The notes under the pieces: model-generated | Database searches by the model: none | Told to the model about the DNA's origin: nothing | The model's input: only the letters and a program-made list of their open reading frames with translations | Shown: positions 1-64,000 of the stretch, in pieces | Position numbering within the stretch: position 1 is the first letter of the stretch | Layout of the letters: the number at the start of each line of letters is the position of its first letter | DNA from: Proteiniphilum propionicum | GTDB lineage: Bacteria > Bacteroidota > Bacteroidia > Bacteroidales > Dysgonomonadaceae | Direction: 5' to 3' | Assembly (NCBI RefSeq): GCF_022267555.1 | Contig: NZ_CP073586.1 | Coordinates: 1,550,001 to 1,614,000 of the forward strand | Length of the DNA stretch: 64,000 nucleotides | Position numbers and translations under genes: made by a program

Positions 1-1883
1 TACTCAATATATCCTGGATGGGTTATAAAAACCAGCCACTCTTTGGTAGCTAAAGCTAAATCGACATCATTTTTACACACATCTATCATAGAAGTGTTAT
101 TTACTCCAGCATCAAAGCTCCTCCTGATGATCCTCATTGGATTAAGGGGGGGAATATTAGGGCTTTCCTCTCTTGTTCCAGTTATTAGACTTGCGGAAAA
201 ATATCTTCTAATTATATTGTTAATATCCCCAGTTGTTCCTCCTTGAACTGGAACATATATTGTTGATTTTATACCAAATTGCTTCATAAATAGCTGACTT
301 TTAATCATCTCCAATTCAACATCCTCAAGGGGGATAGTTGTAAGATTCACCTCGCTGTAAGAGTGGCTTGCTATGTCATGACCGTTTGAGTAGAGTTCTA
401 TAATTTGAGCTGGTGTCAATTTTATGGGGTCTGCTTCAACAATGGAATTGGTTGGAACTGCAAATGTGCCTTTTACCCTCTTCTCATTTAAGACATCAAT
501 AAACCACTCGTCTGACGACATACCATCGTCTGCACAAAAAGTTATAATTGGGTGTGGGAGTTTTGGCGGAGTTATAGTGTTGATATAAATATCTTTTACA
601 AATCCTCTTAATGCCTTACTTGTTAAAGGAGCATCAATACCTGCTCTTACCACATCAACTGATGATTGGTTAATTATAGCTGAAGTACCTGATGTAACTG
701 TAAGTGCTGATAATGCAGAACTAATGGGATGTGAAAAACGAACATATGTATCTTCAGTTAGAGTGACATTTACATTAGAATTACTCACAGTTAGATTAAT
801 TTCACCTCTCTTATTTATTCCTATATGTTTTGCATTACCTGTTACAAAAGATTTAAAGTTGTATGTTCCTGCGGGTAAATGATATAACTTTTTCGAGTAT
901 CTCCAATTGTCAGCTACATCTATATTCCCAGATAGATTTATATAGCCAGACCCCCAAATCTCTTCATCCTCTATATTAGATTCAGTCAACTCAGCTATTA
1001 TATTATCTCCAGTGCCTATAATTTTAGCATCCACTAGGCTCTCTATCCCTGTAATTACTTGATTTATTTTCAATGGGTCAATAAAAATTGATAGATTATT
1101 ATTATCTAAGCTTACCCCATCTGTATTAATGTAAATTATGTAATTTGATATAGGAACTTTAACTATGCCTGTGTAAAGCCTTGTATCCCCTGAAAATGTA
1201 TATTGGACTTCATCTATTTCTACAACTACATAAAAAAATGCAGACTCCGTATTTCTTATCCTCGTAATCTTAAATGTACTAGGCAATATGTCTGAAGTAG
1301 TATCAACCCTTAGAATCGAGTTATAACTAACTTGTAGTCTTAAGTAACCTTCAATCTTTTTTATGATATCAGGGATATCCCTTTTTATATACTTTTCATC
1401 AATGTATATCCTTGTTGCATTAGAAGTCGTTTTTAGTTTGCTCTTTATATATGTTATATTAATCTCAGCTAAATTCAATGAGCTAAACGATACTTGATTA
1501 ACCTCAGATTCTCCTACGATAGTGCTTAGTGTTTCACCGGCAGATAGTAAAGATGAACCGTTCCAATAGGAATATCTTATCGTTAATGTAAAATTCCCCC
1601 CTGTTAATCTTGAACTTTCAATCGAGATATCTCTTATATCTCTATCGAGAACTACGCTTACATCAATAACAGCGTCTGCTACACTTGCCCAGTCATCTTT
1701 GTTTATGGCCCAATTTCCAAATGTTTTTTTGTTTAAATCGTCCTCAAGTTTAACTATTCCATTTTTATTTACCTCCAACTCACCCTTCACCTTCTCAAAA
1801 TTCCTATCAATCACACCTCTGTTATCTGCGCCGGTGCCTGATTGTCCGTCCCAGGATTTTATTTTTTCAAGTTCTATTGCCAT
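1..1883 (-). CDS. Phage tail protein with C-terminal polysaccharide deacetylase (NodB-like) domain, 3' end cut off
   Basis: An open frame runs from ATG at 1883 to the window edge (about 627 codons, no stop seen). The first 430 or so residues look like a tail-fibre or baseplate protein (start MAIELEKIKSWDGQSG) and contain no domain I can name. From about residue 440 the sequence reads as a NodB fold: a beta strand ending in CADDG (about 451), GHDIASHSYSEVNL (about 506), and VFITHPGY close to the edge. Family knowledge: the Asp pair and the HSxxH motif bind metal in carbohydrate de-N-acetylases. Here the second histidine is a glutamate (HSYSE). The likely role is to trim acetyl groups from capsule or surface glycan during adsorption. 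It lies downstream of the tail-tip genes. Confidence 0.75.
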   Translation of the reverse strand, partial: MAIELEKIKSWDGQSGTGADNRGVIDRNFEKVKGELEVNKNGIVKLEDDLNKKTFGNWAINKDDWASVADAVIDVSVVLDRDIRDISIESSRLTGGNFTLTIRYSYWNGSSLLSAGETLSTIVGESEVNQVSFSSLNLAEINITYIKSKLKTTSNATRIYIDEKYIKRDIPDIIKKIEGYLRLQVSYNSILRVDTTSDILPSTFKITRIRNTESAFFYVVVEIDEVQYTFSGDTRLYTGIVKVPISNYIIYINTDGVSLDNNNLSIFIDPLKINQVITGIESLVDAKIIGTGDNIIAELTESNIEDEEIWGSGYINLSGNIDVADNWRYSKKLYHLPAGTYNFKSFVTGNAKHIGINKRGEINLTVSNSNVNVTLTEDTYVRFSHPISSALSALTVTSGTSAIINQSSVDVVRAGIDAPLTSKALRGFVKDIYINTITPPKLPHPIITFCADDGMSSDEWFIDVLNEKRVKGTFAVPTNSIVEADPIKLTPAQIIELYSNGHDIASHSYSEVNLTTIPLEDVELEMIKSQLFMKQFGIKSTIYVPVQGGTTGDINNIIRRYFSASLITGTREESPNIPPLNPMRIIRRSFDAGVNNTSMIDVCKNDVDLALATKEWLVFITHPGYIE

Positions 1884-1924
1884 GATTTATATCTTTATTT
1901 TGTTTGTTGAATATTTATGTTTCG

Positions 1925-3778
1925 TTATTTCAATTTAAAAAACTCCCCTTCAATTACTTCTTCCATGCCATCAATATTTATCTTTTTATTGAACTGGAAG
2001 GCACGGTAATATTCACCATTTATCACGAAAGTGTCGCTAATATCAAGATCCTGTAAGGGTGTAAGGAAGCGGAACCGGTATAGTTTGGTTGCATCGATTT
2101 CTGCTTCTTTGCTATATATATGTTCGTTCAAATATTGCAGTGATAATGGATTTTGTATTTCCGGACTGGCAACCACTGTTTTGTGATAGGTTCCGTCCGG
2201 GTGAATGTCAGACATATAACGAGTGTAAGCTTCCGGCATGCCATCAAAAGCAACACTTGTACCGTGCACGGTGTATTGGCGGTCATTCCGGAACATCACA
2301 ATTTGCATTACATCTTTAGTTTCTGTGTCTTCAGATACCAGTGAAGAATCTTTTATTGCATCGTCAACCGATACAAAGTCCTCTTCACCATCAATACTCA
2401 TGCTTAATATTTGTGAGTTCCTTACAACAGGTACCATTAACCAAATCCAGCTGGCAGTGCCTTCATTCATACGATCACGAATAAAAAACTTAATCAGAGC
2501 CATTTCTGCAGGCACAATATCCAGCGTTTCGTCGGCACTTTCTTTATCTGGGTTGTTTTGCAACATTCTATATTCATCTACAAAGGCAGGTACTCCATCT
2601 CTTAAAATCAGTTTTGCGTCCACACGATTACCATCAGGCTCATACAAGTAAATCCAATGTGGATTATGAACAGTCATCATTGAGTTAATTAACGATGGTA
2701 AAGAAGTTGCAGAAGTGGTTATGTTTTGAAACTTATATCTCAATTCACCCAGATCAGTATATTTATAGATATCCGTTTCCGGAAGATTATATTCGATGTT
2801 ACGCTGCCTGTTCATCACCGGATCTTGTTCATCTGTTGCACCAGTGAAATCATCCAAAACAGTAAGTTGAACCAACTCTGCATTTTCATTACTCAAATGA
2901 TTAAACCTGATATCCACTACACCAGTAGTAGGGTTGTAAATAAATCTGCAATTGAGCCAGATCTGAACCTGCTCAATGAATTTCTTCACACTCCAGTCGG
3001 GTAACATGTTAGCAAAACGAAGAGAGGTGTCATTATTCACAATAATTGCATTCTTCCAGGTAGATGAGCTCACAATTTCATTCTCTCCCACCTGGAAGCC
3101 CAAAGCTTCAATTACACGTCTTATTATTGCTGCCAGGTATGGCTGTGGAGAATACAAAACCTTTTTAATTCCAATACTACCAGCTGCAAACATACCCTTT
3201 ATTGCAACCGTGTTGCCATCAAGTCCATAAGTCAGATCATAGCGCGATAATGCACTATTATATGTATAAGTAAACCGATTAAGAAGGTCTCCATCAACTA
3301 ATTCCTGCCCACTAAACACAGTATAAGTGATGTCTGGATCAAGCACCATCAAAAGTTGGAAATCCGTTTGCGGATAAGTAAGATTGAAGTTTGCCGGTAT
3401 ATTAGAAGGAATTGCTGCTGTACCCAGATTCAACTCTCGAATCATCAGATCTTCATCAATTGCATACGTGAAGATCGAATTCTTAAATACCAGCTGAATG
3501 CTCACTACTTCATCTGAGAATTCAAGCACAATACAGAGGCCATGATATTCAGTAGCATTAACCACTAACTTACATGGAAACGACTGAGTTGTATCTTTGC
3601 GCGAATTAGTCCGCTGCAGGTAGCCAAATATATATGCATTTTGAGGCTCCAAAAGCGATACAGTTATGTCAAGTGATGTCTCACCAATTGGATTGATGAA
3701 AGGATTACCCTCAATTATCTCTGTTGAGAAATTCTCCGATAACACCACCTGCTCATTATTCACATACAATTCAGTCAT
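1925..3778 (-). CDS. Phage tail-tip/baseplate protein, unassigned
   Basis: A 617-residue protein starting MTELYVNNEQVVL. It is rich in beta-strand-like segments and lacks signal peptide or membrane segments. I recognise no catalytic motif. Its position after the tape measure and lysis genes and just before the deacetylase tail protein suggests a tail-tip, hub or receptor-binding structural role. That is inference from gene order only. The stop lies 41 bp before the tail-fibre start and the start is 5 bp after the preceding 160-residue gene, so the tail-tip genes are probably cotranscribed. Confidence 0.6.
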   Translation of the reverse strand: MTELYVNNEQVVLSENFSTEIIEGNPFINPIGETSLDITVSLLEPQNAYIFGYLQRTNSRKDTTQSFPCKLVVNATEYHGLCIVLEFSDEVVSIQLVFKNSIFTYAIDEDLMIRELNLGTAAIPSNIPANFNLTYPQTDFQLLMVLDPDITYTVFSGQELVDGDLLNRFTYTYNSALSRYDLTYGLDGNTVAIKGMFAAGSIGIKKVLYSPQPYLAAIIRRVIEALGFQVGENEIVSSSTWKNAIIVNNDTSLRFANMLPDWSVKKFIEQVQIWLNCRFIYNPTTGVVDIRFNHLSNENAELVQLTVLDDFTGATDEQDPVMNRQRNIEYNLPETDIYKYTDLGELRYKFQNITTSATSLPSLINSMMTVHNPHWIYLYEPDGNRVDAKLILRDGVPAFVDEYRMLQNNPDKESADETLDIVPAEMALIKFFIRDRMNEGTASWIWLMVPVVRNSQILSMSIDGEEDFVSVDDAIKDSSLVSEDTETKDVMQIVMFRNDRQYTVHGTSVAFDGMPEAYTRYMSDIHPDGTYHKTVVASPEIQNPLSLQYLNEHIYSKEAEIDATKLYRFRFLTPLQDLDISDTFVINGEYYRAFQFNKKINIDGMEEVIEGEFFKLK

Positions 3779-3783
3779 AATAC

Positions 3784-4266
3784 TTATAAGTAAAAGTCCT
3801 TTACATCAAAACTCACGCTTAGGCCGTTGAAGCCTCCAAATTCCTGATATTCAAATTCAGTATGAAACCCTTTGGCCAACTCATTGTCGGTACTGCAAAA
3901 ATCATTACCCATCAACCTATCCATCAATTTCAGCTTGAAAGCCGATGTTAACTTTTGCAGCATATTATAATGATCCAATTCCTGCTCATCATCGTGAGTG
4001 CCCGGATCAACTTTCTCAATAATATAAAATAGAAGCTTGTTAAGTTCAGCATAATTATCAGCATCAATAATTGCACTATCAGCGCTTGGCATTCTAAAAG
4101 CAAGCACAACACCCGCCAGATCTTTCAGCTTTTTCACAAGATGACTTTCGGTAGGAGAAACAATAATTTTCTTCACCTTAAATGCAAGCATATTATCATC
4201 CAGTTCAGCATTCACTTCAGCTGCAACCTCTTGAAACAACGTTCTTAATTGCTTAACTCCTATCAT
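3784..4266 (-). CDS. Hypothetical phage protein in tail-tip operon
   Basis: A 160-residue soluble protein starting MIGVKQLRTLFQEV. The pattern is mixed alpha/beta with many charged residues and no membrane segment. I recognise no family. Its start overlaps the end of the upstream 280-residue gene by 14 bp, a sign of translational coupling, and its stop is 5 bp from the next gene. The location between the lysis genes and the tail tip suggests a small structural or assembly factor of the tail end, but nothing in the sequence proves it. Confidence 0.6.
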   Translation of the reverse strand: MIGVKQLRTLFQEVAAEVNAELDDNMLAFKVKKIIVSPTESHLVKKLKDLAGVVLAFRMPSADSAIIDADNYAELNKLLFYIIEKVDPGTHDDEQELDHYNMLQKLTSAFKLKLMDRLMGNDFCSTDNELAKGFHTEFEYQEFGGFNGLSVSFDVKDFYL

Positions 4267-5095
4267 TCTTTTTCAATTTATCTGCCAATTGTTTATCACT
4301 CAAAAGCTTCATTAATACCTGAAATAGCAGTGTATCATCTGTCTGCTCAGCATTACCAAACGTTCCGGTATCTGCGAGCGTAAACACTATGCTCATCAAA
4401 CCGATGTTCATCTGATTATTACTATCATCATTAGCGCCCTGGTCAAACAGCGAATCAAAAACCAGGGTATTACCTTCAATTATGAATTCTCCACCCTCAA
4501 TCAGGTATCGATTGAAATATGCGAACCATAAATACACTCCCCATTTAAGATGTTCCGGAACTTTTTCAAAACCTCTTGCATAATGCGAAACATGATGCTT
4601 ATTATACTTTGATCGCATCTTTGCTTCAATCTTCAAGCCTTTTGATTTCTTAAGAGGTTTTCTATATAATATACCACAAAGTGCATCTAGGAAGAAAGGA
4701 TTCTTTTCATTAGTGAATCTATTCATCATGTCAACTGCTGTTCGATACTCACCAAACACCAAATCACTGCCATGCGACTGCGGACCAATAAAACCATATA
4801 TTTCAGGAAGCAGATTCTGAGTAGTAGCAAAGTTTAACAGATAATTACCATCTTCATCTTCAGCAAATATCCATGTAAGCGTTTCAGCAACATCCTGCAC
4901 CAATTTATAATATTGAGCACGTCTATCAATAGCAACAATCTTCCTTTCACCCAGTAGATAATCGGCATACTTAAGAAGTATATCACCGATGGTAACTTCA
5001 TCCGGTTTGGCTTCATGTACCAGTTTAAGGAGATAGGCAAACTGATCAGCTGTCAGTTCCTCCCACATTGTTGGTATTTCAAGATATTTGCTCAT
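4253..5095 (-). CDS. Hypothetical phage protein
   Basis: A 280-residue, mainly alpha-helical soluble protein (start MSKYLEIPTMWEEL). No signal peptide or transmembrane segment is visible. A basic stretch near residues 147-165 is rich in Lys and Arg. I do not recognise the family. It lies 6 bp after the spanin gene and overlaps the following gene by 14 bp, so it belongs to the late lysis/tail-tip transcript. A tail assembly role is possible, but there is no motif to support it. Confidence 0.6.
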   Translation of the reverse strand: MSKYLEIPTMWEELTADQFAYLLKLVHEAKPDEVTIGDILLKYADYLLGERKIVAIDRRAQYYKLVQDVAETLTWIFAEDEDGNYLLNFATTQNLLPEIYGFIGPQSHGSDLVFGEYRTAVDMMNRFTNEKNPFFLDALCGILYRKPLKKSKGLKIEAKMRSKYNKHHVSHYARGFEKVPEHLKWGVYLWFAYFNRYLIEGGEFIIEGNTLVFDSLFDQGANDDSNNQMNIGLMSIVFTLADTGTFGNAEQTDDTLLFQVLMKLLSDKQLADKLKKNDRS

Positions 5096-5101
5096 TTCAA
5101 A

Positions 5102-5602
5102 TTATTTCACTCTGTTATAGATTATGTATAATACTACTGAAGCAATTAAAGCAACCGATAAAACCACCCACAACCATTCAATTCCTTGCACTGGTCGCGA
5201 ATCAGTATCAACTTTCACCATTTCATTCACAACTGTAGAGCTTGTGTCACTCACAATAATATCTTCACTCACGCCAGCTATGGAAACAGTTCGTGCATGT
5301 CGCTCTTTAGTATCCAGTCTTGATAACTGTCGGTCCCGCCACGTTTCAGATACCTTTCGTATGCTACCTGTTGAGTCGAATTCGGTGACTCGTGTGAAAG
5401 TGTGCTCAACTTCAGATCCGCTTCGTTCTGATCTTTCTTCATCAACTGCAGTAACTCGTGTCGTGTCCACAAATCGTTCAACTCGTTCAGTTCTTGAAGT
5501 TGTTTCTTCATTTCTTTGGATGTCCTTCTTTGCTCTACAACTGTTAAGGCTAACACAACAAAGAAGAGCAACAGCAATAATATGTATAAAATCATATCTC
5601 AT
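5102..5602 (-). CDS. Unimolecular spanin (u-spanin) candidate
   Basis: A 166-residue protein with an N-terminal signal ending in the lipobox LNSC (Cys near residue 22), a charged Glu/Arg/Thr/Ser-rich middle of about 110 residues, and one C-terminal transmembrane helix (WLWVVLSVALIASVVLYII, about 143-162). That layout, outer-membrane lipid anchor plus inner-membrane helix in one chain, is the defining architecture of u-spanins such as phage T1 gp11. Such proteins fuse the two membranes in the last step of lysis. The gene begins 7 bp after the amidase stop, which fits a lysis cassette. There is no homology claim here; the call rests on topology and position. A second frame inside the gene (5278-5595) could encode a separate membrane protein. 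Confidence 0.7.
   Translation of the reverse strand: MRYDFIHIIAVALLCCVSLNSCRAKKDIQRNEETTSRTERVERFVDTTRVTAVDEERSERSGSEVEHTFTRVTEFDSTGSIRKVSETWRDRQLSRLDTKERHARTVSIAGVSEDIIVSDTSSTVVNEMVKVDTDSRPVQGIEWLWVVLSVALIASVVLYIIYNRVK
5278..5595 (-). CDS. Embedded out-of-frame ORF, possible i-spanin or holin-like protein
   Basis: A 105-codon frame lies on the same strand inside the u-spanin gene, starting at an ATG 7 bp downstream of the spanin ATG. The product has an N-terminal transmembrane helix (residues 2-21), then a charged helical stretch of coiled-coil character (QRRTSKEMKKQLQELNEL), and a C-terminal part reading YLKRGGTDSYQDWILKS that looks like real protein. Rz-type i-spanins have this topology, and embedded spanin genes are known in lambda. 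However, the hydrophobic start is partly forced by overlap with the signal peptide, and the plus strand is open here too. Real translation is uncertain. Confidence 0.4.
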   Translation of the reverse strand: MILYILLLLLFFVVLALTVVEQRRTSKEMKKQLQELNELNDLWTRHELLQLMKKDQNEADLKLSTLSHESPNSTQQVAYERYLKRGGTDSYQDWILKSDMHELFP

Positions 5603-5609
5603 ATATTAA

Positions 5610-6008
5610 TTATAATTCGGTCTTAACATTAAAACTTGGACATGCTTTAGCTGCGAATTCATTGTGTCCATGCACTGTTGCATTTGGATATTTTTTCAGT
5701 AGTTCATTAACCAAATTGCGTAGTGCAATCTTTTGATTTTCAGTGCGAGTATCTTTAGCATTCATATTACTGTCAACCCCACCTATATAGCAAACACCAA
5801 TGCTGTCTGAATTATGCCCTACTGTATGAGCACCGGCAATATTTTCATTTCTCCCAGGATGAATTGAACCATCTAGGTAAACCACCCAGTGGTATCCAAT
5901 TTGCGCAAAACCTCTATCACGATGCCAGCGATCTATATCTTTTACTGTGTGATGCCTACCCTCCGGAGTAGCAGAACAGTGAATGATTATTTTGCTTATA
6001 TTTCTCAT
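5610..6008 (-). CDS. N-acetylmuramoyl-L-alanine amidase endolysin (amidase_2 type)
   Basis: A 132-residue protein matching the zinc amidase_2/PGRP fold. It starts MRNISKIIIHCSATPEGRHH, with a first zinc His in IIHCSAT. It continues with DRWHRDRGFAQIGYHWVVYL, the GAHTVGHNSDSIGVCYIGG core, and a C-terminal VHGHNEFAAKACPSFNVKTEL holding the second zinc His and Cys. It cleaves the amide between muramic acid and the stem peptide. No signal peptide is present, so release across the membrane needs a holin, possibly the upstream membrane protein, which overlaps this start by 4 bp (ATGA). A full-length single-domain enzyme typical of Bacteroidetes phages. Confidence 0.93.
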   Translation of the reverse strand: MRNISKIIIHCSATPEGRHHTVKDIDRWHRDRGFAQIGYHWVVYLDGSIHPGRNENIAGAHTVGHNSDSIGVCYIGGVDSNMNAKDTRTENQKIALRNLVNELLKKYPNATVHGHNEFAAKACPSFNVKTEL

Positions 6009-6658
6009 TTGGTTAGTAGATTTTGTTTAAACTCTATAAATATACTGTCATACGCCTGCTTAATATTCGTACGCGTACGTGCCTTACTCTTATCGTATAT
6101 CTCAGGAAATGCAACCTCAATCATTTGGTCAATCCACTTTCGGTCCATGTAGTAGTCAACCGTGTGTCCTTTATATGAGAAATTCTTGAAGTACAAAATT
6201 CTCTCATTATGTATATTGTTGATGAACCTGAATAGCTTGGCGCGAGTGGCTTTTTCGTTGCTGATATTATTCTCAGTCTGAATCTGCTCAATTATCTTTA
6301 TTACATTCTCAATGCTTAGTTTGAAGTTGTTTTCGGCAATAGCATATAAAGCAGTGAGAGTGCTTAATCGTGCGTTCTCTGATACAGGAGCAAGGTAATC
6401 CTTCAATTCTTTAAGAGTAACACTTAATGCTTCATTATTACGCTTGTTTTGTTCTTCCATGTTGCGCGTCATACGTCTGTGGCTAACAAAGAAGTAAATG
6501 ATCATCACGGTGCAAAGAATAATTGCGAATGCTGTAATTACTACCATGGCACCATAATTACTAATACTTTCTGCAGTATTAAGTGCACTTTCAGCCATCT
6601 TAGTAGTAGGTTCAATAAAGTTGTCCATTCCTTTCTTTTTGCTTTCAAAATTAGGCAT
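6005..6658 (-). CDS. Single-pass membrane protein of the lysis cassette, holin candidate
   Basis: About 217 residues from the ATG at 6658; a TTG 24 bp upstream would extend the frame but is less likely. One strong transmembrane helix (GAMVVITAFAIILCTVMIIYFFV, about residues 36-58) is followed by a long charged helical cytoplasmic or periplasmic region. The stop overlaps the amidase start by 4 bp, and it directly follows the tape measure gene. Position and membrane segment make it the best holin candidate, but it is longer than usual holins and I recognise no holin family. It could instead be a membrane-anchored lysis regulator. Confidence 0.55.
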   Translation of the reverse strand: MPNFESKKKGMDNFIEPTTKMAESALNTAESISNYGAMVVITAFAIILCTVMIIYFFVSHRRMTRNMEEQNKRNNEALSVTLKELKDYLAPVSENARLSTLTALYAIAENNFKLSIENVIKIIEQIQTENNISNEKATRAKLFRFINNIHNERILYFKNFSYKGHTVDYYMDRKWIDQMIEVAFPEIYDKSKARTRTNIKQAYDSIFIEFKQNLLTK

Positions 6659-6693
6659 GATGGTTCTCAGAAAAAAGGACAAATAAACAACCC

Positions 6694-9600
6694 TTATAAA
6701 CGTGCATTTTTCATAATCCGATCATACATATCATTGCGTTTTCGAGATCCATTCTGGCCATGTATTACAGTATATGCCGGGATGGGATCATCAAGCTTCT
6801 CAGTTAATCGGTTCATAGTAGTGTTGAATCGGTTCAAAGTTTCAAACAGTGCTAAATCGTTTGTTGGTGTGGGTGTAGAATAATCCGCCTGTCTTGATGG
6901 TGATGCAGCATCAAGTCTTGCACGCTCCAAGATCTGACTTGTATTAAGCATTCTAATAGTGCCATCTTTCTGGGCCACATTAAACACATCGAGAAATCGT
7001 TTCACATGTGGGTTTCTAACAGCATCAGCCGTGTTCACAAATTCATTCCTATGTACAACACCGGCTTCTTCATCATCCCTTCCGGCACCGGTATATCCAC
7101 CCGATCTATAACCTGCCTTAGCAGCATCACGCTGTTGTTTAGCAACGGCAATCTGTGAAGCACCAAAAGCTACAGCAGCTGCTGCAGCAATAGGAGCTAA
7201 TGCAAGCCCTACAACAGGTATTTTCAAAGCATTAGCATAAGCCTCAATAGCAGCCTGAGCGGTTGATGCTATAACTCCTGCAACTGTTGTGATAAACTGC
7301 TTATCGGCATACTTTGCGCGAATTTCATTTAGTTTTTTTTCTTTCTCTTCTTCTAGTTTCGCTGCCTGACGTGAATTACTTCCTGCAGCCTGAATCATTT
7401 TATCATACTTCCTCTCAACTGCCATTTCTTCAGAGCGTTGGAAATTTGACATTGCGCCTGATAAGTCACTTGAAATATTTGCTATGCTATCAGTTGCAGC
7501 ATAAGTAATTTCTAAATATTTATCCAGGTATTCTTTTCTCAACTGAAATAAAGCCTCCTGATGCTCTTTCTCAGTTATCATTTCATTTTTCAGCTGAACA
7601 TCTAATACTGCTTTTCTATCCTTATAACTTTCAGCCACCCATTTATCATCATCCTCTTCTTTAGCTTCTTCCCTGGGACGATTTTTCAGTTTATCTAGAT
7701 GTTCTTTTTGAAGCTTCTGAAGAAAAGTGTATCTCCGGTTAGATTCTGCAATGAGTTTGTCAGTTAACTGAATTTCCAAATCAATAGTGTCCTGGTCATG
7801 TTTTTCATACAACAATTTCATTTTGTTGATATGTTCAACCTCTTTCTGAAATGAGATCTCCCTGAACTCTTCTTCAGTAACATCTTTTGCAAGCAAGCTC
7901 TGTTTTAATACAAGAAGCTCTTCCTGTTGACTTCTTTTCAAAGCATCCAATTCTTCTTTAAATGGATCCGCCTCTTTTGTTTTGTTTTTCTTTCCCTTAT
8001 CCTGCCCATCAGGATCAACATTGGCAAATCTATTATTATATACCTTCTGAGCAATGGCAAGATATTCATTTGCAGTATCACGATTATTTTTAATCCATTT
8101 CTTTAACTGTACCTCACTCATTTTGTTAAACTGAGCTTCCTGCCTCAGTTCATCTTCTCTTTGTTGCACCCTTTCGGCTAACGATTTGCCTGACAACTCA
8201 TTTATATAAGTTTCAGTTCCGAGAACCAATGTTCTTAATTTATCAGAACGATCAGCCAAAGCTCTCAACTCATCATCTGTGTAAGGCACTTCCATATAAG
8301 TACCACCACCCATAGCATTTTGTTGAACATAAATAGATTTGGTACCTCGATCTCTGGATCTTGTCACTTCATCAAGTTCTTTTCTATACTCCTCAAGATT
8401 CTTAGTCTCTTCAGCAATGGCACTTCTATTCATCACCTCCAGCTTGGCAGTTTCAGCTGCAATAAACTCACGAACTTTTGCGGTATTTATAGTAAGAATA
8501 TTTCCATATTTATCAAATTCTATAGCAGCACTCGGAACAGCATCGTTTAGCTTTCCAATAACTTCATTAAGCTCCCTTTGCTCATCTTTATTCAGTTTAG
8601 TTTTTGCTCTCAACTCTTCATACCTGTCAATCAGATCTGGTAATGTAATATTAAGATCAGCAACCTTTTTAATCTGGTCCTCAAACTGCTTAGATGATGC
8701 TTCCTGTCCTTGTATTAATTTCGTCAACCCTTCAGCAAAACGTGTAGAGAAATCATCCCACCCAGATCTGAATTTCACAAAGAAGTTACCCACAGCTAAC
8801 TGCAAGTTTTCCCAAGCAATTTTCTTTCGCTGTGCAGCATCAGCTGCAGTGTCAATCACTTCACCGGCTTCAGACATCTCTTCATCTATAATGTTGCCTA
8901 CTGCAGTGGCCATGTCGCCAGACTTCTTAAATTCTTCGCGAATCCTAACTGCTGATATTCCGAGATTATCCAAAATGAGAGGAGATTTCCTACCTATACC
9001 CATAATTATAGATTCAGAAAGATAATCCACACTCTCACCGGTATCGCGCGCCCTATTTTGTGCAAACTGAAGCAATTTACCCAGTTGTGATAGTGGTATA
9101 TCAAAGTTCTCAGCTCTAACAGCCAAGGTCATTAACGACAGATCAGAAACTAACCCCTTTGTTTGTTTCCTTAATTCATTCAAATAATCTCTGTTTGCAA
9201 TACGATTAAAAGCATGGTCAATACCCTGTGCTGCTGCCGCCATTTCCACACCTTGTTGAATAAAAGCACGTGCTTTATTGGCTAAATCTGCCAACATCAT
9301 TGCTCCCTTTGTAAGCATATTACCGGCAAACACACCTTTTAAAACGGTGAGAAAACCCCCTTTACCGGAAGGTACTGCATTAAGTTGCTGTTGAACACCT
9401 TTTGAGTTATCTTTCAACTCTTTCATGCGGTTATTAACAGCTGCAGCTTGTTTTTCCAGTTCTTCGTACTCTTTAGTGCCGGGCCTTAACTGTGTGAGCA
9501 AAGAATTAATGCTTTTCTGAGTCTTAATCAACTCCTTCATTGTCATGTTAGTAATTCCGATGGAATCCCTAACCTTATCCTGTTCAGCACGAAGCTCTTT

Positions 9601-9762
9601 TATTTTTTTCTTAGTATTAGCATACTCTTCACTATTCTTTTTCATGCCTTTAAGTGCTGTGTTCAGATCACCTATTTGCTTGTCAAGTTCATGAATTTTC
9701 TTTCGAGCAGGATCATTGTTGATCATTACCTCAAGCTGTACTCTGTCTATCTTTAAACTCAT
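6694..9762 (-). CDS. Phage tail tape measure protein
   Basis: A 1022-residue protein. The N-terminal 120 residues are coiled coil (repeated Leu/Lys/Glu heptads such as LDKQIGDLNTALKGMKKNSE). A helical core follows with SPLILDNLGISAVRIREEFKKS, typical of tape measure proteins. There is a second long coiled coil (about 590-760) and a hydrophobic Ala-rich stretch near 830-880. The C-terminus contains SGGYTGAGRDDEEAGVVHRNEFV, a motif common at the end of Bacteroidetes tape measures. It sets tail length and helps DNA passage. The stop sits 35 bp from the ATG of the lysis membrane gene, and the start overlaps the upstream gene by 4 bp. Confidence 0.93.
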   Translation of the reverse strand: MSLKIDRVQLEVMINNDPARKKIHELDKQIGDLNTALKGMKKNSEEYANTKKKIKELRAEQDKVRDSIGITNMTMKELIKTQKSINSLLTQLRPGTKEYEELEKQAAAVNNRMKELKDNSKGVQQQLNAVPSGKGGFLTVLKGVFAGNMLTKGAMMLADLANKARAFIQQGVEMAAAAQGIDHAFNRIANRDYLNELRKQTKGLVSDLSLMTLAVRAENFDIPLSQLGKLLQFAQNRARDTGESVDYLSESIIMGIGRKSPLILDNLGISAVRIREEFKKSGDMATAVGNIIDEEMSEAGEVIDTAADAAQRKKIAWENLQLAVGNFFVKFRSGWDDFSTRFAEGLTKLIQGQEASSKQFEDQIKKVADLNITLPDLIDRYEELRAKTKLNKDEQRELNEVIGKLNDAVPSAAIEFDKYGNILTINTAKVREFIAAETAKLEVMNRSAIAEETKNLEEYRKELDEVTRSRDRGTKSIYVQQNAMGGGTYMEVPYTDDELRALADRSDKLRTLVLGTETYINELSGKSLAERVQQREDELRQEAQFNKMSEVQLKKWIKNNRDTANEYLAIAQKVYNNRFANVDPDGQDKGKKNKTKEADPFKEELDALKRSQQEELLVLKQSLLAKDVTEEEFREISFQKEVEHINKMKLLYEKHDQDTIDLEIQLTDKLIAESNRRYTFLQKLQKEHLDKLKNRPREEAKEEDDDKWVAESYKDRKAVLDVQLKNEMITEKEHQEALFQLRKEYLDKYLEITYAATDSIANISSDLSGAMSNFQRSEEMAVERKYDKMIQAAGSNSRQAAKLEEEKEKKLNEIRAKYADKQFITTVAGVIASTAQAAIEAYANALKIPVVGLALAPIAAAAAVAFGASQIAVAKQQRDAAKAGYRSGGYTGAGRDDEEAGVVHRNEFVNTADAVRNPHVKRFLDVFNVAQKDGTIRMLNTSQILERARLDAASPSRQADYSTPTPTNDLALFETLNRFNTTMNRLTEKLDDPIPAYTVIHGQNGSRKRNDMYDRIMKNARL

Positions 9763-10223
9763 AACGTTAAGTTAATTCTGTTTGCAATTATTCCTTTTAA
9801 TCGTGCTATCTCCTGATCAGTGAACTCATACATGAGCGTTCCAAGTAATCTGTTTATACTTCTGTATGCATTTTTACTATACCAGTCAGTATTTTTTCTC
9901 TTCATAGAGTTCTCTCTTATACCCCAGATATCACGATTAGTATTTGTGTCAAATTTGGATTGACGCTTACGTTTATGCTTTCCAATTTCAATATACCTAC
10001 CATAGTCAGGAAATGTTATTTGCAGCCATTTATATCGGCCATTTTGAACAGAAGATGTTTCATAATCTAACGAATTTACAAGAATCTCTTTATCAATTAG
10101 ACCCTTTCTCTCTATTTCTTCTTGCAATAAATCAACCAAATATTCACCATGCTGACTTAGCACTTCATCCTGAAACAGGAACTCAATATCTTTCATCTTT
10201 TGATCTGTCATTTGCTCTGCCAT
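9759..10223 (-). CDS. Probable head-tail/tail completion protein
   Basis: A 154-residue basic protein starting MAEQMTDQKMKDIEF. The middle contains LQITFPDYGRYIEIGKHKRKRQ, resembling the core of gp10/virion-morphogenesis type proteins, in which a short beta segment precedes a basic patch. Its position directly before the tape measure is the usual place for tail completion or tail assembly proteins. There is no membrane segment. The assignment rests on context and a weak resemblance. Confidence 0.5.
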   Translation of the reverse strand: MAEQMTDQKMKDIEFLFQDEVLSQHGEYLVDLLQEEIERKGLIDKEILVNSLDYETSSVQNGRYKWLQITFPDYGRYIEIGKHKRKRQSKFDTNTNRDIWGIRENSMKRKNTDWYSKNAYRSINRLLGTLMYEFTDQEIARLKGIIANRINLTL

Positions 10224-10237
10224 CTCAATAATTAACT

Positions 10238-11374
10238 TTAAAGTTGATTGTCATTCCACCTTCCACTATCCAACCAAATGCCCTGGTCGTTCCAAACACC
10301 ATACTCAAGGATCCACTCAAGATATCGCATGTAATCCCAGGTGTCGTTTTCTTCAGCAAACCTGAATGAGAAAGTGAGCGATTTATTAACTCCCTTCAAA
10401 CGGTTGATGCTGTTTTTAGACTCTGTTACAAACACTTTGCGAGGTGTACCATTTACATATATGTACACATCAGGGCTCATGAACAGATCTCGCCACATAA
10501 GGTATTCATCGCGATTAAAAATCTTACCGGTACTGGCCTCAAATGTTTCATTTTCCTTCAGATCCCATTTGTGCGATACTCGCTGCACTTTACCTTCACT
10601 AAACTTTGCATCAACATTATGAATCACTTCACCCCTGATAAACAGTGTGTCAGGTACTCCAAAATTATTCATATAAACAAACTGTGTGAGGTTTGGATAA
10701 GATGATCTGTCGATTAAATATTCCACATTGTAGCTATCGTTGCCCACCCGGTAAAACAAACACTCATCAGTTGCAATAGTAGGGAAGTAGCTTTTTATCC
10801 TTGAAAATGACGTGTCAAATGCATAGAAGCCTGTTTTTCCGCTTTCGATAGGCACATAATTGGTGTTCATTATCTGCCCATTCCTATAATAGTACATTTT
10901 AGCACTAACTGTTATTCCGGTTCCACTAAAAAAGTATGTCAGGAATTCCTTTGCCTGAGGCATTGTCACTTTCTTAAGATGCTGAGTTGTAAGAAACAGT
11001 TCACCTTTAAGTTTCGCAGCCGGGATGTTTGATTTCATGCGACTGTAAATCACATCACCTTGTTTGCTATCACTTCCCAGGGTGAAGGTAAAATTCTCCA
11101 TTATCTGAGTGTTTACACCTCCTATAATAAGGTTCTGATTCTTTCTCCTGAGATGCAGCGAAAGTATTTCTTTGAGGCCTTTTATTTTAATTGAATAATC
11201 AAAAGGTTTGTAACTTTCGCTTAGTATTATAGTGCCGGACGAATCCTTTATTGAAAAGTCTTGTGCAGAAGTGATAGGATTAGCAAACAAATCCGGAAAC
11301 ATACTACTAAGGCTTATATCCGGAATATTTTGAATCTTACCCCACCAGGCAGGAGGATCTAATATTAATGTCAT
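10238..11374 (-). CDS. Phage structural protein, possibly major tail component
   Basis: A 378-residue, beta-rich protein with no signal peptide and no catalytic motif I recognise. The C-terminus repeats WNDQGIWLDSGRWNDNQ, an aromatic tail end that may form a short adhesive or assembly segment. The gene overlaps the upstream one by 4 bp (ATGA) and is followed by the tail completion gene, so it is probably a tail tube, tail terminator or neck component. Tail tube proteins are usually shorter, so a composite function is possible. Confidence 0.5.
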   Translation of the reverse strand: MTLILDPPAWWGKIQNIPDISLSSMFPDLFANPITSAQDFSIKDSSGTIILSESYKPFDYSIKIKGLKEILSLHLRRKNQNLIIGGVNTQIMENFTFTLGSDSKQGDVIYSRMKSNIPAAKLKGELFLTTQHLKKVTMPQAKEFLTYFFSGTGITVSAKMYYYRNGQIMNTNYVPIESGKTGFYAFDTSFSRIKSYFPTIATDECLFYRVGNDSYNVEYLIDRSSYPNLTQFVYMNNFGVPDTLFIRGEVIHNVDAKFSEGKVQRVSHKWDLKENETFEASTGKIFNRDEYLMWRDLFMSPDVYIYVNGTPRKVFVTESKNSINRLKGVNKSLTFSFRFAEENDTWDYMRYLEWILEYGVWNDQGIWLDSGRWNDNQL

Positions 11375-12339
11375 ACCTTCATGTATTTATTTTTCGGGTC
11401 ATTATTAGGAAGCAACGGAAACAAAATATCTTTTCCGGCACGTTCATTCTTAAATTCACCAATAGCTGCCATACCTTGTTTCTCGAGGTCGCGCGAAATA
11501 TCAAATATATCATCAATACTTGCAGGGTTACTGCTGTTCATTGTGTGAGTTTGACTGCTATAGTTACGCACAACACCATACGGAATAAGGGCCAGTGGCA
11601 TTCGCCTGAAAGCAATGCTCATTGCAAGCAAAGGTATTGCCGGGTAAATCCACTCTTTTAGTTCAATCTCCACTTCTGTTAAAGGTGGATCAGTAGCCAA
11701 CCCGGTGTATTTCTCATATAATTCTTTGCCCAGTGCCGGACGAATATATTTGCGCTCCACTTCACGAACAAAAGGAGAAATCATTACAAAAAACCTGCTC
11801 GATCTGTCGATAGGGTAGTACTGATTGAACAAAGTTGCCGACTTGATGAGCTGTTTGCTCATAGCTTTCTTTGTATCGGTGTTCATCCACTCTTCTAGCT
11901 CCTTTTCGTCCATCCAGTCGATTAGCCTGTCAATACTCCGGTAATAACTTTCAAGCTGTATTTCATCATCACGCTCAAGCTGCCATTGCCAGGGCAAACG
12001 TTCGCTTTCAACGTCAATTTTAAATTTTCGTCCTGAGCTTTCATGGCTGATATCGTTTTTTCTGTACATCATAAAAGTTGCATAAATAGCAATTGGCATT
12101 TGCACACGCTCAAGCAGTGCAGCATTAATAACTTTATCTTCATGCGCCTCCTGAGCATCACTGGTCATGTCATAAAAAGCTTTTGCCCTATCATATACAG
12201 CAGTGCCAACAATCTTAATCAATTCCTCTTCAGCCAGGATAATGTCCTGGCTAATCTTATTGAAATCGTTACTTGCATAGTAGTTGCCTGTAAGCCTCCT
12301 GAGCTCCTCATTACCTTTATTATCCTTATTAAAAATCAT
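11371..12339 (-). CDS. Phage head-tail connector-like protein (resembles DUF6712)
   Basis: About 322 residues from the ATG at 12339 (a TTG 6 bp upstream is less likely). It is mainly helical and starts MIFNKDNKGNEELRR. The N-terminal segment IAEEELI..GTAVYDRAKAFYD resembles a family I remember as DUF6712, found after the portal in Bacteroidetes phages; that name is from memory. A repeat of the same kind appears in the C-terminal half (REVERKYIRPALGKELYEKY), suggesting an internal duplication. Its place between portal and tail genes points to a connector or adaptor role. The end overlaps the next start by 4 bp. Confidence 0.6.
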   Translation of the reverse strand: MIFNKDNKGNEELRRLTGNYYASNDFNKISQDIILAEEELIKIVGTAVYDRAKAFYDMTSDAQEAHEDKVINAALLERVQMPIAIYATFMMYRKNDISHESSGRKFKIDVESERLPWQWQLERDDEIQLESYYRSIDRLIDWMDEKELEEWMNTDTKKAMSKQLIKSATLFNQYYPIDRSSRFFVMISPFVREVERKYIRPALGKELYEKYTGLATDPPLTEVEIELKEWIYPAIPLLAMSIAFRRMPLALIPYGVVRNYSSQTHTMNSSNPASIDDIFDISRDLEKQGMAAIGEFKNERAGKDILFPLLPNNDPKNKYMKV

Positions 12340-12350
12340 AATCAAAGAGT

Positions 12351-13703
12351 TTAAATGTTATTAGTCATTCGGTCACCTGCAGTTACATTATTCTCTTTAT
12401 TAACCGCCTTCCGGTACAATCCCATTGCTATGTTTTTGCCAGGGAAATTAATCTTCAAGGCACGGTTAATAGGTTCAAAAACCACATCTTCTGCAATCTG
12501 TGTGTCAGCTGCATAAAATATTTTAAGAGCATAAATCATTTGGCTTCCACTGTCACCCTTACCACCTATAATAATGTTTGACAGTGCCGGGTTAAGTCCA
12601 AATCCCGAAGTAGTACTGCTATCAGCAATGTTTGAGATCTTACTCTGAGCTTCAATAAACTTGTCAATGTTCATTTCAATCTGCTCAACTTTCCAAGAAC
12701 AACGGTTTCCCTGGTCATCAGTAAAATCAATACTCTCAAGAAACTTACCGGTGTTTTTCTTTCCGCTCAGCACCTTAGCGATAGTCTCTGTAAGTTCATC
12801 TCTAAGCTTTTGCATCTTCACCTCAATTTCATTATCAGATGCTTCAGGATGCATTTCAATAACAAGATTTCTTTTTTCCTCCCAATACTCAGCAGGAACA
12901 TGCACATGATAAGCAGCTGCAATCATATTTTCAGTGAGGTACTGAATGATCTCAGGCAGATCATTTGCGCGCTTAACCCATGGCACGGCACCAAGAAACG
13001 ATGCAACGCTGTAATACTTATGCCCCCAGCTTCGCAAAGAGTGATAATCGATACTCACACCATAACGGGCAGGATCAGCCTGCATAAAGCGAGGGTAAGC
13101 ATCAACTTTCTTTGGGTAATTACTCTCGAAATTACCTACATAAAAAGTCTGAACATCTTCCAGCGATTTATCCTTGCCAGGATATTCCATCCTGCAATCT
13201 GTTGAATGTAGAGCTTGTATGCGAGAAATAAACGCTTTGCCCAATCTGCGACTACGTGCCGAGAAATACTTAGCAAAAAAGCCATTGCCGTGGTTAAACT
13301 CAATAAGAGCATCACGCACATACTGCCTGTAATCCCAGTTATCGAGCCAATCCTGAATCTCTTTGTCCTCTACCCATGTTTTATTAATCTCATTGTCTTT
13401 AAGCTCCAACTGGTAGAGATACGGACCCTGGCCATACTGCAAGCCAAGTTTGCGGGATAGGATTCCAGGGCCAAGATTATTACGCTCAAGCAGATCACGC
13501 ATTTCGGCCGGCATGTTGTTATTAGCACCAAAAGGCACCATTTTCACACCACCAAAAATAACCGGATCCTTTTCCCAATCACCGGCCATAACGCCACCAT
13601 TCACGTCAAACGTGGTAGTCATATCAAGTCCGCTAATCGCATACATTCCGGCTTTAGCTTTTGCGAATCCTATTCCACCTATATGTTTTACTTTTTCGCT
13701 CAT
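12351..13703 (-). CDS. Phage portal protein
   Basis: A 450-residue protein. NNNMPAEMRDLLERNNLGPG near residue 60, a helical mid region (about 110-350) and a C-terminal helical part match portal proteins. The portal forms the dodecameric ring at the capsid vertex through which DNA enters and leaves. It is the first gene of the tail/connector block and lies 11 bp from a 90-residue gene upstream. The segment AGDWEKDPVIFGGVKMVPFG near residue 40 is characteristic of Bacteroidetes prophage portals as I remember them. It is separated from the terminase by more than 5 kb of accessory genes, which is unusual. Confidence 0.8.
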   Translation of the reverse strand: MSEKVKHIGGIGFAKAKAGMYAISGLDMTTTFDVNGGVMAGDWEKDPVIFGGVKMVPFGANNNMPAEMRDLLERNNLGPGILSRKLGLQYGQGPYLYQLELKDNEINKTWVEDKEIQDWLDNWDYRQYVRDALIEFNHGNGFFAKYFSARSRRLGKAFISRIQALHSTDCRMEYPGKDKSLEDVQTFYVGNFESNYPKKVDAYPRFMQADPARYGVSIDYHSLRSWGHKYYSVASFLGAVPWVKRANDLPEIIQYLTENMIAAAYHVHVPAEYWEEKRNLVIEMHPEASDNEIEVKMQKLRDELTETIAKVLSGKKNTGKFLESIDFTDDQGNRCSWKVEQIEMNIDKFIEAQSKISNIADSSTTSGFGLNPALSNIIIGGKGDSGSQMIYALKIFYAADTQIAEDVVFEPINRALKINFPGKNIAMGLYRKAVNKENNVTAGDRMTNNI

Positions 13704-13713
13704 AAGGATATAT

Positions 13714-13986
13714 TTAATTCAATTCAAGTTTCTCACCGTTAAATTCCATCAGAAGTGGCTGATAACAACGCTTTACCTCGTTAGTGTCAAGATCAAGAAA
13801 TTGCAACATGTAATCTTTGTATGGGTGCTTACTGGTAGGATCCTGAGGTGCTAACCTTGCACGTCGCACCTCACTTATACCATGACTTTTGCGCTTAGTT
13901 GCTGAATAGGTCATAAATGCGAACGAAAAAGACTCACCCTTTTTGCTCAAAATCCTCATTTCGCTTATCGCTTCGTATAAATCCAT
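13714..13986 (-). CDS. Small hypothetical phage protein
   Basis: A 90-residue basic protein (start MDLYEAISEMRILSKKGESF) containing the basic stretch TKRKSHGISEVRRARL and ending in a beta-rich tail. I know this pattern from small genes next to portals in Bacteroidetes prophages but have no function for it. It lies 11 bp upstream of the portal and directly after a terminator at 14.03 kb, so it may be the first gene of the portal-tail transcript. Confidence 0.65.
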   Translation of the reverse strand: MDLYEAISEMRILSKKGESFSFAFMTYSATKRKSHGISEVRRARLAPQDPTSKHPYKDYMLQFLDLDTNEVKRCYQPLLMEFNGEKLELN

Positions 13987-14032
13987 CTTTTTTATTTCAA
14001 AATTAGCCGGTTAACAGGGTAGAAAAAAGGAC

Positions 14033-14061
14033 AAAAAAAACACCCACCGAGTTGGTGAGTG
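14033..14061 (-). terminator. Rho-independent terminator of the protease moron
   Basis: On the minus strand an 8-bp stem with one mismatch (CACTCACC / GGTGGGTG, 14041-14061) is followed by eight T residues. It closes the transcription unit holding the 66-residue gene and the Clp-fold protease, isolating them from the portal operon. Confidence 0.75.
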
Positions 14062-14104
14062 TAATTTGAAAGGTAAATGTATTATAATACTTTAATAAGA
14101 TTGA

Positions 14105-14305
14105 TTAAGAGAATGTATTGTATATCACCCCTCTATCTTCTTGTTCGTGCATTTCATAACACATTTGAGATAATTTCTTTACTTCATCCAAATCAACGTT
14201 TTTATTAATTTGACTCGAACAGTGTAGTGTAAAATCTGGGTTATTCTTCTTATACTCTTCAACCTCTTTGAAAATTATTGAAAAATCATATTTTACTTTA
14301 TTCAT
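14105..14305 (-). CDS. Small hypothetical protein paired with the protease
   Basis: A 66-residue soluble acidic/basic protein (start MNKVKYDFSIIFKEV) with Cys residues near positions 29 and 48. No recognised domain. It begins 11 bp after the stop of the Clp-fold protease and is followed by a terminator, so the two form a two-gene unit. It could be an adaptor, inhibitor or antitoxin-like partner of the protease, but this is speculation from the arrangement. Confidence 0.6.
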   Translation of the reverse strand: MNKVKYDFSIIFKEVEEYKKNNPDFTLHCSSQINKNVDLDEVKKLSQMCYEMHEQEDRGVIYNTFS

Positions 14306-14316
14306 ATTTTCTTGTT

Positions 14317-15492
14317 TTATGAGATTATTAATTTTAATCCGGTTTGCGCTTCAAGTTGCATTCTTAATGAAGAAATATCAATCTGTGCTGTACATCTCTT
14401 ACATATAAAAACGTCATTTTTAGGATAAGGTTCAAGCCCATTTTGCAATTTTATATTTTCCTGCAGATTCAATTGAATTTTAAACATTGCTTGACATTGT
14501 GGACAGGTTATATCAGCAGTTGCAAATTCGGGCGTGTTACCACCGATTGGGACATTAGGATTTGATGGTATAGCTTGTGTAATTGATTGATATACTTGAG
14601 AGTTTTGTGTTTCAAAAATTTTGTATATTCCTGTTTTATCAAAAGTTAATCTCAGTAGATTATAATATCTCTCAATTGCCTCACATAACTCAGGATGATC
14701 CTTTGAATAATTAAATATTTGAAGTCGCATATCTTCCAAATCCTTTATTCGAATGGATCGACCATGAGTTAACCAGTCGGAATGCCTACATAGATTAGCT
14801 GCAATAGTGTCAGCGCGCTCATCCTTCTCTTGATCTGTAACATCTAAACCAGTGCTTGAATGTTTATACCAATATTTGAATTTATATGTTTTAAGCCACT
14901 GTCTGACGAGTGTTCTTGAAAAATTTTGTGCATTCTCAAAATGCTGAATTTCTCCGGGAGATATGTTTTGTAAAATTGGTATATATGCTGGGTTTAAACC
15001 CTGGGTTAATACATCACGTTTTATCTTTTCAAGACCATCTAAAAAAGCATCTGCAGAAAAACGCTTCCCATTTGTCATTATTTGAGCATCAATAGGACCA
15101 AGTGCTGATGAATCTCCCATTAATATTTCATCTCCTGCCATAGCAAATATTGTTCCTGCACTTTTAGCGCTACCTGGAATAATTATACCGACCTTATCAA
15201 ACTTTTCTCTTATTAAGTTGACCATATCCTCCACAGTTTCAGCGATTCCCCCAGGAGTCTCTAAAAGGATGTCAACATTTTCCGTACTTATAAAAGATAA
15301 TTGATCTTTAAATATGAGTAAGTCAGGTGGGTAAATTTCAGTATGTGCATTTTTTGTAGGATCACTTGCATACACCAATACATCTCTTTCCCTAATTCTA
15401 GCAATATTAGCTAATTGCGCTTTTCTTTCTTTGGTAATTTCTTCAAAGGTTGCATTTGCATATTTATCAATATACGAAGAGAAGTAGCCCAT
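14317..15492 (-). CDS. SDH/ClpP-fold serine proteinase with C-terminal zinc ribbon
   Basis: A 391-residue protein. Residues 40-150 match the serine dehydrogenase proteinase (SDH) branch of the ClpP/crotonase fold. VDILLETPGGIAETVEDMV forms the oxyanion strand, SAKSAGTIFAMAGDEILM carries the nucleophile Ser, and SALGPIDAQI follows. The middle is helical. The C-terminus has two Cys pairs, CPQCQ and CKRC, 42 residues apart, giving a zinc ribbon. No signal peptide, so cytoplasmic. It has its own -7 box and terminator and sits between portal and terminase, outside both structural operons. That fits a moron, possibly a host-benefit or superinfection-exclusion gene. SDH-type proteases do occur in defence contexts, but the role here is inferred. 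Confidence 0.85.
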   Translation of the reverse strand: MGYFSSYIDKYANATFEEITKERKAQLANIARIRERDVLVYASDPTKNAHTEIYPPDLLIFKDQLSFISTENVDILLETPGGIAETVEDMVNLIREKFDKVGIIIPGSAKSAGTIFAMAGDEILMGDSSALGPIDAQIMTNGKRFSADAFLDGLEKIKRDVLTQGLNPAYIPILQNISPGEIQHFENAQNFSRTLVRQWLKTYKFKYWYKHSSTGLDVTDQEKDERADTIAANLCRHSDWLTHGRSIRIKDLEDMRLQIFNYSKDHPELCEAIERYYNLLRLTFDKTGIYKIFETQNSQVYQSITQAIPSNPNVPIGGNTPEFATADITCPQCQAMFKIQLNLQENIKLQNGLEPYPKNDVFICKRCTAQIDISSLRMQLEAQTGLKLIIS

Positions 15493-15521
15493 GGAAAGTT
15501 TAATATTTAATTATTTATGCA

Positions 15522-15529
15522 CAAAGGTA
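15522..15529 (-). promoter_or_regulatory. Bacteroidetes -7 box for the protease unit
   Basis: TACCTTTG on the minus strand matches TAnnTTTG and lies 30 bp upstream of the protease ATG, giving the two-gene unit its own promoter. Confidence 0.65.
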
Positions 15530-15672
15530 GAAATTATAAGTCAAATAGATACTTTTTATTTATTTATTCATACATGTTTTGCAACATGTTAACATAAATA
15601 ATTTCGTATAATTAATTTATGCGTAAACTAGAAAAGTTTAAATCACGTTACACAACATATAGATTTTCTGAT

Positions 15673-15702
15673 AAAAAAAGCGACCGGTTGTACGCCGGTC
15701 GC
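15673..15702 (-). terminator. Rho-independent terminator
   Basis: A perfect 8-bp stem GCGACCGG/CCGGTCGC with a 7-nt loop (15680-15702), followed on the minus strand by seven T residues. It ends the two-gene unit that starts at 16,281. The remaining bases between here and 15,490 hold only the protease promoter; I see no gene. Confidence 0.85.
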
Positions 15703-15760
15703 TTCATCTCTTTATTCTAAATCCCAGTCTGCTGGTTTAAATACCGATTTACACCTCTTA

Positions 15761-16027
15761 TCATTTCGGTAATGATATCTGGCACTCCTTAATAGATAAA
15801 AACAGTTCTCTTATTTCATAAAAGAAAACTAAAGATTCTTTTCGTTCATATTCAGTGGTCCATTCAGACTCCGATGCCAAAGCTGCAAGCTTTATGCTTC
15901 TGTCTGCAATCGCAATACAATCATCAATACTATAAGTATTTATCATCTTAAATAGTGGTTCAACGTTCATCAAAACATTCATGTAAGGGTTGTTCACCAG
16001 TATAGGTGTGCTATTTTTGTTATCCAT
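15761..16027 (-). CDS. Small hypothetical protein under second repressor control
   Basis: An 88-residue soluble protein (start MDNKNSTPILVNNPYMNVLM), helical, with no known motif. It lies 2 bp after the 83-residue gene, and both are read divergently from the HTH gene at 16,461, ending at the terminator near 15.68 kb. It is probably expressed in the lysogen or on induction depending on that repressor. Function unknown. Confidence 0.55.
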   Translation of the reverse strand: MDNKNSTPILVNNPYMNVLMNVEPLFKMINTYSIDDCIAIADRSIKLAALASESEWTTEYERKESLVFFYEIRELFLSIKECQISLPK

Positions 16028-16029
16028 TA

Positions 16030-16281
16030 TTAAAACCTCCTATCTTTATCAATTGTAAATCTTATAAAAGCATCACCAGTCCAACAGGATATGCTGTTTT
16101 CACGATATCTCTGTTCAATTATCATACGAACAGGTATTTGTTCGTCCTCACCGTCAATCAAATCAAGTAAGCTCTTTAGCCTTTTCTTGAAATCTCCCAA
16201 AGTAGTATCCAACATTTTGTCACGGTATAAATTTGGAATCTCTTTAGGTTGTAACTTAATCGCTCTTGCCATTTGTGCCAT
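16030..16281 (-). CDS. Small hypothetical protein, divergent from HTH repressor
   Basis: An 83-residue basic protein (start MAQMARAIKLQPKEIPNLYR) with a helical N-terminal half and a beta-rich end (RFTIDKDRRF). No recognised domain. Its promoter (TAGTTTTG at 16,329-16,336) lies among repeated TAATATCGTT-type sites, so it is probably regulated by the divergent HTH protein. It could be a small regulator itself; nothing in the sequence settles this. Confidence 0.55.
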   Translation of the reverse strand: MAQMARAIKLQPKEIPNLYRDKMLDTTLGDFKKRLKSLLDLIDGEDEQIPVRMIIEQRYRENSISCWTGDAFIRFTIDKDRRF

Positions 16282-16308
16282 ATCTGTTATTATTAATGTT
16301 ATTCAACA

Positions 16309-16441
16309 TAATATCGTTAATAGATGCACAAAACTACATTATAATATCGTATTGCACAAATAAAAAGCGTACTAATATGCCGTTTTAATATTATTTAACG
16401 ATATTAAGATGTAGTATCTGTTAAGAATAAACGTATCTTTG
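16309..16441. promoter_or_regulatory. Divergent promoter region with three operator-like sites
   Basis: A 12-mer TAATATCGTTAA (16309-16320) recurs as its exact reverse complement at 16395-16406, and a shortened copy TAATATCGT occurs at 16342-16350. Minus-strand -7 box TAGTTTTG lies at 16329-16336 and plus-strand box TATCTTTG at 16434-16441. The layout fits an HTH repressor controlling itself and the divergent two-gene unit. Confidence 0.65.
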
Positions 16442-16460
16442 TATCGTAACAAATATTACT

Positions 16461-16748
16461 ATGGCTGATTTAAGAGTAAAAGATATAATTAAAGAAAAAG
16501 GATTGACGATGCAAGAAGTGTCAGATAGAATAGGTATTGTACGAGATACGCTTACACGTCAAATTAATGGTAATCCTACTGTAGAAACATTGCAAAGAAT
16601 AGCCGATGCATTGGAGGTAACTGTACCGGAATTATTTACCTCTCAATCATCATCAGACTTCACTGCATTAATAGATTACAAGGGAGAATTAAAACGTTTT
16701 AATTCTGTGGATGAGTTGAAGAGATTTTTAGATAGCATAGATCAATAG
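16461..16748 (+). CDS. XRE-family HTH transcriptional regulator
   Basis: A 95-residue protein. Residues 5-60 form an HTH_3 domain: VKDIIKEKGLTMQEVSDRIG, then the recognition helix IVRDTLTRQINGNPT, then TLQRIADALEVTVPELF. A short C-terminal tail may dimerise. It is one of few plus-strand genes in the prophage and diverges from two small genes. Its ATG is 20 bp after a good -7 box. It is a second repressor beside the CI-like protein at 33.7 kb and may hold this accessory unit silent. No protease-type autocleavage domain is present. Confidence 0.88.
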   Translation: MADLRVKDIIKEKGLTMQEVSDRIGIVRDTLTRQINGNPTVETLQRIADALEVTVPELFTSQSSSDFTALIDYKGELKRFNSVDELKRFLDSIDQ

Positions 16749-16770
16749 CCAATTCAGTATTTTATAAAAA

Positions 16771-16798
16771 TAAAAAAACCCCGAATAATTCCGGGGTT
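16771..16798. terminator. Terminator, stronger in the minus direction
   Basis: CCCCG (16779-16783) pairs with CGGGG (16792-16796) around an 8-nt loop. Seven T residues follow on the minus strand, giving a strong stop for the exonuclease-BRCT gene. The plus side has only a weak T run for the HTH gene. Confidence 0.75.
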
Positions 16799-16818
16799 AT
16801 AAATTCAAAAATTCATTT

Positions 16819-17955
16819 CTACTTCATCATCTCCAGCAAATCATCTTCTTTTAGCACCATTATATCATCTCTTAATTCCTTTTGCTCTTCTATTTTTTTT
16901 AATTTAGACGGTCCTCCATTATTACCTACTATAACAATATTTGTTTTAGATGATATACTGCCTCTTTTCAACCCACCGAGTCTAACTAATATTTCCGTTA
17001 AATCATCTCTAGAAAAGTATTTGAATCCACCGGTTATTACAAATGTTTTTCCTTCAAATATTTTAGAATCTATCTTTTCTACACATTTTGATACAAATTC
17101 TTCATCGTAAGATTTATCTTTTTCAACAATTGATGTTCTTAGCTCAATCGGATATGGGGCCTCTAAATCTCTCATTTTCATAAAACACTTGTAAGTTACC
17201 AGTACATCATTAAATGCTGAATGTGCATTTAGAATAGACATGTATTTATTATTGTAATAAAGCTCTCCAAAAAGTTCTTCAAGTCTTGGATTCTTTCTTG
17301 CACCCCTATTACTGTATGTTATACAGAACTCTTTGCCCTTTTCCATTGTACAATAAGTATTCTTATCATCCAAAATCCTATAATCGAAGCCATGTCTGAA
17401 TAAATCTGCCTTTAACACTTCAATATCAAACCTTACGTTATGAGCAATAATCATTTCACATTTTTGTAATTGAGATAATAAAGAATCATATATCTGTGTT
17501 GGATCCTTACCCTCTTCCATCATTCTTGCAGTAGTTATTTTGTGAATATTCGATGCTGATAAAGGGATTGATGTTTTTTGTTTTAAAATAGCATCTTCAC
17601 CATCTACAAGTAAGCCATCTTCATCTACAAGAATCCATGCTATCTCTACAACATAAGGCCAGAACTCAATATCTTTAGGTTTGAAAATTCTGCTTTTTTC
17701 AGGTAAACCAGTTGTTTCTGTATCAAGTATTAGATATTTACCTATACCGGTAGAGCTTTTTTCAGGTACTTCAATAGTTATATTTCTAATGGCATCATTA
17801 TAGTTTTGAGTATGTTTTGTACTTTCTTCCTTACTGTTCTTTTCTCTTACGTTCGATTTAGAAATAATAATAACTGCAATGGCTATAATTACAATGAATG
17901 CTAAGAATAAAATCATGATACTATATTTTAAAATTAATTTTTCTATCCATATCAC
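16819..17955 (-). CDS. Membrane-anchored DEDDh 3'-5' exonuclease with BRCT domain
   Basis: A 378-residue protein with an N-terminal transmembrane helix (MILFLAFIVIIAIAVIIIS, about 14-32), a linker, then a DnaQ-like exonuclease. Exo I is LILDTETTGLPEK (about 75), Exo II is IIAHNVRFDIEVL (about 168), and Exo III is LNAHSAFNDVLV (about 243), the HxxxxD of the DEDDh class. A BRCT domain follows (about 295-378: GKTFVITGGFKYFSRDDL, then NIVIVGNNGGPSKL). Family knowledge: such domains degrade DNA or RNA from 3' ends, and BRCT domains bind DNA ends or partner proteins. Membrane anchoring of such an enzyme is uncommon. It overlaps the upstream 176-residue gene by 4 bp and ends at a terminator. Confidence 0.9.
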   Translation of the reverse strand: MIWIEKLILKYSIMILFLAFIVIIAIAVIIISKSNVREKNSKEESTKHTQNYNDAIRNITIEVPEKSSTGIGKYLILDTETTGLPEKSRIFKPKDIEFWPYVVEIAWILVDEDGLLVDGEDAILKQKTSIPLSASNIHKITTARMMEEGKDPTQIYDSLLSQLQKCEMIIAHNVRFDIEVLKADLFRHGFDYRILDDKNTYCTMEKGKEFCITYSNRGARKNPRLEELFGELYYNNKYMSILNAHSAFNDVLVTYKCFMKMRDLEAPYPIELRTSIVEKDKSYDEEFVSKCVEKIDSKIFEGKTFVITGGFKYFSRDDLTEILVRLGGLKRGSISSKTNIVIVGNNGGPSKLKKIEEQKELRDDIMVLKEDDLLEMMK

Positions 17956-18482
17956 ATAATTGTATCAAAAAGAGTTTTCTGTTTGATATCTGTATCTGAT
18001 TCTGATGGAGTTGTTTTGTTTGAAGCTCTCTTTTTATTTTGTCTAATTACTTTTTTCGCTTTAGTTCTTGAGGCTTTATATTTTTTCAAGAAATCTTTAA
18101 GAGCTTCATCATTGAAATTAGAGGCACGTTTATCTATTCTTTCAATTAAATTCTCTTCTGTCATAAATATTAGTCTGAGAAAAGGGCTATTGCTCTGATT
18201 GAGAAGTATGCTTAACTCTTCTGCAAAATCATTATATAAATCAGAGTTTGGTTCATCTAATAATTTATTTGCAACTACAAGTATAGATACTTCTTTTTCT
18301 ATTTCGCCTAAACGTGCACATGCTCCAATGTTACCTAATGCTTGAAATAGATATTGAAGATCTCCTTCAAAGCCTTTTGTAAAAACTAATTCTTTGCCAT
18401 AAAAGCCATCAGAATATCCTCCATTAGAAATGGCTATCATCAACTTTAATCCTTCAGGAGTAATTTTAATTTCGTTTTTCAT
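17952..18482 (-). CDS. Hypothetical protein coupled to the membrane exonuclease
   Basis: A 176-residue soluble protein (start MKNEIKITPEGLKLMIAISN). The first 120 residues are helical and the last 50 are very basic (RTKAKKVIRQNKKRASNKTT), perhaps a nucleic-acid-binding tail. No family recognised. Its ATG lies only about 12 nt after the T tract of a structured RNA element, and its end overlaps the exonuclease start by 4 bp. The pair therefore seems to share one RNA-controlled transcript. A partner or regulator of the nuclease is plausible. Confidence 0.65.
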   Translation of the reverse strand: MKNEIKITPEGLKLMIAISNGGYSDGFYGKELVFTKGFEGDLQYLFQALGNIGACARLGEIEKEVSILVVANKLLDEPNSDLYNDFAEELSILLNQSNSPFLRLIFMTEENLIERIDKRASNFNDEALKDFLKKYKASRTKAKKVIRQNKKRASNKTTPSESDTDIKQKTLFDTIM

Positions 18483-18631
18483 AGTAAAATAAAAAACCTC
18501 TCAAGCGTGTGCCCACCGGAATTGAATACCGGAATCCGATTATCTACGGATTACACGCCTGAGAGGCTTTCCTTTGTGTTTCAATTTGTGGGCAAAAGCA
18601 AAGATAACAAATGTTTCAAAATATAAAAAAA
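18480..18631 (-). repeat. 152-bp direct repeat, copy 1 (promoter, RNA leader, start codon)
   Basis: About 94% identical (9 differences seen) to 35,167-35,318, same orientation, no gaps. It spans from the start codon of the downstream gene to the A/T-rich region upstream of the promoter. Differences cluster in one loop, the lower stem and the spacer before the ATG. Confidence 0.92.
18491..18592 (-). ncRNA. Structured leader RNA or small RNA, copy 1
   Basis: The -7 box TATCTTTG at 18599-18606 puts the start near 18592. The predicted fold is a long stem (18553-18566 with 18497-18510) enclosing two adjoining hairpins: AATCCG/CGGATT with an 8-nt loop, and CCGG/CCGG with the T-loop-like TATTCAATT. 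The long stem is followed by TTTTTT, so it can act as a terminator. A 5' segment GCCCAC (18588-18593) can also pair with GTGGGC (18511-18516) inside the structure, giving a pseudoknot or a competing fold. An A-rich linker joins them. I do not recognise an Rfam family. It could be an attenuator, a riboswitch or a free small RNA. Confidence 0.7.
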
Positions 18632-19021
18632 TATAATATATTTAATCTTACTCTAAAATCATCATTATTTATTAGGATAAAATGTTTTTAACTCTAATTC
18701 CTAATTCTTTTATCATGCTTTTTAAGCATAAAAACACAACTTTACCCTCAAAAACAACGATATTTCACCTCTTTTTCACCTCATGAAATCATAAGTACCT
18801 GATAACTTGCTTTTAAGCCTTTTGAATATCTATTCCAAAATCAGTGTCAGGTTACTCTGCCCGACCCGCTCTGACTTAGGGTTGCAATTGCACCCCCTCC
18901 CGCCCCGGGGAAATGTGACCTGCGCGACCAGCCACACCGAGCCACAGTAGCGGTTTACAGGCACAATGAAAAGCTTTCAGAGGTCTACTGAAGGCTTGGG
19001 TTGATAATGAGTAATGGTTGC
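18632..19021. other. Gene-free stretch with a GC-rich island beside the terminase
   Basis: No credible gene is visible. An AT-rich left part contains the palindrome ATGCTTTTTAAGCAT (18714-18728). The right part (about 18,850-18,965) is strikingly GC-rich for this phage, with the near-palindrome GGGTTGCAATTGCACCCC and a run of C/G around 18,890-18,910. It lies just downstream of the terminase gene and might be a packaging (cos/pac) site or a foreign insert. Confidence 0.4.
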
Positions 19022-20722
19022 TTAACCGGCGCTTATTGAAGTGGATGCTCCTAATCGCTTGTTATTAACTGCTGCAAGGTAGTTCCTGCGACATAATAGA
19101 TATTTAAAAGCATCGGTGAAGTTTGTCGACTCTTTAGGTAATCGATGTGCCGGGAGTCCATCGGTTTTCTTTTCTTTCACAATCATGTTACCACCGGATC
19201 GCATATTGCGAGTTTTGGTTTTAGTTTTCTCAAGCTGAGATTTAAGGTTAGGACATGCAGATCTATCGATAAGTAATTGAGGTAAGATCTGATTCTTGCC
19301 ACTCATTAATTCCATCATGAAGTTATATTCGGCATTGCTGCCGATGTTAGCCTGGCCGATGGACATGAGCTGAACTGTCCAACCGGTACGCTTGCCGTCG
19401 CCATCTACTTCAATGGCACGTTTGATCTGACTGGCCACATCCTGACCAATCTTCTTGTATGAGTTAGCTGCTCTGTCATAATAAAGCTTCAGGCGCTTGC
19501 GCTGGTGTGGTTTAAAGTACCGGATAAACTCATCGGCCAACTCACGTATGTAGTTGGGTGGAAGAGTGTACATCTCCTTAAGAATTCGCATCTTGTTAAG
19601 CTTTGTTTGCGATACAAGGAACCAAAGTGTATTGCCAACATCCAGTCCACCTTCAAGTGTAATACGAGTGTCAAGGTGTTTGAGTTCGCGACAATCAGGC
19701 TCTTCTCCAAACTTAAGGGTATCTATGTAATCATAGTTGGTGCCATCGTTATAGAAGTGCCTTTCCTGCAATCCTGCATAGAACATTGATACACTTGATA
19801 GCTTTGGTATAATTGACAGTATTGAAGAACTTACGCCTTCAAGCCCCACACCAAACTCATCATCAAACCATCCCAGGCTTAATATATCTGCGTTGACAAA
19901 TGAGCTGGCAATCCAGAAGAATGATGTTTGTTTTCGGCATTTAACCCAGCGTTCTTCCCATCGTTGCATGTTGCGCCCTGCAAGGTTCACCTCACGCTTG
20001 TTATTCGTTGCCAGGGCATTTGCATATTCCTTTTTTGTTTCGTTGTAAACGAAGCCTGTTTGAATGAGATTAAGGATCTTCTCCTTATCATTCATCTCAG
20101 CATACTTCAACAGCCAGTCGTGTTCACCAATATTGTTTGGATCAGGCATATCGGTAGTGAAAGTAATAGATCTGTAGAATGCAGAATCGCCAAACCTAAC
20201 TTTATAACCACGTACGGCTTTAAGGATGTTTGATATACGTTGCTGTGGAAAGTATTTCACTTCATCACCAAACATACCCACGTAACTATTACCGGCACCA
20301 ATAGCAGGTCTGTCAAGCGAAATAAATGTGAAGTTGAACCCGGTGAAGAATACCATGGTGTGCTTCCATGAAGAAACCTTATTATACATTTTATTCTTCC
20401 ATTCTTTTGGAGGTTCTCTGTTGATTACATAATGAATATCTTCTTCCCAGCCTTTTATTCTGAATCCTTCCAGGAGCGATGGTATTACGTTTTTATGCAA
20501 GTTGGTATATGTATCACTCACAAATGCGAATGGAGCACCGGCACACTCAAATGCAGCTTCTTGGATACGTTCAACAAGTATATCTACAGTCTTGGAGGTA
20601 CCACGCCCGGCAATAAGCGCCAGCACCCTGGGCATCATTATAGCAAGAAGTTGAGAGAGCCAGTTACTGAATCTCACTTCAACATCTTCACGCTTCGTGT
20701 CTAGTTTTCTTTTCCTGCTCAT
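19022..20722 (-). CDS. terL: Phage terminase large subunit
   Basis: About 566 residues from the ATG at 20722. The ATPase domain has a Walker A variant ALIAGRGTSKT (about 35-45), the segment FAFVSDTYTNL, and a Walker B-like VGMFGDEVKYF (about 150). The C-terminal nuclease half includes LEGGLDVGNTLWFLVSQ, whose Asp begins the RNase H-like fold. This motor cuts concatemeric DNA and pumps it into the prohead through the portal. The start overlaps the upstream 209-residue gene by 35 bp. A decayed copy of the GFNFTFISLDRPAIG segment occurs at 35.37-35.41 kb. Confidence 0.93.
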   Translation of the reverse strand: MSRKRKLDTKREDVEVRFSNWLSQLLAIMMPRVLALIAGRGTSKTVDILVERIQEAAFECAGAPFAFVSDTYTNLHKNVIPSLLEGFRIKGWEEDIHYVINREPPKEWKNKMYNKVSSWKHTMVFFTGFNFTFISLDRPAIGAGNSYVGMFGDEVKYFPQQRISNILKAVRGYKVRFGDSAFYRSITFTTDMPDPNNIGEHDWLLKYAEMNDKEKILNLIQTGFVYNETKKEYANALATNNKREVNLAGRNMQRWEERWVKCRKQTSFFWIASSFVNADILSLGWFDDEFGVGLEGVSSSILSIIPKLSSVSMFYAGLQERHFYNDGTNYDYIDTLKFGEEPDCRELKHLDTRITLEGGLDVGNTLWFLVSQTKLNKMRILKEMYTLPPNYIRELADEFIRYFKPHQRKRLKLYYDRAANSYKKIGQDVASQIKRAIEVDGDGKRTGWTVQLMSIGQANIGSNAEYNFMMELMSGKNQILPQLLIDRSACPNLKSQLEKTKTKTRNMRSGGNMIVKEKKTDGLPAHRLPKESTNFTDAFKYLLCRRNYLAAVNNKRLGASTSISAG

Positions 20723-21317
20723 CAAACATTTCTATAAAATCAACATCTTCAACCTGGGCATCTCTCTTTAACCTTACCTTTTCATCTTCATTAATTTCCA
20801 TATTATCAATTCTTGCAGCGAGCGCGTCACGATCTGCAGCTTCAAGTTTAAGTACTGTTGGATCCAGTGAATACACCTTAATAGGCTTCTTATAAAACTC
20901 TTCAGGAAGTTTTGGAGCTTCCTCTTTGTCGAGACCTTTTGCTGCACGTGCCTGCATTATAAGTTTGCCATATACTTCCAGATCCTTTGAGGTTTTTGCT
21001 GTTTTAAGCGCAACCTGAGCTGCTTTAAACAGATCTTCAGCTATCATGTTATTCATAGCTTCACGCTCAATGCCATCGTCTGCATAGAATAGGTTAACGG
21101 CTTCGTCATACATTAGCCTGGCACGACGGTATTTTATTTCAAATGGTGGTCGCTGAATGAAAGAAATAGCGTTTTCTTTTCCATATTTTCGCCTAAGATT
21201 CATCAACAAATATAAAACATCAAGGTAGCGTTCGGCTTCTTTTGTGAGTTCTGCCTTGCTACCACCCTGAATGAAGTCCTGGAGCTCAGAAAAATAACTT
21301 CGTTTAAAATCCGCCAT
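20688..21317 (-). CDS. Phage packaging-region protein, unassigned
   Basis: A 209-residue, strongly helical, charged protein (start MADFKRSYFSELQDFIQGGS). No known motif. It sits between a small-terminase-like gene (14-bp overlap) and the large terminase (35-bp overlap), so it is translationally coupled to both. It may be part of the packaging complex or a terminase accessory factor. The C-terminus (DVDFIEMFDEQEKKTRHEA) is encoded in the overlap with terL. Confidence 0.6.
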   Translation of the reverse strand: MADFKRSYFSELQDFIQGGSKAELTKEAERYLDVLYLLMNLRRKYGKENAISFIQRPPFEIKYRRARLMYDEAVNLFYADDGIEREAMNNMIAEDLFKAAQVALKTAKTSKDLEVYGKLIMQARAAKGLDKEEAPKLPEEFYKKPIKVYSLDPTVLKLEAADRDALAARIDNMEINEDEKVRLKRDAQVEDVDFIEMFDEQEKKTRHEA

Positions 21318-21660
21318 AGATTATATCATTTTTAGCGTTCTCGAAATCTATATCAGAGCGAAGTTTATCGAGCCTTTGCGCTTGTATGGCATTGCTTCCG
21401 GACTTCTTTATCATATCAGCACCTTCCTTAGCCTGGCCAACCAATTGCCCACGATCATAATGATATTTAAGCTTGCTGTCTATCATCATGAAATAGAACA
21501 TGAATTCGTGCTTATCAATGTTGTAATACATTGCAATTTGCTCAGGTTTGTAACCTACATAAGCAAATTGATCATATTCTTCCCAGTTAATCTTTTCTAT
21601 CCATTCCGGAGCGGAATTGTCATCCCAGGTTGCTTGTTTAATTATATCTGAGCTCATCAT
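21304..21660 (-). CDS. Terminase small subunit-like protein
   Basis: A 118-residue protein. Residues 33-60 (FAYVGYKPEQIAMYYNIDKH) resemble the helix-turn-helix of small terminases, which recognises the packaging site, and a helical C-terminal part could oligomerise. The tail (RLDKLRSDIDFENAKNDIIY) may contact the large subunit. It lies two genes upstream of the terminase. The short length and HTH fit, but the identity is inferred from pattern and position. Confidence 0.6.
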   Translation of the reverse strand: MMSSDIIKQATWDDNSAPEWIEKINWEEYDQFAYVGYKPEQIAMYYNIDKHEFMFYFMMIDSKLKYHYDRGQLVGQAKEGADMIKKSGSNAIQAQRLDKLRSDIDFENAKNDIIYGGF

Positions 21661-21663
21661 AGT

Positions 21664-22338
21664 TTAATTTAATAGTCGGTCCACTTCAGCCAGTTCAATC
21701 TTCTTTTCTTCAAGTCTGCGATTGCGTTCTTCCAAAAGATGTGGTTTATCACCTTTGTTTATTTCGCTTTCTATACGCCAAACGTTATGTTGCAACTGCC
21801 TTTGTTTTAACACCAAATCTTTAATAGATAGGTTGTGAAGCTCTTTTATTTTGCGATAATGAGAGAAAACAGGATGTTTCCCCAGGAGCGAATTATGTTT
21901 TTTAAAGTAGGTAAGCTCAACGTAAATCATCCTGTTTTCATGGTAGTTATCGAGCAACTTTGCTGCAGTATCGGCGCATTCATCTGCCGTGGTGCAGTCA
22001 AAAAGTTTTTCGTGAAGATCTCGATATGCATAGAAAGAAGAAAATTTATCAGTTATCAGTGCTTTCAACTCAATTGGGCATGTTGGTGATGAGAGAAATG
22101 GAAATTCCTCTCTGAAGCTTTTTCCCTTTCGTGTCTGCCCCTTTGCCTTTGATTTTCTTTCACTATAGTTTAAATTGGCTATTTCTGCGAGTTTACTCAC
22201 AATTTTAGATTTGTTTTTATGTGGGTTGATTTTCATCAGCCTCACAAAGATCTTATCGGGGCAATATTTCTCAAGTAAATTTATACCGGAGAAAGGATCC
22301 TGATCGTTATCTAACCAATTCTGAATTTCTTCTTTCAT
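21664..22338 (-). CDS. Hypothetical phage protein in the head operon
   Basis: A 224-residue, Lys-rich, helical protein (start MKEEIQNWLDNDQDPFSGIN), with a probable coiled coil at the C-terminus (EERNRRLEEKKIELAEVDRL). No signal peptide and no recognised domain. It lies 3 bp from the small-terminase-like gene and 12 bp after the next upstream gene, so it is part of the packaging transcript. The function is unknown. Confidence 0.6.
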   Translation of the reverse strand: MKEEIQNWLDNDQDPFSGINLLEKYCPDKIFVRLMKINPHKNKSKIVSKLAEIANLNYSERKSKAKGQTRKGKSFREEFPFLSSPTCPIELKALITDKFSSFYAYRDLHEKLFDCTTADECADTAAKLLDNYHENRMIYVELTYFKKHNSLLGKHPVFSHYRKIKELHNLSIKDLVLKQRQLQHNVWRIESEINKGDKPHLLEERNRRLEEKKIELAEVDRLLN

Positions 22339-22350
22339 AGCAACATCAAA

Positions 22351-23037
22351 TTAAACTTCTCTATCTGCAAAGTATTTGGTTACTGCATGAGTTGATTTCT
22401 CGGAAACCCAAAACCAACGTTTATACTCCAAACATGAGTTGAGAGTTTTGTGTGATGGATTTTCACTCACTATTGGTAGAGTGAAAGTATCTTCCCCCCA
22501 AAACATTACAATTGGTAGTTTGTCTGCATGAAATTTATTAACGTATGCAGGAACAAAATCTTTATCTTCAATCTCAGGCATTTCTTCAAGGAGTTCAACA
22601 ATCTTGCTGCGCTCAAGCAGTACCGGTGCATGAACAGAATAATTCCATTTCCCATTTGATAGTGTTGCATATATAGCCTCCACGTCTGCTCTGGTGAAAT
22701 TGTTTACCGGGATGATTCCATCCATTAGAATGATTTCTTCATTTTCCCATGTAGAAATGAAATTCACAATTTTTTCAACCAACGATTCTTCACCATTTAG
22801 GTTGATGCTTGTTGGTATTGCAGAAAGTTCGCCCTGGTAATGTTTTACTATTTTATCAGCTGCTAACCTATGCAATTTGTCATTACCCATAATAAGTAGA
22901 ACAATTGGCTTACTGTTTACTTCTTCATCTTCCAGTACTTTCACTTCACTTTCCGAAATCTGAAGTTCCTTTTCCGCGATTATTTCAGCAGGTTTTGAAA
23001 TCGCTTCCTTTTTTGGTGCACTTTTTTTTGTTGTCAT
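22351..23037 (-). CDS. Hypothetical phage protein in the head operon
   Basis: A 228-residue protein with a low-complexity Lys/Glu/Ser-rich N-terminus (about 1-45) and a compact alpha/beta body that begins PIVLLIMGNDKLHRLAAD and includes NEEIILMDGIIPVNN. The body looks like a Rossmann-type fold without a clear nucleotide-binding loop. No family recognised. It is the first gene after the terminator at 23.12 kb, so it probably heads the packaging transcript. Confidence 0.55.
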   Translation of the reverse strand: MTTKKSAPKKEAISKPAEIIAEKELQISESEVKVLEDEEVNSKPIVLLIMGNDKLHRLAADKIVKHYQGELSAIPTSINLNGEESLVEKIVNFISTWENEEIILMDGIIPVNNFTRADVEAIYATLSNGKWNYSVHAPVLLERSKIVELLEEMPEIEDKDFVPAYVNKFHADKLPIVMFWGEDTFTLPIVSENPSHKTLNSCLEYKRWFWVSEKSTHAVTKYFADREV

Positions 23038-23103
23038 AAGTTCTATAATTTAATTATAATTAATGCTATACAAAGATGCAATTGCAACTACTGTTTTAAA
23101 AGG

Positions 23104-23139
23104 ACAAAAAAAAACCGCCAGGCATAACCGAGCGGCTTT
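23104..23139 (-). terminator. Rho-independent terminator after the capsid block
   Basis: A GCCGC/GCGG stem with neighbouring A/T pairs is followed on the minus strand by nine T residues. It lies after the 188-residue gene, and no gene occurs between 23,038 and 23,166. Confidence 0.7.
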
Positions 23140-23166
23140 ACACAACACAAAGCAAGTATTAAGAGA

Positions 23167-23733
23167 TTAAACTCCGGGATTTTCAACTACCGGTAATCCT
23201 AACGCTGCATTAATATCAGGATCATCAGTTTCAGGTAGCAAAGATTTAGAAATGTGTCCTAAAACACTTCCAATCATTTCCGAAACAAGCTGTACGGTAT
23301 GATTTTTACCTTCATTATTGTCCTGAGAATTTGCAGTCATAACAAGTGGAACACATGGCGTGCCAGCTATGCGGGCATCATCACCGTCGCATGGTATCAC
23401 AATTGCACCCAAATCACGATTGATATTGTTCTCAAGAAACGCATCAAAATCTTCGTCAGTGCCTGGGTGAGTGAAATCTACATGCTGAAGAAAACCTGCC
23501 TGGCGTGCTTCACCACTACTTTCCTGATAAGGATTAATAGTGCTTGCTGAAGCGTACACGCCTATAGGTTTTTTCCCTTCCTTGAATGTGAAGTCGGTCA
23601 CGCGAACATTTTTCAGATCGCGCTTATATACTGCCACATCATCCCAATCAAAAATCATAACAAATTTCTTCTTGGGAGTTGGCCGACCTTGATTCGCATC
23701 CTTTCGGGGTACTGAAACAAATGTATAAGGCAT
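23167..23733 (-). CDS. Phage structural protein next to capsid, unassigned
   Basis: A 188-residue beta-rich protein (start MPYTFVSVPRKDANQGRPT). No signal peptide or catalytic motif. It follows the major capsid gene and precedes a terminator, the place where decoration, head-completion or tail tube proteins often occur. The segment IGVYASASTINPYQESSGEA suggests a virion component. The assignment is by position only. Confidence 0.55.
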   Translation of the reverse strand: MPYTFVSVPRKDANQGRPTPKKKFVMIFDWDDVAVYKRDLKNVRVTDFTFKEGKKPIGVYASASTINPYQESSGEARQAGFLQHVDFTHPGTDEDFDAFLENNINRDLGAIVIPCDGDDARIAGTPCVPLVMTANSQDNNEGKNHTVQLVSEMIGSVLGHISKSLLPETDDPDINAALGLPVVENPGV

Positions 23734-23775
23734 TTTATTTAATTTTTATATTGTTCAACATTAATAAAATATAGC

Positions 23776-23793
23776 CGGGGGAGTTATCCCCCG
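23776..23793 (-). terminator. GC-rich hairpin between capsid and next gene
   Basis: CGGGGG and CCCCCG form a 6-bp stem with a short loop. The minus-strand tail is T-rich but interrupted, so it may be a partial terminator that reduces readthrough after the capsid gene, or an mRNA 3'-end protector. Confidence 0.55.
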
Positions 23794-23803
23794 ACTTTAT
23801 TGG

Positions 23804-25258
23804 TTATACACCACCTTCAGGCTCTTCAACAGGAGGCAGGTATGCAAACAGAGCTTCCTGAATTGCAAATCCGCAACCTTTACGGAACTCGATGAATACT
23901 TTCACATCGTAGTTAAGTACCTGCAGGTAGATCTTAACTTCGTTATGATTTTTGCTCATTGTGTGCTTGAAGTTCTCTTTTGGAGTAAGCACAAATGCAC
24001 CGGTGCCAATCATTCCATCCATTGGCTGGAAGTAGAAGTTTGTGAAGTCCAAACGGTTTTCATTCACATCCTGATTTTTGGTAGTCGGGAACTTGTCGCG
24101 ATAAGCCAAGTTATACAAGCGTACCAGGTCAGGGTCGATATATATCGGCAAACGTTTGTTGCGATATTTGGGAGCAATTGAAGAAACAATACCTTCAATA
24201 GACTCAAGAATGTTCTCACGAGAAAGAGCAACACCGTCAAGCAACCAAGTTACTTTGTTTCCAACATCAGCTTTCAACTTAGTAAGCTGAGTTACATATC
24301 CGTCCATAGATGCAAGAACATGCCCTTCAGAAGCTGCAGTTCCATCGCCAGCAGGCGTAAATTCAACAAATTCACCCTTTGCCATTGCCACCTGAAGATC
24401 TTCGGCCAATTTTGGCAGGATCAGTTCGTCAACGATGTATTTCACAATTGGCATCTGATCAGGTGTCAGATTTTCATCATACATGTAACCCAAATACTGA
24501 TCAATTATATCAGCAGGTTTAATTGGCTGGTTCACTTTCAAGAAGAAATTCTTAATAGTGATAGGTGAGAAAGTTACTTTACCGGAAGGTGTCCAGTAGG
24601 GAGTGAATTGCTGAAGTACAGAATCGATGTCAGCCTGAGCCGCACGCCATTCAGTTTTATCAGTTACGATAGTGGTCATGAATTGAGTGTCTGTCAGATC
24701 ACCCATGAGAGAGCGCATGATATCCACTTTTCCACCGGCTACATACTTACCAAACTCAGTTTGAAGTTCGGCTGTATCAATTGTTGTGTCGGTTGAATAC
24801 ATTGCACCAACATCACCACGAAAATACGCGTCAACGTATTTATTGTGAGCATACCCCATATTGGGCTTGAATTCTCTTTTTACGCCCATATTACCTACAG
24901 GAATTTCTTTTGGTTTGTCTGTTTCTTCTGTTTTAGAAAGTAATTCAACTTTCTTTTCAAGTTCTGCCTTTTCAGCGGCAGTTTCCTTTTTGCTGCTTAA
25001 AGCGGCATCGAGATCCGTTTTCATTTTGTCGAGCTGACTTCTCAGCGCGATCACATCTTCAGACTCAGCATCAATTTTAACACCGGCCTTTTCGGCTTCT
25101 GCCAATTCAGTTTCGAATTTGGTGACAAATTTGTCGCCCCATTCTTCTGTCAGCTTAGCCTTCATATCATCAGTTAAGAATGAACTACCTTCCTTATTTA
25201 CAGGAAGCTGGCTCATTCCTAATTTTGATAGAACTAATGCAAGAATTTGTTTAAACAT
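23804..25258 (-). CDS. Major capsid protein with N-terminal scaffold-like region
   Basis: A 484-residue protein. Residues 1-110 are acidic, Lys/Glu-rich coiled coil (LRSQLDKMKTDLDAALSS, KAELEKKVELLSK), like the scaffold (delta) domain of HK97-type capsids that the prohead protease removes. From about 150 onward, the beta-rich body (including TPYWTPSGKVTFSPITIKNF) fits a capsid fold. It follows an S49 prohead protease gene by 11 bp, the standard pairing. The likely cleavage lies between the coiled coil and KREFKPNMGYAHNKY, but the exact point cannot be read from sequence. Confidence 0.82.
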   Translation of the reverse strand: MFKQILALVLSKLGMSQLPVNKEGSSFLTDDMKAKLTEEWGDKFVTKFETELAEAEKAGVKIDAESEDVIALRSQLDKMKTDLDAALSSKKETAAEKAELEKKVELLSKTEETDKPKEIPVGNMGVKREFKPNMGYAHNKYVDAYFRGDVGAMYSTDTTIDTAELQTEFGKYVAGGKVDIMRSLMGDLTDTQFMTTIVTDKTEWRAAQADIDSVLQQFTPYWTPSGKVTFSPITIKNFFLKVNQPIKPADIIDQYLGYMYDENLTPDQMPIVKYIVDELILPKLAEDLQVAMAKGEFVEFTPAGDGTAASEGHVLASMDGYVTQLTKLKADVGNKVTWLLDGVALSRENILESIEGIVSSIAPKYRNKRLPIYIDPDLVRLYNLAYRDKFPTTKNQDVNENRLDFTNFYFQPMDGMIGTGAFVLTPKENFKHTMSKNHNEVKIYLQVLNYDVKVFIEFRKGCGFAIQEALFAYLPPVEEPEGGV

Positions 25259-25269
25259 TTCAATAAAAT

Positions 25270-26175
25270 TTAGGAGTTCGTATATTTATTAATTAAGCTA
25301 CTCTCACGTAATTTGCGTGCCCTGGCAATTGAGAAATCAAGATCACCTATAGCGTGTATCATTCCATTTTTAAGTGCAGCATCTGCATAAAATGTTTTTC
25401 CGGAAAGGATCCCTTCAACCTTAGTGTCAAGTCCTGGCATATTTTCAGTAACTGCTTTCTGAAATCTAACTGCGAGCGGATCCAGCATTTCCTCTTTGAT
25501 CATGTCATATTTACCCTGAATTGCAAGCTCAAGAGGTTGGTTCTTATGCTCACTTAGGTTTGAATATATACGATGTTCTTTAATTCCTTCCTTTTCGTAG
25601 TATTTATGATAATCTCGGAATGACATCATCACACCAATTGAGCCGAATTCTGCACTAATATCATTGTCGGCATGAATTTCATTGCAATAGGTAGCAACAA
25701 AGTAGGCAGCACTGGCACACAGGTCACATGATGCTACTACCGGTTTGCCTTTTTCACGTGCAAGCTGTATAACATCAACCAATGGAGCAATGGAGTCAAT
25801 TGCCCCACCGCCTGAATCAATTCGTAAAACTATGCTGGTAATTCTGTCGTGTTCAACTGCCTTTCGGATAGAAGCTGCAATTTCTGTAGTGCCGTAATGA
25901 CTTAATGAGCCTTGCTTTAACATGATACCTTCAATCAAGAAAACTGCCGTAGTGTCGTATGGAATTCCTTCCGGTATATCTTGAGCCACTGGAATGGCAC
26001 CGTTAGTAGATATTATTGAATAAGAAAAAGGTTTATTGTCCGACAAAATTGAAGTCTCACCAGCGAAACCTCTCTTGAGGATCTTATCAATTATTTCGCT
26101 TGTTTCAATATCAACTCTGTGGTCGATAAACCATTTTCCACGAAGTAAGGTAGTTATTAAATAATTCGATTTCAT
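25270..26175 (-). CDS. S49-family (SppA-like) prohead protease
   Basis: A 301-residue ClpP-fold protease. SIVLRIDSGGGAIDSIAPLV (about 112) forms the oxyanion region, and CDLCASAAYFVATYCNEIHA (about 148) carries the nucleophile serine. AEFGSIGVMMSFRDY and a C-terminal helical part complete the S49 pattern. No signal peptide, unlike host SppA, and it lies directly upstream of the capsid gene. It matures the prohead by cutting the scaffold region. The catalytic residues look intact. Confidence 0.9.
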   Translation of the reverse strand: MKSNYLITTLLRGKWFIDHRVDIETSEIIDKILKRGFAGETSILSDNKPFSYSIISTNGAIPVAQDIPEGIPYDTTAVFLIEGIMLKQGSLSHYGTTEIAASIRKAVEHDRITSIVLRIDSGGGAIDSIAPLVDVIQLAREKGKPVVASCDLCASAAYFVATYCNEIHADNDISAEFGSIGVMMSFRDYHKYYEKEGIKEHRIYSNLSEHKNQPLELAIQGKYDMIKEEMLDPLAVRFQKAVTENMPGLDTKVEGILSGKTFYADAALKNGMIHAIGDLDFSIARARKLRESSLINKYTNS

Positions 26176-26219
26176 TGTAAAAGCTTTTATACTGCAATTT
26201 TACAATGAAATCGGTGCAT

Positions 26220-26642
26220 TCAAAAGGACTGCATTATTTTAGCCTTTTCGGCAGATGTGCGTTTTGAATACAAATTTGTTCCTGGTAAAACACCCGCATT
26301 TTCTTGTGATAATACAACAGGATTTTCAGTATTACCTACAACCCTATTTTCACCATTAGTATACACTATTAGTAAAAGAACAGGTTTTGAAACAATATCG
26401 TTAAGCTGTTTATCAATTTCTGCACTTTTACCCAAAATGCGAATATTGATTTCCTGATTAATCATTTCTCCTTTTATAGGCTCCTCTTCTTTGAGTTCAG
26501 CACTCAAAAAATCAAGTGGCTCCCAACTTGTAGTTACTTGCACCCAATCCTGCCCCGGTACATCTATCATCGAACATTCACTTGCAGGGCTGTAATATAT
26601 TTTACAGATGCTGTTTCTTAAATCTTGGTTGCTACGCTTCAT
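26220..26642 (-). CDS. Hypothetical phage protein
   Basis: A 140-residue soluble protein (start MKRSNQDLRNSICKIYYSPA) with a beta-rich middle (KPVLLLIVYTNGENRVVGNT). The form resembles small head or tail accessory proteins, but no family is recognised. It lies 44 bp upstream of the prohead protease and is probably the first structural gene of that transcript. Upstream, the sequence TCAGTGAAATTGTT occurs twice within 26,643-26,700, perhaps part of its control region. Confidence 0.55.
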   Translation of the reverse strand: MKRSNQDLRNSICKIYYSPASECSMIDVPGQDWVQVTTSWEPLDFLSAELKEEEPIKGEMINQEINIRILGKSAEIDKQLNDIVSKPVLLLIVYTNGENRVVGNTENPVVLSQENAGVLPGTNLYSKRTSAEKAKIMQSF

Positions 26643-26705
26643 ATCAGTGAAATTGTTAATTGATTTGTTTGATTTTATTCACATTTCAGTGAAATTGTTT
26701 TTAAC

Positions 26706-27209
26706 TCATTGAATTATAGATGCTTCTATCGATTTTGCGATTGATTCTCTAAAACGGTAACGATTTCTGTAATCTAATTTCTTCACCTGATCGAAATTCA
26801 ATTGATTATTCTTAATGTTGTAAGCCTGAAGGAACCCATTTATAATGTCCACCTGCTTAAATTTCTTTTCATATCCGATAGAGAAGTAATCTTTAATTCT
26901 CCTTTGAAATTCTGCCTCTATGTAGTTGATAATTTGTACGTGCTTCCATGTAGTAACATGAATGAAGTTGTATTTAAGGATGTAGGCACTATTTGACTTG
27001 AGTGGGATGATCATCTTCACCGGAAACATATACTCTTTTTCCTTAACCGGTTTGTCGGATACTGACCACATAGTGTTAATGTAACGCCCTATGTCGTGCC
27101 TTTCTGTTAGCAGTATTGCGCCATCTTCAGTGCTGTTAAATTCATGCAGCATGAAGTCGTGCAAAATTGGTTTTAGGTTGATTGTAATGTATGGTCTATT
27201 GTCGTTCAT
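26706..27209 (-). CDS. Hypothetical phage protein
   Basis: A 167-residue basic protein (start MNDNRPYITINLKPILHDFM). The segment LKPILHDFMLHEFNS and later YIEAEFQRRIKDYFSIGYEK suggest a helical regulator or replication accessory. I remember similar small proteins in Bacteroidetes mobile elements but cannot name the family. It lies between the head genes and the iteron-like region and is 37 bp from the latter. Confidence 0.6.
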   Translation of the reverse strand: MNDNRPYITINLKPILHDFMLHEFNSTEDGAILLTERHDIGRYINTMWSVSDKPVKEKEYMFPVKMIIPLKSNSAYILKYNFIHVTTWKHVQIINYIEAEFQRRIKDYFSIGYEKKFKQVDIINGFLQAYNIKNNQLNFDQVKKLDYRNRYRFRESIAKSIEASIIQ

Positions 27210-27539
27210 AAGTAGTGAAAAAAAATAATATTCTCGTAATTTTAATTTACTTACTACATACTACAAGATGTATATCTAATTGAAATATAGGCATTTGTAT
27301 TGAAGTATGCAAGCAAACACCTAAAAAATTGTAGTAACTTTGTAGTAACTTGTTTAAACAGCCTACTACACAGCAAACATAATACTGTAATAGATTTGAA
27401 AGTGGTTGTAGTAAGTAGTGAGCTTTTTTTGTAAATAAAATATTTACGTGCATAAAAAAATATATATTATTATAACTATCTAATAATAAGTATATTATAC
27501 ATATAATACATGCATCACCCATCATCATACCCATAATCA
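27210..27539. other. Iteron-like region, candidate replication origin
   Basis: An AT-rich, gene-free stretch. TTGTAGTAA occurs at 27329-27337, 27340-27348 and 27406-27414. Inverted near-copies TTACTACA (27251-27258), ATACTACAA (27258-27266) and CCTACTACA (27362-27370) add to the set. It sits directly downstream of a VapE/VirE-type replication ATPase gene. Repeated short sites next to a replication gene are the hallmark of iteron origins, but an operator cluster is also possible. A 97-codon frame here has low-complexity content and is not a credible gene. Confidence 0.5.
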
Positions 27540-28796
27540 TTAAAAATTAAATTTAACTCTATACTTATACTCAGGGTAATTCTTTTTTGGTCCGCGCTTA
27601 GATTCTTTTTTAAATCCTAAAGAACTTAATGCTTTACCTACTGTCTGAGGTGTAACTCTCATTCGATCGGCCGACAGAATCTTTCTTTCCTTCCTTAACC
27701 GGTGTACAATATCGCTTGCTGTAAGCCATTCGGCTTCTTCGTCTTCTTCATCATCAGGAGGGAGTATATAAAGCTTCACATACTTCTCTTCGTCTGTCTG
27801 GATAAGGTATCTTTGATTGTACTCCTGCAGCTCCTGAATGTATTCATCGCTGTAGAATGGATCAAACTCTGAGTTTTCGTACAACATCAATGCTTCAGCC
27901 CACATTTGATCAACTTTAACTCGCTGAGAGTAGCGTTTATCAATCTTCTCGACCTCTATTGTGCCGTATCGGCTAGTACCGTGATTTTGCGTCAGGAAAC
28001 CGCCCATTTCTGCTGTACGGTTAGCTGTGAACATTGGCACTGCAACCCTGTTACGTTCCGTTGGAAACTCATCGTTACGTCTTTGCACCAAGATCATTTG
28101 CGAGCGTGTATACTTTTTAAATTCTTCTATCCTGGCCGTACCTTTATTAATACCTACCAGATCATCAAAGCAAACTATCAGATAGCGTGTGAAAACATCG
28201 GATAATGAAAATCTACTGTCATTCTCAGGCTGAACATAGTATCCCTCGAGCGATTCAGGCAGAAAGAAGCGGGTTAAAAATGTTTTTCCGATATATTCCT
28301 CCATTGATATAAAACCGAGTGCTACAGCGTTAGGAATTCCATCCTTCCACTGGGCCACGCTTGCAACCATCCATTTACGAATAAGGAAATTCATACGTTC
28401 ACGATAATAGTCAGGCTCTTTATCAAATGATCTCGGAGTTATATGGTTACAAAGCTTGTCTATGTGACTCTCACCTTTATACGTCCCTCTTATCTTATCA
28501 AAATAATTAAGTATAGGATTCTCCTGGTCAAAATAATTCTGATCTCTAAGCATGATGCGAAGATCTGTTCTTGAAATTGATTTTCCAATACCTTTAAGAT
28601 ATAGGTACAAAGTGTCCATTGTTGGTTGGTACCGGTATCTGCTTTTATCTTTACTTTCAATGCTAAATTTGCTTGGATCCAGACATGATGTCCTCACAAC
28701 AAATGCCTCGTTAATGGTGTCTACAATGTCCTGTATACGATCATCCACGAATTCCAGGGCACCGGCGTTAATCTCAGGTAGTTTAATTATGCTCAT
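27540..28796 (-). CDS. VapE/VirE-family (DUF3874-like) replication ATPase
   Basis: A 418-residue protein. The core has FISMEEYIGKTFLTRFFLP (about 160-180), a Walker A-like segment ending in GKT; RYLIVCFDDLVG (about 210), the acidic second motif; and VAVPMFTANRTAEMGGFLTQ (about 262), resembling the sensor region of VapE proteins. The C-terminal 60 residues are a winged-helix-like basic domain. Family knowledge: VapE/VirE proteins are SF3-like helicases used by phages and integrative elements for replication. The segment before GKT lacks the usual glycine-rich loop, so ATP binding should be tested. It overlaps no gene and follows the ASCH-like gene by 3 bp. Confidence 0.75.
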   Translation of the reverse strand: MSIIKLPEINAGALEFVDDRIQDIVDTINEAFVVRTSCLDPSKFSIESKDKSRYRYQPTMDTLYLYLKGIGKSISRTDLRIMLRDQNYFDQENPILNYFDKIRGTYKGESHIDKLCNHITPRSFDKEPDYYRERMNFLIRKWMVASVAQWKDGIPNAVALGFISMEEYIGKTFLTRFFLPESLEGYYVQPENDSRFSLSDVFTRYLIVCFDDLVGINKGTARIEEFKKYTRSQMILVQRRNDEFPTERNRVAVPMFTANRTAEMGGFLTQNHGTSRYGTIEVEKIDKRYSQRVKVDQMWAEALMLYENSEFDPFYSDEYIQELQEYNQRYLIQTDEEKYVKLYILPPDDEEDEEAEWLTASDIVHRLRKERKILSADRMRVTPQTVGKALSSLGFKKESKRGPKKNYPEYKYRVKFNF

Positions 28797-28799
28797 TTG

Positions 28800-29297
28800 T
28801 TAATATCTGAATTTTGTGAAGTGTATAATTGCCATTGGCTTATTCAAATCGTATCCCTTAAACCACTCCTTAAAGTCATCAAAAATTAGTCCGTCATTTT
28901 TAGCAATTCTGTCGTCAGCTTTAAAACAGTCACGTATACTCGCTAAATGCTCTACACCCGCATCATCGCGTAAATCTACTATCTGCAACCCAATCCCATC
29001 TTCTTTCGTCAATCTCGCAAATTCAATCTGTTTGCTCTTGTATGGTTTGCCGCTCCAATATCGCAACGACAAACACGCTTTGCCTTTCTCTATCTCCTTA
29101 AATCGCTTTTTCCATAGAGGATAATTTGCACGAATTGTGTGAAGTTTAGGTGATATATCCTGCCCAAATTCTTCATACACTTCTACCTTCCCTTTTCCTA
29201 ACGCCCTGCCTATTTTTTCGATAAAATATGTCTGCTCCCCTTTACGATTGTGCGTGCTCGGAAATGTTCTACTCACTGTCAATACGTATGTTTTCAT
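28800..29297 (-). CDS. ASCH/PUA-like protein
   Basis: A 165-residue protein. LTVSRTFPSTHNRKGEQTYF and KLHTIRANYPLWKKR, then GKACLSLRYWSGKPYKSKQI, match the layout of ASCH-type (PUA-like) proteins that are frequent in Bacteroidetes prophages. Such domains bind RNA or modified nucleotides; the target here is unknown. The C-terminus (FDDFKEWFKGYDLNKPMAII) is typical. It precedes the VapE-like gene by 3 bp. Confidence 0.65.
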   Translation of the reverse strand: MKTYVLTVSRTFPSTHNRKGEQTYFIEKIGRALGKGKVEVYEEFGQDISPKLHTIRANYPLWKKRFKEIEKGKACLSLRYWSGKPYKSKQIEFARLTKEDGIGLQIVDLRDDAGVEHLASIRDCFKADDRIAKNDGLIFDDFKEWFKGYDLNKPMAIIHFTKFRY

Positions 29298-29376
29298 TTT
29301 TGATTTATTTATTCGCTAATTCTAATTTTTGCCTGTTTTTTAGAAATAGTCGGACTGTTGTTCTAATTTATTAAGT

Positions 29377-29703
29377 TTAAAACCACCCAAAGATCCAAGT
29401 TTCTGAATTTTTGGAATATGGTTCTGACATTGCGCTATTGTGCACAAAAGATTTCAGTTCACTGAATTTAGTTTTTAATTCTTCTGACGGGTTTTTGACA
29501 AAGAAAACAAGGCTCTCCCAGCCATCATCACATTTTTTGTCAAAGCCGTAAACCTTACATAATTCGGGATTTTTCCGTTCTTTCTCCTGCCATTCTCGCA
29601 TATCTTCGGGCCATGACGGGATATCAAGTTCCGGAAGTACTGTTTTTTTTAATTCGTTGAATACTTTGTATGCATTCTGTACATTCTTGAAATTTAGTGC
29701 CAT
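29377..29703 (-). CDS. Hypothetical phage protein
   Basis: A 108-residue, Lys/Glu/Trp-rich helical protein (start MALNFKNVQNAYKVFNELKK) ending in NSETWIFGWF. No motif recognised. It lies in the early region between two ASCH-like genes and is probably a small host-takeover or DNA metabolism protein, which is inference from location. Confidence 0.55.
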   Translation of the reverse strand: MALNFKNVQNAYKVFNELKKTVLPELDIPSWPEDMREWQEKERKNPELCKVYGFDKKCDDGWESLVFFVKNPSEELKTKFSELKSFVHNSAMSEPYSKNSETWIFGWF

Positions 29704-29761
29704 AATGTTATATTTATTTAATAATTATTTCGATCTCTCTCAAGCTTTGCCATGTTATTTA

Positions 29762-30442
29762 TTATTTACTTAGTTCGTAATCATACACCCATACCCAAGG
29801 GTTGCTCTCCCACAGAATTGAGTTGATAATTGAGGCATACGCTTCTTGTGGAGTAATAAACCAAACATCATTTATCGTAGGATCATCAACTTCATATCCA
29901 TATACACAGTGTGGTTCAATAGGTTGTCTAAATTGAATTACACCCTCTTTAATGCAATCATCATCGCTTATATTCTGCAATTTCTCTGCTCTAACTCCTG
30001 TAATCACAATGAAGTAACGTGCCGCACTTTCGGGCATGAATAGCTTGTTTATCTTTTTATCCCTATACTTGTTATATTTTTTATGAAATTCAAAAAGGTC
30101 GTCATAGTTGGCACAGAACCACGATGTATCTTCTGAATAGTCTTCTATTTTATCGTGTCCATAATAATAACCGTAACCTCCCGACCCTCGAAGAATAGCA
30201 TACTGATATGGCTCTTTCAAAAACACCACTTCGCCTACCTTGAATCGGGGTTTAAACTCCTTATGTTCTCCTGTTTCTTCTACTGTTCCCCAAAAACCAG
30301 TCATATCGCTTGACATTGGGTAAATAGTGTGATTATGCAGCCCATCATCGTCAGGTTGTGGCGCAATGATTCTTCGTGTTTGTTTTTTCGACCCCTGAAC
30401 TGTCCGGTTGAAATTTGGTTCTGTAAATAGTATTCCTTTCAT
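29762..30442 (-). CDS. Phage ASCH-domain protein
   Basis: A 226-residue protein with the ASCH pattern of many phage early genes: MKGILFTEPNFNRTVQGSKK QTRRII at the start, FKVGEVVFLKEPYQYAI (about 90), and RYFIVITGVRAEKLQNISDD (about 140). It ends with aromatic-rich SILWESNPWVWVYDYEL. Family knowledge: ASCH domains resemble PUA domains and some act on N4-acetylcytidine or RNA. The role in this phage is unknown. It overlaps the following small gene by 4 bp. Confidence 0.8.
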   Translation of the reverse strand: MKGILFTEPNFNRTVQGSKKQTRRIIAPQPDDDGLHNHTIYPMSSDMTGFWGTVEETGEHKEFKPRFKVGEVVFLKEPYQYAILRGSGGYGYYYGHDKIEDYSEDTSWFCANYDDLFEFHKKYNKYRDKKINKLFMPESAARYFIVITGVRAEKLQNISDDDCIKEGVIQFRQPIEPHCVYGYEVDDPTINDVWFITPQEAYASIINSILWESNPWVWVYDYELSK

Positions 30443-30684
30443 AATTTTTCTATTTTTACAATTATATGTCTTAAATATCCGAAACTGGAACTATAAGCCT
30501 TTCTTATAGGGCAATAATTGCCTTCTTGCATTAGTTTGTCGTCATTAATAGGAAGATAAGATCCTAACCATATTGATGGTAAATGTGACTCTGGATTGAC
30601 TTCTATTATCTTGCCGCTTTCATCGCAAATGAAACTTTGAAAATCTTGTCCTGAATTGACTAATGTTACTTTTATTTTATCCAT
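30439..30684 (-). CDS. Small hypothetical phage protein
   Basis: 81 residues from ATG at 30684; an in-frame TTG 6 bp upstream is a less likely start. The sequence (MDKIKVTLVNSGQDFQSFIC, then GKIIEVNPESHLPSIWLGSY) is beta-rich, with no membrane segment. No family recognised. It overlaps the ASCH-domain gene by 4 bp, so the two are probably translated together. Confidence 0.55.
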   Translation of the reverse strand: MDKIKVTLVNSGQDFQSFICDESGKIIEVNPESHLPSIWLGSYLPINDDKLMQEGNYCPIRKAYSSSFGYLRHIIVKIEKL

Positions 30685-30686
30685 GA

Positions 30687-30839
30687 TCAATCCTCCTTTT
30701 CTTTACTTATATCTTCTATTGTTCTCATATTATTATTTTTGCAATTATTACTATTACCCATACAGCAATTAGCGCTGTAATTACTTTTGTTGCGATGTCA
30801 GCACCATGAGCAAAGAGGATGTTTTCTATCTTTTTCATG
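30687..30839 (-). CDS. Very small ORF, possible early protein
   Basis: A 50-codon frame starting MKKIENILFAHGADIATKVI and ending in an acidic/basic tail. It fills the gap between the next gene and the terminator at 30.88 kb, with ATG-like spacing and a TGA stop just before the next start. No conserved motif; translation is uncertain. Confidence 0.3.
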
Positions 30840-30859
30840 TTGTTAATATTGAGTGTTTA

Positions 30860-30896
30860 AAAAATAACAGCCGGAGCTTCACAGCTTAGGCTGTTG
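30860..30896 (-). terminator. Rho-independent terminator in the early region
   Basis: AACAGCC and GGCTGTT (30867-30873 with 30890-30896) make a 7-bp stem with an inner hairpin, followed on the minus strand by ATTTTTT. It ends the early transcript that begins at the Cro-like gene, or attenuates it before the ASCH/VapE block. Confidence 0.7.
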
Positions 30897-30908
30897 TATG
30901 AAAAAAAG

Positions 30909-31208
30909 TTATGTGTAAAACTGCTTTGCAATTAATAATGATCTGTATAGATTAGATCTGAATTCTATTATGTGCGTTGGTCCCGGAATCATGCAGGAAA
31001 TGTTTATTATGATTGAATCAGAATTTCGATAATATCTATCAATAGCTTCTACATTGCTTTTAATTGTTCTCAGTATATCGTAGAATTCAATTGTGCTCAC
31101 ATTAAGACTGTCGAATCGTTCAAGCATCTGCTTAAGCTTTTGAGCTTTGCCGTGTGCAAGTTTGGATTCAGAATTGTTTGTACAGTATAATGAAAGCGTT
31201 AGTCTCAT
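30909..31208 (-). CDS. Hypothetical phage protein
   Basis: A 99-residue protein (start MRLTLSLYCTNNSESKLAHG) with a helical centre and IIINISCMIPGPTHIIEFRS near the end. No family recognised. It overlaps the preceding gene by 4 bp (ATGA), so it is translationally coupled, and it is the last gene before an early terminator. Confidence 0.55.
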   Translation of the reverse strand: MRLTLSLYCTNNSESKLAHGKAQKLKQMLERFDSLNVSTIEFYDILRTIKSNVEAIDRYYRNSDSIIINISCMIPGPTHIIEFRSNLYRSLLIAKQFYT

Positions 31209-31795
31209 ATTGTTTTAGATTTAGCCAGTTCTCTTATCTTCTCAATTGGTGAGTATCTCATCAGGCTAGGATGTTTGTTGTAATCAGGCAGCTGTGAGGG
31301 TGTGTCACGTCCTGATTGTTTTTGCTGTTCTTCAATTTCCTTTTCTATCTTAGTAAAAGCCTCTTTTCTCTCGTTGTTATAACCGAAAAAGCTCGATGAA
31401 ATGCGTTGTGTGTCTATGCTTCCGTAGAACGTTCCGTAACGGCTATCAAGGATGTAATTGAAAAGAAGCTTCATATCCGATAGTCTGAAATGACTATATT
31501 TTGCGTAAAGGATATAAGAGAGTTGTTTGATCACTCCCGGCTGAAGGCCTTTGTTGATATTTAGAAAATCATTCAGGAAATTCAGCCAGCGTTCAAGGTA
31601 TTCGTAACCGGCATAAGATTTCTTCAGCTTGTATAATTCTGTAAGAAGTTTAAGAGTAATATCTGAGGTAGTGTACACATCATTGAAGTTATTCACGAAG
31701 TCGTAATTCACTATCAGTTGCTCAGGTGACTGGTCCTGAAGAAATGCAGGCCAGCTTGGGTATCTATCAAATATTTGCTGTTTTAAATCACTCAT
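31205..31795 (-). CDS. Early phage protein resembling DUF6633
   Basis: A 196-residue helical protein. The segment ILYAKYSHFRLSDMKLLFNY followed by RYGTFYGSIDTQRISSSFFG matches a family common in Bacteroidetes phages and conjugative elements that I remember as DUF6633; the number is from memory. Members sit with replication genes, so a replication helper role is possible. It overlaps the upstream 61-residue gene by 8 bp and the downstream one by 4 bp. Confidence 0.6.
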   Translation of the reverse strand: MSDLKQQIFDRYPSWPAFLQDQSPEQLIVNYDFVNNFNDVYTTSDITLKLLTELYKLKKSYAGYEYLERWLNFLNDFLNINKGLQPGVIKQLSYILYAKYSHFRLSDMKLLFNYILDSRYGTFYGSIDTQRISSSFFGYNNERKEAFTKIEKEIEEQQKQSGRDTPSQLPDYNKHPSLMRYSPIEKIRELAKSKTI

Positions 31796-31973
31796 GATCG
31801 TAAATTGTTAGTTGTACTGCGAATCCAAATTCATATAATTGTTTCTCTATATTGCTGTCTATTACATTAGGCCGGTAGATGGTGCGAGTCGGTGTTATTA
31901 TTTTATATCCTTTCTTCCTGGCTCGGTAACATAAGTTATACCTGCGCTTAACGTGTGGATTAACTTTTGCCAT
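31788..31973 (-). CDS. Small basic hypothetical protein
   Basis: 61 residues, strongly basic N-terminal half (MAKVNPHVKRRYNLCYRARK KGYKI). It could bind nucleic acid. It overlaps both neighbours (8 and 14 bp), which supports it being a real, tightly packed early gene. Function unknown. Confidence 0.55.
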   Translation of the reverse strand: MAKVNPHVKRRYNLCYRARKKGYKIITPTRTIYRPNVIDSNIEKQLYEFGFAVQLTIYDHE

Positions 31974-32238
31974 AAAGCACAGATTTAATTGCTTTTACTA
32001 TGTGTTTGTAAGTTGATTTATTTTTCAGCTTGATAATCAGAAAACCCTGGTCAAAGTTGATTCTGGTTACTTCAAGATTCGCTCCGTAGAGATTATTGAT
32101 ATCATCAGCCATTTGTGAAGTGATCTTCTTTGTTGTGAATACCTGGTATTTGTTATCTCTGGGGCGCTTGGATATAGAAGTAAAACTGTCTTCTGTTTTC
32201 AGAAATACGTGTGTCTCTTTGCTTAATTCTTTTAACAT
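31960..32238 (-). CDS. Hypothetical early phage protein
   Basis: A 92-residue alpha/beta protein (start MLKELSKETHVFLKTEDSFT) with a helical end (HIVKAIKSVLYGKS). No family recognised. It overlaps the next gene by 14 bp and follows the 173-residue gene by 2 bp, inside the compact early operon. Confidence 0.55.
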   Translation of the reverse strand: MLKELSKETHVFLKTEDSFTSISKRPRDNKYQVFTTKKITSQMADDINNLYGANLEVTRINFDQGFLIIKLKNKSTYKHIVKAIKSVLYGKS

Positions 32239-32240
32239 GA

Positions 32241-32729
32241 TTATAAAGTGTTTCTATTTAATGTGAATGTTTCATCTTTTACTGGAGCTTCATCACCCGG
32301 CTCATCGTTATTAAATTGAAAATCCTTAGGTGCGAAAATTGATTTGTATCTGGATGTGATATAGAATTCAAGATATTCAAGTGCCGTTTCTTCATTTTTC
32401 TTAGAGATCCTAAAAAGCTTTTTTAATCGAAGTCTTTCTTCCACCGGTACCAGAACTATATTATATACTTCGAACAAGAATTCTTTATAATCGCTCCAAG
32501 CTTCAGAAAATTCAACACTATCAAAAGGCAGCTCAATTTCGTCACGCTCCGGATCAGGAACAAACATTCCAAATTCTTCAATTAACACGCCAATATTTTT
32601 AACATTGCGTTGAAAATTCTTTTTTATTTTATTTATGTCTGATCCATTTCTCAAGCCATTCATAACAACAGCGTCATCATCGATTAACTTTTGAATTGAC
32701 TCCACCAGTACTTTCCACTTTTGTTTCAT
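32241..32729 (-). CDS. Hypothetical early phage protein
   Basis: About 162 residues from the ATG at 32729; an ATG at 32762 would extend it and deepen the overlap with the DnaA-like gene to 86 bp, compared with 53 bp for the chosen start. The protein is helical and acidic/basic mixed, with EYLEFYITSRYKSIFAPKDF near the end. No family recognised. The overlap itself suggests coupled translation of the two genes. Confidence 0.55.
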   Translation of the reverse strand: MKQKWKVLVESIQKLIDDDAVVMNGLRNGSDINKIKKNFQRNVKNIGVLIEEFGMFVPDPERDEIELPFDSVEFSEAWSDYKEFLFEVYNIVLVPVEERLRLKKLFRISKKNEETALEYLEFYITSRYKSIFAPKDFQFNNDEPGDEAPVKDETFTLNRNTL

Positions 32730-32979
32730 ATCTTCTAATAAAATTGTGTAAATCTCTATCATTTACGCTATACAGTTCTTCTGCCTTATCAATTAAATAG
32801 CGCGTTTGTCGATTGTTTCTATTTGAGCACCATCCTATATCTCTTATGCTATAATTATTCATATATGCGAAGAGCATCCATGCCTTTCTTGCAGTTATCC
32901 AGGGCTCAGCTCTGCATCGCGAGCGAATTAGTGAGCGTTCATTGGGATCAAAAACTAAGTTGAATAATTTCTCTATCAT
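32677..32979 (-). CDS. DnaA domain IV-like HTH protein
   Basis: A 100-residue protein. WITARKAWMLFAYMNNYSIR followed by DIGWCSNRNNRQTRYLIDKA resembles the DnaA C-terminal domain that binds DnaA boxes. There, the pattern is ARxxAMYLxRE, then IGxxFGxRDHSTVxHA. The HTH and basic loop are retained while the ATPase part is missing. It could recognise the phage origin, perhaps the iteron-like sites at 27.3 kb, or titrate host DnaA. It overlaps the LuxR-type gene by 4 bp. Confidence 0.5.
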   Translation of the reverse strand: MIEKLFNLVFDPNERSLIRSRCRAEPWITARKAWMLFAYMNNYSIRDIGWCSNRNNRQTRYLIDKAEELYSVNDRDLHNFIRRYETKVESTGGVNSKVNR

Positions 32980-33371
32980 AATACATCAGAAAAAGTTAAG
33001 TCTAATTCGTCTCTCCTGTTCCTAGATCTAAGTCTTTCTGTTACATTTGTACTTCTACGTGATCTGTTGCGTGTAAATGCATCTGTTGACTGCATGATAT
33101 CACCAGACATATAAATAATTAACAAACAAACAGCTACAATATTTTTAAGTGGAGAAAGCTCCATACTTATGCCAAAATGTGTGCAGAAATACCAGGCAGA
33201 AAATTCATTAACGCTACGGCATTCTGTTTTTTCGAAAATATTGCGAACATGATTTTCAACCGTATGCACCGATATATATAATCGATCTGCTACTGTTTTT
33301 TTGCATGCTCCCCAGGCAAGTAATTTGCCAACCTGAGTTTCTCTTCTTGTTAACTTGGCCTCGGCATTCAT
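32976..33371 (-). CDS. LuxR/GerE-type HTH protein with a membrane segment
   Basis: About 131 residues from ATG at 33371, preceded by a G-rich stretch; an upstream TTG is less likely. Residues 4-60 are a GerE HTH: LTRRETQVGKLLAWGACKKT VADRLYISVHTVENHVRNIF. A hydrophobic helix follows (NIVAVCLLIIYMSG, about 77-90), then a basic tail (RNRSRRSTNVTERLRSRNRR). A DNA-binding domain tethered to the membrane is uncommon. It lies directly after the Cro-like gene in the early operon and may control later phage genes. It overlaps the DnaA-like gene by 4 bp. Confidence 0.8.
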   Translation of the reverse strand: MNAEAKLTRRETQVGKLLAWGACKKTVADRLYISVHTVENHVRNIFEKTECRSVNEFSAWYFCTHFGISMELSPLKNIVAVCLLIIYMSGDIMQSTDAFTRNRSRRSTNVTERLRSRNRRDELDLTFSDVL

Positions 33372-33373
33372 GG

Positions 33374-33607
33374 CTATTCCCCCCAAACGTCAGATTTTTT
33401 TACTTTGTATTTCGCAAAAATCTTTTCAATAGCATCTTTCTCTTCAACATTAGGAATGATGTTGCCGTTAAGACGCTGATACCATTGCGAGCGGGCAGAA
33501 ATACCCAATACTTCTTTTATCTCTTCTCTCGCTTTGCGGATATCCCGGTATGGGATCATGCCGTAACCCTTTTTAAAACTGTGGATGTTTTGAGTCTTGT
33601 TTGCCAT
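33374..33607 (-). CDS. Cro-like early regulator
   Basis: About 77 residues from the ATG at 33607 (a TTG 9 bp upstream is less likely). It starts MANKTQNIHSFKKGYGMIPY, and DIRKAREEIKEVLGISARSQ WYQRLNG looks like a small helix-turn-helix. It diverges from the CI-like gene across an operator region, the standard position of Cro. It is the first gene of the early operon and has a -7 box TATCTTTG at 33,690-33,697. Confidence 0.7.
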   Translation of the reverse strand: MANKTQNIHSFKKGYGMIPYRDIRKAREEIKEVLGISARSQWYQRLNGNIIPNVEEKDAIEKIFAKYKVKKSDVWGE

Positions 33608-33625
33608 ATCTTTCAAAAAATAGTC

Positions 33626-33697
33626 TATATTTGCTATTTACAACTGTTCGTTTATTCCGTACATTTGTACCGTTTAAAACGAACACTTGCAAAGATA
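33626..33697. promoter_or_regulatory. Divergent CI/Cro promoter-operator region
   Basis: Plus-strand -7 box TATATTTG (33626-33633) serves the CI-like gene, and minus-strand -7 box TATCTTTG (33690-33697) serves the early operon. Between them lie TGTTCGTTT (33645-33653) and its reverse complement AAACGAACA (33677-33685), with a smaller GTACATTTGTAC palindrome inside. The sites overlap both expected starts, as in a lysogeny switch. Confidence 0.75.
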
Positions 33698-33745
33698 AAC
33701 AACTGTTGGGATAAACCAACAAGTGTAGGGTTAAAATATGTGAAT

Positions 33746-34135
33746 ATGAACGATATTTCTGAAAGAATAAGGTATCTGGTTAATATTGAAGCTAATGGAA
33801 GTGCTGATAAATTTGGTGTGAAAACTGGGTTTTCTGGCCAAACTATAAGAAATGTCACAGAAACGAAGCGAAATAAACCGAGTTTAGACCTTGTAAGAAA
33901 TATTTTGTCAACATTTGTTTATGTTAACCCTGATTGGTTATTGTTCGGCAAAGAGCCATTGAAAAGAAGAGATAACTCACCTGATAACAATATATCAGAA
34001 TTAACACCAGAGTGGCTATTAAAGCGTATTGAGGAGTTGGCAATCGAGAATAATGATCTCAAGAAAGAGATATGCAGATTGACCAGCTCCAAAAAAAATG
34101 ATCTGCAGAATGCTACTGCAGAACATGATATTTAA
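33746..34135 (+). CDS. CI-like XRE repressor
   Basis: 129 residues from the ATG at 33746; the frame is open further upstream, but that part crosses the operator and Cro gene and is not protein-like. Residues 3-65 form an HTH (SERIRYLVNIEANGSADKFG, then GFSGQTIRNVTETKRNKPSL, then NPDWLLFGKEPL). A C-terminal coiled coil (LLKRIEELAIENNDLKKEI) may dimerise it. There is no LexA/S24 protease domain, so induction would not be by RecA-driven self-cleavage. It is one of two HTH repressors in this prophage. Confidence 0.85.
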   Translation: MNDISERIRYLVNIEANGSADKFGVKTGFSGQTIRNVTETKRNKPSLDLVRNILSTFVYVNPDWLLFGKEPLKRRDNSPDNNISELTPEWLLKRIEELAIENNDLKKEICRLTSSKKNDLQNATAEHDI

Positions 34136-34269
34136 TTAAGGTATAAGTATGAAAAACCCTACCGATTATATACCGATAAGGTGTAACTGTTTGAATGATA
34201 AGGTTAATTGTGGTGCGCCAGGTACCTCCAAGTTCATGATCCAGCACTGCTTGTTAGTGTTGGATTTTT

Positions 34270-35169
34270 TTATTTCTCTCTATATTTACTGCTTGACTGT
34301 TGACCGACAGGGTTGTTTTTACATAGGTTGCCTTCAAATATTCTATTTAAGTCATCTTCAGACAGAGTTGTTATGCTGTAGCCATCAAATCTCAATTTGT
34401 TGAGGGTCTCCATTTTTCTTGGTCCTGGATTATCTCCAATTATAACAAAATGAGTTTTTCTGGTTATATTAGAGTTGATATCTGCACCCATTAATTTTAA
34501 CTTCCTCGCCATCTTTATTCTATCCGAAAAATCACCTGTGATTACCACCTTCCTGTCATAGAATGGACTTGATTTATCGGCTTTCGATAGATCTTTCTTA
34601 TATAAATCCGGATCAAGTTTTTTATCAGCGTAAAGTCCTTTTTTGGGTTTGTCACGCTCTTTGTCAATAATTTGTTGATCCGGAGTAATTCCATTTATAT
34701 GTTTTAACCAAATCTGTGCGGTTGCTCTCGCATCTTCCAATGCATTATGGTGGTTTACAAATTTAATATTGTAGGATTTTGCTAAAATTGGCAAGCTTAT
34801 TTTACCACAATCTAAATCAAAGCAAGTATCACTGTAAGTGTAATCAGGTATTTCAATAAAATAATAGGAAAGCGTCTTATGTAGGATCGATCTATCCGTT
34901 GGTGCATTATGCATTACCAAATGTTGGTCGGAGAAATATTTTTCAATTTCTGGCCAAATCTCTTCGAAGGTGGGGGAGTTTTCCGTATGACTTGGATAAA
35001 TCTTATGGATAATTTTTTGAGTTTCCCCGTATCTATTTCCTGGGGGTTGAATGAGATGGTAAACTTCTTCTACTGCTACATTGTTTTTAACGGCTACAAT
35101 TCCAACAGAACATGCGAACTGATCGCTATCGGCATTTTCGAAATCAACGGCAACAAAATCGTATTTCAT
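34270..35169 (-). CDS. DEDDh 3'-5' exonuclease with BRCT domain (soluble)
   Basis: A 299-residue protein. Exo I is FVAVDFENADSDQFACSVGI (about 5-25), Exo II is LVMHNAPTDRSIL (about 85), and Exo III is VNHHNALEDARATAQIWL (about 137), keeping DEDDh residues. After a linker a BRCT domain runs from about 200 to 275 (DRKVVITGDFSDRIKMARKL, HFVIIGDNPGPRKM). No transmembrane helix, unlike the paralogue at 16.8 kb, and the two are clearly diverged. Its start lies about 12 nt after the terminator-like helix of the second RNA element. The gene converges on the CI-like gene, about 134 bp apart. Confidence 0.9.
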   Translation of the reverse strand: MKYDFVAVDFENADSDQFACSVGIVAVKNNVAVEEVYHLIQPPGNRYGETQKIIHKIYPSHTENSPTFEEIWPEIEKYFSDQHLVMHNAPTDRSILHKTLSYYFIEIPDYTYSDTCFDLDCGKISLPILAKSYNIKFVNHHNALEDARATAQIWLKHINGITPDQQIIDKERDKPKKGLYADKKLDPDLYKKDLSKADKSSPFYDRKVVITGDFSDRIKMARKLKLMGADINSNITRKTHFVIIGDNPGPRKMETLNKLRFDGYSITTLSEDDLNRIFEGNLCKNNPVGQQSSSKYREK

Positions 35170-35318
35170 AGAAAATTAAAAAACCTCTCAAATGTGTGCC
35201 CACCGGAATTGAATACCGGAATCCGATTAATTACGGATTACACGCCTGAGAGGCTTTCCATTGTGTTTCAATTTGTGGGCAAAAGCAAAGATAATAAATG
35301 TTTTAAAATATAAAAAAA
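35167..35318 (-). repeat. 152-bp direct repeat, copy 2
   Basis: Ungapped match to 18,480-18,631, 16,687 bp away, same orientation. It contains promoter, leader RNA and start codon of the exonuclease-BRCT gene. Upstream of it lies a terminator and a decayed terminase segment. Confidence 0.92.
35178..35279 (-). ncRNA. Structured leader RNA or small RNA, copy 2
   Basis: The -7 box TATCTTTG lies at 35286-35293. The fold matches copy 1: outer stem, two hairpins, GCCCAC/GTGGGC pairing and TTTTTT end. Compared with copy 1, changes fall in the 8-nt hairpin loop (TAATTAAT instead of TAGATAAT), the A-rich linker and the lower stem, where one G-C becomes G-U and one pair is lost. Both hairpin stems and the T-loop-like sequence are unchanged. 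Confidence 0.7.
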
Positions 35319-35350
35319 CAAAAACCCGAATGTCGTTTAAACATTCCGGG
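35312..35350 (-). terminator. Terminator upstream of RNA copy 2
   Basis: CCCG-AATGT pairs with ACATT-(C)-CGGG with one bulge (35325-35350), and the minus-strand 3' side is T-rich. It stops transcription entering the RNA element from the right and reuses the end of the terminase relic. Confidence 0.65.
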
Positions 35351-35428
35351 TAATTCATTACATTCACCAATTGCAGGCCTGTCAAGTGGAATAAAGGTGA
35401 AATTGAAACCTGAAACAGTTTTATTTAC
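35340..35428 (-). pseudogene. Terminase large subunit fragment (relic)
   Basis: Minus-strand bases 35366-35410 encode GFNFTFIPLDRPAIG, differing at one residue from GFNFTFISLDRPAIG of the intact terminase at 20.3 kb. A preceding VNKTVS resembles its YNKVSS, and the following NELPGMF echoes NSYVGMF, with deletions between. No longer frame is present. This is a scar of a related phage genome. The remaining 35,429-35,594 holds no gene I can see, though CCACCCCGGGCC there recalls the GC island next to the intact terminase. Confidence 0.8.
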
Positions 35429-35594
35429 ACAACCATCTACTCTCCACCCCGGGCCGATATGTTATATCATGCTGAATATCAATTTAAAATGCTTTCAGCC
35501 AATACCAACAGCGCAGTCCGGTGATCAATCAATGATAATGCCAGGGAACTTCAATCTTCTCTTAATTTAGTATGCCTGTATTTGAATTTTAAAC

Positions 35595-35966
35595 CTAATC
35601 ATCCCGGTTTGTATAATAGTCGGGAGCATCTGAATCTTCTTCGGTATCAGTGTTTTTTGTGGATTTATCTTTTTTAAATGCTTCAGCAACCTTATCGTAA
35701 TTCTCTCTCCATGCATCGGCTACAGTAGAGATGAAACTGCCGGCACTCTCTTTTATCACATCCCATTTATTGTCGGCAACATTTTCATACTCATCTAATT
35801 TGATTGAAAGGGTTTCCCTTATTTCTTTCAGTTTTTCTAACCGCTCCCGGTATTCTTCCTTTGCGTCATCAGCTATCTCTCCGGCTTTATCTTCAAGTTT
35901 TGAAATATAGTCGGCCAGATCGTTCAAAACTTTCTGTGTCTTTTCTTTGAATTCATCTTTCTTCAT
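35595..35966 (-). CDS. Coiled-coil stress-type protein (host)
   Basis: A 123-residue, highly charged protein (start MKKDEFKEKTQKVLNDLADY) made almost entirely of amphipathic helix, with an acidic disordered tail (STKNTDTEEDSDAPDYYTNR). It resembles YtxH/apolipoprotein-like stress proteins, without a membrane segment. It is the first gene beyond the prophage and diverges from adk. Specific function unknown. Confidence 0.6.
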   Translation of the reverse strand: MKKDEFKEKTQKVLNDLADYISKLEDKAGEIADDAKEEYRERLEKLKEIRETLSIKLDEYENVADNKWDVIKESAGSFISTVADAWRENYDKVAEAFKKDKSTKNTDTEEDSDAPDYYTNRDD

Positions 35967-36090
35967 TATATGACTATGTTATAGTTTGACTTCTATTGAT
36001 AAACATTCAGATGATTAGATTAGTTCATTGTTTTTATGGATAAAAGCGGAATAATGATGTCAGTATAAATACTAAACGAATCAAAATGTC

Positions 36091-36098
36091 TATCTTTG
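36091..36098 (+). promoter_or_regulatory. -7 box for adk
   Basis: TATCTTTG matches TAnnTTTG and lies 23 bp upstream of the adk ATG. It likely drives adk, obgE and pgeF, which are spaced by 2 bp and 8 bp. Confidence 0.7.
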
Positions 36099-36121
36099 CA
36101 GATTGAGAAAACAGATAGTAT

Positions 36122-36697
36122 ATGTTGAATATTGTTATTTTTGGTGCTCCGGGATCGGGAAAAGGGACACAAAGTGCTAGACTTGTTGAGAAATACGGAC
36201 TCAAACACGTTTCCACCGGAGAAATACTTAGGAGTGAGATCAGAGCAGGCTCGCAATTGGGACAATTGGCTGAGTCCTATATGTCGAAAGGAGAGCTGGT
36301 ACCAGATGATGTAGTAATTGATATCTTAGAAGAACTTATTGAAAGGAACGGCAAAATTAAAGGCTTTATTTTCGATGGTTTTCCACGGACACTTACACAA
36401 GGCGAAGCATTAAGTAAAATGCTTATGAAACACGATGAAGATGTGAATGTTGTGATAAGCTTGGATGTGGAGGATGAGGAACTGATTGACAGATTGCTTA
36501 AAAGAGGGCAAATCTCAGGCAGGAAAGATGATAACCGAAAGACTATTGAATCGAGACTGAGGGTTTATTACAATCAGACATCTCCTTTAAAGGATTTTTA
36601 TAAAGAACAAGGCATTTTGAGAGTGATCCGTGGAACAGGTACAGTTGATGAAATATTTAATGCAATTGAAGACGAAATAGATCAGTTAGTTGTGTAA
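36122..36697 (+). CDS. adk: Adenylate kinase
   Basis: A 191-residue protein: P-loop [14 protein letters not shown] (about 8-21), [12 protein letters not shown] (AMP site), [17 protein letters not shown] (about 80-96) and [11 protein letters not shown] in a short LID. It converts ATP plus AMP to two ADP. It is the short form without a zinc-type LID insertion, typical of Bacteroidetes. Cytoplasmic. The start follows a good promoter, and the stop is 2 bp before obgE. All key residues appear intact. Confidence 0.97.
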
Positions 36698-36699
36698 GG

Positions 36700-37848
36700 A
36701 TGGCGGAAACAAATTTTGTAGATTACGTTAAGATTTTTTGCAGATCGGGTAAAGGAGGGCGAGGCTCAGCTCATTTCAGGAGAGAGAAGTATATCCCGAA
36801 AGGTGGGCCCGATGGAGGAGACGGAGGTGATGGCGGCAACATTATTCTGAGGGGTAATCGTAACTACTGGACACTGCTGCATCTTCGCTACGAACGACAT
36901 GTTTTCGCAGGCCACGGCGAAAGCGGATCAAAAGCGCAGAGATCTGGGAAAAAGGGGATTAGCAGAATTATAGAGGTGCCTTGCGGTACCGTGGCTTACG
37001 ATGCACATACCGGGGAATATCTTTGCGATATAACAGATGATGGGCAGGAGGCGATTCTGTTAAAGGGAGGTCGAGGCGGCCTGGGCAATGTCCATTTTAA
37101 ATCGGCCACTAATCAGGCACCCAGATATGCGCAACCGGGCGAACCTTACGAGGAGCGCTGGGTAATTCTGGAGTTAAAGCTATTGGCCGATGTGGGGCTG
37201 GTAGGTTTTCCTAATACCGGAAAATCCACCCTGCTTTCGGTGGTGTCGGAGGCAAAACCCAAAATTGCCAATTATCCATTTACAACGTTGGAACCAAATT
37301 TAGGAATAGTCAGCTATCGTGAAGGGAAATCGTTTGTGATGGCCGATATACCTGGAATTATTGAGGGTGCCAGTGAAGGCAGAGGGCTTGGCCTTCGATT
37401 CCTTAGGCACATAGAACGAAATTCATTATTACTGTTTGTGGTACCGGCCGATGCCGATGATATAAAAAGAGAGTGCGAGATCTTGTTGGGTGAACTGAAA
37501 AAATACAATCCGGAATTGCTGCATAAAAAACATGTTCTTGCTATTTCTAAATCTGATATGTTGGATGAAGAGCTCATGCAAGAAATAGCTTTAGGCTTGC
37601 CCAATATACCTTATTTGTTTATCTCTTCAATTACGGGATATGGTATCCCTGCCCTAAAGGATATTCTTTGGAGGGAATTGAATTCTGACGACCATGTCCC
37701 TATGTCTGTGTCTAGGGACTCGTTGGTGCACAGAGATCTGGATGTTTCGAATCTCGATTTAGGACCTGAGGAAAAGTTTCCTGACGATGATTATGACAAT
37801 GTTGATGATGAAGAAGATGATGACAACTATTTTGAGGAAGATTTTTGA
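36700..37848 (+). CDS. obgE: GTPase ObgE/CgtA
   Basis: A 382-residue protein. The glycine-rich Obg domain ([32 protein letters not shown]) occupies 1-155, followed by a G domain: G1 GFPNTGKST (about 166), G2 [10 protein letters not shown]3 [11 protein letters not shown]4 as SKSD instead of the usual NKxD. The C-terminal tail is very acidic ([20 protein letters not shown]). It acts in ribosome maturation and stress control. The G4 change to SKSD is a variant within the family. The next gene starts just downstream. Confidence 0.96.
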
Positions 37849-37856
37849 TTTATGCA

Positions 37857-38675
37857 ATGAAACCGCATCCGCATAATAAAAATTTACTGCAGTTCGATCT
37901 GTTTGAAAGTGAAAAGAGTATTGTTCACTTCACCACTACACGGATTGGGGGAGTAAGTAACGGCACCTATTCTTCTTTCAATATGGGTAATTTTTCGGAT
38001 GATAATCCCATAAATATCTATGAAAACAGGCAGATTCTTGCCCGTATGTTTTACATGGATCTTTCACGGTTTATTGTTCCTCATCAAACACACGGCACAA
38101 GGGTCTTAAAAGTGGACAGACAGTTTTTAGATATGGATAATGCAGATGCTATTGAAATTATGTATGGCGTTGATGCCACTATAACTAAAGAAAAGGAACT
38201 TTTTCTCTGTGTCACAACTGCTGATTGTGTGCCGATACTGCTTTATGACAGAAAAAAGGAGGTTATTGCTGCTATTCATGCCGGGTGGAGAGGTACGGCC
38301 GGACGGATTGTTGAGAAAACAATCGTAGAGATGGGTAAGCAATATGGATCTTCGGCAGAAGATATGATAGCCGGCATTGGCCCTGCAATATCTGCTGTTC
38401 ACTACGAGGTAGGGGATGAGGTGACAGATAAATTTATCAGAAACGGGTTCAATCTTTCCGATCAGACCTTTTTTTACAGGAAAAATTCCACTTCCAAATA
38501 TCATATCGATTTGAAAGAGATAAATAGACGGGAACTTTTGAGGCTTGGTGTTCCCGAAGAAGGGATTGAGAAAAGCAATTTGTGCACATTCGAAAAACAG
38601 GAGCTGTTCTTTTCTGCACGAAGGCAGACTGTTCATTCAGGCAGAATGCTTACGGGAATAATGATGAAGAGGTGA
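37857..38675 (+). CDS. pgeF: Peptidoglycan editing factor PgeF / laccase-domain protein (YfiH family)
   Basis: About 272 residues from ATG at 37857; an in-frame TTG overlapping the obgE stop is possible. Conserved pieces are VHFTTTRIGGVSNGTYSSFN, FIVPHQTHGTRVL, LCVTTADCVPILLYD and AIHAGWRGTAGRI, with the metal-binding His and Cys of the YfiH family. In E. coli the homologue removes wrongly added amino acids from peptidoglycan precursors, and other members act on purine nucleosides. Third gene of the adk unit, closed by a bidirectional terminator. Confidence 0.9.
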   Translation: MKPHPHNKNLLQFDLFESEKSIVHFTTTRIGGVSNGTYSSFNMGNFSDDNPINIYENRQILARMFYMDLSRFIVPHQTHGTRVLKVDRQFLDMDNADAIEIMYGVDATITKEKELFLCVTTADCVPILLYDRKKEVIAAIHAGWRGTAGRIVEKTIVEMGKQYGSSAEDMIAGIGPAISAVHYEVGDEVTDKFIRNGFNLSDQTFFYRKNSTSKYHIDLKEINRRELLRLGVPEEGIEKSNLCTFEKQELFFSARRQTVHSGRMLTGIMMKR

Positions 38676-38684
38676 ATAAAAAAA

Positions 38685-38709
38685 GGGAATGAGTATTTAA
38701 TTCATTCCC
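38685..38709. terminator. Bidirectional terminator
   Basis: GGGAATGA (38685-38692) pairs with TCATTCCC (38702-38709). A-run on the left and T-run on the right serve both pgeF (plus) and the superoxide dismutase gene (minus). Confidence 0.85.
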
Positions 38710-38755
38710 TTTTCCCTATTTAAATTACGCGCTTCCGCCAGAAGACTGCATTCAA

Positions 38756-39442
38756 TTAATAACGTGCGCTAACAACGTCCCAGTCTATAACCTTCCATAA
38801 TTCCTTCAGATGATCTGCGCGGCGATTTTGGTAGTCGAGATAGTATGAATGTTCCCATACATCGAATCCCAAAATAGGAGTTAATCCCTTTGTTATAGGA
38901 TTGCCGGCATTGCTCTCTTTTTCTATAGAAAGTTTACCGCTCCCGTCTTTTGCCAGCCACACCCATCCTGAACCGAACAGGGAAGCCCCGGCGGCATTGA
39001 ACTCTTCCTCGAATTTATCAAATGAACCGAATTGTTCACTGATAGCATCAGCCAGTTTACCTTTGGGCTCTCCGCCACCATCTTTTTTAAATGATGTAAA
39101 GTAGAGATTATGGTTTAAAACTTGTCCCGCGTTGTTGAATATGGCTCCGTCGCTTTCTTTCACGACAGTTTCAAGATCGGACTTTTCGAATTTTGTCCCA
39201 ACTGTCAGTTTATTCAAATTGTCCACATAAGCCTGATGGTGTTTACCATAGTGGAGTTCAATTGTTTGTTTGCTGATAACTGGTTCCAATGCATCGGTTG
39301 CGTAGGGCAAAGCTACTTTTTCAAATTTCATATTTACTTCGTTTTTATGATTGTTATTTTCGTTGTTCCTTGCTTGAGAATTATTGCAGCTTGCAGTATT
39401 GATTGCGAATAATCCTATTAATATGTAATAAATTGGTTTCAT
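38756..39442 (-). CDS. Fe/Mn superoxide dismutase with lipoprotein signal peptide
   Basis: A 228-residue protein. Residues 1-19 form a hydrophobic signal ending in the lipobox TASC, then an Asn-rich linker (about 20-38), then a complete SOD: ALEPVISKQTIELHYGKHHQ with the first metal His, FNNAGQVLNHNLYF with the second, and GFDVWEHSYYLDYQNRRADH with Asp and His. It dismutates superoxide. The QVLNH motif is typical of Bacteroides-type Fe (cambialistic) enzymes. Most such enzymes are cytoplasmic; this one should be anchored in an envelope membrane. An internal ATG (MKFEKV) could give a cytoplasmic form too. Confidence 0.93.
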   Translation of the reverse strand: MKPIYYILIGLFAINTASCNNSQARNNENNNHKNEVNMKFEKVALPYATDALEPVISKQTIELHYGKHHQAYVDNLNKLTVGTKFEKSDLETVVKESDGAIFNNAGQVLNHNLYFTSFKKDGGGEPKGKLADAISEQFGSFDKFEEEFNAAGASLFGSGWVWLAKDGSGKLSIEKESNAGNPITKGLTPILGFDVWEHSYYLDYQNRRADHLKELWKVIDWDVVSARY

Positions 39443-39978
39443 ACTATTCTGTTTGTTGTACTCGCATTAGCATGTTCTTAAAAGTTTTACACGCATTGCC
39501 TTATTGATCGGTATTTTACTGAAAACATTCGTTATGATGCGAATAATTTACCTCCCCGGTCAATAATTCCAGCATACTGAATATTCAATAATATAACGAA
39601 ATGAATCCTCGAAAAGTTCGGTATCTGTTTTATTCATTGCCGTTAATAATGATAAAATAGCGCAAAAAAAAATCAGTCCGAACGTTAATATTCAGACTGA
39701 TAGTAGTTTTATAAGAGAGTTATAGTTTTTCTTTATTGTACTTTTAATTTATTTATTGAGCCCTCTTTTATAAGATTGGCATAAGAGTTTTTGAATATTT
39801 AACTGATAAGTCCCCTCCGATAACTCTTTTCTACTGAAAATTTTCCAAAATCCTCATTAATTTTAAGCGAGTTGAAAACTATTAAAACCGGATTTGGGGA
39901 TTTTCGGAGCAGACTCACTGATTTGAATTCAAAAAACTGATTTCGGAAAAAATAACTTTCTTCAAGAATGCTCTTTGT
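39443..39978. other. Gene-free interval with a terminator
   Basis: No convincing gene on either strand. ATCAGTC/GACTGAT (39672-39701) followed by a long T run on the minus strand is a terminator, about 280 bp beyond the ftsH stop, so the ftsH mRNA may have a long 3' end. The rest is AT-rich upstream sequence for the dismutase. Confidence 0.6.
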
Positions 39979-42006
39979 TTAATGTGATTCTATTGAAGCT
40001 ATGTCCCCTGAACCAACAGGTTTCGATTGTGGTACAGGCTCTTCTTCTGTCTCTTTCTTGTTCTCGAAAATCTCCTGTGAGCGTGAAACCCATTGGCGCT
40101 TGCCGAAGATATGTTCCAGGTCCTCAGCATAAATAATCTCTTTCTCCAAAAGAATATTTGCTAATTGTCCGTGTCCGTTGGATTTGTCGGAGAGTATCTG
40201 TTTAGCCCTGGCATACTGTTCGGCTATCATTGATTTTACTTCCGCATCAATCAGCTTAGCTGTTTCATCACTGTAGGGTTTAGAGAACATATACTCCTGT
40301 CCCGATGAATCGTAATAGCTGAGATTGGGTAGTTTGTCACTCATGCCCAGGTAGGTGACCATAGCGTAGGCCTGTTTGGTAACACGTTCCAGGTCATTCA
40401 TAGCACCTGAGGAGATTTGTCCGATAAACAATTCTTCGGCTGCTCTTCCACCTAACAGGGAACATATCTCGTCGAGCATCTGTTCCTTGGTGGTTATCTG
40501 TCGCTCTTCAGGCAGGTACCAGGCTGCTCCCAGTGCTTTCCCTCGGGGCACTATCGTTACCTTTACCAACGGGTTGGCATGCTCCAGGAACCAGCTTAAA
40601 GTGGCATGGCCTGCCTCGTGAATGGCGATAGACTTCTTCTCATTCTGAGTGATGATTTTATTTTTCTTCTCAAGTCCCCCCACGATACGGTCAACAGCAT
40701 TCATGAAATCCTCTTTCTGAACATATTTTTTCTTCTTACGTGCTGCAATCAAAGCAGCTTCGTTACATACGTTTGCAATATCTGCACCGGAGAAACCCGG
40801 AGTCTGCCTAGAAAGGAACTCAATATCTACCGATTCATCAATTTTTATAGGGCGCAAGTGCACTTTGAATATATCTTTACGTTCATTCAGGTCAGGAAGC
40901 TCCACATAGATTTGTCTGTCGAAGCGTCCTGCACGCAGCAATGCCTTATCCAGCACATCGGCACGGTTGGTTGCTGCAAGTATGATAACGCCACTATTGG
41001 AGCCGAAGCCGTCCATCTCTGTCAGTAGTTGGTTAAGAGTATTCTCACGTTCATCGTTTGAGCCGAAGTTGGTGTTTTTGCCCCTTGCTCTGCCTACCGC
41101 GTCAATTTCATCAATAAACACAATGCATGGAGCCTTCTCCTTTGCCTGACGAAACAGGTCGCGCACACGTGATGCGCCGACACCCACAAACATCTCCACG
41201 AAATCAGATCCCGATATTGAGAAAAAGGGAACGTTGGCTTCACCGGCAACAGCTTTTGCCAGCAATGTCTTACCTGTTCCGGGAGGTCCTACCAGCAGTG
41301 CTCCCTTAGGTATCTTACCACCCAGATTAGTGTAGTTATTGGGGTTTTTAAGGAACTCTACAATTTCCTGTATCTCTTCTTTTGCTTCCGAAAGTCCTGC
41401 CACATCTTTAAACGTCACTTTCTGGCTCGAATCTTTATCGAAAAGCTGTGCTTTGGATTTTCCCACACTAAAAACGCCGCTGCCTCCACCTGCCCCTCCC
41501 TGCATTCTGCGCATCATCCATACCCAGAACACTATTAGAAGAATAAATGGGGCAAAAGTGATAAGTATTCCCCAAAATTCGGATGTGGTGTCGTAACGAA
41601 CTTCAATCTCGTAATTTTTTTCATCTTTTATTTTATCGATAAACTCCGACACTGCGTCTGTTGAGGGCACATTTACCTTGATAGAAGGAGTTTTGCCCAG
41701 CTTGCTGGCGTCATTCCCAAAGATAAAGCTTGCAGACTCCTCCCGTATGACAGCCTCGGCGGTCTCTTTATTGCTGAATACAACCACACTTTTCACACGG
41801 TTGTCTCTGACATATTGCTGGAATTCCGACCATTTAACCTCTTTTACTGTATTGTCCTGCCCGAAGAACCACATACCCATTAGTATGGCAAGTATCGCGG
41901 CGTAAATCCAATACGGATTAAACGGCCTATTAGAATTATTAGGCCCGCCAATCTTTGGACGTAGTGTAGGCTGCTTATCTTGTTTGTTATTGTTTGTATT
42001 ACTCAT
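39979..42006 (-). CDS. ftsH: ATP-dependent zinc metalloprotease FtsH
   Basis: A 675-residue protein with transmembrane helices at about 31-48 and 150-170, and an AAA domain with Walker A GPPGTGKT (about 239), Walker [12 protein letters not shown] (about 295), and an arginine finger region [12 protein letters not shown]. The protease zinc motif is HEAGH (about 463), with a further Asp ligand expected downstream. It degrades damaged membrane and regulatory proteins. The periplasmic segment between the helices is about 100 residues. It follows rsfS by 96 bp, an association common in Bacteroidetes. Confidence 0.97.
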
Positions 42007-42102
42007 TTGGCTACCACCTCTTTTCGAAATTTTATATGGGCAACTCTACATGTTTTTGTATGCCCACTGGATAATTAGTAACAATTTTTTAAGGAATAAG
42101 TT

Positions 42103-42462
42103 TTATTCCAATGTGGGAATACGCAATGATTTTGCATCTTCCCAGAGATTATCAATGTTGTAAAAGCTGCGGAGTTCGGGGAGAAAAATATGCACTATTA
42201 CGTTGCCGTAATCCATACCTATCCATTCGGCAAGCTTTTGTCCGTGTACACGGATAGGGCTCTCTTTTGTGTTTTTCTTAACAATCTCTTCTACCGAATC
42301 GGCCAACGCCGAAACCTGTGTCGGGGTGTTACCTTCACAAATAACGAAATAATCACAAATTGCACCCGACATGCCTTTTAGTTGTATTGCGCTGATATTT
42401 TTTCCTTTTTTTTCTTGAATTCCTTCAATAATACTTTGTAATAATCTGTTTTTTTCTATCAT
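42103..42462 (-). CDS. rsfS: Ribosome silencing factor RsfS
   Basis: A 119-residue Iojap-family protein: YFVICEGNTPTQVSALADSV and EWIGMDYGNVIVHIFLPELR SFY are the family's marks. It binds ribosomal protein L14 and blocks subunit joining during starvation. Cytoplasmic. It is upstream of ftsH on the same strand. Confidence 0.95.
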   Translation of the reverse strand: MIEKNRLLQSIIEGIQEKKGKNISAIQLKGMSGAICDYFVICEGNTPTQVSALADSVEEIVKKNTKESPIRVHGQKLAEWIGMDYGNVIVHIFLPELRSFYNIDNLWEDAKSLRIPTLE

Positions 42463-42631
42463 TCTTTGTTTTAAGTGAGTTGATGATACAAAGATAGGTT
42501 GTTTTTTGATAAATAGATATCAATCTGTGATGAAAATATTTTATGCGCAGGAAAAGTGAAAATCAGCATTAAGTAATTGATTACAATATTTCAAGATGTT
42601 AACGTAGTGTTGTGTAGGTATAGAAAGTAAA

Positions 42632-42656
42632 AAGCCCCGCCGGATTGACAGGGCTT
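42632..42656 (-). terminator. Terminator of the DUF1080 gene
   Basis: AAGCCC/GGGCTT stem (42632-42637 with 42651-42656), with TTTTT on the minus strand, 21 bp after the stop at 42,677. Confidence 0.7.
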
Positions 42657-42676
42657 ATGGTTGTATTATTTAAGGG

Positions 42677-43948
42677 TTAGAGTGTCTGTAGTTTCAAATT
42701 TCTCCACAAAACCTTTATACCACCTCCGTCGTGGATCTGAAGAGCTATGCGGCCCTGTGCTTTGCCAATTTTCTCATCAGTCAAATCAACCATTTCCTCA
42801 TCATTGAGATAGGTCTTTACATTATCTCCTTTTACAACGATACGCATTGTGTTCCAGTCTCCCTCTTTCAAAATTTCCTCTTTTTCATCGGGAATCTGTA
42901 CCAGCCACCCACGCCCGTAAGATTCATAGATTCCACCGGTGTCATGACCCTTCGGAGCCACCTCCACCTGCCAGCCGTTAACAATTGCTACTGGCTCAAT
43001 GAATGAACGGAAGAAAATGCCCGAATTGCCATCGGCTTCCTGTTTAAACTCGACTGTTAAATCAAAATCGTCGTAATATTCGCGCGTTGCCAGATATCCG
43101 TACTGCTTATCGGGGCCACTTTCACATATCAACAGGCCGTCCTCAACATACCATTTTTCGGTTCCGTATACTTCCCATCCGTGTAGATCGGTACCGTTGA
43201 ACAGGGTTACTTCCCTTGTCTTTCGGGGCAACTCTTTTATCTTTACATTGCGGAACCAGGCTGCCGATCCGTGGTCCTGCAGGCAGATAACACCTTTTTG
43301 TGCCAGGCCGTACTCGGGCGCATTTTCCCATTTTCCACTGTTCTTGCGCTCAAACCAATCGTCAGTCCATGCTTCGAATTCAACTACCTTTTCTCCGTTA
43401 AGCCAATGTTCCACATGGCCATTGTCGAAAACAATCTTCGAGCTGTTCCATTCTCCTGCAGGCTTGATAACTGTTTTAGCCGGATCTGTGGTATGCATGG
43501 CATAGTCTGCAGCCGTCTTTTGCCAATCTTCAAGAGGATCGGGGAAACCAAGATCATCTATAAGCTGATATTCAGGTCCTGTAATGTAGGGGACGGTGAA
43601 TTTCTGATTTTCAACCACATGGTAGAGTACACCGCTGTTTCCACCATCTGCAATTTTCCAGTCCCAAACCAATTCAAAATTCTCATAAGTTTTTTCGGTA
43701 ACAATATAACCGTGTTCGTCAGCACCTTCGCCTTTGGCCTGTATCATGCCTTCTTCGGCAAACCATGGTGCAGTAAGGCTTTCGCCATTGTAGTCCCGCC
43801 ATCCGTTGAGTGTTTCACCATCGAACAGAAGCTCCCATCCATCGGCAATCTCCTGTTGTGTAAGGGTGTTGTGTTTTGCCACGCCGGTGCAAGCAGTAGT
43901 TAAAGTAGCCATCACAATCGCAGTAATTAAAATAACTTTAGTTTGCAT
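42677..43948 (-). CDS. Lipoprotein with two DUF1080 (3-keto-disaccharide hydrolase-like) domains
   Basis: A 423-residue protein. The signal peptide ends at a lipobox-like TTAC (Cys near 20). The first DUF1080 domain runs from about 35 to 230 (WELLFDGETLNGWRDYNGES, DGGNSGVLYHVVEN). The second runs from about 245 to 420 (VTLFNGTDLHGWEVYG, QEADGNSGIFFRSFIEP). These are concanavalin-like beta-sandwich domains; some members hydrolyse 3-keto-glycosides. It is probably outer-surface or periplasmic. A single gene, ended by its own terminator. Confidence 0.9.
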   Translation of the reverse strand: MQTKVILITAIVMATLTTACTGVAKHNTLTQQEIADGWELLFDGETLNGWRDYNGESLTAPWFAEEGMIQAKGEGADEHGYIVTEKTYENFELVWDWKIADGGNSGVLYHVVENQKFTVPYITGPEYQLIDDLGFPDPLEDWQKTAADYAMHTTDPAKTVIKPAGEWNSSKIVFDNGHVEHWLNGEKVVEFEAWTDDWFERKNSGKWENAPEYGLAQKGVICLQDHGSAAWFRNVKIKELPRKTREVTLFNGTDLHGWEVYGTEKWYVEDGLLICESGPDKQYGYLATREYYDDFDLTVEFKQEADGNSGIFFRSFIEPVAIVNGWQVEVAPKGHDTGGIYESYGRGWLVQIPDEKEEILKEGDWNTMRIVVKGDNVKTYLNDEEMVDLTDEKIGKAQGRIALQIHDGGGIKVLWRNLKLQTL

Positions 43949-44154
43949 GTTTTCTTTTTTATAGGATTAAACATTTAATTCTATGCAAAGATATGATTTT
44001 CTGCTTAAAAACGACAATATGCATATAAATTCTTCTTTTTTTACAGAAGTAATTGAATTTATCAGATATAAAACTATTTTCCAGCTGTTTTTAAACTAAA
44101 GTCACTAGATTTGTGTTTTATACAGGCACAGTTTAACAAATTATTCATTAGATT

Positions 44155-45093
44155 TTGAAATTCATCGATTTAGCTGTAGAGAAAGAGATTGCCGATTTAT
44201 CATATGTGGCAACTGTAGGTTTTTTTGATGGTGTACATATCGGGCACAGACATCTTATAAATCAGGTGAAAGCCGAAGCCCGGAATCGAAATTTACCATC
44301 GGCGGTTATCACTTTTCCAGTACATCCACGCAAAGTGCTACAAAAAGATTTTCAACCAGCTCTTCTTTGTGGATTTGAAGAAAAATTGGAGCAGCTTGCT
44401 ACAACAGGTATAGATTATTGTATCAGCCTGCCCTTTACGATTGAACTATCGGAGCTTTCTGCCAAAGATTTCATGCAAAAGGTACTTAAGGAGAAACTTC
44501 ATGTAGATACGCTGTTTGTGGGTTACGACCATCGTTTTGGGCATAACAGGGAGGATGGTTATACCCAATATCAGCGATATGGGAGTGAGCTGGGAATAAA
44601 TGTTATTAAGGCTGCCGAACTTCAATATGGGGAGAGCGATGTCAGCTCATCTAGAATCCGAAGGTTGTTAAAAGTAGGAAAAATAAAGGAGGCGAATCTG
44701 CTATTGTCTTATAATTACAGGTTGTCGGGAAAAATAGTGGAGGGTTATCAGGTAGGCCGTACTATTGGCTTCCCTACAGCAAATATATGTGTATGGGAGC
44801 GTTATAAGGTGTTGCCTGAACTGGGTGTGTATGCTGTCCAGGTTCATCTTCGAGATATAATATATCCGGGTATGTTATATATTGGGACTCGTCCAACGCT
44901 TCATGCAGACACTGAAACAAGCGTGGAGGTAAATATTTTTGATTTCGAAGCGAATCTTTACGATCAGTCGATGGCGGTTGAATTTATAGATTTTATCAGA
45001 GCCGATGAGAAGTTTGATACCATTGAGGAGCTGGTTGCACAAATTCATCAGGATAAAGAGTCAGTGAAGAAAAGGTTGAAAAATATTAGATAG
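44155..45093 (+). CDS. ribF: Bifunctional riboflavin kinase / FAD synthetase
   Basis: A 312-residue protein beginning at TTG 44155 (MKFIDLAVEKEIADL). The N-terminal nucleotidyltransferase has ATVGFFDGVHIGHRHLI (about 18-34) and SSSRIRRLLKVGKI (about 162). The C-terminal kinase has GRTIGFPTANICVWE (about 200). It makes FMN then FAD. No ATG lies close enough upstream; TTG keeps the usual family start length. It stands alone between DUF1080 and the convergent mltG. Confidence 0.95.
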   Translation: MKFIDLAVEKEIADLSYVATVGFFDGVHIGHRHLINQVKAEARNRNLPSAVITFPVHPRKVLQKDFQPALLCGFEEKLEQLATTGIDYCISLPFTIELSELSAKDFMQKVLKEKLHVDTLFVGYDHRFGHNREDGYTQYQRYGSELGINVIKAAELQYGESDVSSSRIRRLLKVGKIKEANLLLSYNYRLSGKIVEGYQVGRTIGFPTANICVWERYKVLPELGVYAVQVHLRDIIYPGMLYIGTRPTLHADTETSVEVNIFDFEANLYDQSMAVEFIDFIRADEKFDTIEELVAQIHQDKESVKKRLKNIR

Positions 45094-45274
45094 TTGTATC
45101 GGTATTTCTCTCCTAAAACTTTGCCTTGTCAAACCCTGTTCTGTTTATAATTTTTATTTATTTGAGCTTGTATGCCTCAAATGAAACCATTGTCCTTTCC
45201 GGGATTGGATTTAAATGGTTCCTTTAATTATTCAGGGCTTTATCCGAGTGCCCGGCAATTCATAAAACTGCATT

Positions 45275-46309
45275 CTAATAGATTTTTCTTTCATTCAGAG
45301 CCTTTTGGTACGCTGCTGCATTGCGTGTATGTTCGGCATGAGTAACTGCGAAGTTGTGACGGCCCGAGAGATCGTTTTTTGCACACATAAACAGATACTT
45401 GTGTTGCTGAGGTGATAATGTCGCATCTATTGCTGCTATGGACGGTATCCTGATCGGACCCGGCGGCAGGCCGGAGTTCCTATAGGTATTGTAAGGCGAA
45501 TCTGTTTCCAGGTGTTTATATAAAATGCGACGCAGGGTGAAATCGCCAACGGCAAACTTTACTGTCGGGTCGGCTTCAAGGTTCATCCCCTTTTTTAGTC
45601 TGTTCAGATATAGTCCTGCCACAACCGGATATTCATCTGTATAAGTAGCTTCCTCCTCCACTATGGAAGCAAGTATCGATGCCTCTAATGGTGTAAGTCC
45701 GATTTTTTCTGCTTTGCATCTTCGTTCTTCGTCCCAAAAAGCGCCATACTCCCTCTTCATCCGGTCCAGAAGATTTTCAATACCCGTATCCCAGTACACT
45801 TCGTAGGTGTTTGGAATAAACATCGAAATAAACGTGTATTCGTTAAACCCATATTTTTTGGCGTTTGCAGTATCATTAAGGGCATTCAACAGTTTTAGGC
45901 TGTCTATCATCAATTGTTGGGAGATTCTCCCAGCCAGATTTTCGCTGGTACGCATGTTGTTAAAAGTAAGATTCACGGGCGTTTGATTTCCCGACCGCAA
46001 AAGTCGTATCACATCCGGCATGGTCATGCCATCCTTTATGGCGTATCTTCCGGTTTTTATTCTGTTCGCAAGATTCATTCTCTCTGCCAGTAGCCGGAAT
46101 ATATGTTCCGACGGCAGCCCCGCTTTTGCTTTTAGCTGATCAACCACTTTTTCATAGTTCTTGTCCTGGTCTATATAGATGTAAGCCGTTTCTGATAATG
46201 AAAACGGTTTAAAGATAAGATTGTATGCATAGACGCTTGTTGAAATGACAAGCAGCAGCAGAACGCCGGTGATCCATGGCAGAAGCCTGTTTTTTTTCTT
46301 TTTCTTCAC
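45275..46309 (-). CDS. mltG: Endolytic transglycosylase MltG
   Basis: A 344-residue protein: basic N-terminus KKKKKNR, one transmembrane helix (about 11-30), a LysM-like region, and the YceG domain with ASIVEEEATYTDEYPVVAGL (about 213; catalytic Glu) and ETDSPYNTYRNSGLPPGPIR. It cuts nascent glycan strands in the periplasm and so helps set their length. It converges on ribF with 181 bp between, in which I see no gene. Confidence 0.94.
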   Translation of the reverse strand: MKKKKKNRLLPWITGVLLLLVISTSVYAYNLIFKPFSLSETAYIYIDQDKNYEKVVDQLKAKAGLPSEHIFRLLAERMNLANRIKTGRYAIKDGMTMPDVIRLLRSGNQTPVNLTFNNMRTSENLAGRISQQLMIDSLKLLNALNDTANAKKYGFNEYTFISMFIPNTYEVYWDTGIENLLDRMKREYGAFWDEERRCKAEKIGLTPLEASILASIVEEEATYTDEYPVVAGLYLNRLKKGMNLEADPTVKFAVGDFTLRRILYKHLETDSPYNTYRNSGLPPGPIRIPSIAAIDATLSPQQHKYLFMCAKNDLSGRHNFAVTHAEHTRNAAAYQKALNERKIY

Positions 46310-46489
46310 TTGTTCAATTTTTATTGCACTGTTTTACCCGATATAATAATCCAAATAAATTTGTCTTTTGTAACATCGCTTCACACGGAAGTTTCATCTT
46401 TTATATAGTGAGACATGAAAACAGGAACAAATGTAGAAAGATTCGCTTTAAAATATCACATTTTCTTTGACAAGTTAAAAACAAACTTG

Positions 46490-46497
46490 TATATTTG
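46490..46497 (+). promoter_or_regulatory. -7 box for tRNA-Ser
   Basis: TATATTTG lies 27 bp before the first base of the tRNA, at the expected spacing for a Bacteroidetes promoter. Confidence 0.65.
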
Positions 46498-46523
46498 CAT
46501 CCGATTTTAGCAAAAATTCATAA

Positions 46524-46610
46524 GGAAGTGTGGGTGAGTGGCTGAAACCAGCAGTTTGCTAAACTGCCGTACGGGTAACTGTACCGGGGGTTCGAATCCC
46601 CCCGCTTCCG
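46524..46610 (+). tRNA. tRNA-Ser (GCU anticodon)
   Basis: An 87-nt cloverleaf: acceptor GGAAGTG/CGCTTCC, anticodon stem GCAGT/ACTGC with loop TTGCTAA (anticodon GCT), a long variable arm GTAC/GTAC typical of serine tRNAs, and T-arm GGGGGTTCGAATCCCCC. CCA is not encoded. It is followed by an integrase relic, so it probably served as an attachment site. Confidence 0.96.
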
Positions 46611-46646
46611 CGAAAAAGGCTTAAAAAAGTCAACAAAAAATAAATA

Positions 46647-46677
46647 AAATCCTGTAAGAATCTCATCTACAGGATTT
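46647..46677 (+). terminator. Terminator after tRNA-Ser
   Basis: AAATCCTGTA/TACAGGATTT, a perfect 10-bp stem followed by a T-rich run, 37 bp beyond the tRNA. Confidence 0.85.
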
Positions 46678-46905
46678 TTTATTTTATATATCCTCTTGCT
46701 TACAGGTCATGAAAAAGCCGCAAACAAGCCATAAACTACACCTGAAAAGTAACCTATTCGTAACCTACTCCAAAATGAGCCAAATAAGTCGCGATTTGGC
46801 TGTAAGTGACTCTTTATTGGCGCTTTATGGCGTGCTAAAAGCTGCGCTAATTATTCAATTATGCTATAATTTTGTAATTAATTAGTAACTTAAAAATGAG
46901 GAATT

Positions 46906-47114
46906 ATGAGAACAACTTTTCCACGCTTTTTTCTTAAAAAGCAGCTTCTAAAAAAGACGGAACAATGCCTATTATGGCAAGAATAACTGTTAAAGGAACT
47001 GTTTCACACTTCAGCACGAAATTATCCATTTAACCTGAAAACTGGGACACCTGGTCAAATAGGATGAAAGGTAGGGATAGAGATGCAAAGATGTTTATTT
47101 GCGAACAGGGATGA
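46906..47114 (+). pseudogene. Tyrosine recombinase (integrase) N-terminal remnant
   Basis: From ATG 46906 the first residues (MRTTFPRFFLKK) match the start of Bacteroidetes tyrosine integrases. After a shift in an A-run the second frame reads KKDGTMPIMARITVKGTVSH FSTKLSI, then a TAA, then PENWDTWSNRMKGRDRDAKM FICEQ before TGA. This is the arm-binding N-terminal domain of mobile-element integrases. Frameshift, stop and loss of the catalytic half mean it is dead. Beside tRNA-Ser, it is the scar of an earlier integration. Confidence 0.85.
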
Positions 47115-47382
47115 AGTGTAGTAGCAACACAGCTGTAAAGTTTGTACAACTATTCAATATATGTACATATCGACATATTTACATTTGTTTAGCTCTGTAC
47201 TTGTACATCGACTAACTGGTGTATGTACTAACTTGCATATCATAACATCACAATACCGTAACATCGTATTATAATATCCTAGTGTCAAGTTTATTTCAAA
47301 ACATAATCGGTTAATAATTTTTTCTAAAGCTTAATGAATGACTTTTGAGATACTACAATTTCTTTAAGCAGCAGCTACTTTT
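47115..47382. other. Gene-free AT-rich stretch
   Basis: No gene seen. Several GTACAT/ATGTAC-type short repeats (about 47,158-47,240) and TAACATC repeats follow; they may be the remainder of the integrated element or control sites. The next gene converges from the right. Confidence 0.5.
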
Positions 47383-48894
47383 TTATTTTTCCAACAACTT
47401 CTCAATCGCCACCTTGGTTTCCGGTAAAGACGGAAGTATGTGGTTGCCAAAATCCACCATTACACCGCATTTATCGAAAAGCAGGAAATAAGGGACGCTG
47501 CTTCCCGTGTTGAAACGTTTTACGATGTCTTGCCACTCTTTATCGGTAAGGGCTATGTGAATGCCGGGAAGGTCGAGACTTGCAATGATGTTTTTTCCGC
47601 GTTCGGTTTCACTGTCCAGCCACAAATAAACAAACACAATGGGTTTGTCGGCAAGTTCTTCGTGAAGGGTTTTGCTGTACGGTATTTGCCTCATGCACGG
47701 CCTGCACCACGTCGCACCGATATCCACATACACCACCTTCCCCGGATTGGAATCGAGAATGTGTTTTACAATGTTAGCAGAGTCAGTTATCAGCGAACCG
47801 CTTCCGTGCAATTCAATGGCGTTTCGTCCTAAAACGGCATCGGAATAAACGCGCGGATTGGCATTGTAGGCTTTTACCTGATTGTATTGGTTGTTGAGCG
47901 TGGTTCGTAGGAACGGGTCGGTAATTGTTTTGTTTATCATTACGCGGTTGCTGTCGATCCAATCCGTTTTGTGAGCGGTGAGGTAGAAGTTACTAACAAA
48001 AATGGCAGAGGCTAATTGCGAGAGGTAGTTGTTTTCAGAACTAGATTTCATCTTTTCCAACATTCCGTCCCACGACATATTCGCGTTCTCTTTCTTAAAT
48101 AATTCGGGGTTACTTTCTTCTACTTTGTATCTCGAAAACAAACTGACCGTTCCAATATAATCAGCCATCATCATCGAATTATCCACTTCTTTCTCAAATT
48201 CTTTCACGAAATCGTAATACTTCTCTCGCTCCTCTCTTGTCAGTTCCTTTTTTGTTCGAATGGCGTGCTGGTAAGGATATGTGAACAACGCCTGGTAATA
48301 ATCCAATGCCACCTGCTTTTTTGCCCACGTGTTAAACGTTTCCGGTGTGTTGTGTTTTTGCTGAAACGTGGCGAGCTTTTGCAAAGTCTCGTTGTATTGC
48401 TTATTGGTTTCCGCCCTGTAATCCGAAAATAGCAGTTCATAAGGTTGGGAGTATCGTCCCAAATATTGATTTCGGAAGGCGTTGATATGCTTGTTCAGTT
48501 CGGCAGTAGTGCCCCCGAAAACAGTATGAGAGATGTTCCGAAAATCTTTTTCGATATACAAACTGTCACCCGGAGCGATAACGATGCGGTCTTCCACGGG
48601 AACAAACGATATTTCGCGGGTGGTGATGGGGTAAATTTCGAAACGGAACATCCCGTCTTCGGTAAGGGGCGAGGTGTGCGTGGTTTCATTTCCGTAGAAA
48701 TCGAGCAGTTTTATTTCGAGCTTTTTAACGTGTGGATAGACATCCAGATTGATTATTTTCCCGGTAATAATGGCTTTCTCGCCCTGGTCTGTTTTCTCCC
48801 CGGTAAATATGGGCGGCATTCCGTCCTCTTTCTGCCGTTGGCAGGTAGAGAGAATAAGGGAGAGGAAGAGGAAGAGGATTGTTTTTGGGTTCAT
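47383..48894 (-). CDS. TlpA-like thioredoxin lipoprotein
   Basis: A 503-residue protein. The signal peptide ends in LILSTC (lipobox, Cys near 18). A middle region of unknown fold (about 40-360) follows, and the C-terminal thioredoxin domain has VVYVDIGATWCRPCMRQIPY (about 395; CRPC active site) and SVPYFLLFDKCG with the cis-Pro. It would act as a membrane-anchored thiol reductase facing the periplasm. Last of three related genes read after the ABC export genes. Confidence 0.85.
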   Translation of the reverse strand: MNPKTILFLFLSLILSTCQRQKEDGMPPIFTGEKTDQGEKAIITGKIINLDVYPHVKKLEIKLLDFYGNETTHTSPLTEDGMFRFEIYPITTREISFVPVEDRIVIAPGDSLYIEKDFRNISHTVFGGTTAELNKHINAFRNQYLGRYSQPYELLFSDYRAETNKQYNETLQKLATFQQKHNTPETFNTWAKKQVALDYYQALFTYPYQHAIRTKKELTREEREKYYDFVKEFEKEVDNSMMMADYIGTVSLFSRYKVEESNPELFKKENANMSWDGMLEKMKSSSENNYLSQLASAIFVSNFYLTAHKTDWIDSNRVMINKTITDPFLRTTLNNQYNQVKAYNANPRVYSDAVLGRNAIELHGSGSLITDSANIVKHILDSNPGKVVYVDIGATWCRPCMRQIPYSKTLHEELADKPIVFVYLWLDSETERGKNIIASLDLPGIHIALTDKEWQDIVKRFNTGSSVPYFLLFDKCGVMVDFGNHILPSLPETKVAIEKLLEK

Positions 48895-48904
48895 TATTAT
48901 TCAA

Positions 48905-49082
48905 TAATTTATATCTGTTGCCACGACTTTTAAGTCGTGGATGTAAAAGTACTCTAAAAAGGGCTTTAGCCAAACTTATCCCGAATATCGGAGACATTCA
49001 ATAAAGAGAAAATAAACTTCGGCTAAGGCCGGATATCCGGTTTGTTTTATCCGCGCGCTAAAGCGGCGTGGTAATTGGTGGC
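48905..49082. repeat. REP-like palindromes
   Basis: CCACGACTTTTAAGTCGTGG (about 48,920-48,939) is a near-perfect hairpin. It is followed by GGGCTTTAGCC and, farther on, CGGATATCCG and CGCGCTAAAGCGGCGTGG. Stacked short palindromes of this kind are typical of REP elements spread by RAYT-type transposases in Bacteroidetes. No transposase is nearby. Confidence 0.5.
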
Positions 49083-49084
49083 TC

Positions 49085-51160
49085 TTATTTTTTATCTAAC
49101 GCTTTGTTCAATTCATTTTTCATTGTATCCACGCCTGGGAAACCGGTGGTGTAATATGTTTGATTTCCTTCTCTGTCTAATATCAGATAGGTCGGGACTC
49201 CTCTTACATTCAGGGTTTTATAAATATACTCCCATTGTGCCTGATTCAAGCGGTAATGCGAACCGTGGATATCGGCAATCATATTTTTCCACGTGTTTTC
49301 GGGAGAGTCTTCGCCCGCGAGATATAAAAACACCACATCTTTATCGGCAAACTGCGCTTTCATCGGATTCATTTCGGCATGTGCCGCTCGGCACGGCCCG
49401 CACCAGGTTGCCCAAACATCTACCAGTGCAACTTTTCCTTTAAAGGGTTTCATCAATTCGAGAAACAGTTGCTCATCCACATTGGCAGGCGGATTTAAAA
49501 CGGTATATCCGGTTTTCTTTTTGTTTTCTTCTATTTTTGCCAGCAAATCTTCATTTTCTTTTAGGATAACTTCCCGAATCAACGGGGGCAGGGTGGTGAG
49601 TTCGGATTTTTGTTCATCGGTAAGTGGATTGAAGTCCTGCAACGCTGAACATAACTGTTGCGACCTCATCAACTTGAATAAAAATGCATTGTTGGTATTC
49701 CATATTTTAGAAAGGAATCCTTCGCCCGATTGGGTTTTCATAAATTTGTTGGCAATGTTCTGATATTTATTGAATACCGAACCGATGGAAGAAGCTTTTT
49801 CAAACTTTTCCCCTTTTTCCTGTGCCGAAATGTAATCTTTGAAAAATTGACGGTCTTCCAGGGATACCTTTTTATTTTCAGAGAGATACCGTATGACTAC
49901 CAATGGGTCGTTTAAATTTTCTTTTGCATACAGTAAGCTGCGAATGAAATGTCCGATGTTTCGAACCAGAAGCACATCGGGATCATCATAGGGGATCATC
50001 CGGTAAAAGTCATTGAAATCGTCGGTAAACTGTGCAGGATTTTTGATTTTTCTTGCATCTTCAAACGTTACGCCATGTTTAAAGGCATAGGCATCGATAA
50101 CAACATAATCTGCCATTGAAAGAAAGTTTACTAATTTGTATGCCATCTCATAATTGGCAATTTTCTTCGCCAGCAAACTGATATTGAGATTGTTATTGTA
50201 TTCAACGGCTTCGTTGTATTTCGTAATCATAAAATCCTTGAACTGGTACACATCCATATCGGCAATCTCATTTCTGAAATCTCCCTCAATCAGGTTGGAT
50301 ATATTTTTGTGGCTCAGATCGGTATTGAGTTCTGCCAAATAACCGGAATAATAAGCTTTATTTCCATACGATAACTCTTCCTTTAACAGACGCGATCCGG
50401 CACGATAGATTTCAGGAAAGTTTACCCATACCTTCGATTCCTGACCGGGTGCAACCCGAATGGGAACGGTAAAAAGTTTACGGTCTGTCAATAAAACCAG
50501 CGTCGGGCTATCGACGGTTATAGATGCGGAAAAAGAGCCGTCACTATTTATCGTAACCGGTTCGTTTTTTTCGGTACCCGTTATCGGATTTAAATAATAG
50601 AGTGTATATTTTTCGTGTGTGGGCGCATAAGCCATTATTTTTCCGCTCACAAGGGCTTCGCCTTTCTGTAATTGAGCCTGAAAATTATTTTCTGCCCGAT
50701 GTTTTTGTCTAAATTCTGCCGGAATTTCAGGAAGTTGTATGCGTTTGTTCACCAAATCAACGCCATATATTTTAAAGCAATCATTACAATCGCTCTCGAT
50801 AAAATCGAACGTGCGGGTATTTTGGGGTAGCGGTTCAAACATGAGTTTAAACGATGCTTCGCCCGATTTTGGCATCCAGAACAGCGAATCGAGTTCGATG
50901 CCGTCACCGCTGCGAACCATATACTTTTTACCATCGGCAAGCAGATAAGTATCGGATGCTATTTTTATCCAATAGCCGGGTGTAAAAAAAGCTTCCACGT
51001 CAAGTACCGTTGTGGTGTCCGATAACGTTACTTTGGAGATTTCCAGCGCACGGTTGTTGGCGAATGCCGCATGAGGTAAATCTACTGTTTTTATTTGTGC
51101 CTGCAACGATATTGCCGCGGCAACCAGCAAAAAGGTAAGGAGTGTTTTTGGGTTCATCAT
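49085..51160 (-). CDS. TlpA-like thioredoxin family protein
   Basis: A 691-residue protein with a signal peptide (residues 1-21, ending SLQAQ, no lipobox Cys). A large N-terminal beta and helical region follows, then a C-terminal thioredoxin domain with VALVDVWATWCGPCRAAHAE (about 580; CGPC) and RGVPTYLILDREGN (cis-Pro). Probably periplasmic. It directly follows the broken TlpA gene (1-bp overlap of stop and start), in the same operon direction as the ABC locus. Confidence 0.85.
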   Translation of the reverse strand: MMNPKTLLTFLLVAAAISLQAQIKTVDLPHAAFANNRALEISKVTLSDTTTVLDVEAFFTPGYWIKIASDTYLLADGKKYMVRSGDGIELDSLFWMPKSGEASFKLMFEPLPQNTRTFDFIESDCNDCFKIYGVDLVNKRIQLPEIPAEFRQKHRAENNFQAQLQKGEALVSGKIMAYAPTHEKYTLYYLNPITGTEKNEPVTINSDGSFSASITVDSPTLVLLTDRKLFTVPIRVAPGQESKVWVNFPEIYRAGSRLLKEELSYGNKAYYSGYLAELNTDLSHKNISNLIEGDFRNEIADMDVYQFKDFMITKYNEAVEYNNNLNISLLAKKIANYEMAYKLVNFLSMADYVVIDAYAFKHGVTFEDARKIKNPAQFTDDFNDFYRMIPYDDPDVLLVRNIGHFIRSLLYAKENLNDPLVVIRYLSENKKVSLEDRQFFKDYISAQEKGEKFEKASSIGSVFNKYQNIANKFMKTQSGEGFLSKIWNTNNAFLFKLMRSQQLCSALQDFNPLTDEQKSELTTLPPLIREVILKENEDLLAKIEENKKKTGYTVLNPPANVDEQLFLELMKPFKGKVALVDVWATWCGPCRAAHAEMNPMKAQFADKDVVFLYLAGEDSPENTWKNMIADIHGSHYRLNQAQWEYIYKTLNVRGVPTYLILDREGNQTYYTTGFPGVDTMKNELNKALDKK

Positions 51161-52683
51161 TATTTTTCTTCTAACAATTTATTAATTTCCGATATCAACT
51201 TTTCGTAATCCGACGGACGAGGCGCGTCAAAATCGACGATGTTCCCGTTTTTGTCGATCAACACATACTTGGGAATGGCAATGGCATTGTAAGAACGATG
51301 CACGGCTCCATTTTCATCGTATAGTTGCAACCATTGCGGCGTGTCTTTCTTGATGGTGCTCAGCCATTCTTTTTTACCGTCATTCACGGCTATTCCGATG
51401 ATTTCGATTCAGTCATCGTTTTTATAGGTGTCGTAAATCTTCTTCAGGTCCGGAATTTGAGCGCGGCACGGTGCGCACCAGCTCGCCCACAAATCCAGGT
51501 AAATCACTTTCCCCTTGAAATCGCTTAGACTGTACGTCATATCATTGTCGCTTTTGAGCGCAAACGGTGGGGCGGGCTGTCCTTTCTGCGTACGATAAAG
51601 CAGCTTCTCTTTCTCCGCAAACGCGTTTTCGATGGCTTGCCTGAAATATCGGTTTTCCAAGGAAGCCACATACGGACGCGCTTTTTCCCGGGTTTCATTC
51701 AGTTGCTGAAAATTTCCCGTGGCATAATGAATTTTTCCTATCAGTTTGTTGTACAGGGTGTGTTCACGTATTTTCCCCTTGAGGGTTTGATTAATTTTTT
51801 CAATGTTGTAGAAGTTGTTGGCAAGCAACGTGGAATCTTTATCATAATCGAGTTTCAGAAGATAATCAAGGTATTCATTCACATACCATCCTTTGTAATT
51901 CTCCGAGATGAAATAGGCTTCGTTGTTGATATCTTTGATCAACGTTGCGTCAGCCAGTTTTTCTACAAATTCACGCGCCTGCCTGGCATTCATTCCCGTA
52001 AGCTTTGTAAAGGCTATTTTTTTGTACTCGTGCAGAAACAAATTGTCCAAGCGGGTCATTTCCTCAAAGTGGGAGAAATACGGGTCGTTGCCGACCGCCT
52101 TGCCGAAGGCTACCTTTTCTATGGAGTCGGTCAACTGTTTTTCAGCTTCCAGGTAACTTGAGAATTTGGCTTCATCGGTAAATTCGTACCAGTTGTCAGC
52201 CTCTTTCCGGCGGATGTATTCTTTGAGGTAAAGTTCCCGATACCGGTTGCTTTCCGCTCCTTTCCCGGTAATCTGAGTGGTTTCCATCAAGGTAGGAAAG
52301 TCGGAAGCATCGGCAGTGATGGTCAGGTTGTAACCGGGCGCGACATATATGTTGTTTAATTGGGTTCGCTTGTTTTGAATACTTACCTTTTGGGGATTGA
52401 TTGCATTGTAGGTTTTCAAGTAAAAGCGTCCCTCATTATCGAGCCGCAGGGTGTCGGGTTTATACTTACCCACGCTGTCGGTGAAAAGATAGAGTTCTTT
52501 TTCCGGACTGTTGGTTATTTGCCCTTGCAGAATAAGTGGCTCCGTTTTTTTCGCTTGCGCCGTTATTGTATCGAGCTGAACAAGGTCAACGCGAATTTCT
52601 TTTAACTTTTTAGTATTGTCTTGCGCTTGCACCGATATTGCCACGGCGATAAGCAAAAGGATAAGAATTGTTTTTGACTTCAT
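51160..52683 (-). pseudogene. TlpA-like thioredoxin gene interrupted by an in-frame TGA
   Basis: From ATG 52683 the frame encodes a signal peptide (to VQAQ) and a region like its neighbours. The thioredoxin start follows (YLDLWASWCAPCRAQIPDLK) and then YDTYKNDD and TGA at 51409-51411. The same frame continues without shift as IEIIGIAVNDGKKEWLSTIK KD and then AIPKYVLIDKNGNIV with the cis-Pro, ending at 51160. The second half is exactly what a TlpA domain needs, so a single nonsense change seems to have cut the protein. The truncated product keeps CAPC but not the rest of the fold. Confidence 0.85.
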
Positions 52684-52748
52684 GATAATATTGATATTTA
52701 GAATTCTAAGTAGCTCTAGCATTTAGTGCTATAGCTACTTGATAACAA

Positions 52749-53423
52749 CTACAGCACCACCTCCGGTACCACTTTTCCATCAAACAATTTAATTATGCGG
52801 TCGGCATAACCGGCATCGTGCTGACTGTGTGTAACCATCACAATTGTGGTTCCCTCCTTATTGAGTTCGGTAAGCAGGCTCATTACCTCGGCGCCGTTTT
52901 TACTGTCTAAGTTACCCGTGGGTTCGTCGGCAAGGATGAGTTTGGGATTGGCTACCACGGCGCGGGCAATGGCAACGCGTTGTTGTTGTCCGCCCGAAAG
53001 TTGCTGTGGAAAATGTTTCTCACGATGAGAAATAGCCATCCGGTTCATAGCCTTTTTTACCCTTTGCTTGCGTTGGGCAGCAGGGATTTTCATGTAGAGG
53101 AGCGGAAGCTCGATGTTTTCATACACGTTGAGTTCTTCGATGAGGTTGAAGCTCTGGAACACGAAGCCGATAACGCCTTTGCGAAGGCTTGTCCGCTCGT
53201 TTTCGGTAAATTTCGACACGTCGGTTCCGTTGAGGAAATAATGTCCCGACGTGGGATTGTCCAGTAAGCCCAAAATATTGAGCAACGTGGTTTTTCCGCA
53301 GCCCGACGGCCCCATAATGGCGACAAATTCGCCTTCGTTGATTTCTATATCCACATCGGACAATGCCCAGGTTTCCACTTCTTCCGTGCGGAAGATTTTT
53401 AGTAAGTTTTCTGTTTTAATCAT
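52749..53423 (-). CDS. ABC transporter ATPase (MacB/LolD type)
   Basis: About 224 residues from the ATG at 53423 (a longer start lies upstream but is not needed). Walker A is [11 protein letters not shown] (about 38), the signature [14 protein letters not shown] (about 141), Walker [14 protein letters not shown] (about 160), and the H-loop MVTHSQHD. This is the LolD/MacB class that powers FtsX-type permeases without moving substrate through the membrane itself. It is the only ATPase in this locus and presumably serves all the neighbouring permeases. Confidence 0.93.
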
Positions 53424-53590
53424 TTTTTTTGAGATTTTAGAGCCAAGAACCAAGAGTAAAGTAAAGACTTTTTGGTGGAATTATTGGCTGTTGTTTTTAT
53501 TTTATTGTTTTGTTTTTTGCCACTAAGACACAAAGGCGCCACGTTGCACAAAAAATCTGTTTTCTGATGTCTAGTTATTGGCATATTATT

Positions 53591-55040
53591 TTATTCCACT
53601 TTTATCGCGCTTGCCGGATTAATCTTCATTGCCCGCCGCACCTGCCACATAAGCGTGAGTAGCGACACGGCGGTTACCACAATTGCCGAAACCACGAACA
53701 GCCACCACGAAATTGCCGTCCGATGCGCGAAACTTTCCATATATCGGCTAATTACCCCATACGAAACGGGAACGGCAACCGCAAACGCCGCGCCAAGCAG
53801 ATACGCGTATTTTTTCAGCAACAGGCGCATAATGTCGTTGGGTTTGGCACCGTTGATTTTTCGCAGCGCTATTTCACGGTATCGCTGACGGATATCGAAC
53901 AGCGAAAGGGCAAATAAGCCTAAGCAGGAGATGAAAATGGCGATTAACGAAAACGCTGTATATATACGGATTATACATTTGTCGTCTGCATACAATGCCG
54001 CTATTTCATCTTCCATAAACGTATATGTAAATTCGGCATCGCCATAAAGTTCCGTGTTGAGTTTTTGGAGAAACTCTATAGCTTCTTGCTGTTTCCCAGG
54101 AGCAATTTTAGCAATCAAATTTTCTTCTTTCATATATTCTTCCTGATATACAATAACCACCGGAAGGGTTGGGTTGGACAAATGTCCGGTATTAAAATCC
54201 TTTATTACGCCCACAATTTCGTAGGCGGGATTAACGCTCATATCGCCTTGTGCATACCAAAGCCGATGTTCTGGTTGCAGATATGCGGTGTGAATATCGG
54301 TTATGTTGAACTGTTTTTTTGCCGTTTCGTTGATGATGAACCGATATTGAATGGACACATCGGTTGAATCCCACAAGCGCCCTTCGAGCAGTTGGTAGTT
54401 AAAGATTTTCATCTGTTTTTGCGACATATTCAAGTAGCCCACACTTTTGTATTCTCCTCCTTCGATTTTTACCGGCACAGTGGGTCGGAGGGAATAAACC
54501 GGATTGCCATACGCCCACCGCATTAAGCAAATCGCCCGACACGTAACTGATTTTCTGCCCGATGGGGTTTTCGTTTCCGAAAAGTCGCTTTGCCAATTTC
54601 GATGTAATAATCGCGTCTTCCGGAGCCTGCAGCTTGTTGCTCCCCAGCGCAATGGGATAAGGAACAATTTGCAAAAAAGCACTGTCCACGACAAAAATAT
54701 TCACACTGTAACGATGATTTTTTACCCCAATTTGCTCATTATCAAAAGCGATAAAATCTGTTGATTTCTCAACCGAGGGGGCATCTAACGGACTGGTAAA
54801 ATCTTCACGGCGATTGATGTTTACGGCGGCGCCCAATCGTTTAGGACGGTTTTCCTGTTCAATAGTTGTTAGGTACGTCCTGTCCAACTCATCGATAAAC
54901 CGATTCACCGTGGTTTCCTGATGCACATACCGCGATACCGTGATAACACACGCCAAGCTGAGCGTCAACCCTAACACGTTGATGACGGAATAGAGCCGGA
55001 ATCGATTTAAAATTCGAACGGATGTTGTCAGTATTTTCAT
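53591..55040 (-). pseudogene. FtsX/MacB-type permease with internal deletion and frameshift
   Basis: The 5' part (from 55040) has the N-terminal transmembrane helix and the first extracytoplasmic domain (IPYPIALGSNKLQAPEDAII, GNENPIGQKISYVSG). Near 54,500-54,550 the frame shifts and the rest, read in another frame, is the second extracytoplasmic domain (NPVYSLRPTVPVKIEGGEYK) and the last four helices (FALSLFDIRQRYREIALRKI). Intact neighbours have about 770-800 residues, this one about 480 codons, so the central helices and more than 250 residues are missing. It is dead or a recent recombination product. Confidence 0.85.
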
Positions 55041-55079
55041 TCCTTTTTGATTACTAGATGTTTCTTTAAATTATCAAAT

Positions 55080-57386
55080 TTATTCCGACTTCACCTCCTC
55101 TGCCGGGTTTTCGCTCGCCGCCTTCCATACCCTGAAAATAATGCTGGTAAAAACAATGGCAGCCACCAACACAAACACACCGGCAAAAAGCCACCATTCC
55201 ATAGATACCCTACGAGTGTACTGTTCCAACCATCGCAACATCACGTACACACCAACGGGAAACGCCACCAAGCACGCCGTCACCGTTACCACGAAATATT
55301 GACGAAAAAACAACGCCAGAATTTCTTTTGCCTTCGCACCGTTTACCTTGCGAATGGCGATTTCCTTGCGCTGTTGACTGCACGCCAAGGTAATCATCGA
55401 AAAAATGCCGAAAACGGCGATGAGGATGGCAACGACGGTCATGATACCCAACAAAATGAGTAGCCAACGCTCAGATTTGGTGTATTCGGAATAGACTTCT
55501 TCCATATTTTCGAAATGTACCCTATTGTAGGGCATATTGTCTTTCTTACCTGCTATTTCTTCTATGGCTTGTTCCGTTTGTTTGCGGAAATCTTTCGCAT
55601 ATTTATATGCAATTGTGTTTCCGGCCATATTTGTATTGCCTGCATCTTGTGGTGTTCGGTATAGGGTGGGTTGAATGGGTAACAAAGGAGATTGAGCGTG
55701 CAAATCGGGGATTACGCCGACAATTGTCCAGTGGCTATTTAGTTTTTCGCCAATAGGATTTTCTTTTCCAATCATTCTTTTCGCGGTTTCATTAATCACG
55801 CAAACACGCGTTTCGTTTTCATTCATAGCACGACCTTGGAGCAATTTAATATCAAAGAAATCGAAAAATTCGGGCGACTGCACATTAAACAATTCAAAAT
55901 TCTGCATGCGTTCAGAAGGCGTTCCTTTTTCTAACGAAACCTGGGTAGAAGCACTACTCCTGCTTGGCAAAAAAGCCTGCGGAAAATAGATGGCATCTTC
56001 CACTCCCGAAACGCTTTTTACTTCTTCCAAAAGGATGGGATCGTGCAATGCCCACATATTCACTTGACTGATGTTGTGCCTGTTAAAACCAATCTCTGCA
56101 CGGTTTAAAAGGCACATCTGATGGAAAAAAACCGATGTGCAGAAAATAAGCAATACGCCGATAAAAAGCTGTAATCCAATGCTAATGAGCGTAAAACTGT
56201 TTTTGAAACCGAGGTGTTGTCTCGTTTCGGGTTGAATATTTTCGCGAACGCTACGTTTCATAAAATAGTGGATAGGAAAGAAAGCGAAGAGTCCCGAAAC
56301 GATGATAAGTCCAATGGCATACAGCATCATTTCACGTGCAAAATAGGTTTTTGCAGCTTCAATTTGCGACAGTTTTGTGAAAGCAGAAAAAAACAATTCA
56401 GTAAGCACGCCACCGATAAACACCGATAAAAACAGAATAAGTATAAACTCGAAAAACAGCAAAGTCAACAACTGTACGGTTCCGCTTCCTGTTACTTTCC
56501 GCAACGCCATTTCTCGGCTTCTGATCTTTATCCGGTTGATAAACAACATCAAGTAATTGAACAACGCGCAAAGAATAACCAGCAACGCCACTCCTGCAAA
56601 TATACGCAAATGGTTAAACTTGATGTTTGTTTTAGCATCGGGTATGGTGTAATGCACCTTTTTCAGCGGAATGAGTTTGTAAGACATCACTCCTTGCATT
56701 GAATTTTCTACGTTAACGCTATCGAGTTTCTGTTGAAAGGCATTGATATCTATTCCGGCGTAAAAGCGCACAAATGCCGATTTTGAATGATATACCCACG
56801 GCGAATATCTTTCATCTGGAAGTTTGTATGGACGGATATTGATTTGGTCGTATGCCACATTGCTGTGGAGCGTTTTTTCGGGAATTATCTTGTAATTAAT
56901 CAGTAAGCTATCGGGGATTCCACTTTGTTTCAACATTTGATAATCAGTTGATGTAACTAAAGAAATTCCGGTTTCGGGCAATGGTTCCGGAAACCGGACG
57001 GTGATTTCGGGATAAAAAACCTCGAAAAAAGAGATGTCCGTTTCAATCAAATGTATAGACACCAATGAATCTTTTATCCTCATTTTGTCATTATAAGAAA
57101 GCATTGTGGCCGCTTCCACTTCCGGAAAAGTTTTTTTCAGGTATCCCGCTAAAGCATCCGGCACCAGATTTGATAACCCACCCGCTCTTTTTTCATCTAC
57201 TTTGGCAACCATATAAATTCTGTCCCTGTCGGGATTATGGCTATCATATCCCATTTCGTACCTTATCCACGACATAGTGAACGAAAATGCCGTAAAGCCG
57301 ATTGCCAAACCCAAAATACTGACAATTGTTTGGGTTTTGTACTTAAATAAGTTTCGAAAAGCGATTTTTAGATAATGTAAAAGCAT
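55080..57386 (-). CDS. FtsX/MacB-type ABC permease
   Basis: A 768-residue protein: an N-terminal helix (about 18-38), a large extracytoplasmic domain, three helices around 275-370, a further helix near 415, a second extracytoplasmic domain and three helices near 650-760 with the motif RKEIAIRKVNGAKAKEI. The layout is a double FtsX module as in Bacteroidetes permeases. It works with the ATPase at 52.7 kb and the adaptor at 63.7 kb to export a substrate that cannot be inferred from sequence. It ends SENPAEEVKSE, like its neighbours. Confidence 0.9.
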   Translation of the reverse strand: MLLHYLKIAFRNLFKYKTQTIVSILGLAIGFTAFSFTMSWIRYEMGYDSHNPDRDRIYMVAKVDEKRAGGLSNLVPDALAGYLKKTFPEVEAATMLSYNDKMRIKDSLVSIHLIETDISFFEVFYPEITVRFPEPLPETGISLVTSTDYQMLKQSGIPDSLLINYKIIPEKTLHSNVAYDQINIRPYKLPDERYSPWVYHSKSAFVRFYAGIDINAFQQKLDSVNVENSMQGVMSYKLIPLKKVHYTIPDAKTNIKFNHLRIFAGVALLVILCALFNYLMLFINRIKIRSREMALRKVTGSGTVQLLTLLFFEFILILFLSVFIGGVLTELFFSAFTKLSQIEAAKTYFAREMMLYAIGLIIVSGLFAFFPIHYFMKRSVRENIQPETRQHLGFKNSFTLISIGLQLFIGVLLIFCTSVFFHQMCLLNRAEIGFNRHNISQVNMWALHDPILLEEVKSVSGVEDAIYFPQAFLPSRSSASTQVSLEKGTPSERMQNFELFNVQSPEFFDFFDIKLLQGRAMNENETRVCVINETAKRMIGKENPIGEKLNSHWTIVGVIPDLHAQSPLLPIQPTLYRTPQDAGNTNMAGNTIAYKYAKDFRKQTEQAIEEIAGKKDNMPYNRVHFENMEEVYSEYTKSERWLLILLGIMTVVAILIAVFGIFSMITLACSQQRKEIAIRKVNGAKAKEILALFFRQYFVVTVTACLVAFPVGVYVMLRWLEQYTRRVSMEWWLFAGVFVLVAAIVFTSIIFRVWKAASENPAEEVKSE

Positions 57387-57507
57387 ATATTTTATTTACA
57401 ATTTTAGAATTACGATTTACGATTTGTTTTATTAGACTTGTTGTTCGGGACACGAACGCCTTTGGCTTCGTGATTTTTTTGACGAAGGCGGAGTCATCGT
57501 CTCCCGT

Positions 57508-59853
57508 TTATTCCGCTTTCAAACTTTCCACCGGATTGCTTCGTGCCGTGCGCCACACGTGCCAGCCGACGGTTGCGAACGCGACGACGGCAACCAACAG
57601 CAGCGCGAGCAGAAACGAACCTACCGACACATCCACCCGATACACAAACTGTTGCAACCACCGTTCCATCAGCCACCATGCCGGCGGAAGGGCTACGGCA
57701 AATCCCACCGCCATCCATACGAACATCGGTATCATCAGCAGCCACAGGAGTTGCGGCGTTTTGGCGCCGTTGATTTTTCGGATACCGATTTCTTTAGTGC
57801 GTTGCTGCACGGCGTAAAACGTAATGCCGAACAACCCGAAACAGGTAAGCAGAATGCTGATAAGCGAATACATGTTGAGCAGGCGCGACATCTCGAAGAT
57901 TTTGCTGTTGAGCTTTATAAATTCGTGATAAGTGTCGATGCAATTGAATCCGGCATCGGGAAAGGTTTGCCGCCAAACCGATTTGATGGTGGAAAAGGTT
58001 TCGGAATTTCCTTTATCCGTGAGTTTTACGCGTAGTGTGCTGGTGTATCGTGGGTCGTGGACATATTGGCCAATGAGGATGGATGTGTTTTTTTCTTCCA
58101 GAGAATTAAAATAGAAGTCTTCAATCACACCACCGATAACGGCCAGCGAATCGCCCGAATCGAAATATTTGGATAAAGGCTCGTTGGTTAATTCCGTTTC
58201 CGGTTTGTCCAGCGCGTCGGCAAACGTCTTATTTACAAGCACCGCGTGCGGGTTGGTTTCAAACAGCGTTTCCCAATCGGTTCCCGATAGCTGCCTGAGT
58301 TTGAGAATGTGTAGAAATTCCTTATCGCCCGATAGTTGCAACACCGCCGTTTCAATTTCTTCGCCCGATTCTTTCCGCAGGGTGTTGTGCATAATCCACG
58401 CGTTCATCATGGGGAGGTTTCCGGTTGAAACACCCGATACGCCGGGGATATTTTGTATGCGGGTTTCAAGTTCGCGAAGTTTCCCGATTTCCATCACTTC
58501 GGATATTTCAATCAGGTTGCGGTAACGGTCGCCGTTTTGTTTTACCAGGCTTACTTGCCGGTTTGCCGTGATGGCAGCGGTAATGAGCGCAATGGCAATC
58601 AAGAACTGCGCGGTTACCAACGTGCCGATCCACCGGTTTTTCTTGGTTACGAAAAACAGCCTGTAATCGCTTCCCGACAGGCGGCTGAGTTTCCGGCTCA
58701 TTATCCAGGCCGGGATCACCGTAAGCACAACAACGAACAGTATCAGTATCGGGTAAAAATCTTTGCTGTAGAAATATCCCGGTGAAAAATCGACCGACAC
58801 CACCTGGTTGAAAACCGGCAGCAAATCGTGCATCATCAGTATTGCCAATACAAAAGAGATGAGAACGGCAAGGAAGGTGTCCGCAAAAATCTGTATCCGC
58901 ACATCGGATTCGCGGGCACCCATCAATTTTTGTGTGTGGAGTGCTTTTACCTGTTGCAGGACGCGTGAAAAACTCATGTTCACGTAATTGAACACTGCCG
59001 TGAGGAACACCAGGATCGCGGAAATCAACCCGACGAGCAACAGACTGTTTTTTTTGTAATGCCAGTAATTGAGTTGTTGCTGGTTATAAGTGGATGAAAT
59101 GGATTGATCGAACGAATAAAAATAATACTGTCCTCCTGCGAGCGTCGGTATCCGGTCTTTCTTCACCTTTTCTTCAAATCGGGAGCGGTCTGTATGCACC
59201 GGCATCATCAACAACGTGGGGCCTCCCCAGTTGTTTTCGGGGTCGCATACAAGCCCGTCGAAGATAATGGCCGACTGCGTGCGGCTTTTTGTTACTGCCC
59301 CAACCGTGTAAACGATTATTTTTTCCGAGCTGAAACCGTCCTCCTTACACACTGTAATCTGTTTTCCCAGAGCGTTTTCGTTGCCGAAAAACTTTTGTGC
59401 CTGTTTTTCGCTAAGAACGATCGACTGCGGATTGTGGAAAGCGTTCCATGAACCGTACAGCAGTTCGAACGGAAAGAATTCCGGAAAAGAGGCATCCACG
59501 TTGAGAATTTCCATTGGCTCAAGATGTTGGTTGTTCACCTCGATATACTTCATGCCAAAACTGTTCAGTTGCAGGAACCCTTCCATTTCGGGATATTTCT
59601 CTTGCAGTTGTTCGGGAACGCCGCTTCTCATATAAGCCACTTTTTCGCCCGGATAAGATGGCATATCCTGCATTACCCACACCAATTTATCGCGATTAGG
59701 GTTATCCTTCTCGATTCCGTATTCGTAGCTGACGAAAGAAATCAGCAGAGCCGTGCAAGCAATGCCCACGGTTAGGCTGAGGATGGAAATAAGCGTGAAC
59801 GTTTTGTTGCGCCACCAATTTCGGAAAATGAGTTTTAATGCTGTTTTGAACAT
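57508..59853 (-). CDS. FtsX/MacB-type ABC permease
   Basis: A 781-residue protein of the same double-module type: helix at about 20-40, extracytoplasmic domain, helices near 270-390, second domain, then the final helices with RTKEIGIRKINGAKTPQLL. Start MFKTALKLIFRNWWRNKTFT. It follows the next permease by 14 bp and has 121 bp after its stop. Its divergence from the other copies suggests an old duplication rather than a recent one. Confidence 0.9.
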   Translation of the reverse strand: MFKTALKLIFRNWWRNKTFTLISILSLTVGIACTALLISFVSYEYGIEKDNPNRDKLVWVMQDMPSYPGEKVAYMRSGVPEQLQEKYPEMEGFLQLNSFGMKYIEVNNQHLEPMEILNVDASFPEFFPFELLYGSWNAFHNPQSIVLSEKQAQKFFGNENALGKQITVCKEDGFSSEKIIVYTVGAVTKSRTQSAIIFDGLVCDPENNWGGPTLLMMPVHTDRSRFEEKVKKDRIPTLAGGQYYFYSFDQSISSTYNQQQLNYWHYKKNSLLLVGLISAILVFLTAVFNYVNMSFSRVLQQVKALHTQKLMGARESDVRIQIFADTFLAVLISFVLAILMMHDLLPVFNQVVSVDFSPGYFYSKDFYPILILFVVVLTVIPAWIMSRKLSRLSGSDYRLFFVTKKNRWIGTLVTAQFLIAIALITAAITANRQVSLVKQNGDRYRNLIEISEVMEIGKLRELETRIQNIPGVSGVSTGNLPMMNAWIMHNTLRKESGEEIETAVLQLSGDKEFLHILKLRQLSGTDWETLFETNPHAVLVNKTFADALDKPETELTNEPLSKYFDSGDSLAVIGGVIEDFYFNSLEEKNTSILIGQYVHDPRYTSTLRVKLTDKGNSETFSTIKSVWRQTFPDAGFNCIDTYHEFIKLNSKIFEMSRLLNMYSLISILLTCFGLFGITFYAVQQRTKEIGIRKINGAKTPQLLWLLMIPMFVWMAVGFAVALPPAWWLMERWLQQFVYRVDVSVGSFLLALLLVAVVAFATVGWHVWRTARSNPVESLKAE

Positions 59854-59867
59854 TTTTTAGACTGTTT

Positions 59868-62291
59868 TTATTCCGACTTCACCACCTCCGCCGGATTTTG
59901 ATTCGACGCTCTGTTTACCTGACTAAAAATGGTGAGCAACACAATAACAGCCACCACCAAAATTACCACCGCGAACATCCACCATGAGATGGAGATGCGA
60001 TAGGCGAAGCCTTGCAGCCATCGGTGCATAAATAATCCGGCCAACGGCAATGCCACGGCGCACGCTGCAAGCGTAATAATCAGGTACTCGCGAATGAACA
60101 TCGCCATTATCTCGCGCGTTTTCGCTCCCGCCGTTTTGCGGATGGCAATCTCCTTGCGGCGGCGTTGCGTTTCGCGCTGCGACACGGAATAGATGCCGAA
60201 AACGGCAATCAGAATACAGAGCAAAGAAACGGTGAGGAAAAGTTTCAACAGATCCTGCTCGGGTTGGCTTAGTTTGTTTAACAAGTCGGTCATTGTTATG
60301 AGCGGAATCTTAGAAACCTGAGATCCTTCAATATACTCTTCTAAAATTGAACGGATGGACTGTAGCGTCTCCGTTTCCGTTCCTGGTGTGGAGCGCACGT
60401 AATAAATAGTTTCGCGCCACGACGATACGCTTTTCAGTATCATCGGCATAATGGGTTGTTTAAGCCCGATGCCGTGAAAATCACGAAATACGCCAATTAT
60501 TTCCATCGTTCCCCTACCAGGCCCTTCGGGTGTATAATAATCAAGGTCGATTTCTATTTTCTGCCCAATCGGATCTGTCAGTTGCATTACGCGGGCAGCC
60601 TCTTCATTGATTAACGTTTTGGCAACATCCGTCTTCCAATCAGCTTCCGTAAAATCGCGTCCTTGTATTATTTCCAATCCGAAAAATGAGGCAAAATTCA
60701 ACCCCACATCCACGGTCTGGAAAAAAGGCCTGTAATCGGGTTGCCTGCCTTCCCAATTCACATTGTTTTGAGAAAAAGGTCCAGCTTCGTTGCTAACTGT
60801 GAATAATCCGGTGGGGCAAATTTCTTCAACGGTGGCCAATTGCTTAATCTCCTCAAGAATAACTTTTTTATTGGGACCTCCCATAACGCCTACCTGAATG
60901 GTGTTTTTTGTTTGTATTCCCCAATCGGAAGTTTGCATAAATCGCACTTGTCTCCAAAAAGCAAGAGCACTCATCATAAAAAACGCGCCGACAAGCAGTT
61001 GAACGGCCATACTTATTTTCCCCGCAGACAGTGTTCTTTGCATTTGAACACGGGTAATGTTTTTCCTGAAAGATGTTTTTTGGAGAAATCGGTAAAGGGA
61101 TACAAAAACGATACTGCAAAGCGAAACACCCACTATGGCGATAGTCTCAAAAAGTATTCCGAACAATTGATGTTTCAGGATAACGGTTTGAAACACTTTC
61201 TCGAAAGATGATGCAGTTAATTCGGCAACAGATAAGGATAAGAGGATAACAAACAAGATTAACAAACCAATTTCTACAAAAAGTTGTACAAAAAGATTTC
61301 GGGTGTGCGCCCCCGACACTTTACGAAGATTCATTTCGCGCGTTCGTTGCACTATACTGTTGATAAGAATGTTCAGGTAGTTAAAGAAAACCGATAAAAT
61401 CAGCAACACGCCGACAAACAGGAATGTGCGTATGTAGGTTAAATTGAGGCTGTTATGTTGTTCAAACACGTTCCCTGCTTGTTGAATGTCGTACTTAACG
61501 GTTCTCAATGGGCTTATCGCGAACAACAAATTAGTGTTTAAATCATTATCGACCGCGTAGCTGCGCAATTTTTCTTCAAAAGCCTTTCTGTTTGCGTTTT
61601 TATGCAACTGAACATACAGTTGTGTTTGATAGAAGCTCGTCCATTGAATTTTTTCTTCCGACTCACTTGATATCGCCCTTACGTTTATATCGGCAATATA
61701 ACACTGCGCTTGAAAGTTTGAATTGACAGGTGGATTTTTTATCACCGCTTTTATGACGTAGCTGTTTTTGTAGGTTGATATAAACATTTTAGCGAGAGCT
61801 TCTTCGGGTGTATTGAAGAACTTTCGGGCGAAATCTTCCGTAACTACCATATCGGCTATCTCTTTTTCCAAAAACAAATCGTCGTCCAACGAACCGCAAA
61901 TTACTATTGGAGGGAACATTTTGAAGAAGTTCTCATCAACATTCTCGATATCCCGAATTTCCAACCTTTCGTTTTCGTAAGTAAACGATATAGAAAACTG
62001 ATCGTACAGAACGGCAATTTTCTCCACTTCGGGAAACCCATTTTTTATCTTGGCAACTGCCAAATAAGGGATTTTTGCGTTTTGATTCATCGTGTTTTTC
62101 TCAATGCCATACACTCGATAAATCCTGCCCGAATTAGGATAAAAACCGTCATACGATGTTTCGTATTTATACCAATGGTATCCGTACGCGAAAAACACCA
62201 CGCCGATGGTCAATCCCAATACACTGATGATGGTTTGGGTTTTGTATTTCAGGAGATTTCTCCACGCGATTTTTAGATAATGTAACAGCAT
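59868..62291 (-). CDS. FtsX/MacB-type ABC permease
   Basis: An 807-residue protein with N-terminal helix (ISVLGLTIGVVFFAYGYHWY), extracytoplasmic domain, helices near 285-400, a second domain, and the RRKEIAIRKTAGAKTREIMA motif before the last helices. Starts MLLHYLKIAWRNLLKYKTQT, nearly the same as the permease at 57.4 kb (MLLHYLKIAFRNLFKYKTQT), so these two are paralogues. It is first of the permeases after the adaptor, 144 bp downstream of it. Confidence 0.9.
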   Translation of the reverse strand: MLLHYLKIAWRNLLKYKTQTIISVLGLTIGVVFFAYGYHWYKYETSYDGFYPNSGRIYRVYGIEKNTMNQNAKIPYLAVAKIKNGFPEVEKIAVLYDQFSISFTYENERLEIRDIENVDENFFKMFPPIVICGSLDDDLFLEKEIADMVVTEDFARKFFNTPEEALAKMFISTYKNSYVIKAVIKNPPVNSNFQAQCYIADINVRAISSESEEKIQWTSFYQTQLYVQLHKNANRKAFEEKLRSYAVDNDLNTNLLFAISPLRTVKYDIQQAGNVFEQHNSLNLTYIRTFLFVGVLLILSVFFNYLNILINSIVQRTREMNLRKVSGAHTRNLFVQLFVEIGLLILFVILLSLSVAELTASSFEKVFQTVILKHQLFGILFETIAIVGVSLCSIVFVSLYRFLQKTSFRKNITRVQMQRTLSAGKISMAVQLLVGAFFMMSALAFWRQVRFMQTSDWGIQTKNTIQVGVMGGPNKKVILEEIKQLATVEEICPTGLFTVSNEAGPFSQNNVNWEGRQPDYRPFFQTVDVGLNFASFFGLEIIQGRDFTEADWKTDVAKTLINEEAARVMQLTDPIGQKIEIDLDYYTPEGPGRGTMEIIGVFRDFHGIGLKQPIMPMILKSVSSWRETIYYVRSTPGTETETLQSIRSILEEYIEGSQVSKIPLITMTDLLNKLSQPEQDLLKLFLTVSLLCILIAVFGIYSVSQRETQRRRKEIAIRKTAGAKTREIMAMFIREYLIITLAACAVALPLAGLFMHRWLQGFAYRISISWWMFAVVILVVAVIVLLTIFSQVNRASNQNPAEVVKSE

Positions 62292-62435
62292 ATATTTTTA
62301 ATTACAAATTATTAATTACCAAATACTAAATAGACTGTTAGAAGTCCGAAAACCGAAGTTCGCAGCCGGCGGTTTGATAAATTTTCAAACTTTAAACCTT
62401 AAACTTACTAATAATTACCAACTCAGCACTTAAAA

Positions 62436-63686
62436 CTATTTTATTACCAGTTCCTCCACATCGCCAAAATTAGCGTATCCACTCACCACCACGCGGTCGC
62501 CGGCTTGCAGTCCGCTCACTATTTCGTACTGCACCGGATTTTGCCGACCAACACTGATGGGTGTTTTCACTGCCCTGTCGCCCGATTTGTTCAACTTATA
62601 AATCCACTGTCCGCCGGTGGTTTGGAAAAAATCGCCGCGTGGAATGACGATGGCCGTTTCCGGTTGTCCCAGCTCCACCTGCACGCGAAAACTGCGGCCG
62701 ATGCGCACGTTGTTGGGCATCGAGCCCGTGAACACCAAATACACATCAAATTGCCGGTCTTTCACTTCGGGAACGACTTTCGACACGCGCAGCGGATATC
62801 TCTTTCCCTGATAGGTTACCGATGCAGGCAATCCCACCTGTACGCGGTCGATGTAATACTCGCTCAATCGGGTATGTATCTTGAAATTGTCCATCACTTT
62901 TATTTCGCCAATGCTTTCCGATTGTCCCACCCGCAGGCCGAGCGTAACGTTGAGGAAACTCAATTGTCCGTCCATCGGGGCGCGCACAATTAAATTATCC
63001 ATTCGTCCGCGGGCGTGTGAGGTGGTTTTTCGTACCCGCTCGAGGTCGGTGTCCATCAGCGTTCGGCGCAGGTGTGTGGCGGCGCTGTCTTGTCTTAGCC
63101 CGTCTAATTGCAGGGCGGTGCTTTGGGTTTTGTAGGTAAATTCTTCGCGTTGCACATTGAGTTGCGCCTTGCTTTTTACACCCATCTTAAATTCTTCTTC
63201 GCCCAGCGCGAAGTCTTTTTGCAAACGGCTCAGTTCGTATCGCGCCTGAAGTGTTTGCTGCTTGAGCAAGATGGTTTTCTGCTCCATTTCCAGCTTTTTT
63301 TCTTCGTAAAGAATGCGCTGTTTTTCCCATTCGGCTTGCTGCTCTTCGATGATGCGTTCTAATTCGGGATTTTGCAGCACGAGAATCACATCGCCTTTCT
63401 TCAGCATTGCCCCTTCTTCGGCAATCACTTCCTGTACCATTCCGCTTTCCAGCGCGTTGAGCTTGATGGTTTGGATGGGCTGCACGATGCCTTCGGCATC
63501 CACGTAATCGAGAAACGGCGCTTCCGCCACGTTGGCAATCACGATTTTTTCGTCGTCCACGCGCAGTTTTCGTCCGCCCGACACGCTTACGATAACGAAT
63601 ACGAGGAACGCCACAAACGCCGCTCCGGCCAGCAGGTAGTATTTGTATTTTTGGAAAAACGAGCGTTTGGGCAAGCGTTTGTCCAT
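62436..63686 (-). CDS. Periplasmic adaptor (MacA/HlyD family)
   Basis: About 416 residues from ATG 63686. An upstream ATG at 63779 would add 31 residues encoded by a GAACTC-type repeat, which I judge unlikely. One membrane helix (YYLLAGAAFVAFLVFVIVSV), a lipoyl-like half (GIVQPIQTIKLNALESGMVQ), a long coiled coil (EEQQAEWEKQRILYEEKKLE), the second lipoyl half (GRMDNLIVRAPMDGQLSFLN) and a beta-barrel/membrane-proximal domain follow. It bridges the inner membrane permease to an outer membrane channel. First gene of the export operon. Confidence 0.9.
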   Translation of the reverse strand: MDKRLPKRSFFQKYKYYLLAGAAFVAFLVFVIVSVSGGRKLRVDDEKIVIANVAEAPFLDYVDAEGIVQPIQTIKLNALESGMVQEVIAEEGAMLKKGDVILVLQNPELERIIEEQQAEWEKQRILYEEKKLEMEQKTILLKQQTLQARYELSRLQKDFALGEEEFKMGVKSKAQLNVQREEFTYKTQSTALQLDGLRQDSAATHLRRTLMDTDLERVRKTTSHARGRMDNLIVRAPMDGQLSFLNVTLGLRVGQSESIGEIKVMDNFKIHTRLSEYYIDRVQVGLPASVTYQGKRYPLRVSKVVPEVKDRQFDVYLVFTGSMPNNVRIGRSFRVQVELGQPETAIVIPRGDFFQTTGGQWIYKLNKSGDRAVKTPISVGRQNPVQYEIVSGLQAGDRVVVSGYANFGDVEELVIK

Positions 63687-63818
63687 AGCGCTGTCGCGGG
63701 ATTCGTGGAAAGAGTTATCGGTTCTAAGTTTTGAGTTCTGAGTTTCGAGTTCCGGGTTGTTCATTTTTATGTTGGCCATTGGCCATTGGCGTTAAAAGTC
63801 TGTTATCTGAAATCTGTA

Positions 63819-63901
63819 TGAAAAAAACAAAGTTGTACTTTAGATATTCATGAAAAAACAAAGCTATACTTTAGATATTCATGAAAAATAATGTATCTTT
63901 G
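63819..63901. promoter_or_regulatory. Tandem 31-bp repeat with divergent -7 boxes
   Basis: Two copies of a unit near TGAAAAAACAAAG..TACTTTAGATATTCA (63819-63850 and 63851-63881), then a partial third. The minus-strand -7 box TAGCTTTG (63859-63866) would serve the export operon and plus-strand TATCTTTG (63894-63901) the gene at 63,941. Repeated sites at a divergent promoter suggest a regulator bound to them. Confidence 0.55.
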
Positions 63902-63940
63902 TAACGGTTTTACCCTGTTATTCACAAAAAACAAATCAGA

Positions 63941-64000
63941 ATGTTATCACGAAAAATAACAATTCAGGATGTAGAGAACGAAAGCATTTTTCTTTGGGGT
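63941..64000 (+). CDS. Start of a gene, probably DUF4143-type ATPase
   Basis: Only 20 codons are visible (MLSRKITIQDVENESIFLWG). The ENESIFLWG pattern precedes the P-loop of the AAA/DUF4143 ATPases common in Bacteroidetes, in which a glycine-rich loop and GKST follow. The window ends before that loop, so the assignment is tentative. It has a good -7 box 39 bp upstream. Confidence 0.6.
   Translation, partial: MLSRKITIQDVENESIFLWG

Follow-up and report, generated by a model that had tools for sequence, protein, structure and literature searches.

A predicted double-pseudoknot leader RNA shared by unrelated cargo genes of prophages and their viral relatives

Two near-identical elements in a Proteiniphilum propionicum prophage, both lying in the window analysed here (the whole stretch of 64,000 nucleotides), are predicted to encode a structured RNA that recurs ahead of many different cargo genes. 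Judged from sequence alone, the fold is secure and under selection as a structured RNA, and the same kind of evidence supports a promoter-like box at a regular spacing, a position ahead of genes and a broad diversity of cargo. The reading that we favour, tentatively, is that the RNA acts in cis as a 5'-terminal leader common to self-contained prophage cargo units ('morons') in the order to which the window belongs and in viral relatives, and this suggests that these phages share one RNA device for cargo expression.

The original prediction described twin 152-bp elements about 94% identical, each holding a promoter and a folded RNA of about 100 nt. This description holds, with the repeat now measured at 165 nt per copy (18472-18636 and 35159-35323, both minus-strand) and 93% identity, or 94% by BLAST over 159 nt. 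The 3.9-Mb genome holds no further full copy, the one other BLAST match spanning just 26 nt. Each copy runs from promoter box through folded RNA to an ATG, and the covariance model (R2) places the RNA at 18492-18595 (99.7 bits) and 35179-35282 (95.9 bits), with the match ending 9 nt before the start codon in each case. The RNA is longer than first described because a 5' strand, GCCCAC...AAUUGAA, belongs to the fold. None of 200 shuffled sequences folded as well as the two copies (z-scores -4.8 and -3.4); their reverse strand folds too (-3.1 and -2.8), as is typical of palindromes. The proposed gene order also stands, in that copy 1 leads a 176-aa protein (17952-18482) followed by a 378-aa DEDDh (RNase_T)-BRCT protein with a membrane anchor assigned by eye (16819-17955), and copy 2 leads a soluble 299-aa DEDDh (RNase_T)-BRCT protein (34270-35169), all on the minus strand. 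The two exonucleases are as diverged as had been claimed, aligning at 31% over 155 residues. The 176-aa protein had no match in Pfam, PHROGs or NCBIfam at the limits used and one in PADLOC (E 0.036). An intrinsic-terminator-like hairpin follows the copy-1 unit on the same strand at 16777-16798 (two terminator-like sites in 3 kb, compared with 1.2 +- 1.2 in shuffles), and inspection by eye found no hairpin with a T-run on the same strand after the copy-2 gene.

The predicted fold is a double pseudoknot beginning at the putative +1, together with a long helix, P1, that encloses the hairpins P2 and P3. A 5' strand, GCCNA, pairs with UNGGC to form P0, and the nucleotides which follow pair with the P3 loop. 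In copy 1, read on the minus strand, GCCCA at 18589-18593 (the predicted +1/+2) would pair with UGGGC at 18511-18515, and AAUUGAA at 18580-18586 with the loop UUCAAUU of the CCGG-loop-CCGG hairpin P3 at 18516-18532; P2 occupies 18533-18552, and the core parts of P1 occupy 18554-18566 (5' arm) and 18497-18509 (3' arm, including the purine tract GAGAGG). Selection on the RNA had been suggested as likely, and a want of covariation in the stems named as a sign of chance association or a DNA-level repeat; covariation proved strong, with changes on both sides in 24 of the 32 base pairs of the alignment. Across the 40 distinct matches 97.7% of cells are paired, compared with 76.6% after shuffling, and the covariation value of 0.571 (0.164 shuffled) was reached by none of 500 shuffles. 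Position 4 of P0, for example, is C-G in 30 leaders, A-U in five, G-C in four and unpaired in one. The loop pseudoknot has a mean Watson-Crick run of 5.32 (3.52 +- 0.17 in shuffles, 0 of 2000 reaching the observed value), and the run is at least five in 29 of 37 leaders. G-U cells number 48 and A-C cells only eight, and one strand therefore matters as RNA. In L007 the reverse strand holds a 62-codon open frame, but a coding role for that strand was rejected given that covariation and the G-U asymmetry both indicate RNA.

Only two unpaired columns are at least 90% conserved, U49, invariant across all 40 leaders, and column 62, with A in 36 of them; this leaves little for an aptamer pocket, and a conserved unpaired pocket of the riboswitch type was thus not found. 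The core pairs GUG/CAC, AA/UU and CCGG/CCGG are almost invariant, partly owing to search patterns that fixed them. Four pairs in a row have their purine in the 3' arm of P1 in 155 of 157 standard cells, and AGG, GAG or GGA occurs within this arm in 37 of 40 leaders; pairs 39-45 are mixed, and pair 32 is biased the opposite way (37 of 39). Counted from the alignment, the purine tract lies mostly 14-20 nt from the AUG, and the stretch between P1 and the AUG is open, AU-rich and mostly 9-15 nt long. P1 is the last helix, the one originally described as terminator-like. After its purine tract, a T-rich tail (five T in 8 nt) is present in 25 of the 40 distinct leaders and an unbroken T5 in 15, both window copies being among the leaders with a T-run. 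The topology may be akin to that of HDV-like ribozymes, in which a 5' strand likewise pairs inside an enclosing helix; no candidate cleavage site was seen here.

With the covariance model 43 matches were obtained, 40 of them distinct; they come from 32 records (20 viral contigs, 10 genomes and two phage records), eight of which hold two to four copies. In phages with several copies, such as L020, L024 and L055, the core nucleotides are kept whilst P1 differs. The final set has 33 sources. Pattern scans of viral contigs returned 9, 17, 0, 3 and 32 stretches; L050, L053, L054, L060 and L062 from the last of these were dropped for want of a model match, L025, L030 and L031 from the 11 stretches of the single genome-contig scan were dropped too, and duplicates were excluded (L016, L018, L019, L023, L027, L063, L064 and the G-handle copies except L007 and L066). 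The counts retain L034, L035 and L007, although these seem rearranged or degenerate. Searching whole genomes with the model gave matches in 5 of the 101 genomes of the family, in 3 of 393 from the order and, for the class, in 1 of 395, namely the window's own, and the first model matched 2 of 295 order genomes; these counts are lower bounds because the filters were strict and few candidates were scored per genome. A DNA search within the family matched 8 of 101 genomes, four of them only over the upstream promoter part. Compared with named phages by DNA similarity, the window copy found short matches in five records, MT836345 holding two copies; the L059 element found eight similar records, of which the two scanned with the model, MT836345 and MT835612, were confirmed, and the L028 element found none. 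No Rfam 15 family reached its gathering threshold in six related loci, the window yielding only a tRNA, and membership of a known family was rejected; the best match at copy 2, Phe_leader, was well below threshold (E 0.36, 19.3 bits against 55). Within the titles and abstracts of the papers listed, no treatment of this leader RNA was found.

Ahead of the RNA stands a -7 promoter box, TATCTTTG, which in copy 1 (18599-18606, minus strand) matches at 6 of 6 positions and lies 5 nt before GCC, and which is matched in copy 2 at 35286-35293 on the same strand. A box with at least 5 of 6 matches precedes 34 of the 40 distinct leaders (six spacings examined; background 3% per position), at a spacing of 4 in 25 of those 34. 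The six leaders without one include L066, whose score is too low because the model start is misplaced there. Given that the sigma-A box of flavobacteria is reported at -12 to -5 (PMC9723704), a spacing of 4 would make the first paired G the +1 position.

In 33 of 43 leaders an ORF of at least 40 codons starts 5-20 nt past the match, as it does for 240 of 2150 points chosen at random within these loci; ten leaders have no such ORF. The first ORFs, 39 in all, form 19 clusters or singletons. In type III toxin-antitoxin systems the antitoxin RNA lies ahead of one toxin family, and an identity of this kind was rejected given such diversity. Beyond the window the cargo includes HSDR_N-type and HIRAN proteins, small membrane proteins and the PD-Lambda-5 defence pair, amongst others. 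A prophage moron has its own promoter and terminator and is inserted among phage structural genes; the -7 box supplies the first of these in most leaders. Among the contigs annotated, L037 has its cargo a short way ahead of a tape-measure match, as does L043 when inspected by eye, and L041 has it between tail genes and an integrase match. In Porphyromonas phage018a, the same HSDR_N gene sits between adaptor/amidoligase and neck/tape-measure genes without the RNA.

It had been proposed that the RNA controls an exonuclease-BRCT module, possibly serving defence. Defence remains a plausible theme for part of the cargo, with the L039 leader preceding genes that match both PADLOC models, PD-Lambda-5 A and B, and one weak AbiP match elsewhere, but the dedicated module did not survive. 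Rather than an enrichment downstream of model matches, an exonuclease-BRCT gene was found within 4 kb in only 4 of 43 loci (the two window copies, L033 and L029), as the first gene in two and the second in two, and as a general rule the specific module was rejected. Whilst those four loci fit it, the other 39 have no such gene within 4 kb as far as their sequence reached (three of the 43 have less than 1 kb downstream), and L021 has a DEDDh gene upstream of its leader rather than downstream. The loci fetched for two exonuclease-BRCT homologues within the same family, G021 and G049 (G049 has internal stops), showed no RNA. That the leader is dedicated to this protein is scarcely credible.

How might such a leader work? 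We propose that every cargo unit would have its own housekeeping promoter, of the form TAnnTTTG, and that transcription would begin with the initial G of GCCNA or right next to it. The 5' strand would then fold back on UNGGC and the following nucleotides on the P3 loop, thereby locking the transcript's 5' end in a helix whilst the AU-rich stretch to the AUG stays open. A locked end would be expected to resist 5'-end-dependent decay, and an unpaired start region would keep the start codon free, so that the outcome may be steady cargo expression from a prophage that otherwise keeps its late genes silent. In E. coli, 5'-terminal stem-loops of the ompA and papA type stabilise mRNA, and the likeness lies in the base-paired transcript end; here, by contrast, a conserved double-pseudoknot family precedes unrelated genes, and stabilisation would be its predicted consequence. 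That 5' structures are stabilising in E. coli has been ascribed to the preference of RppH and RNase E for single-stranded 5' ends, and loss of RppH there alters only about 10% of mRNAs (PMC3997798). Several observations count against a simple cap: the near-invariant core pairs exceed what end protection should need, the purine tract of P1 is not accounted for by it, the T-rich tail leaves room for attenuation, and some leaders lack a nearby ORF or a 5-of-6 promoter box. That the leader forms a new RNA class, a protein-free, cap-like 5' knot on defence or exclusion genes of temperate Bacteroidales-type phages, possibly with a purine tract that senses ribosome state, is a speculative extension that we consider doubtful.

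The main rival to the locked-end leader is a translational switch, in which the core or the P1 purine tract would be recognised by a protein of phage or host origin, or through the ribosome's state, and cargo translation toggled between lysogeny and induction; ribosomes without bS21, reading strong Shine-Dalgarno tracts, are one example. It would suit the conservation of the core in multi-copy phages whose P1 differs, and the purine bias beside the mixed pairs 39-45, and it finds parallels in reports that bS21 loss in F. johnsoniae increases translation of strong Shine-Dalgarno reporters (PMC9976891) and that the prophage defence gene tha needs switching off at induction (PMC11087260). The tract is, however, buried in a long helix and far from the AUG for ordinary Shine-Dalgarno use, pair 32 is biased the other way and the partner protein is hypothetical, and we judge a switch to be rather unlikely. 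The fold could instead dock the 30S subunit in an IRES-like manner and set the AUG in the P site, substituting for the Shine-Dalgarno contact. The narrow distance from P1 to the AUG in 33 of 43 leaders, compared with 11% at random points, is consistent with docking, as is the reported failure of Bacteroidia ribosomes to recognise Shine-Dalgarno sequences (PMC9976891), but ten leaders have no such ORF nearby and one Porphyromonas phage carries the same HSDR_N gene without the RNA, making this an unlikely role.

If some transcripts ended at P1 and its T-rich tail, a little short of the gene, the element would be an attenuator or the source of a short RNA. The tails, including those of both window copies, would fit, but even the loose form is missing from 15 of 40 leaders and AT-rich leaders are common in such genomes; moreover, P1 can form together with both P0 and the loop pseudoknot, so that neither of these pairings offers an evident antiterminator, and we hold attenuation to be improbable. 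The put RNA of phage HK022 is also structured and also stands where phage transcripts begin, a likeness drawn here by description only, and a put-like element might act on its own RNA polymerase to pass terminators in the cargo region. A predicted position at the extreme 5' end and the several copies in some records would agree with this, although the short cargo units and the terminator-like hairpin after the copy-1 unit make it very improbable. Least in keeping with an RNA function would be a DNA-level repeat, such as a recombination or cassette-exchange site, whose palindromes are incidental to RNA. In the window both flanks of the leader copies differ whilst the leader itself is conserved, and in L034 the 5' arm and the inner segment are found on opposite strands, as such a site might produce; the excess of G-U over A-C cells nevertheless largely refutes a DNA-only palindrome, and with the regular distances to promoter box and AUG we consider a DNA-level repeat highly unlikely.

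Returning to the locked-end leader, other prophage defence loci offer partial parallels. In BstA/aba and Tha/ith an element or regulator is tied to a prophage defence gene (PMC8585504, PMC11087260), but aba, which overlaps the start of its gene, appears to be DNA-based and cognate to one protein (PMC8585504) and ith is a protein, whereas here an RNA fold precedes many unrelated proteins; this diversity and the strand asymmetry led us to reject a self-immunity element of the BstA/aba type. PD-Lambda-5 has been validated as a defence system in E. coli, the accessible part of that report mentioning no RNA leader for it (PMC9519451), and the pair in L039 is one cargo among many. HMP_4078, a 109-bp palindromic candidate structured RNA from human microbiomes, mostly in Bacteroidetes and near phage genes, has D5_N and integrase domains as its reported neighbours (PMC8040213), the comparison with our leader being by description only.

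Many genes for defence against phages reside in prophages, and how their expression is maintained in the lysogen without harm to the phage has been worked out for few of them, BstA and Tha among these. A structured leader common to unrelated cargo would offer a single, directly testable handle on the expression of prophage defence genes, and the covariance model provides a finder of cargo genes whose function is unknown. Since this leader also stands ahead of a pair matching a validated defence system, the small membrane proteins, the HIRAN and HSDR_N proteins and the membrane-anchored exonuclease-BRCT protein become candidates for roles in defence or exclusion.

The two repeat copies of the original prediction are present as 165-nt leaders on the minus strand, at 18472-18636 (copy 1) and 35159-35323 (copy 2), and are 93% identical; a search of the 3.9-Mb genome returned no third full copy, the one extra match spanning 26 nt. 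Each copy runs from a -7 box (TATCTTTG) through the folded leader to an ATG lying 9 nt past the model match. Copy 1 precedes a 176-aa protein and a membrane-anchored RNase_T-BRCT protein, with a terminator-like hairpin 3' of this unit, and copy 2 precedes a soluble RNase_T-BRCT protein. These exonuclease-BRCT proteins share 31% identity over 155 residues and are as divergent as had been proposed. The suggested prophage setting is supported by PHROGs matches (head maturation protease, tape measure protein) and by the presence of copy 1 on two viral contigs (L018 and L023). A small gene at 16461-16748 on the plus strand, HTH-like by eye, is convergent with the copy-1 unit near its terminator-like hairpin. 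Elsewhere, a 97-nt direct repeat (57297-57393 and 62202-62298, 80% identical) marks the starts of two large minus-strand genes, perhaps paralogues.

The earliest relatives came out of DNA-level comparison with 101 genomes from the window's family. The first model, of 5 sequences, reached a second family within the order, with a copy on a contig also recorded as Candidatus Azobacteroides MAG (L029), in which the enclosing helix P1, the hairpin P2 and the loop pairing have a different sequence with pairing kept. Further relatives came from contigs, viral and genomic, scanned by pattern, from a second covariance model (R2), and from searches of whole genomes and phage records, giving 43 matches (40 distinct sequences) from 33 sources in 32 records, two loci (L017 and L042) sharing one contig. 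Of these records, 20 are IMG/VR contigs, 10 are genomes and the remaining 2 are phage records, the named genomes being Bacteroidales or Bacteroidia going by title. Between 2 and 4 leader copies occur in 8 of the 32 records, and genome-wide match counts are lower bounds given the strict search filters.

Written out for P0, P1, P2 and the second inner hairpin P3, standard pairs fill 97.7% of 1277 cells and both sides change at 24 of 32 pairs, in an alignment that is biased to the model's own helices and whose covariation counts are inflated by kinship. The stems covary in the covariance-model check proposed earlier, scoring 0.571 against 0.164 for shuffles and at most 0.098 with strands slid. 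Pairs fixed by the first search patterns covary in model or looser-pattern matches (CCGG/CCGG to CUGG/CCAG), and one locus (L066) carries a compensatory GUG/CAC to CUG/CAG change. Unlike the helices favoured by the alignment, P0 and the loop pseudoknot are absent from the covariance model. P0 is formed by the 5' strand GCCNA and by UNGGC, which lies within P1; the fourth P0 pair is C-G in 30 sequences, A-U in 5 and G-C in 4. The pseudoknot, between the nucleotides after GCCNA and the P3 loop, has a mean Watson-Crick run of 5.32 compared with 3.52 ± 0.17 in shuffles (0 of 2000 as high), and runs of at least 5 in 29 of 37 distinct pairs. Because G-U cells outnumber A-C cells (48 vs 8), the sequences speak for an element acting as RNA on the leader strand. 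Rfam searches of the window and related leader loci gave no family match for the leader; HMP_4078, a candidate structured RNA from human microbiomes (PMC8040213), is a possible counterpart. The Prevotellaceae MAG locus L034:1494-1611 has its inner core on the other strand from the GCCCA arm, which looks like an inversion between the P1 arms and may have either a biological cause or one in the assembly.

A first ORF was found in the searched range for 39 of 43 loci, and sorting these ORFs gave 19 clusters or singletons. The exonuclease-BRCT gene to which the leader was thought to be dedicated lies downstream in 4 of 43 loci, twice as first gene and twice as second, and one locus (L021) has a DEDDh gene upstream. 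A BLAST-linked cluster of 10 comprises three HIRAN and seven HSDR_N-type proteins (Pfam calls for L028 and L051, the other five by likeness), a cluster of 7 holds small proteins, several of which by eye end in a membrane segment at the C terminus, and four more proteins form a trypco2-like cluster (two members run against Pfam, both below cut-off). Other cargo includes proteins of the FtsK_gamma-HNH and P22_AR_N types, a pair matching PD-Lambda-5 A (E 2e-145) and B (E 1e-117), and a weakly AbiP-like protein (E 4e-6, 25 bits); many cargo proteins had no match in family and defence profile searches. HicA/HicB-like genes, so named by annotation for L128 and by eye for L066, L041, L052 and L007, recur close to these leaders or in the same place in a phage. 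A degenerate leader copy (L035:572-668) lies directly 5' of a gene that is glutamyl-tRNA synthetase-like by eye and apparently not phage cargo. In Porphyromonas phage018a, the one scanned among four similar Porphyromonas phages, the HSDR_N gene sits next to HicAB, with head genes on one side and tail genes on the other, and the 11 kb scanned gave no model match; the RNA is therefore an optional part of the cargo unit.

A TAnnTTTG box (at least 5/6 letters; background 3% per position) lies 3-5 nt 5' of GCC in 34 of 40 distinct elements, at 4 nt in 25 of these 34. As the corresponding Flavobacterium box is placed at -12 to -5 (PMC9723704), the predicted +1 would be the first paired G or an adjoining nucleotide. 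At the other end, an ORF of ≥40 codons begins 5-20 nt past 33 of 43 matches, compared with 240 of 2150 random points. By eye, CGCCATTT occurs directly 3' of P1 in a subset of leaders (L020, L024, L040, L051, L056, L059 and others).

The simplest common consequence of this anatomy would be that the fold locks the 5' end of the transcript. Single-stranded 5' ends are preferred by RppH and RNase E, although RppH loss affects only ~10% of E. coli mRNAs (PMC3997798). Three features do not follow from a locked 5' end: the near-constant core pairs, the T-rich tail in 25 of 40 leaders, and the purine tract of the P1 3' arm (purine in 155 of 157 standard cells over four pairs in a row, against mixed pairs 39-45 and an opposite bias at pair 32). 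This SD-like tract sits within the P1 helix, and its pyrimidine-purine bias (A6 columns 35-38/109-112) persists at all four pairs despite C-G/U-A exchange. In view of these three features, the leader may have a regulated, ribosome-linked or attenuating role. The RNA itself is best read as a leader used by cargo units in general, rather than as a component of an exonuclease system.
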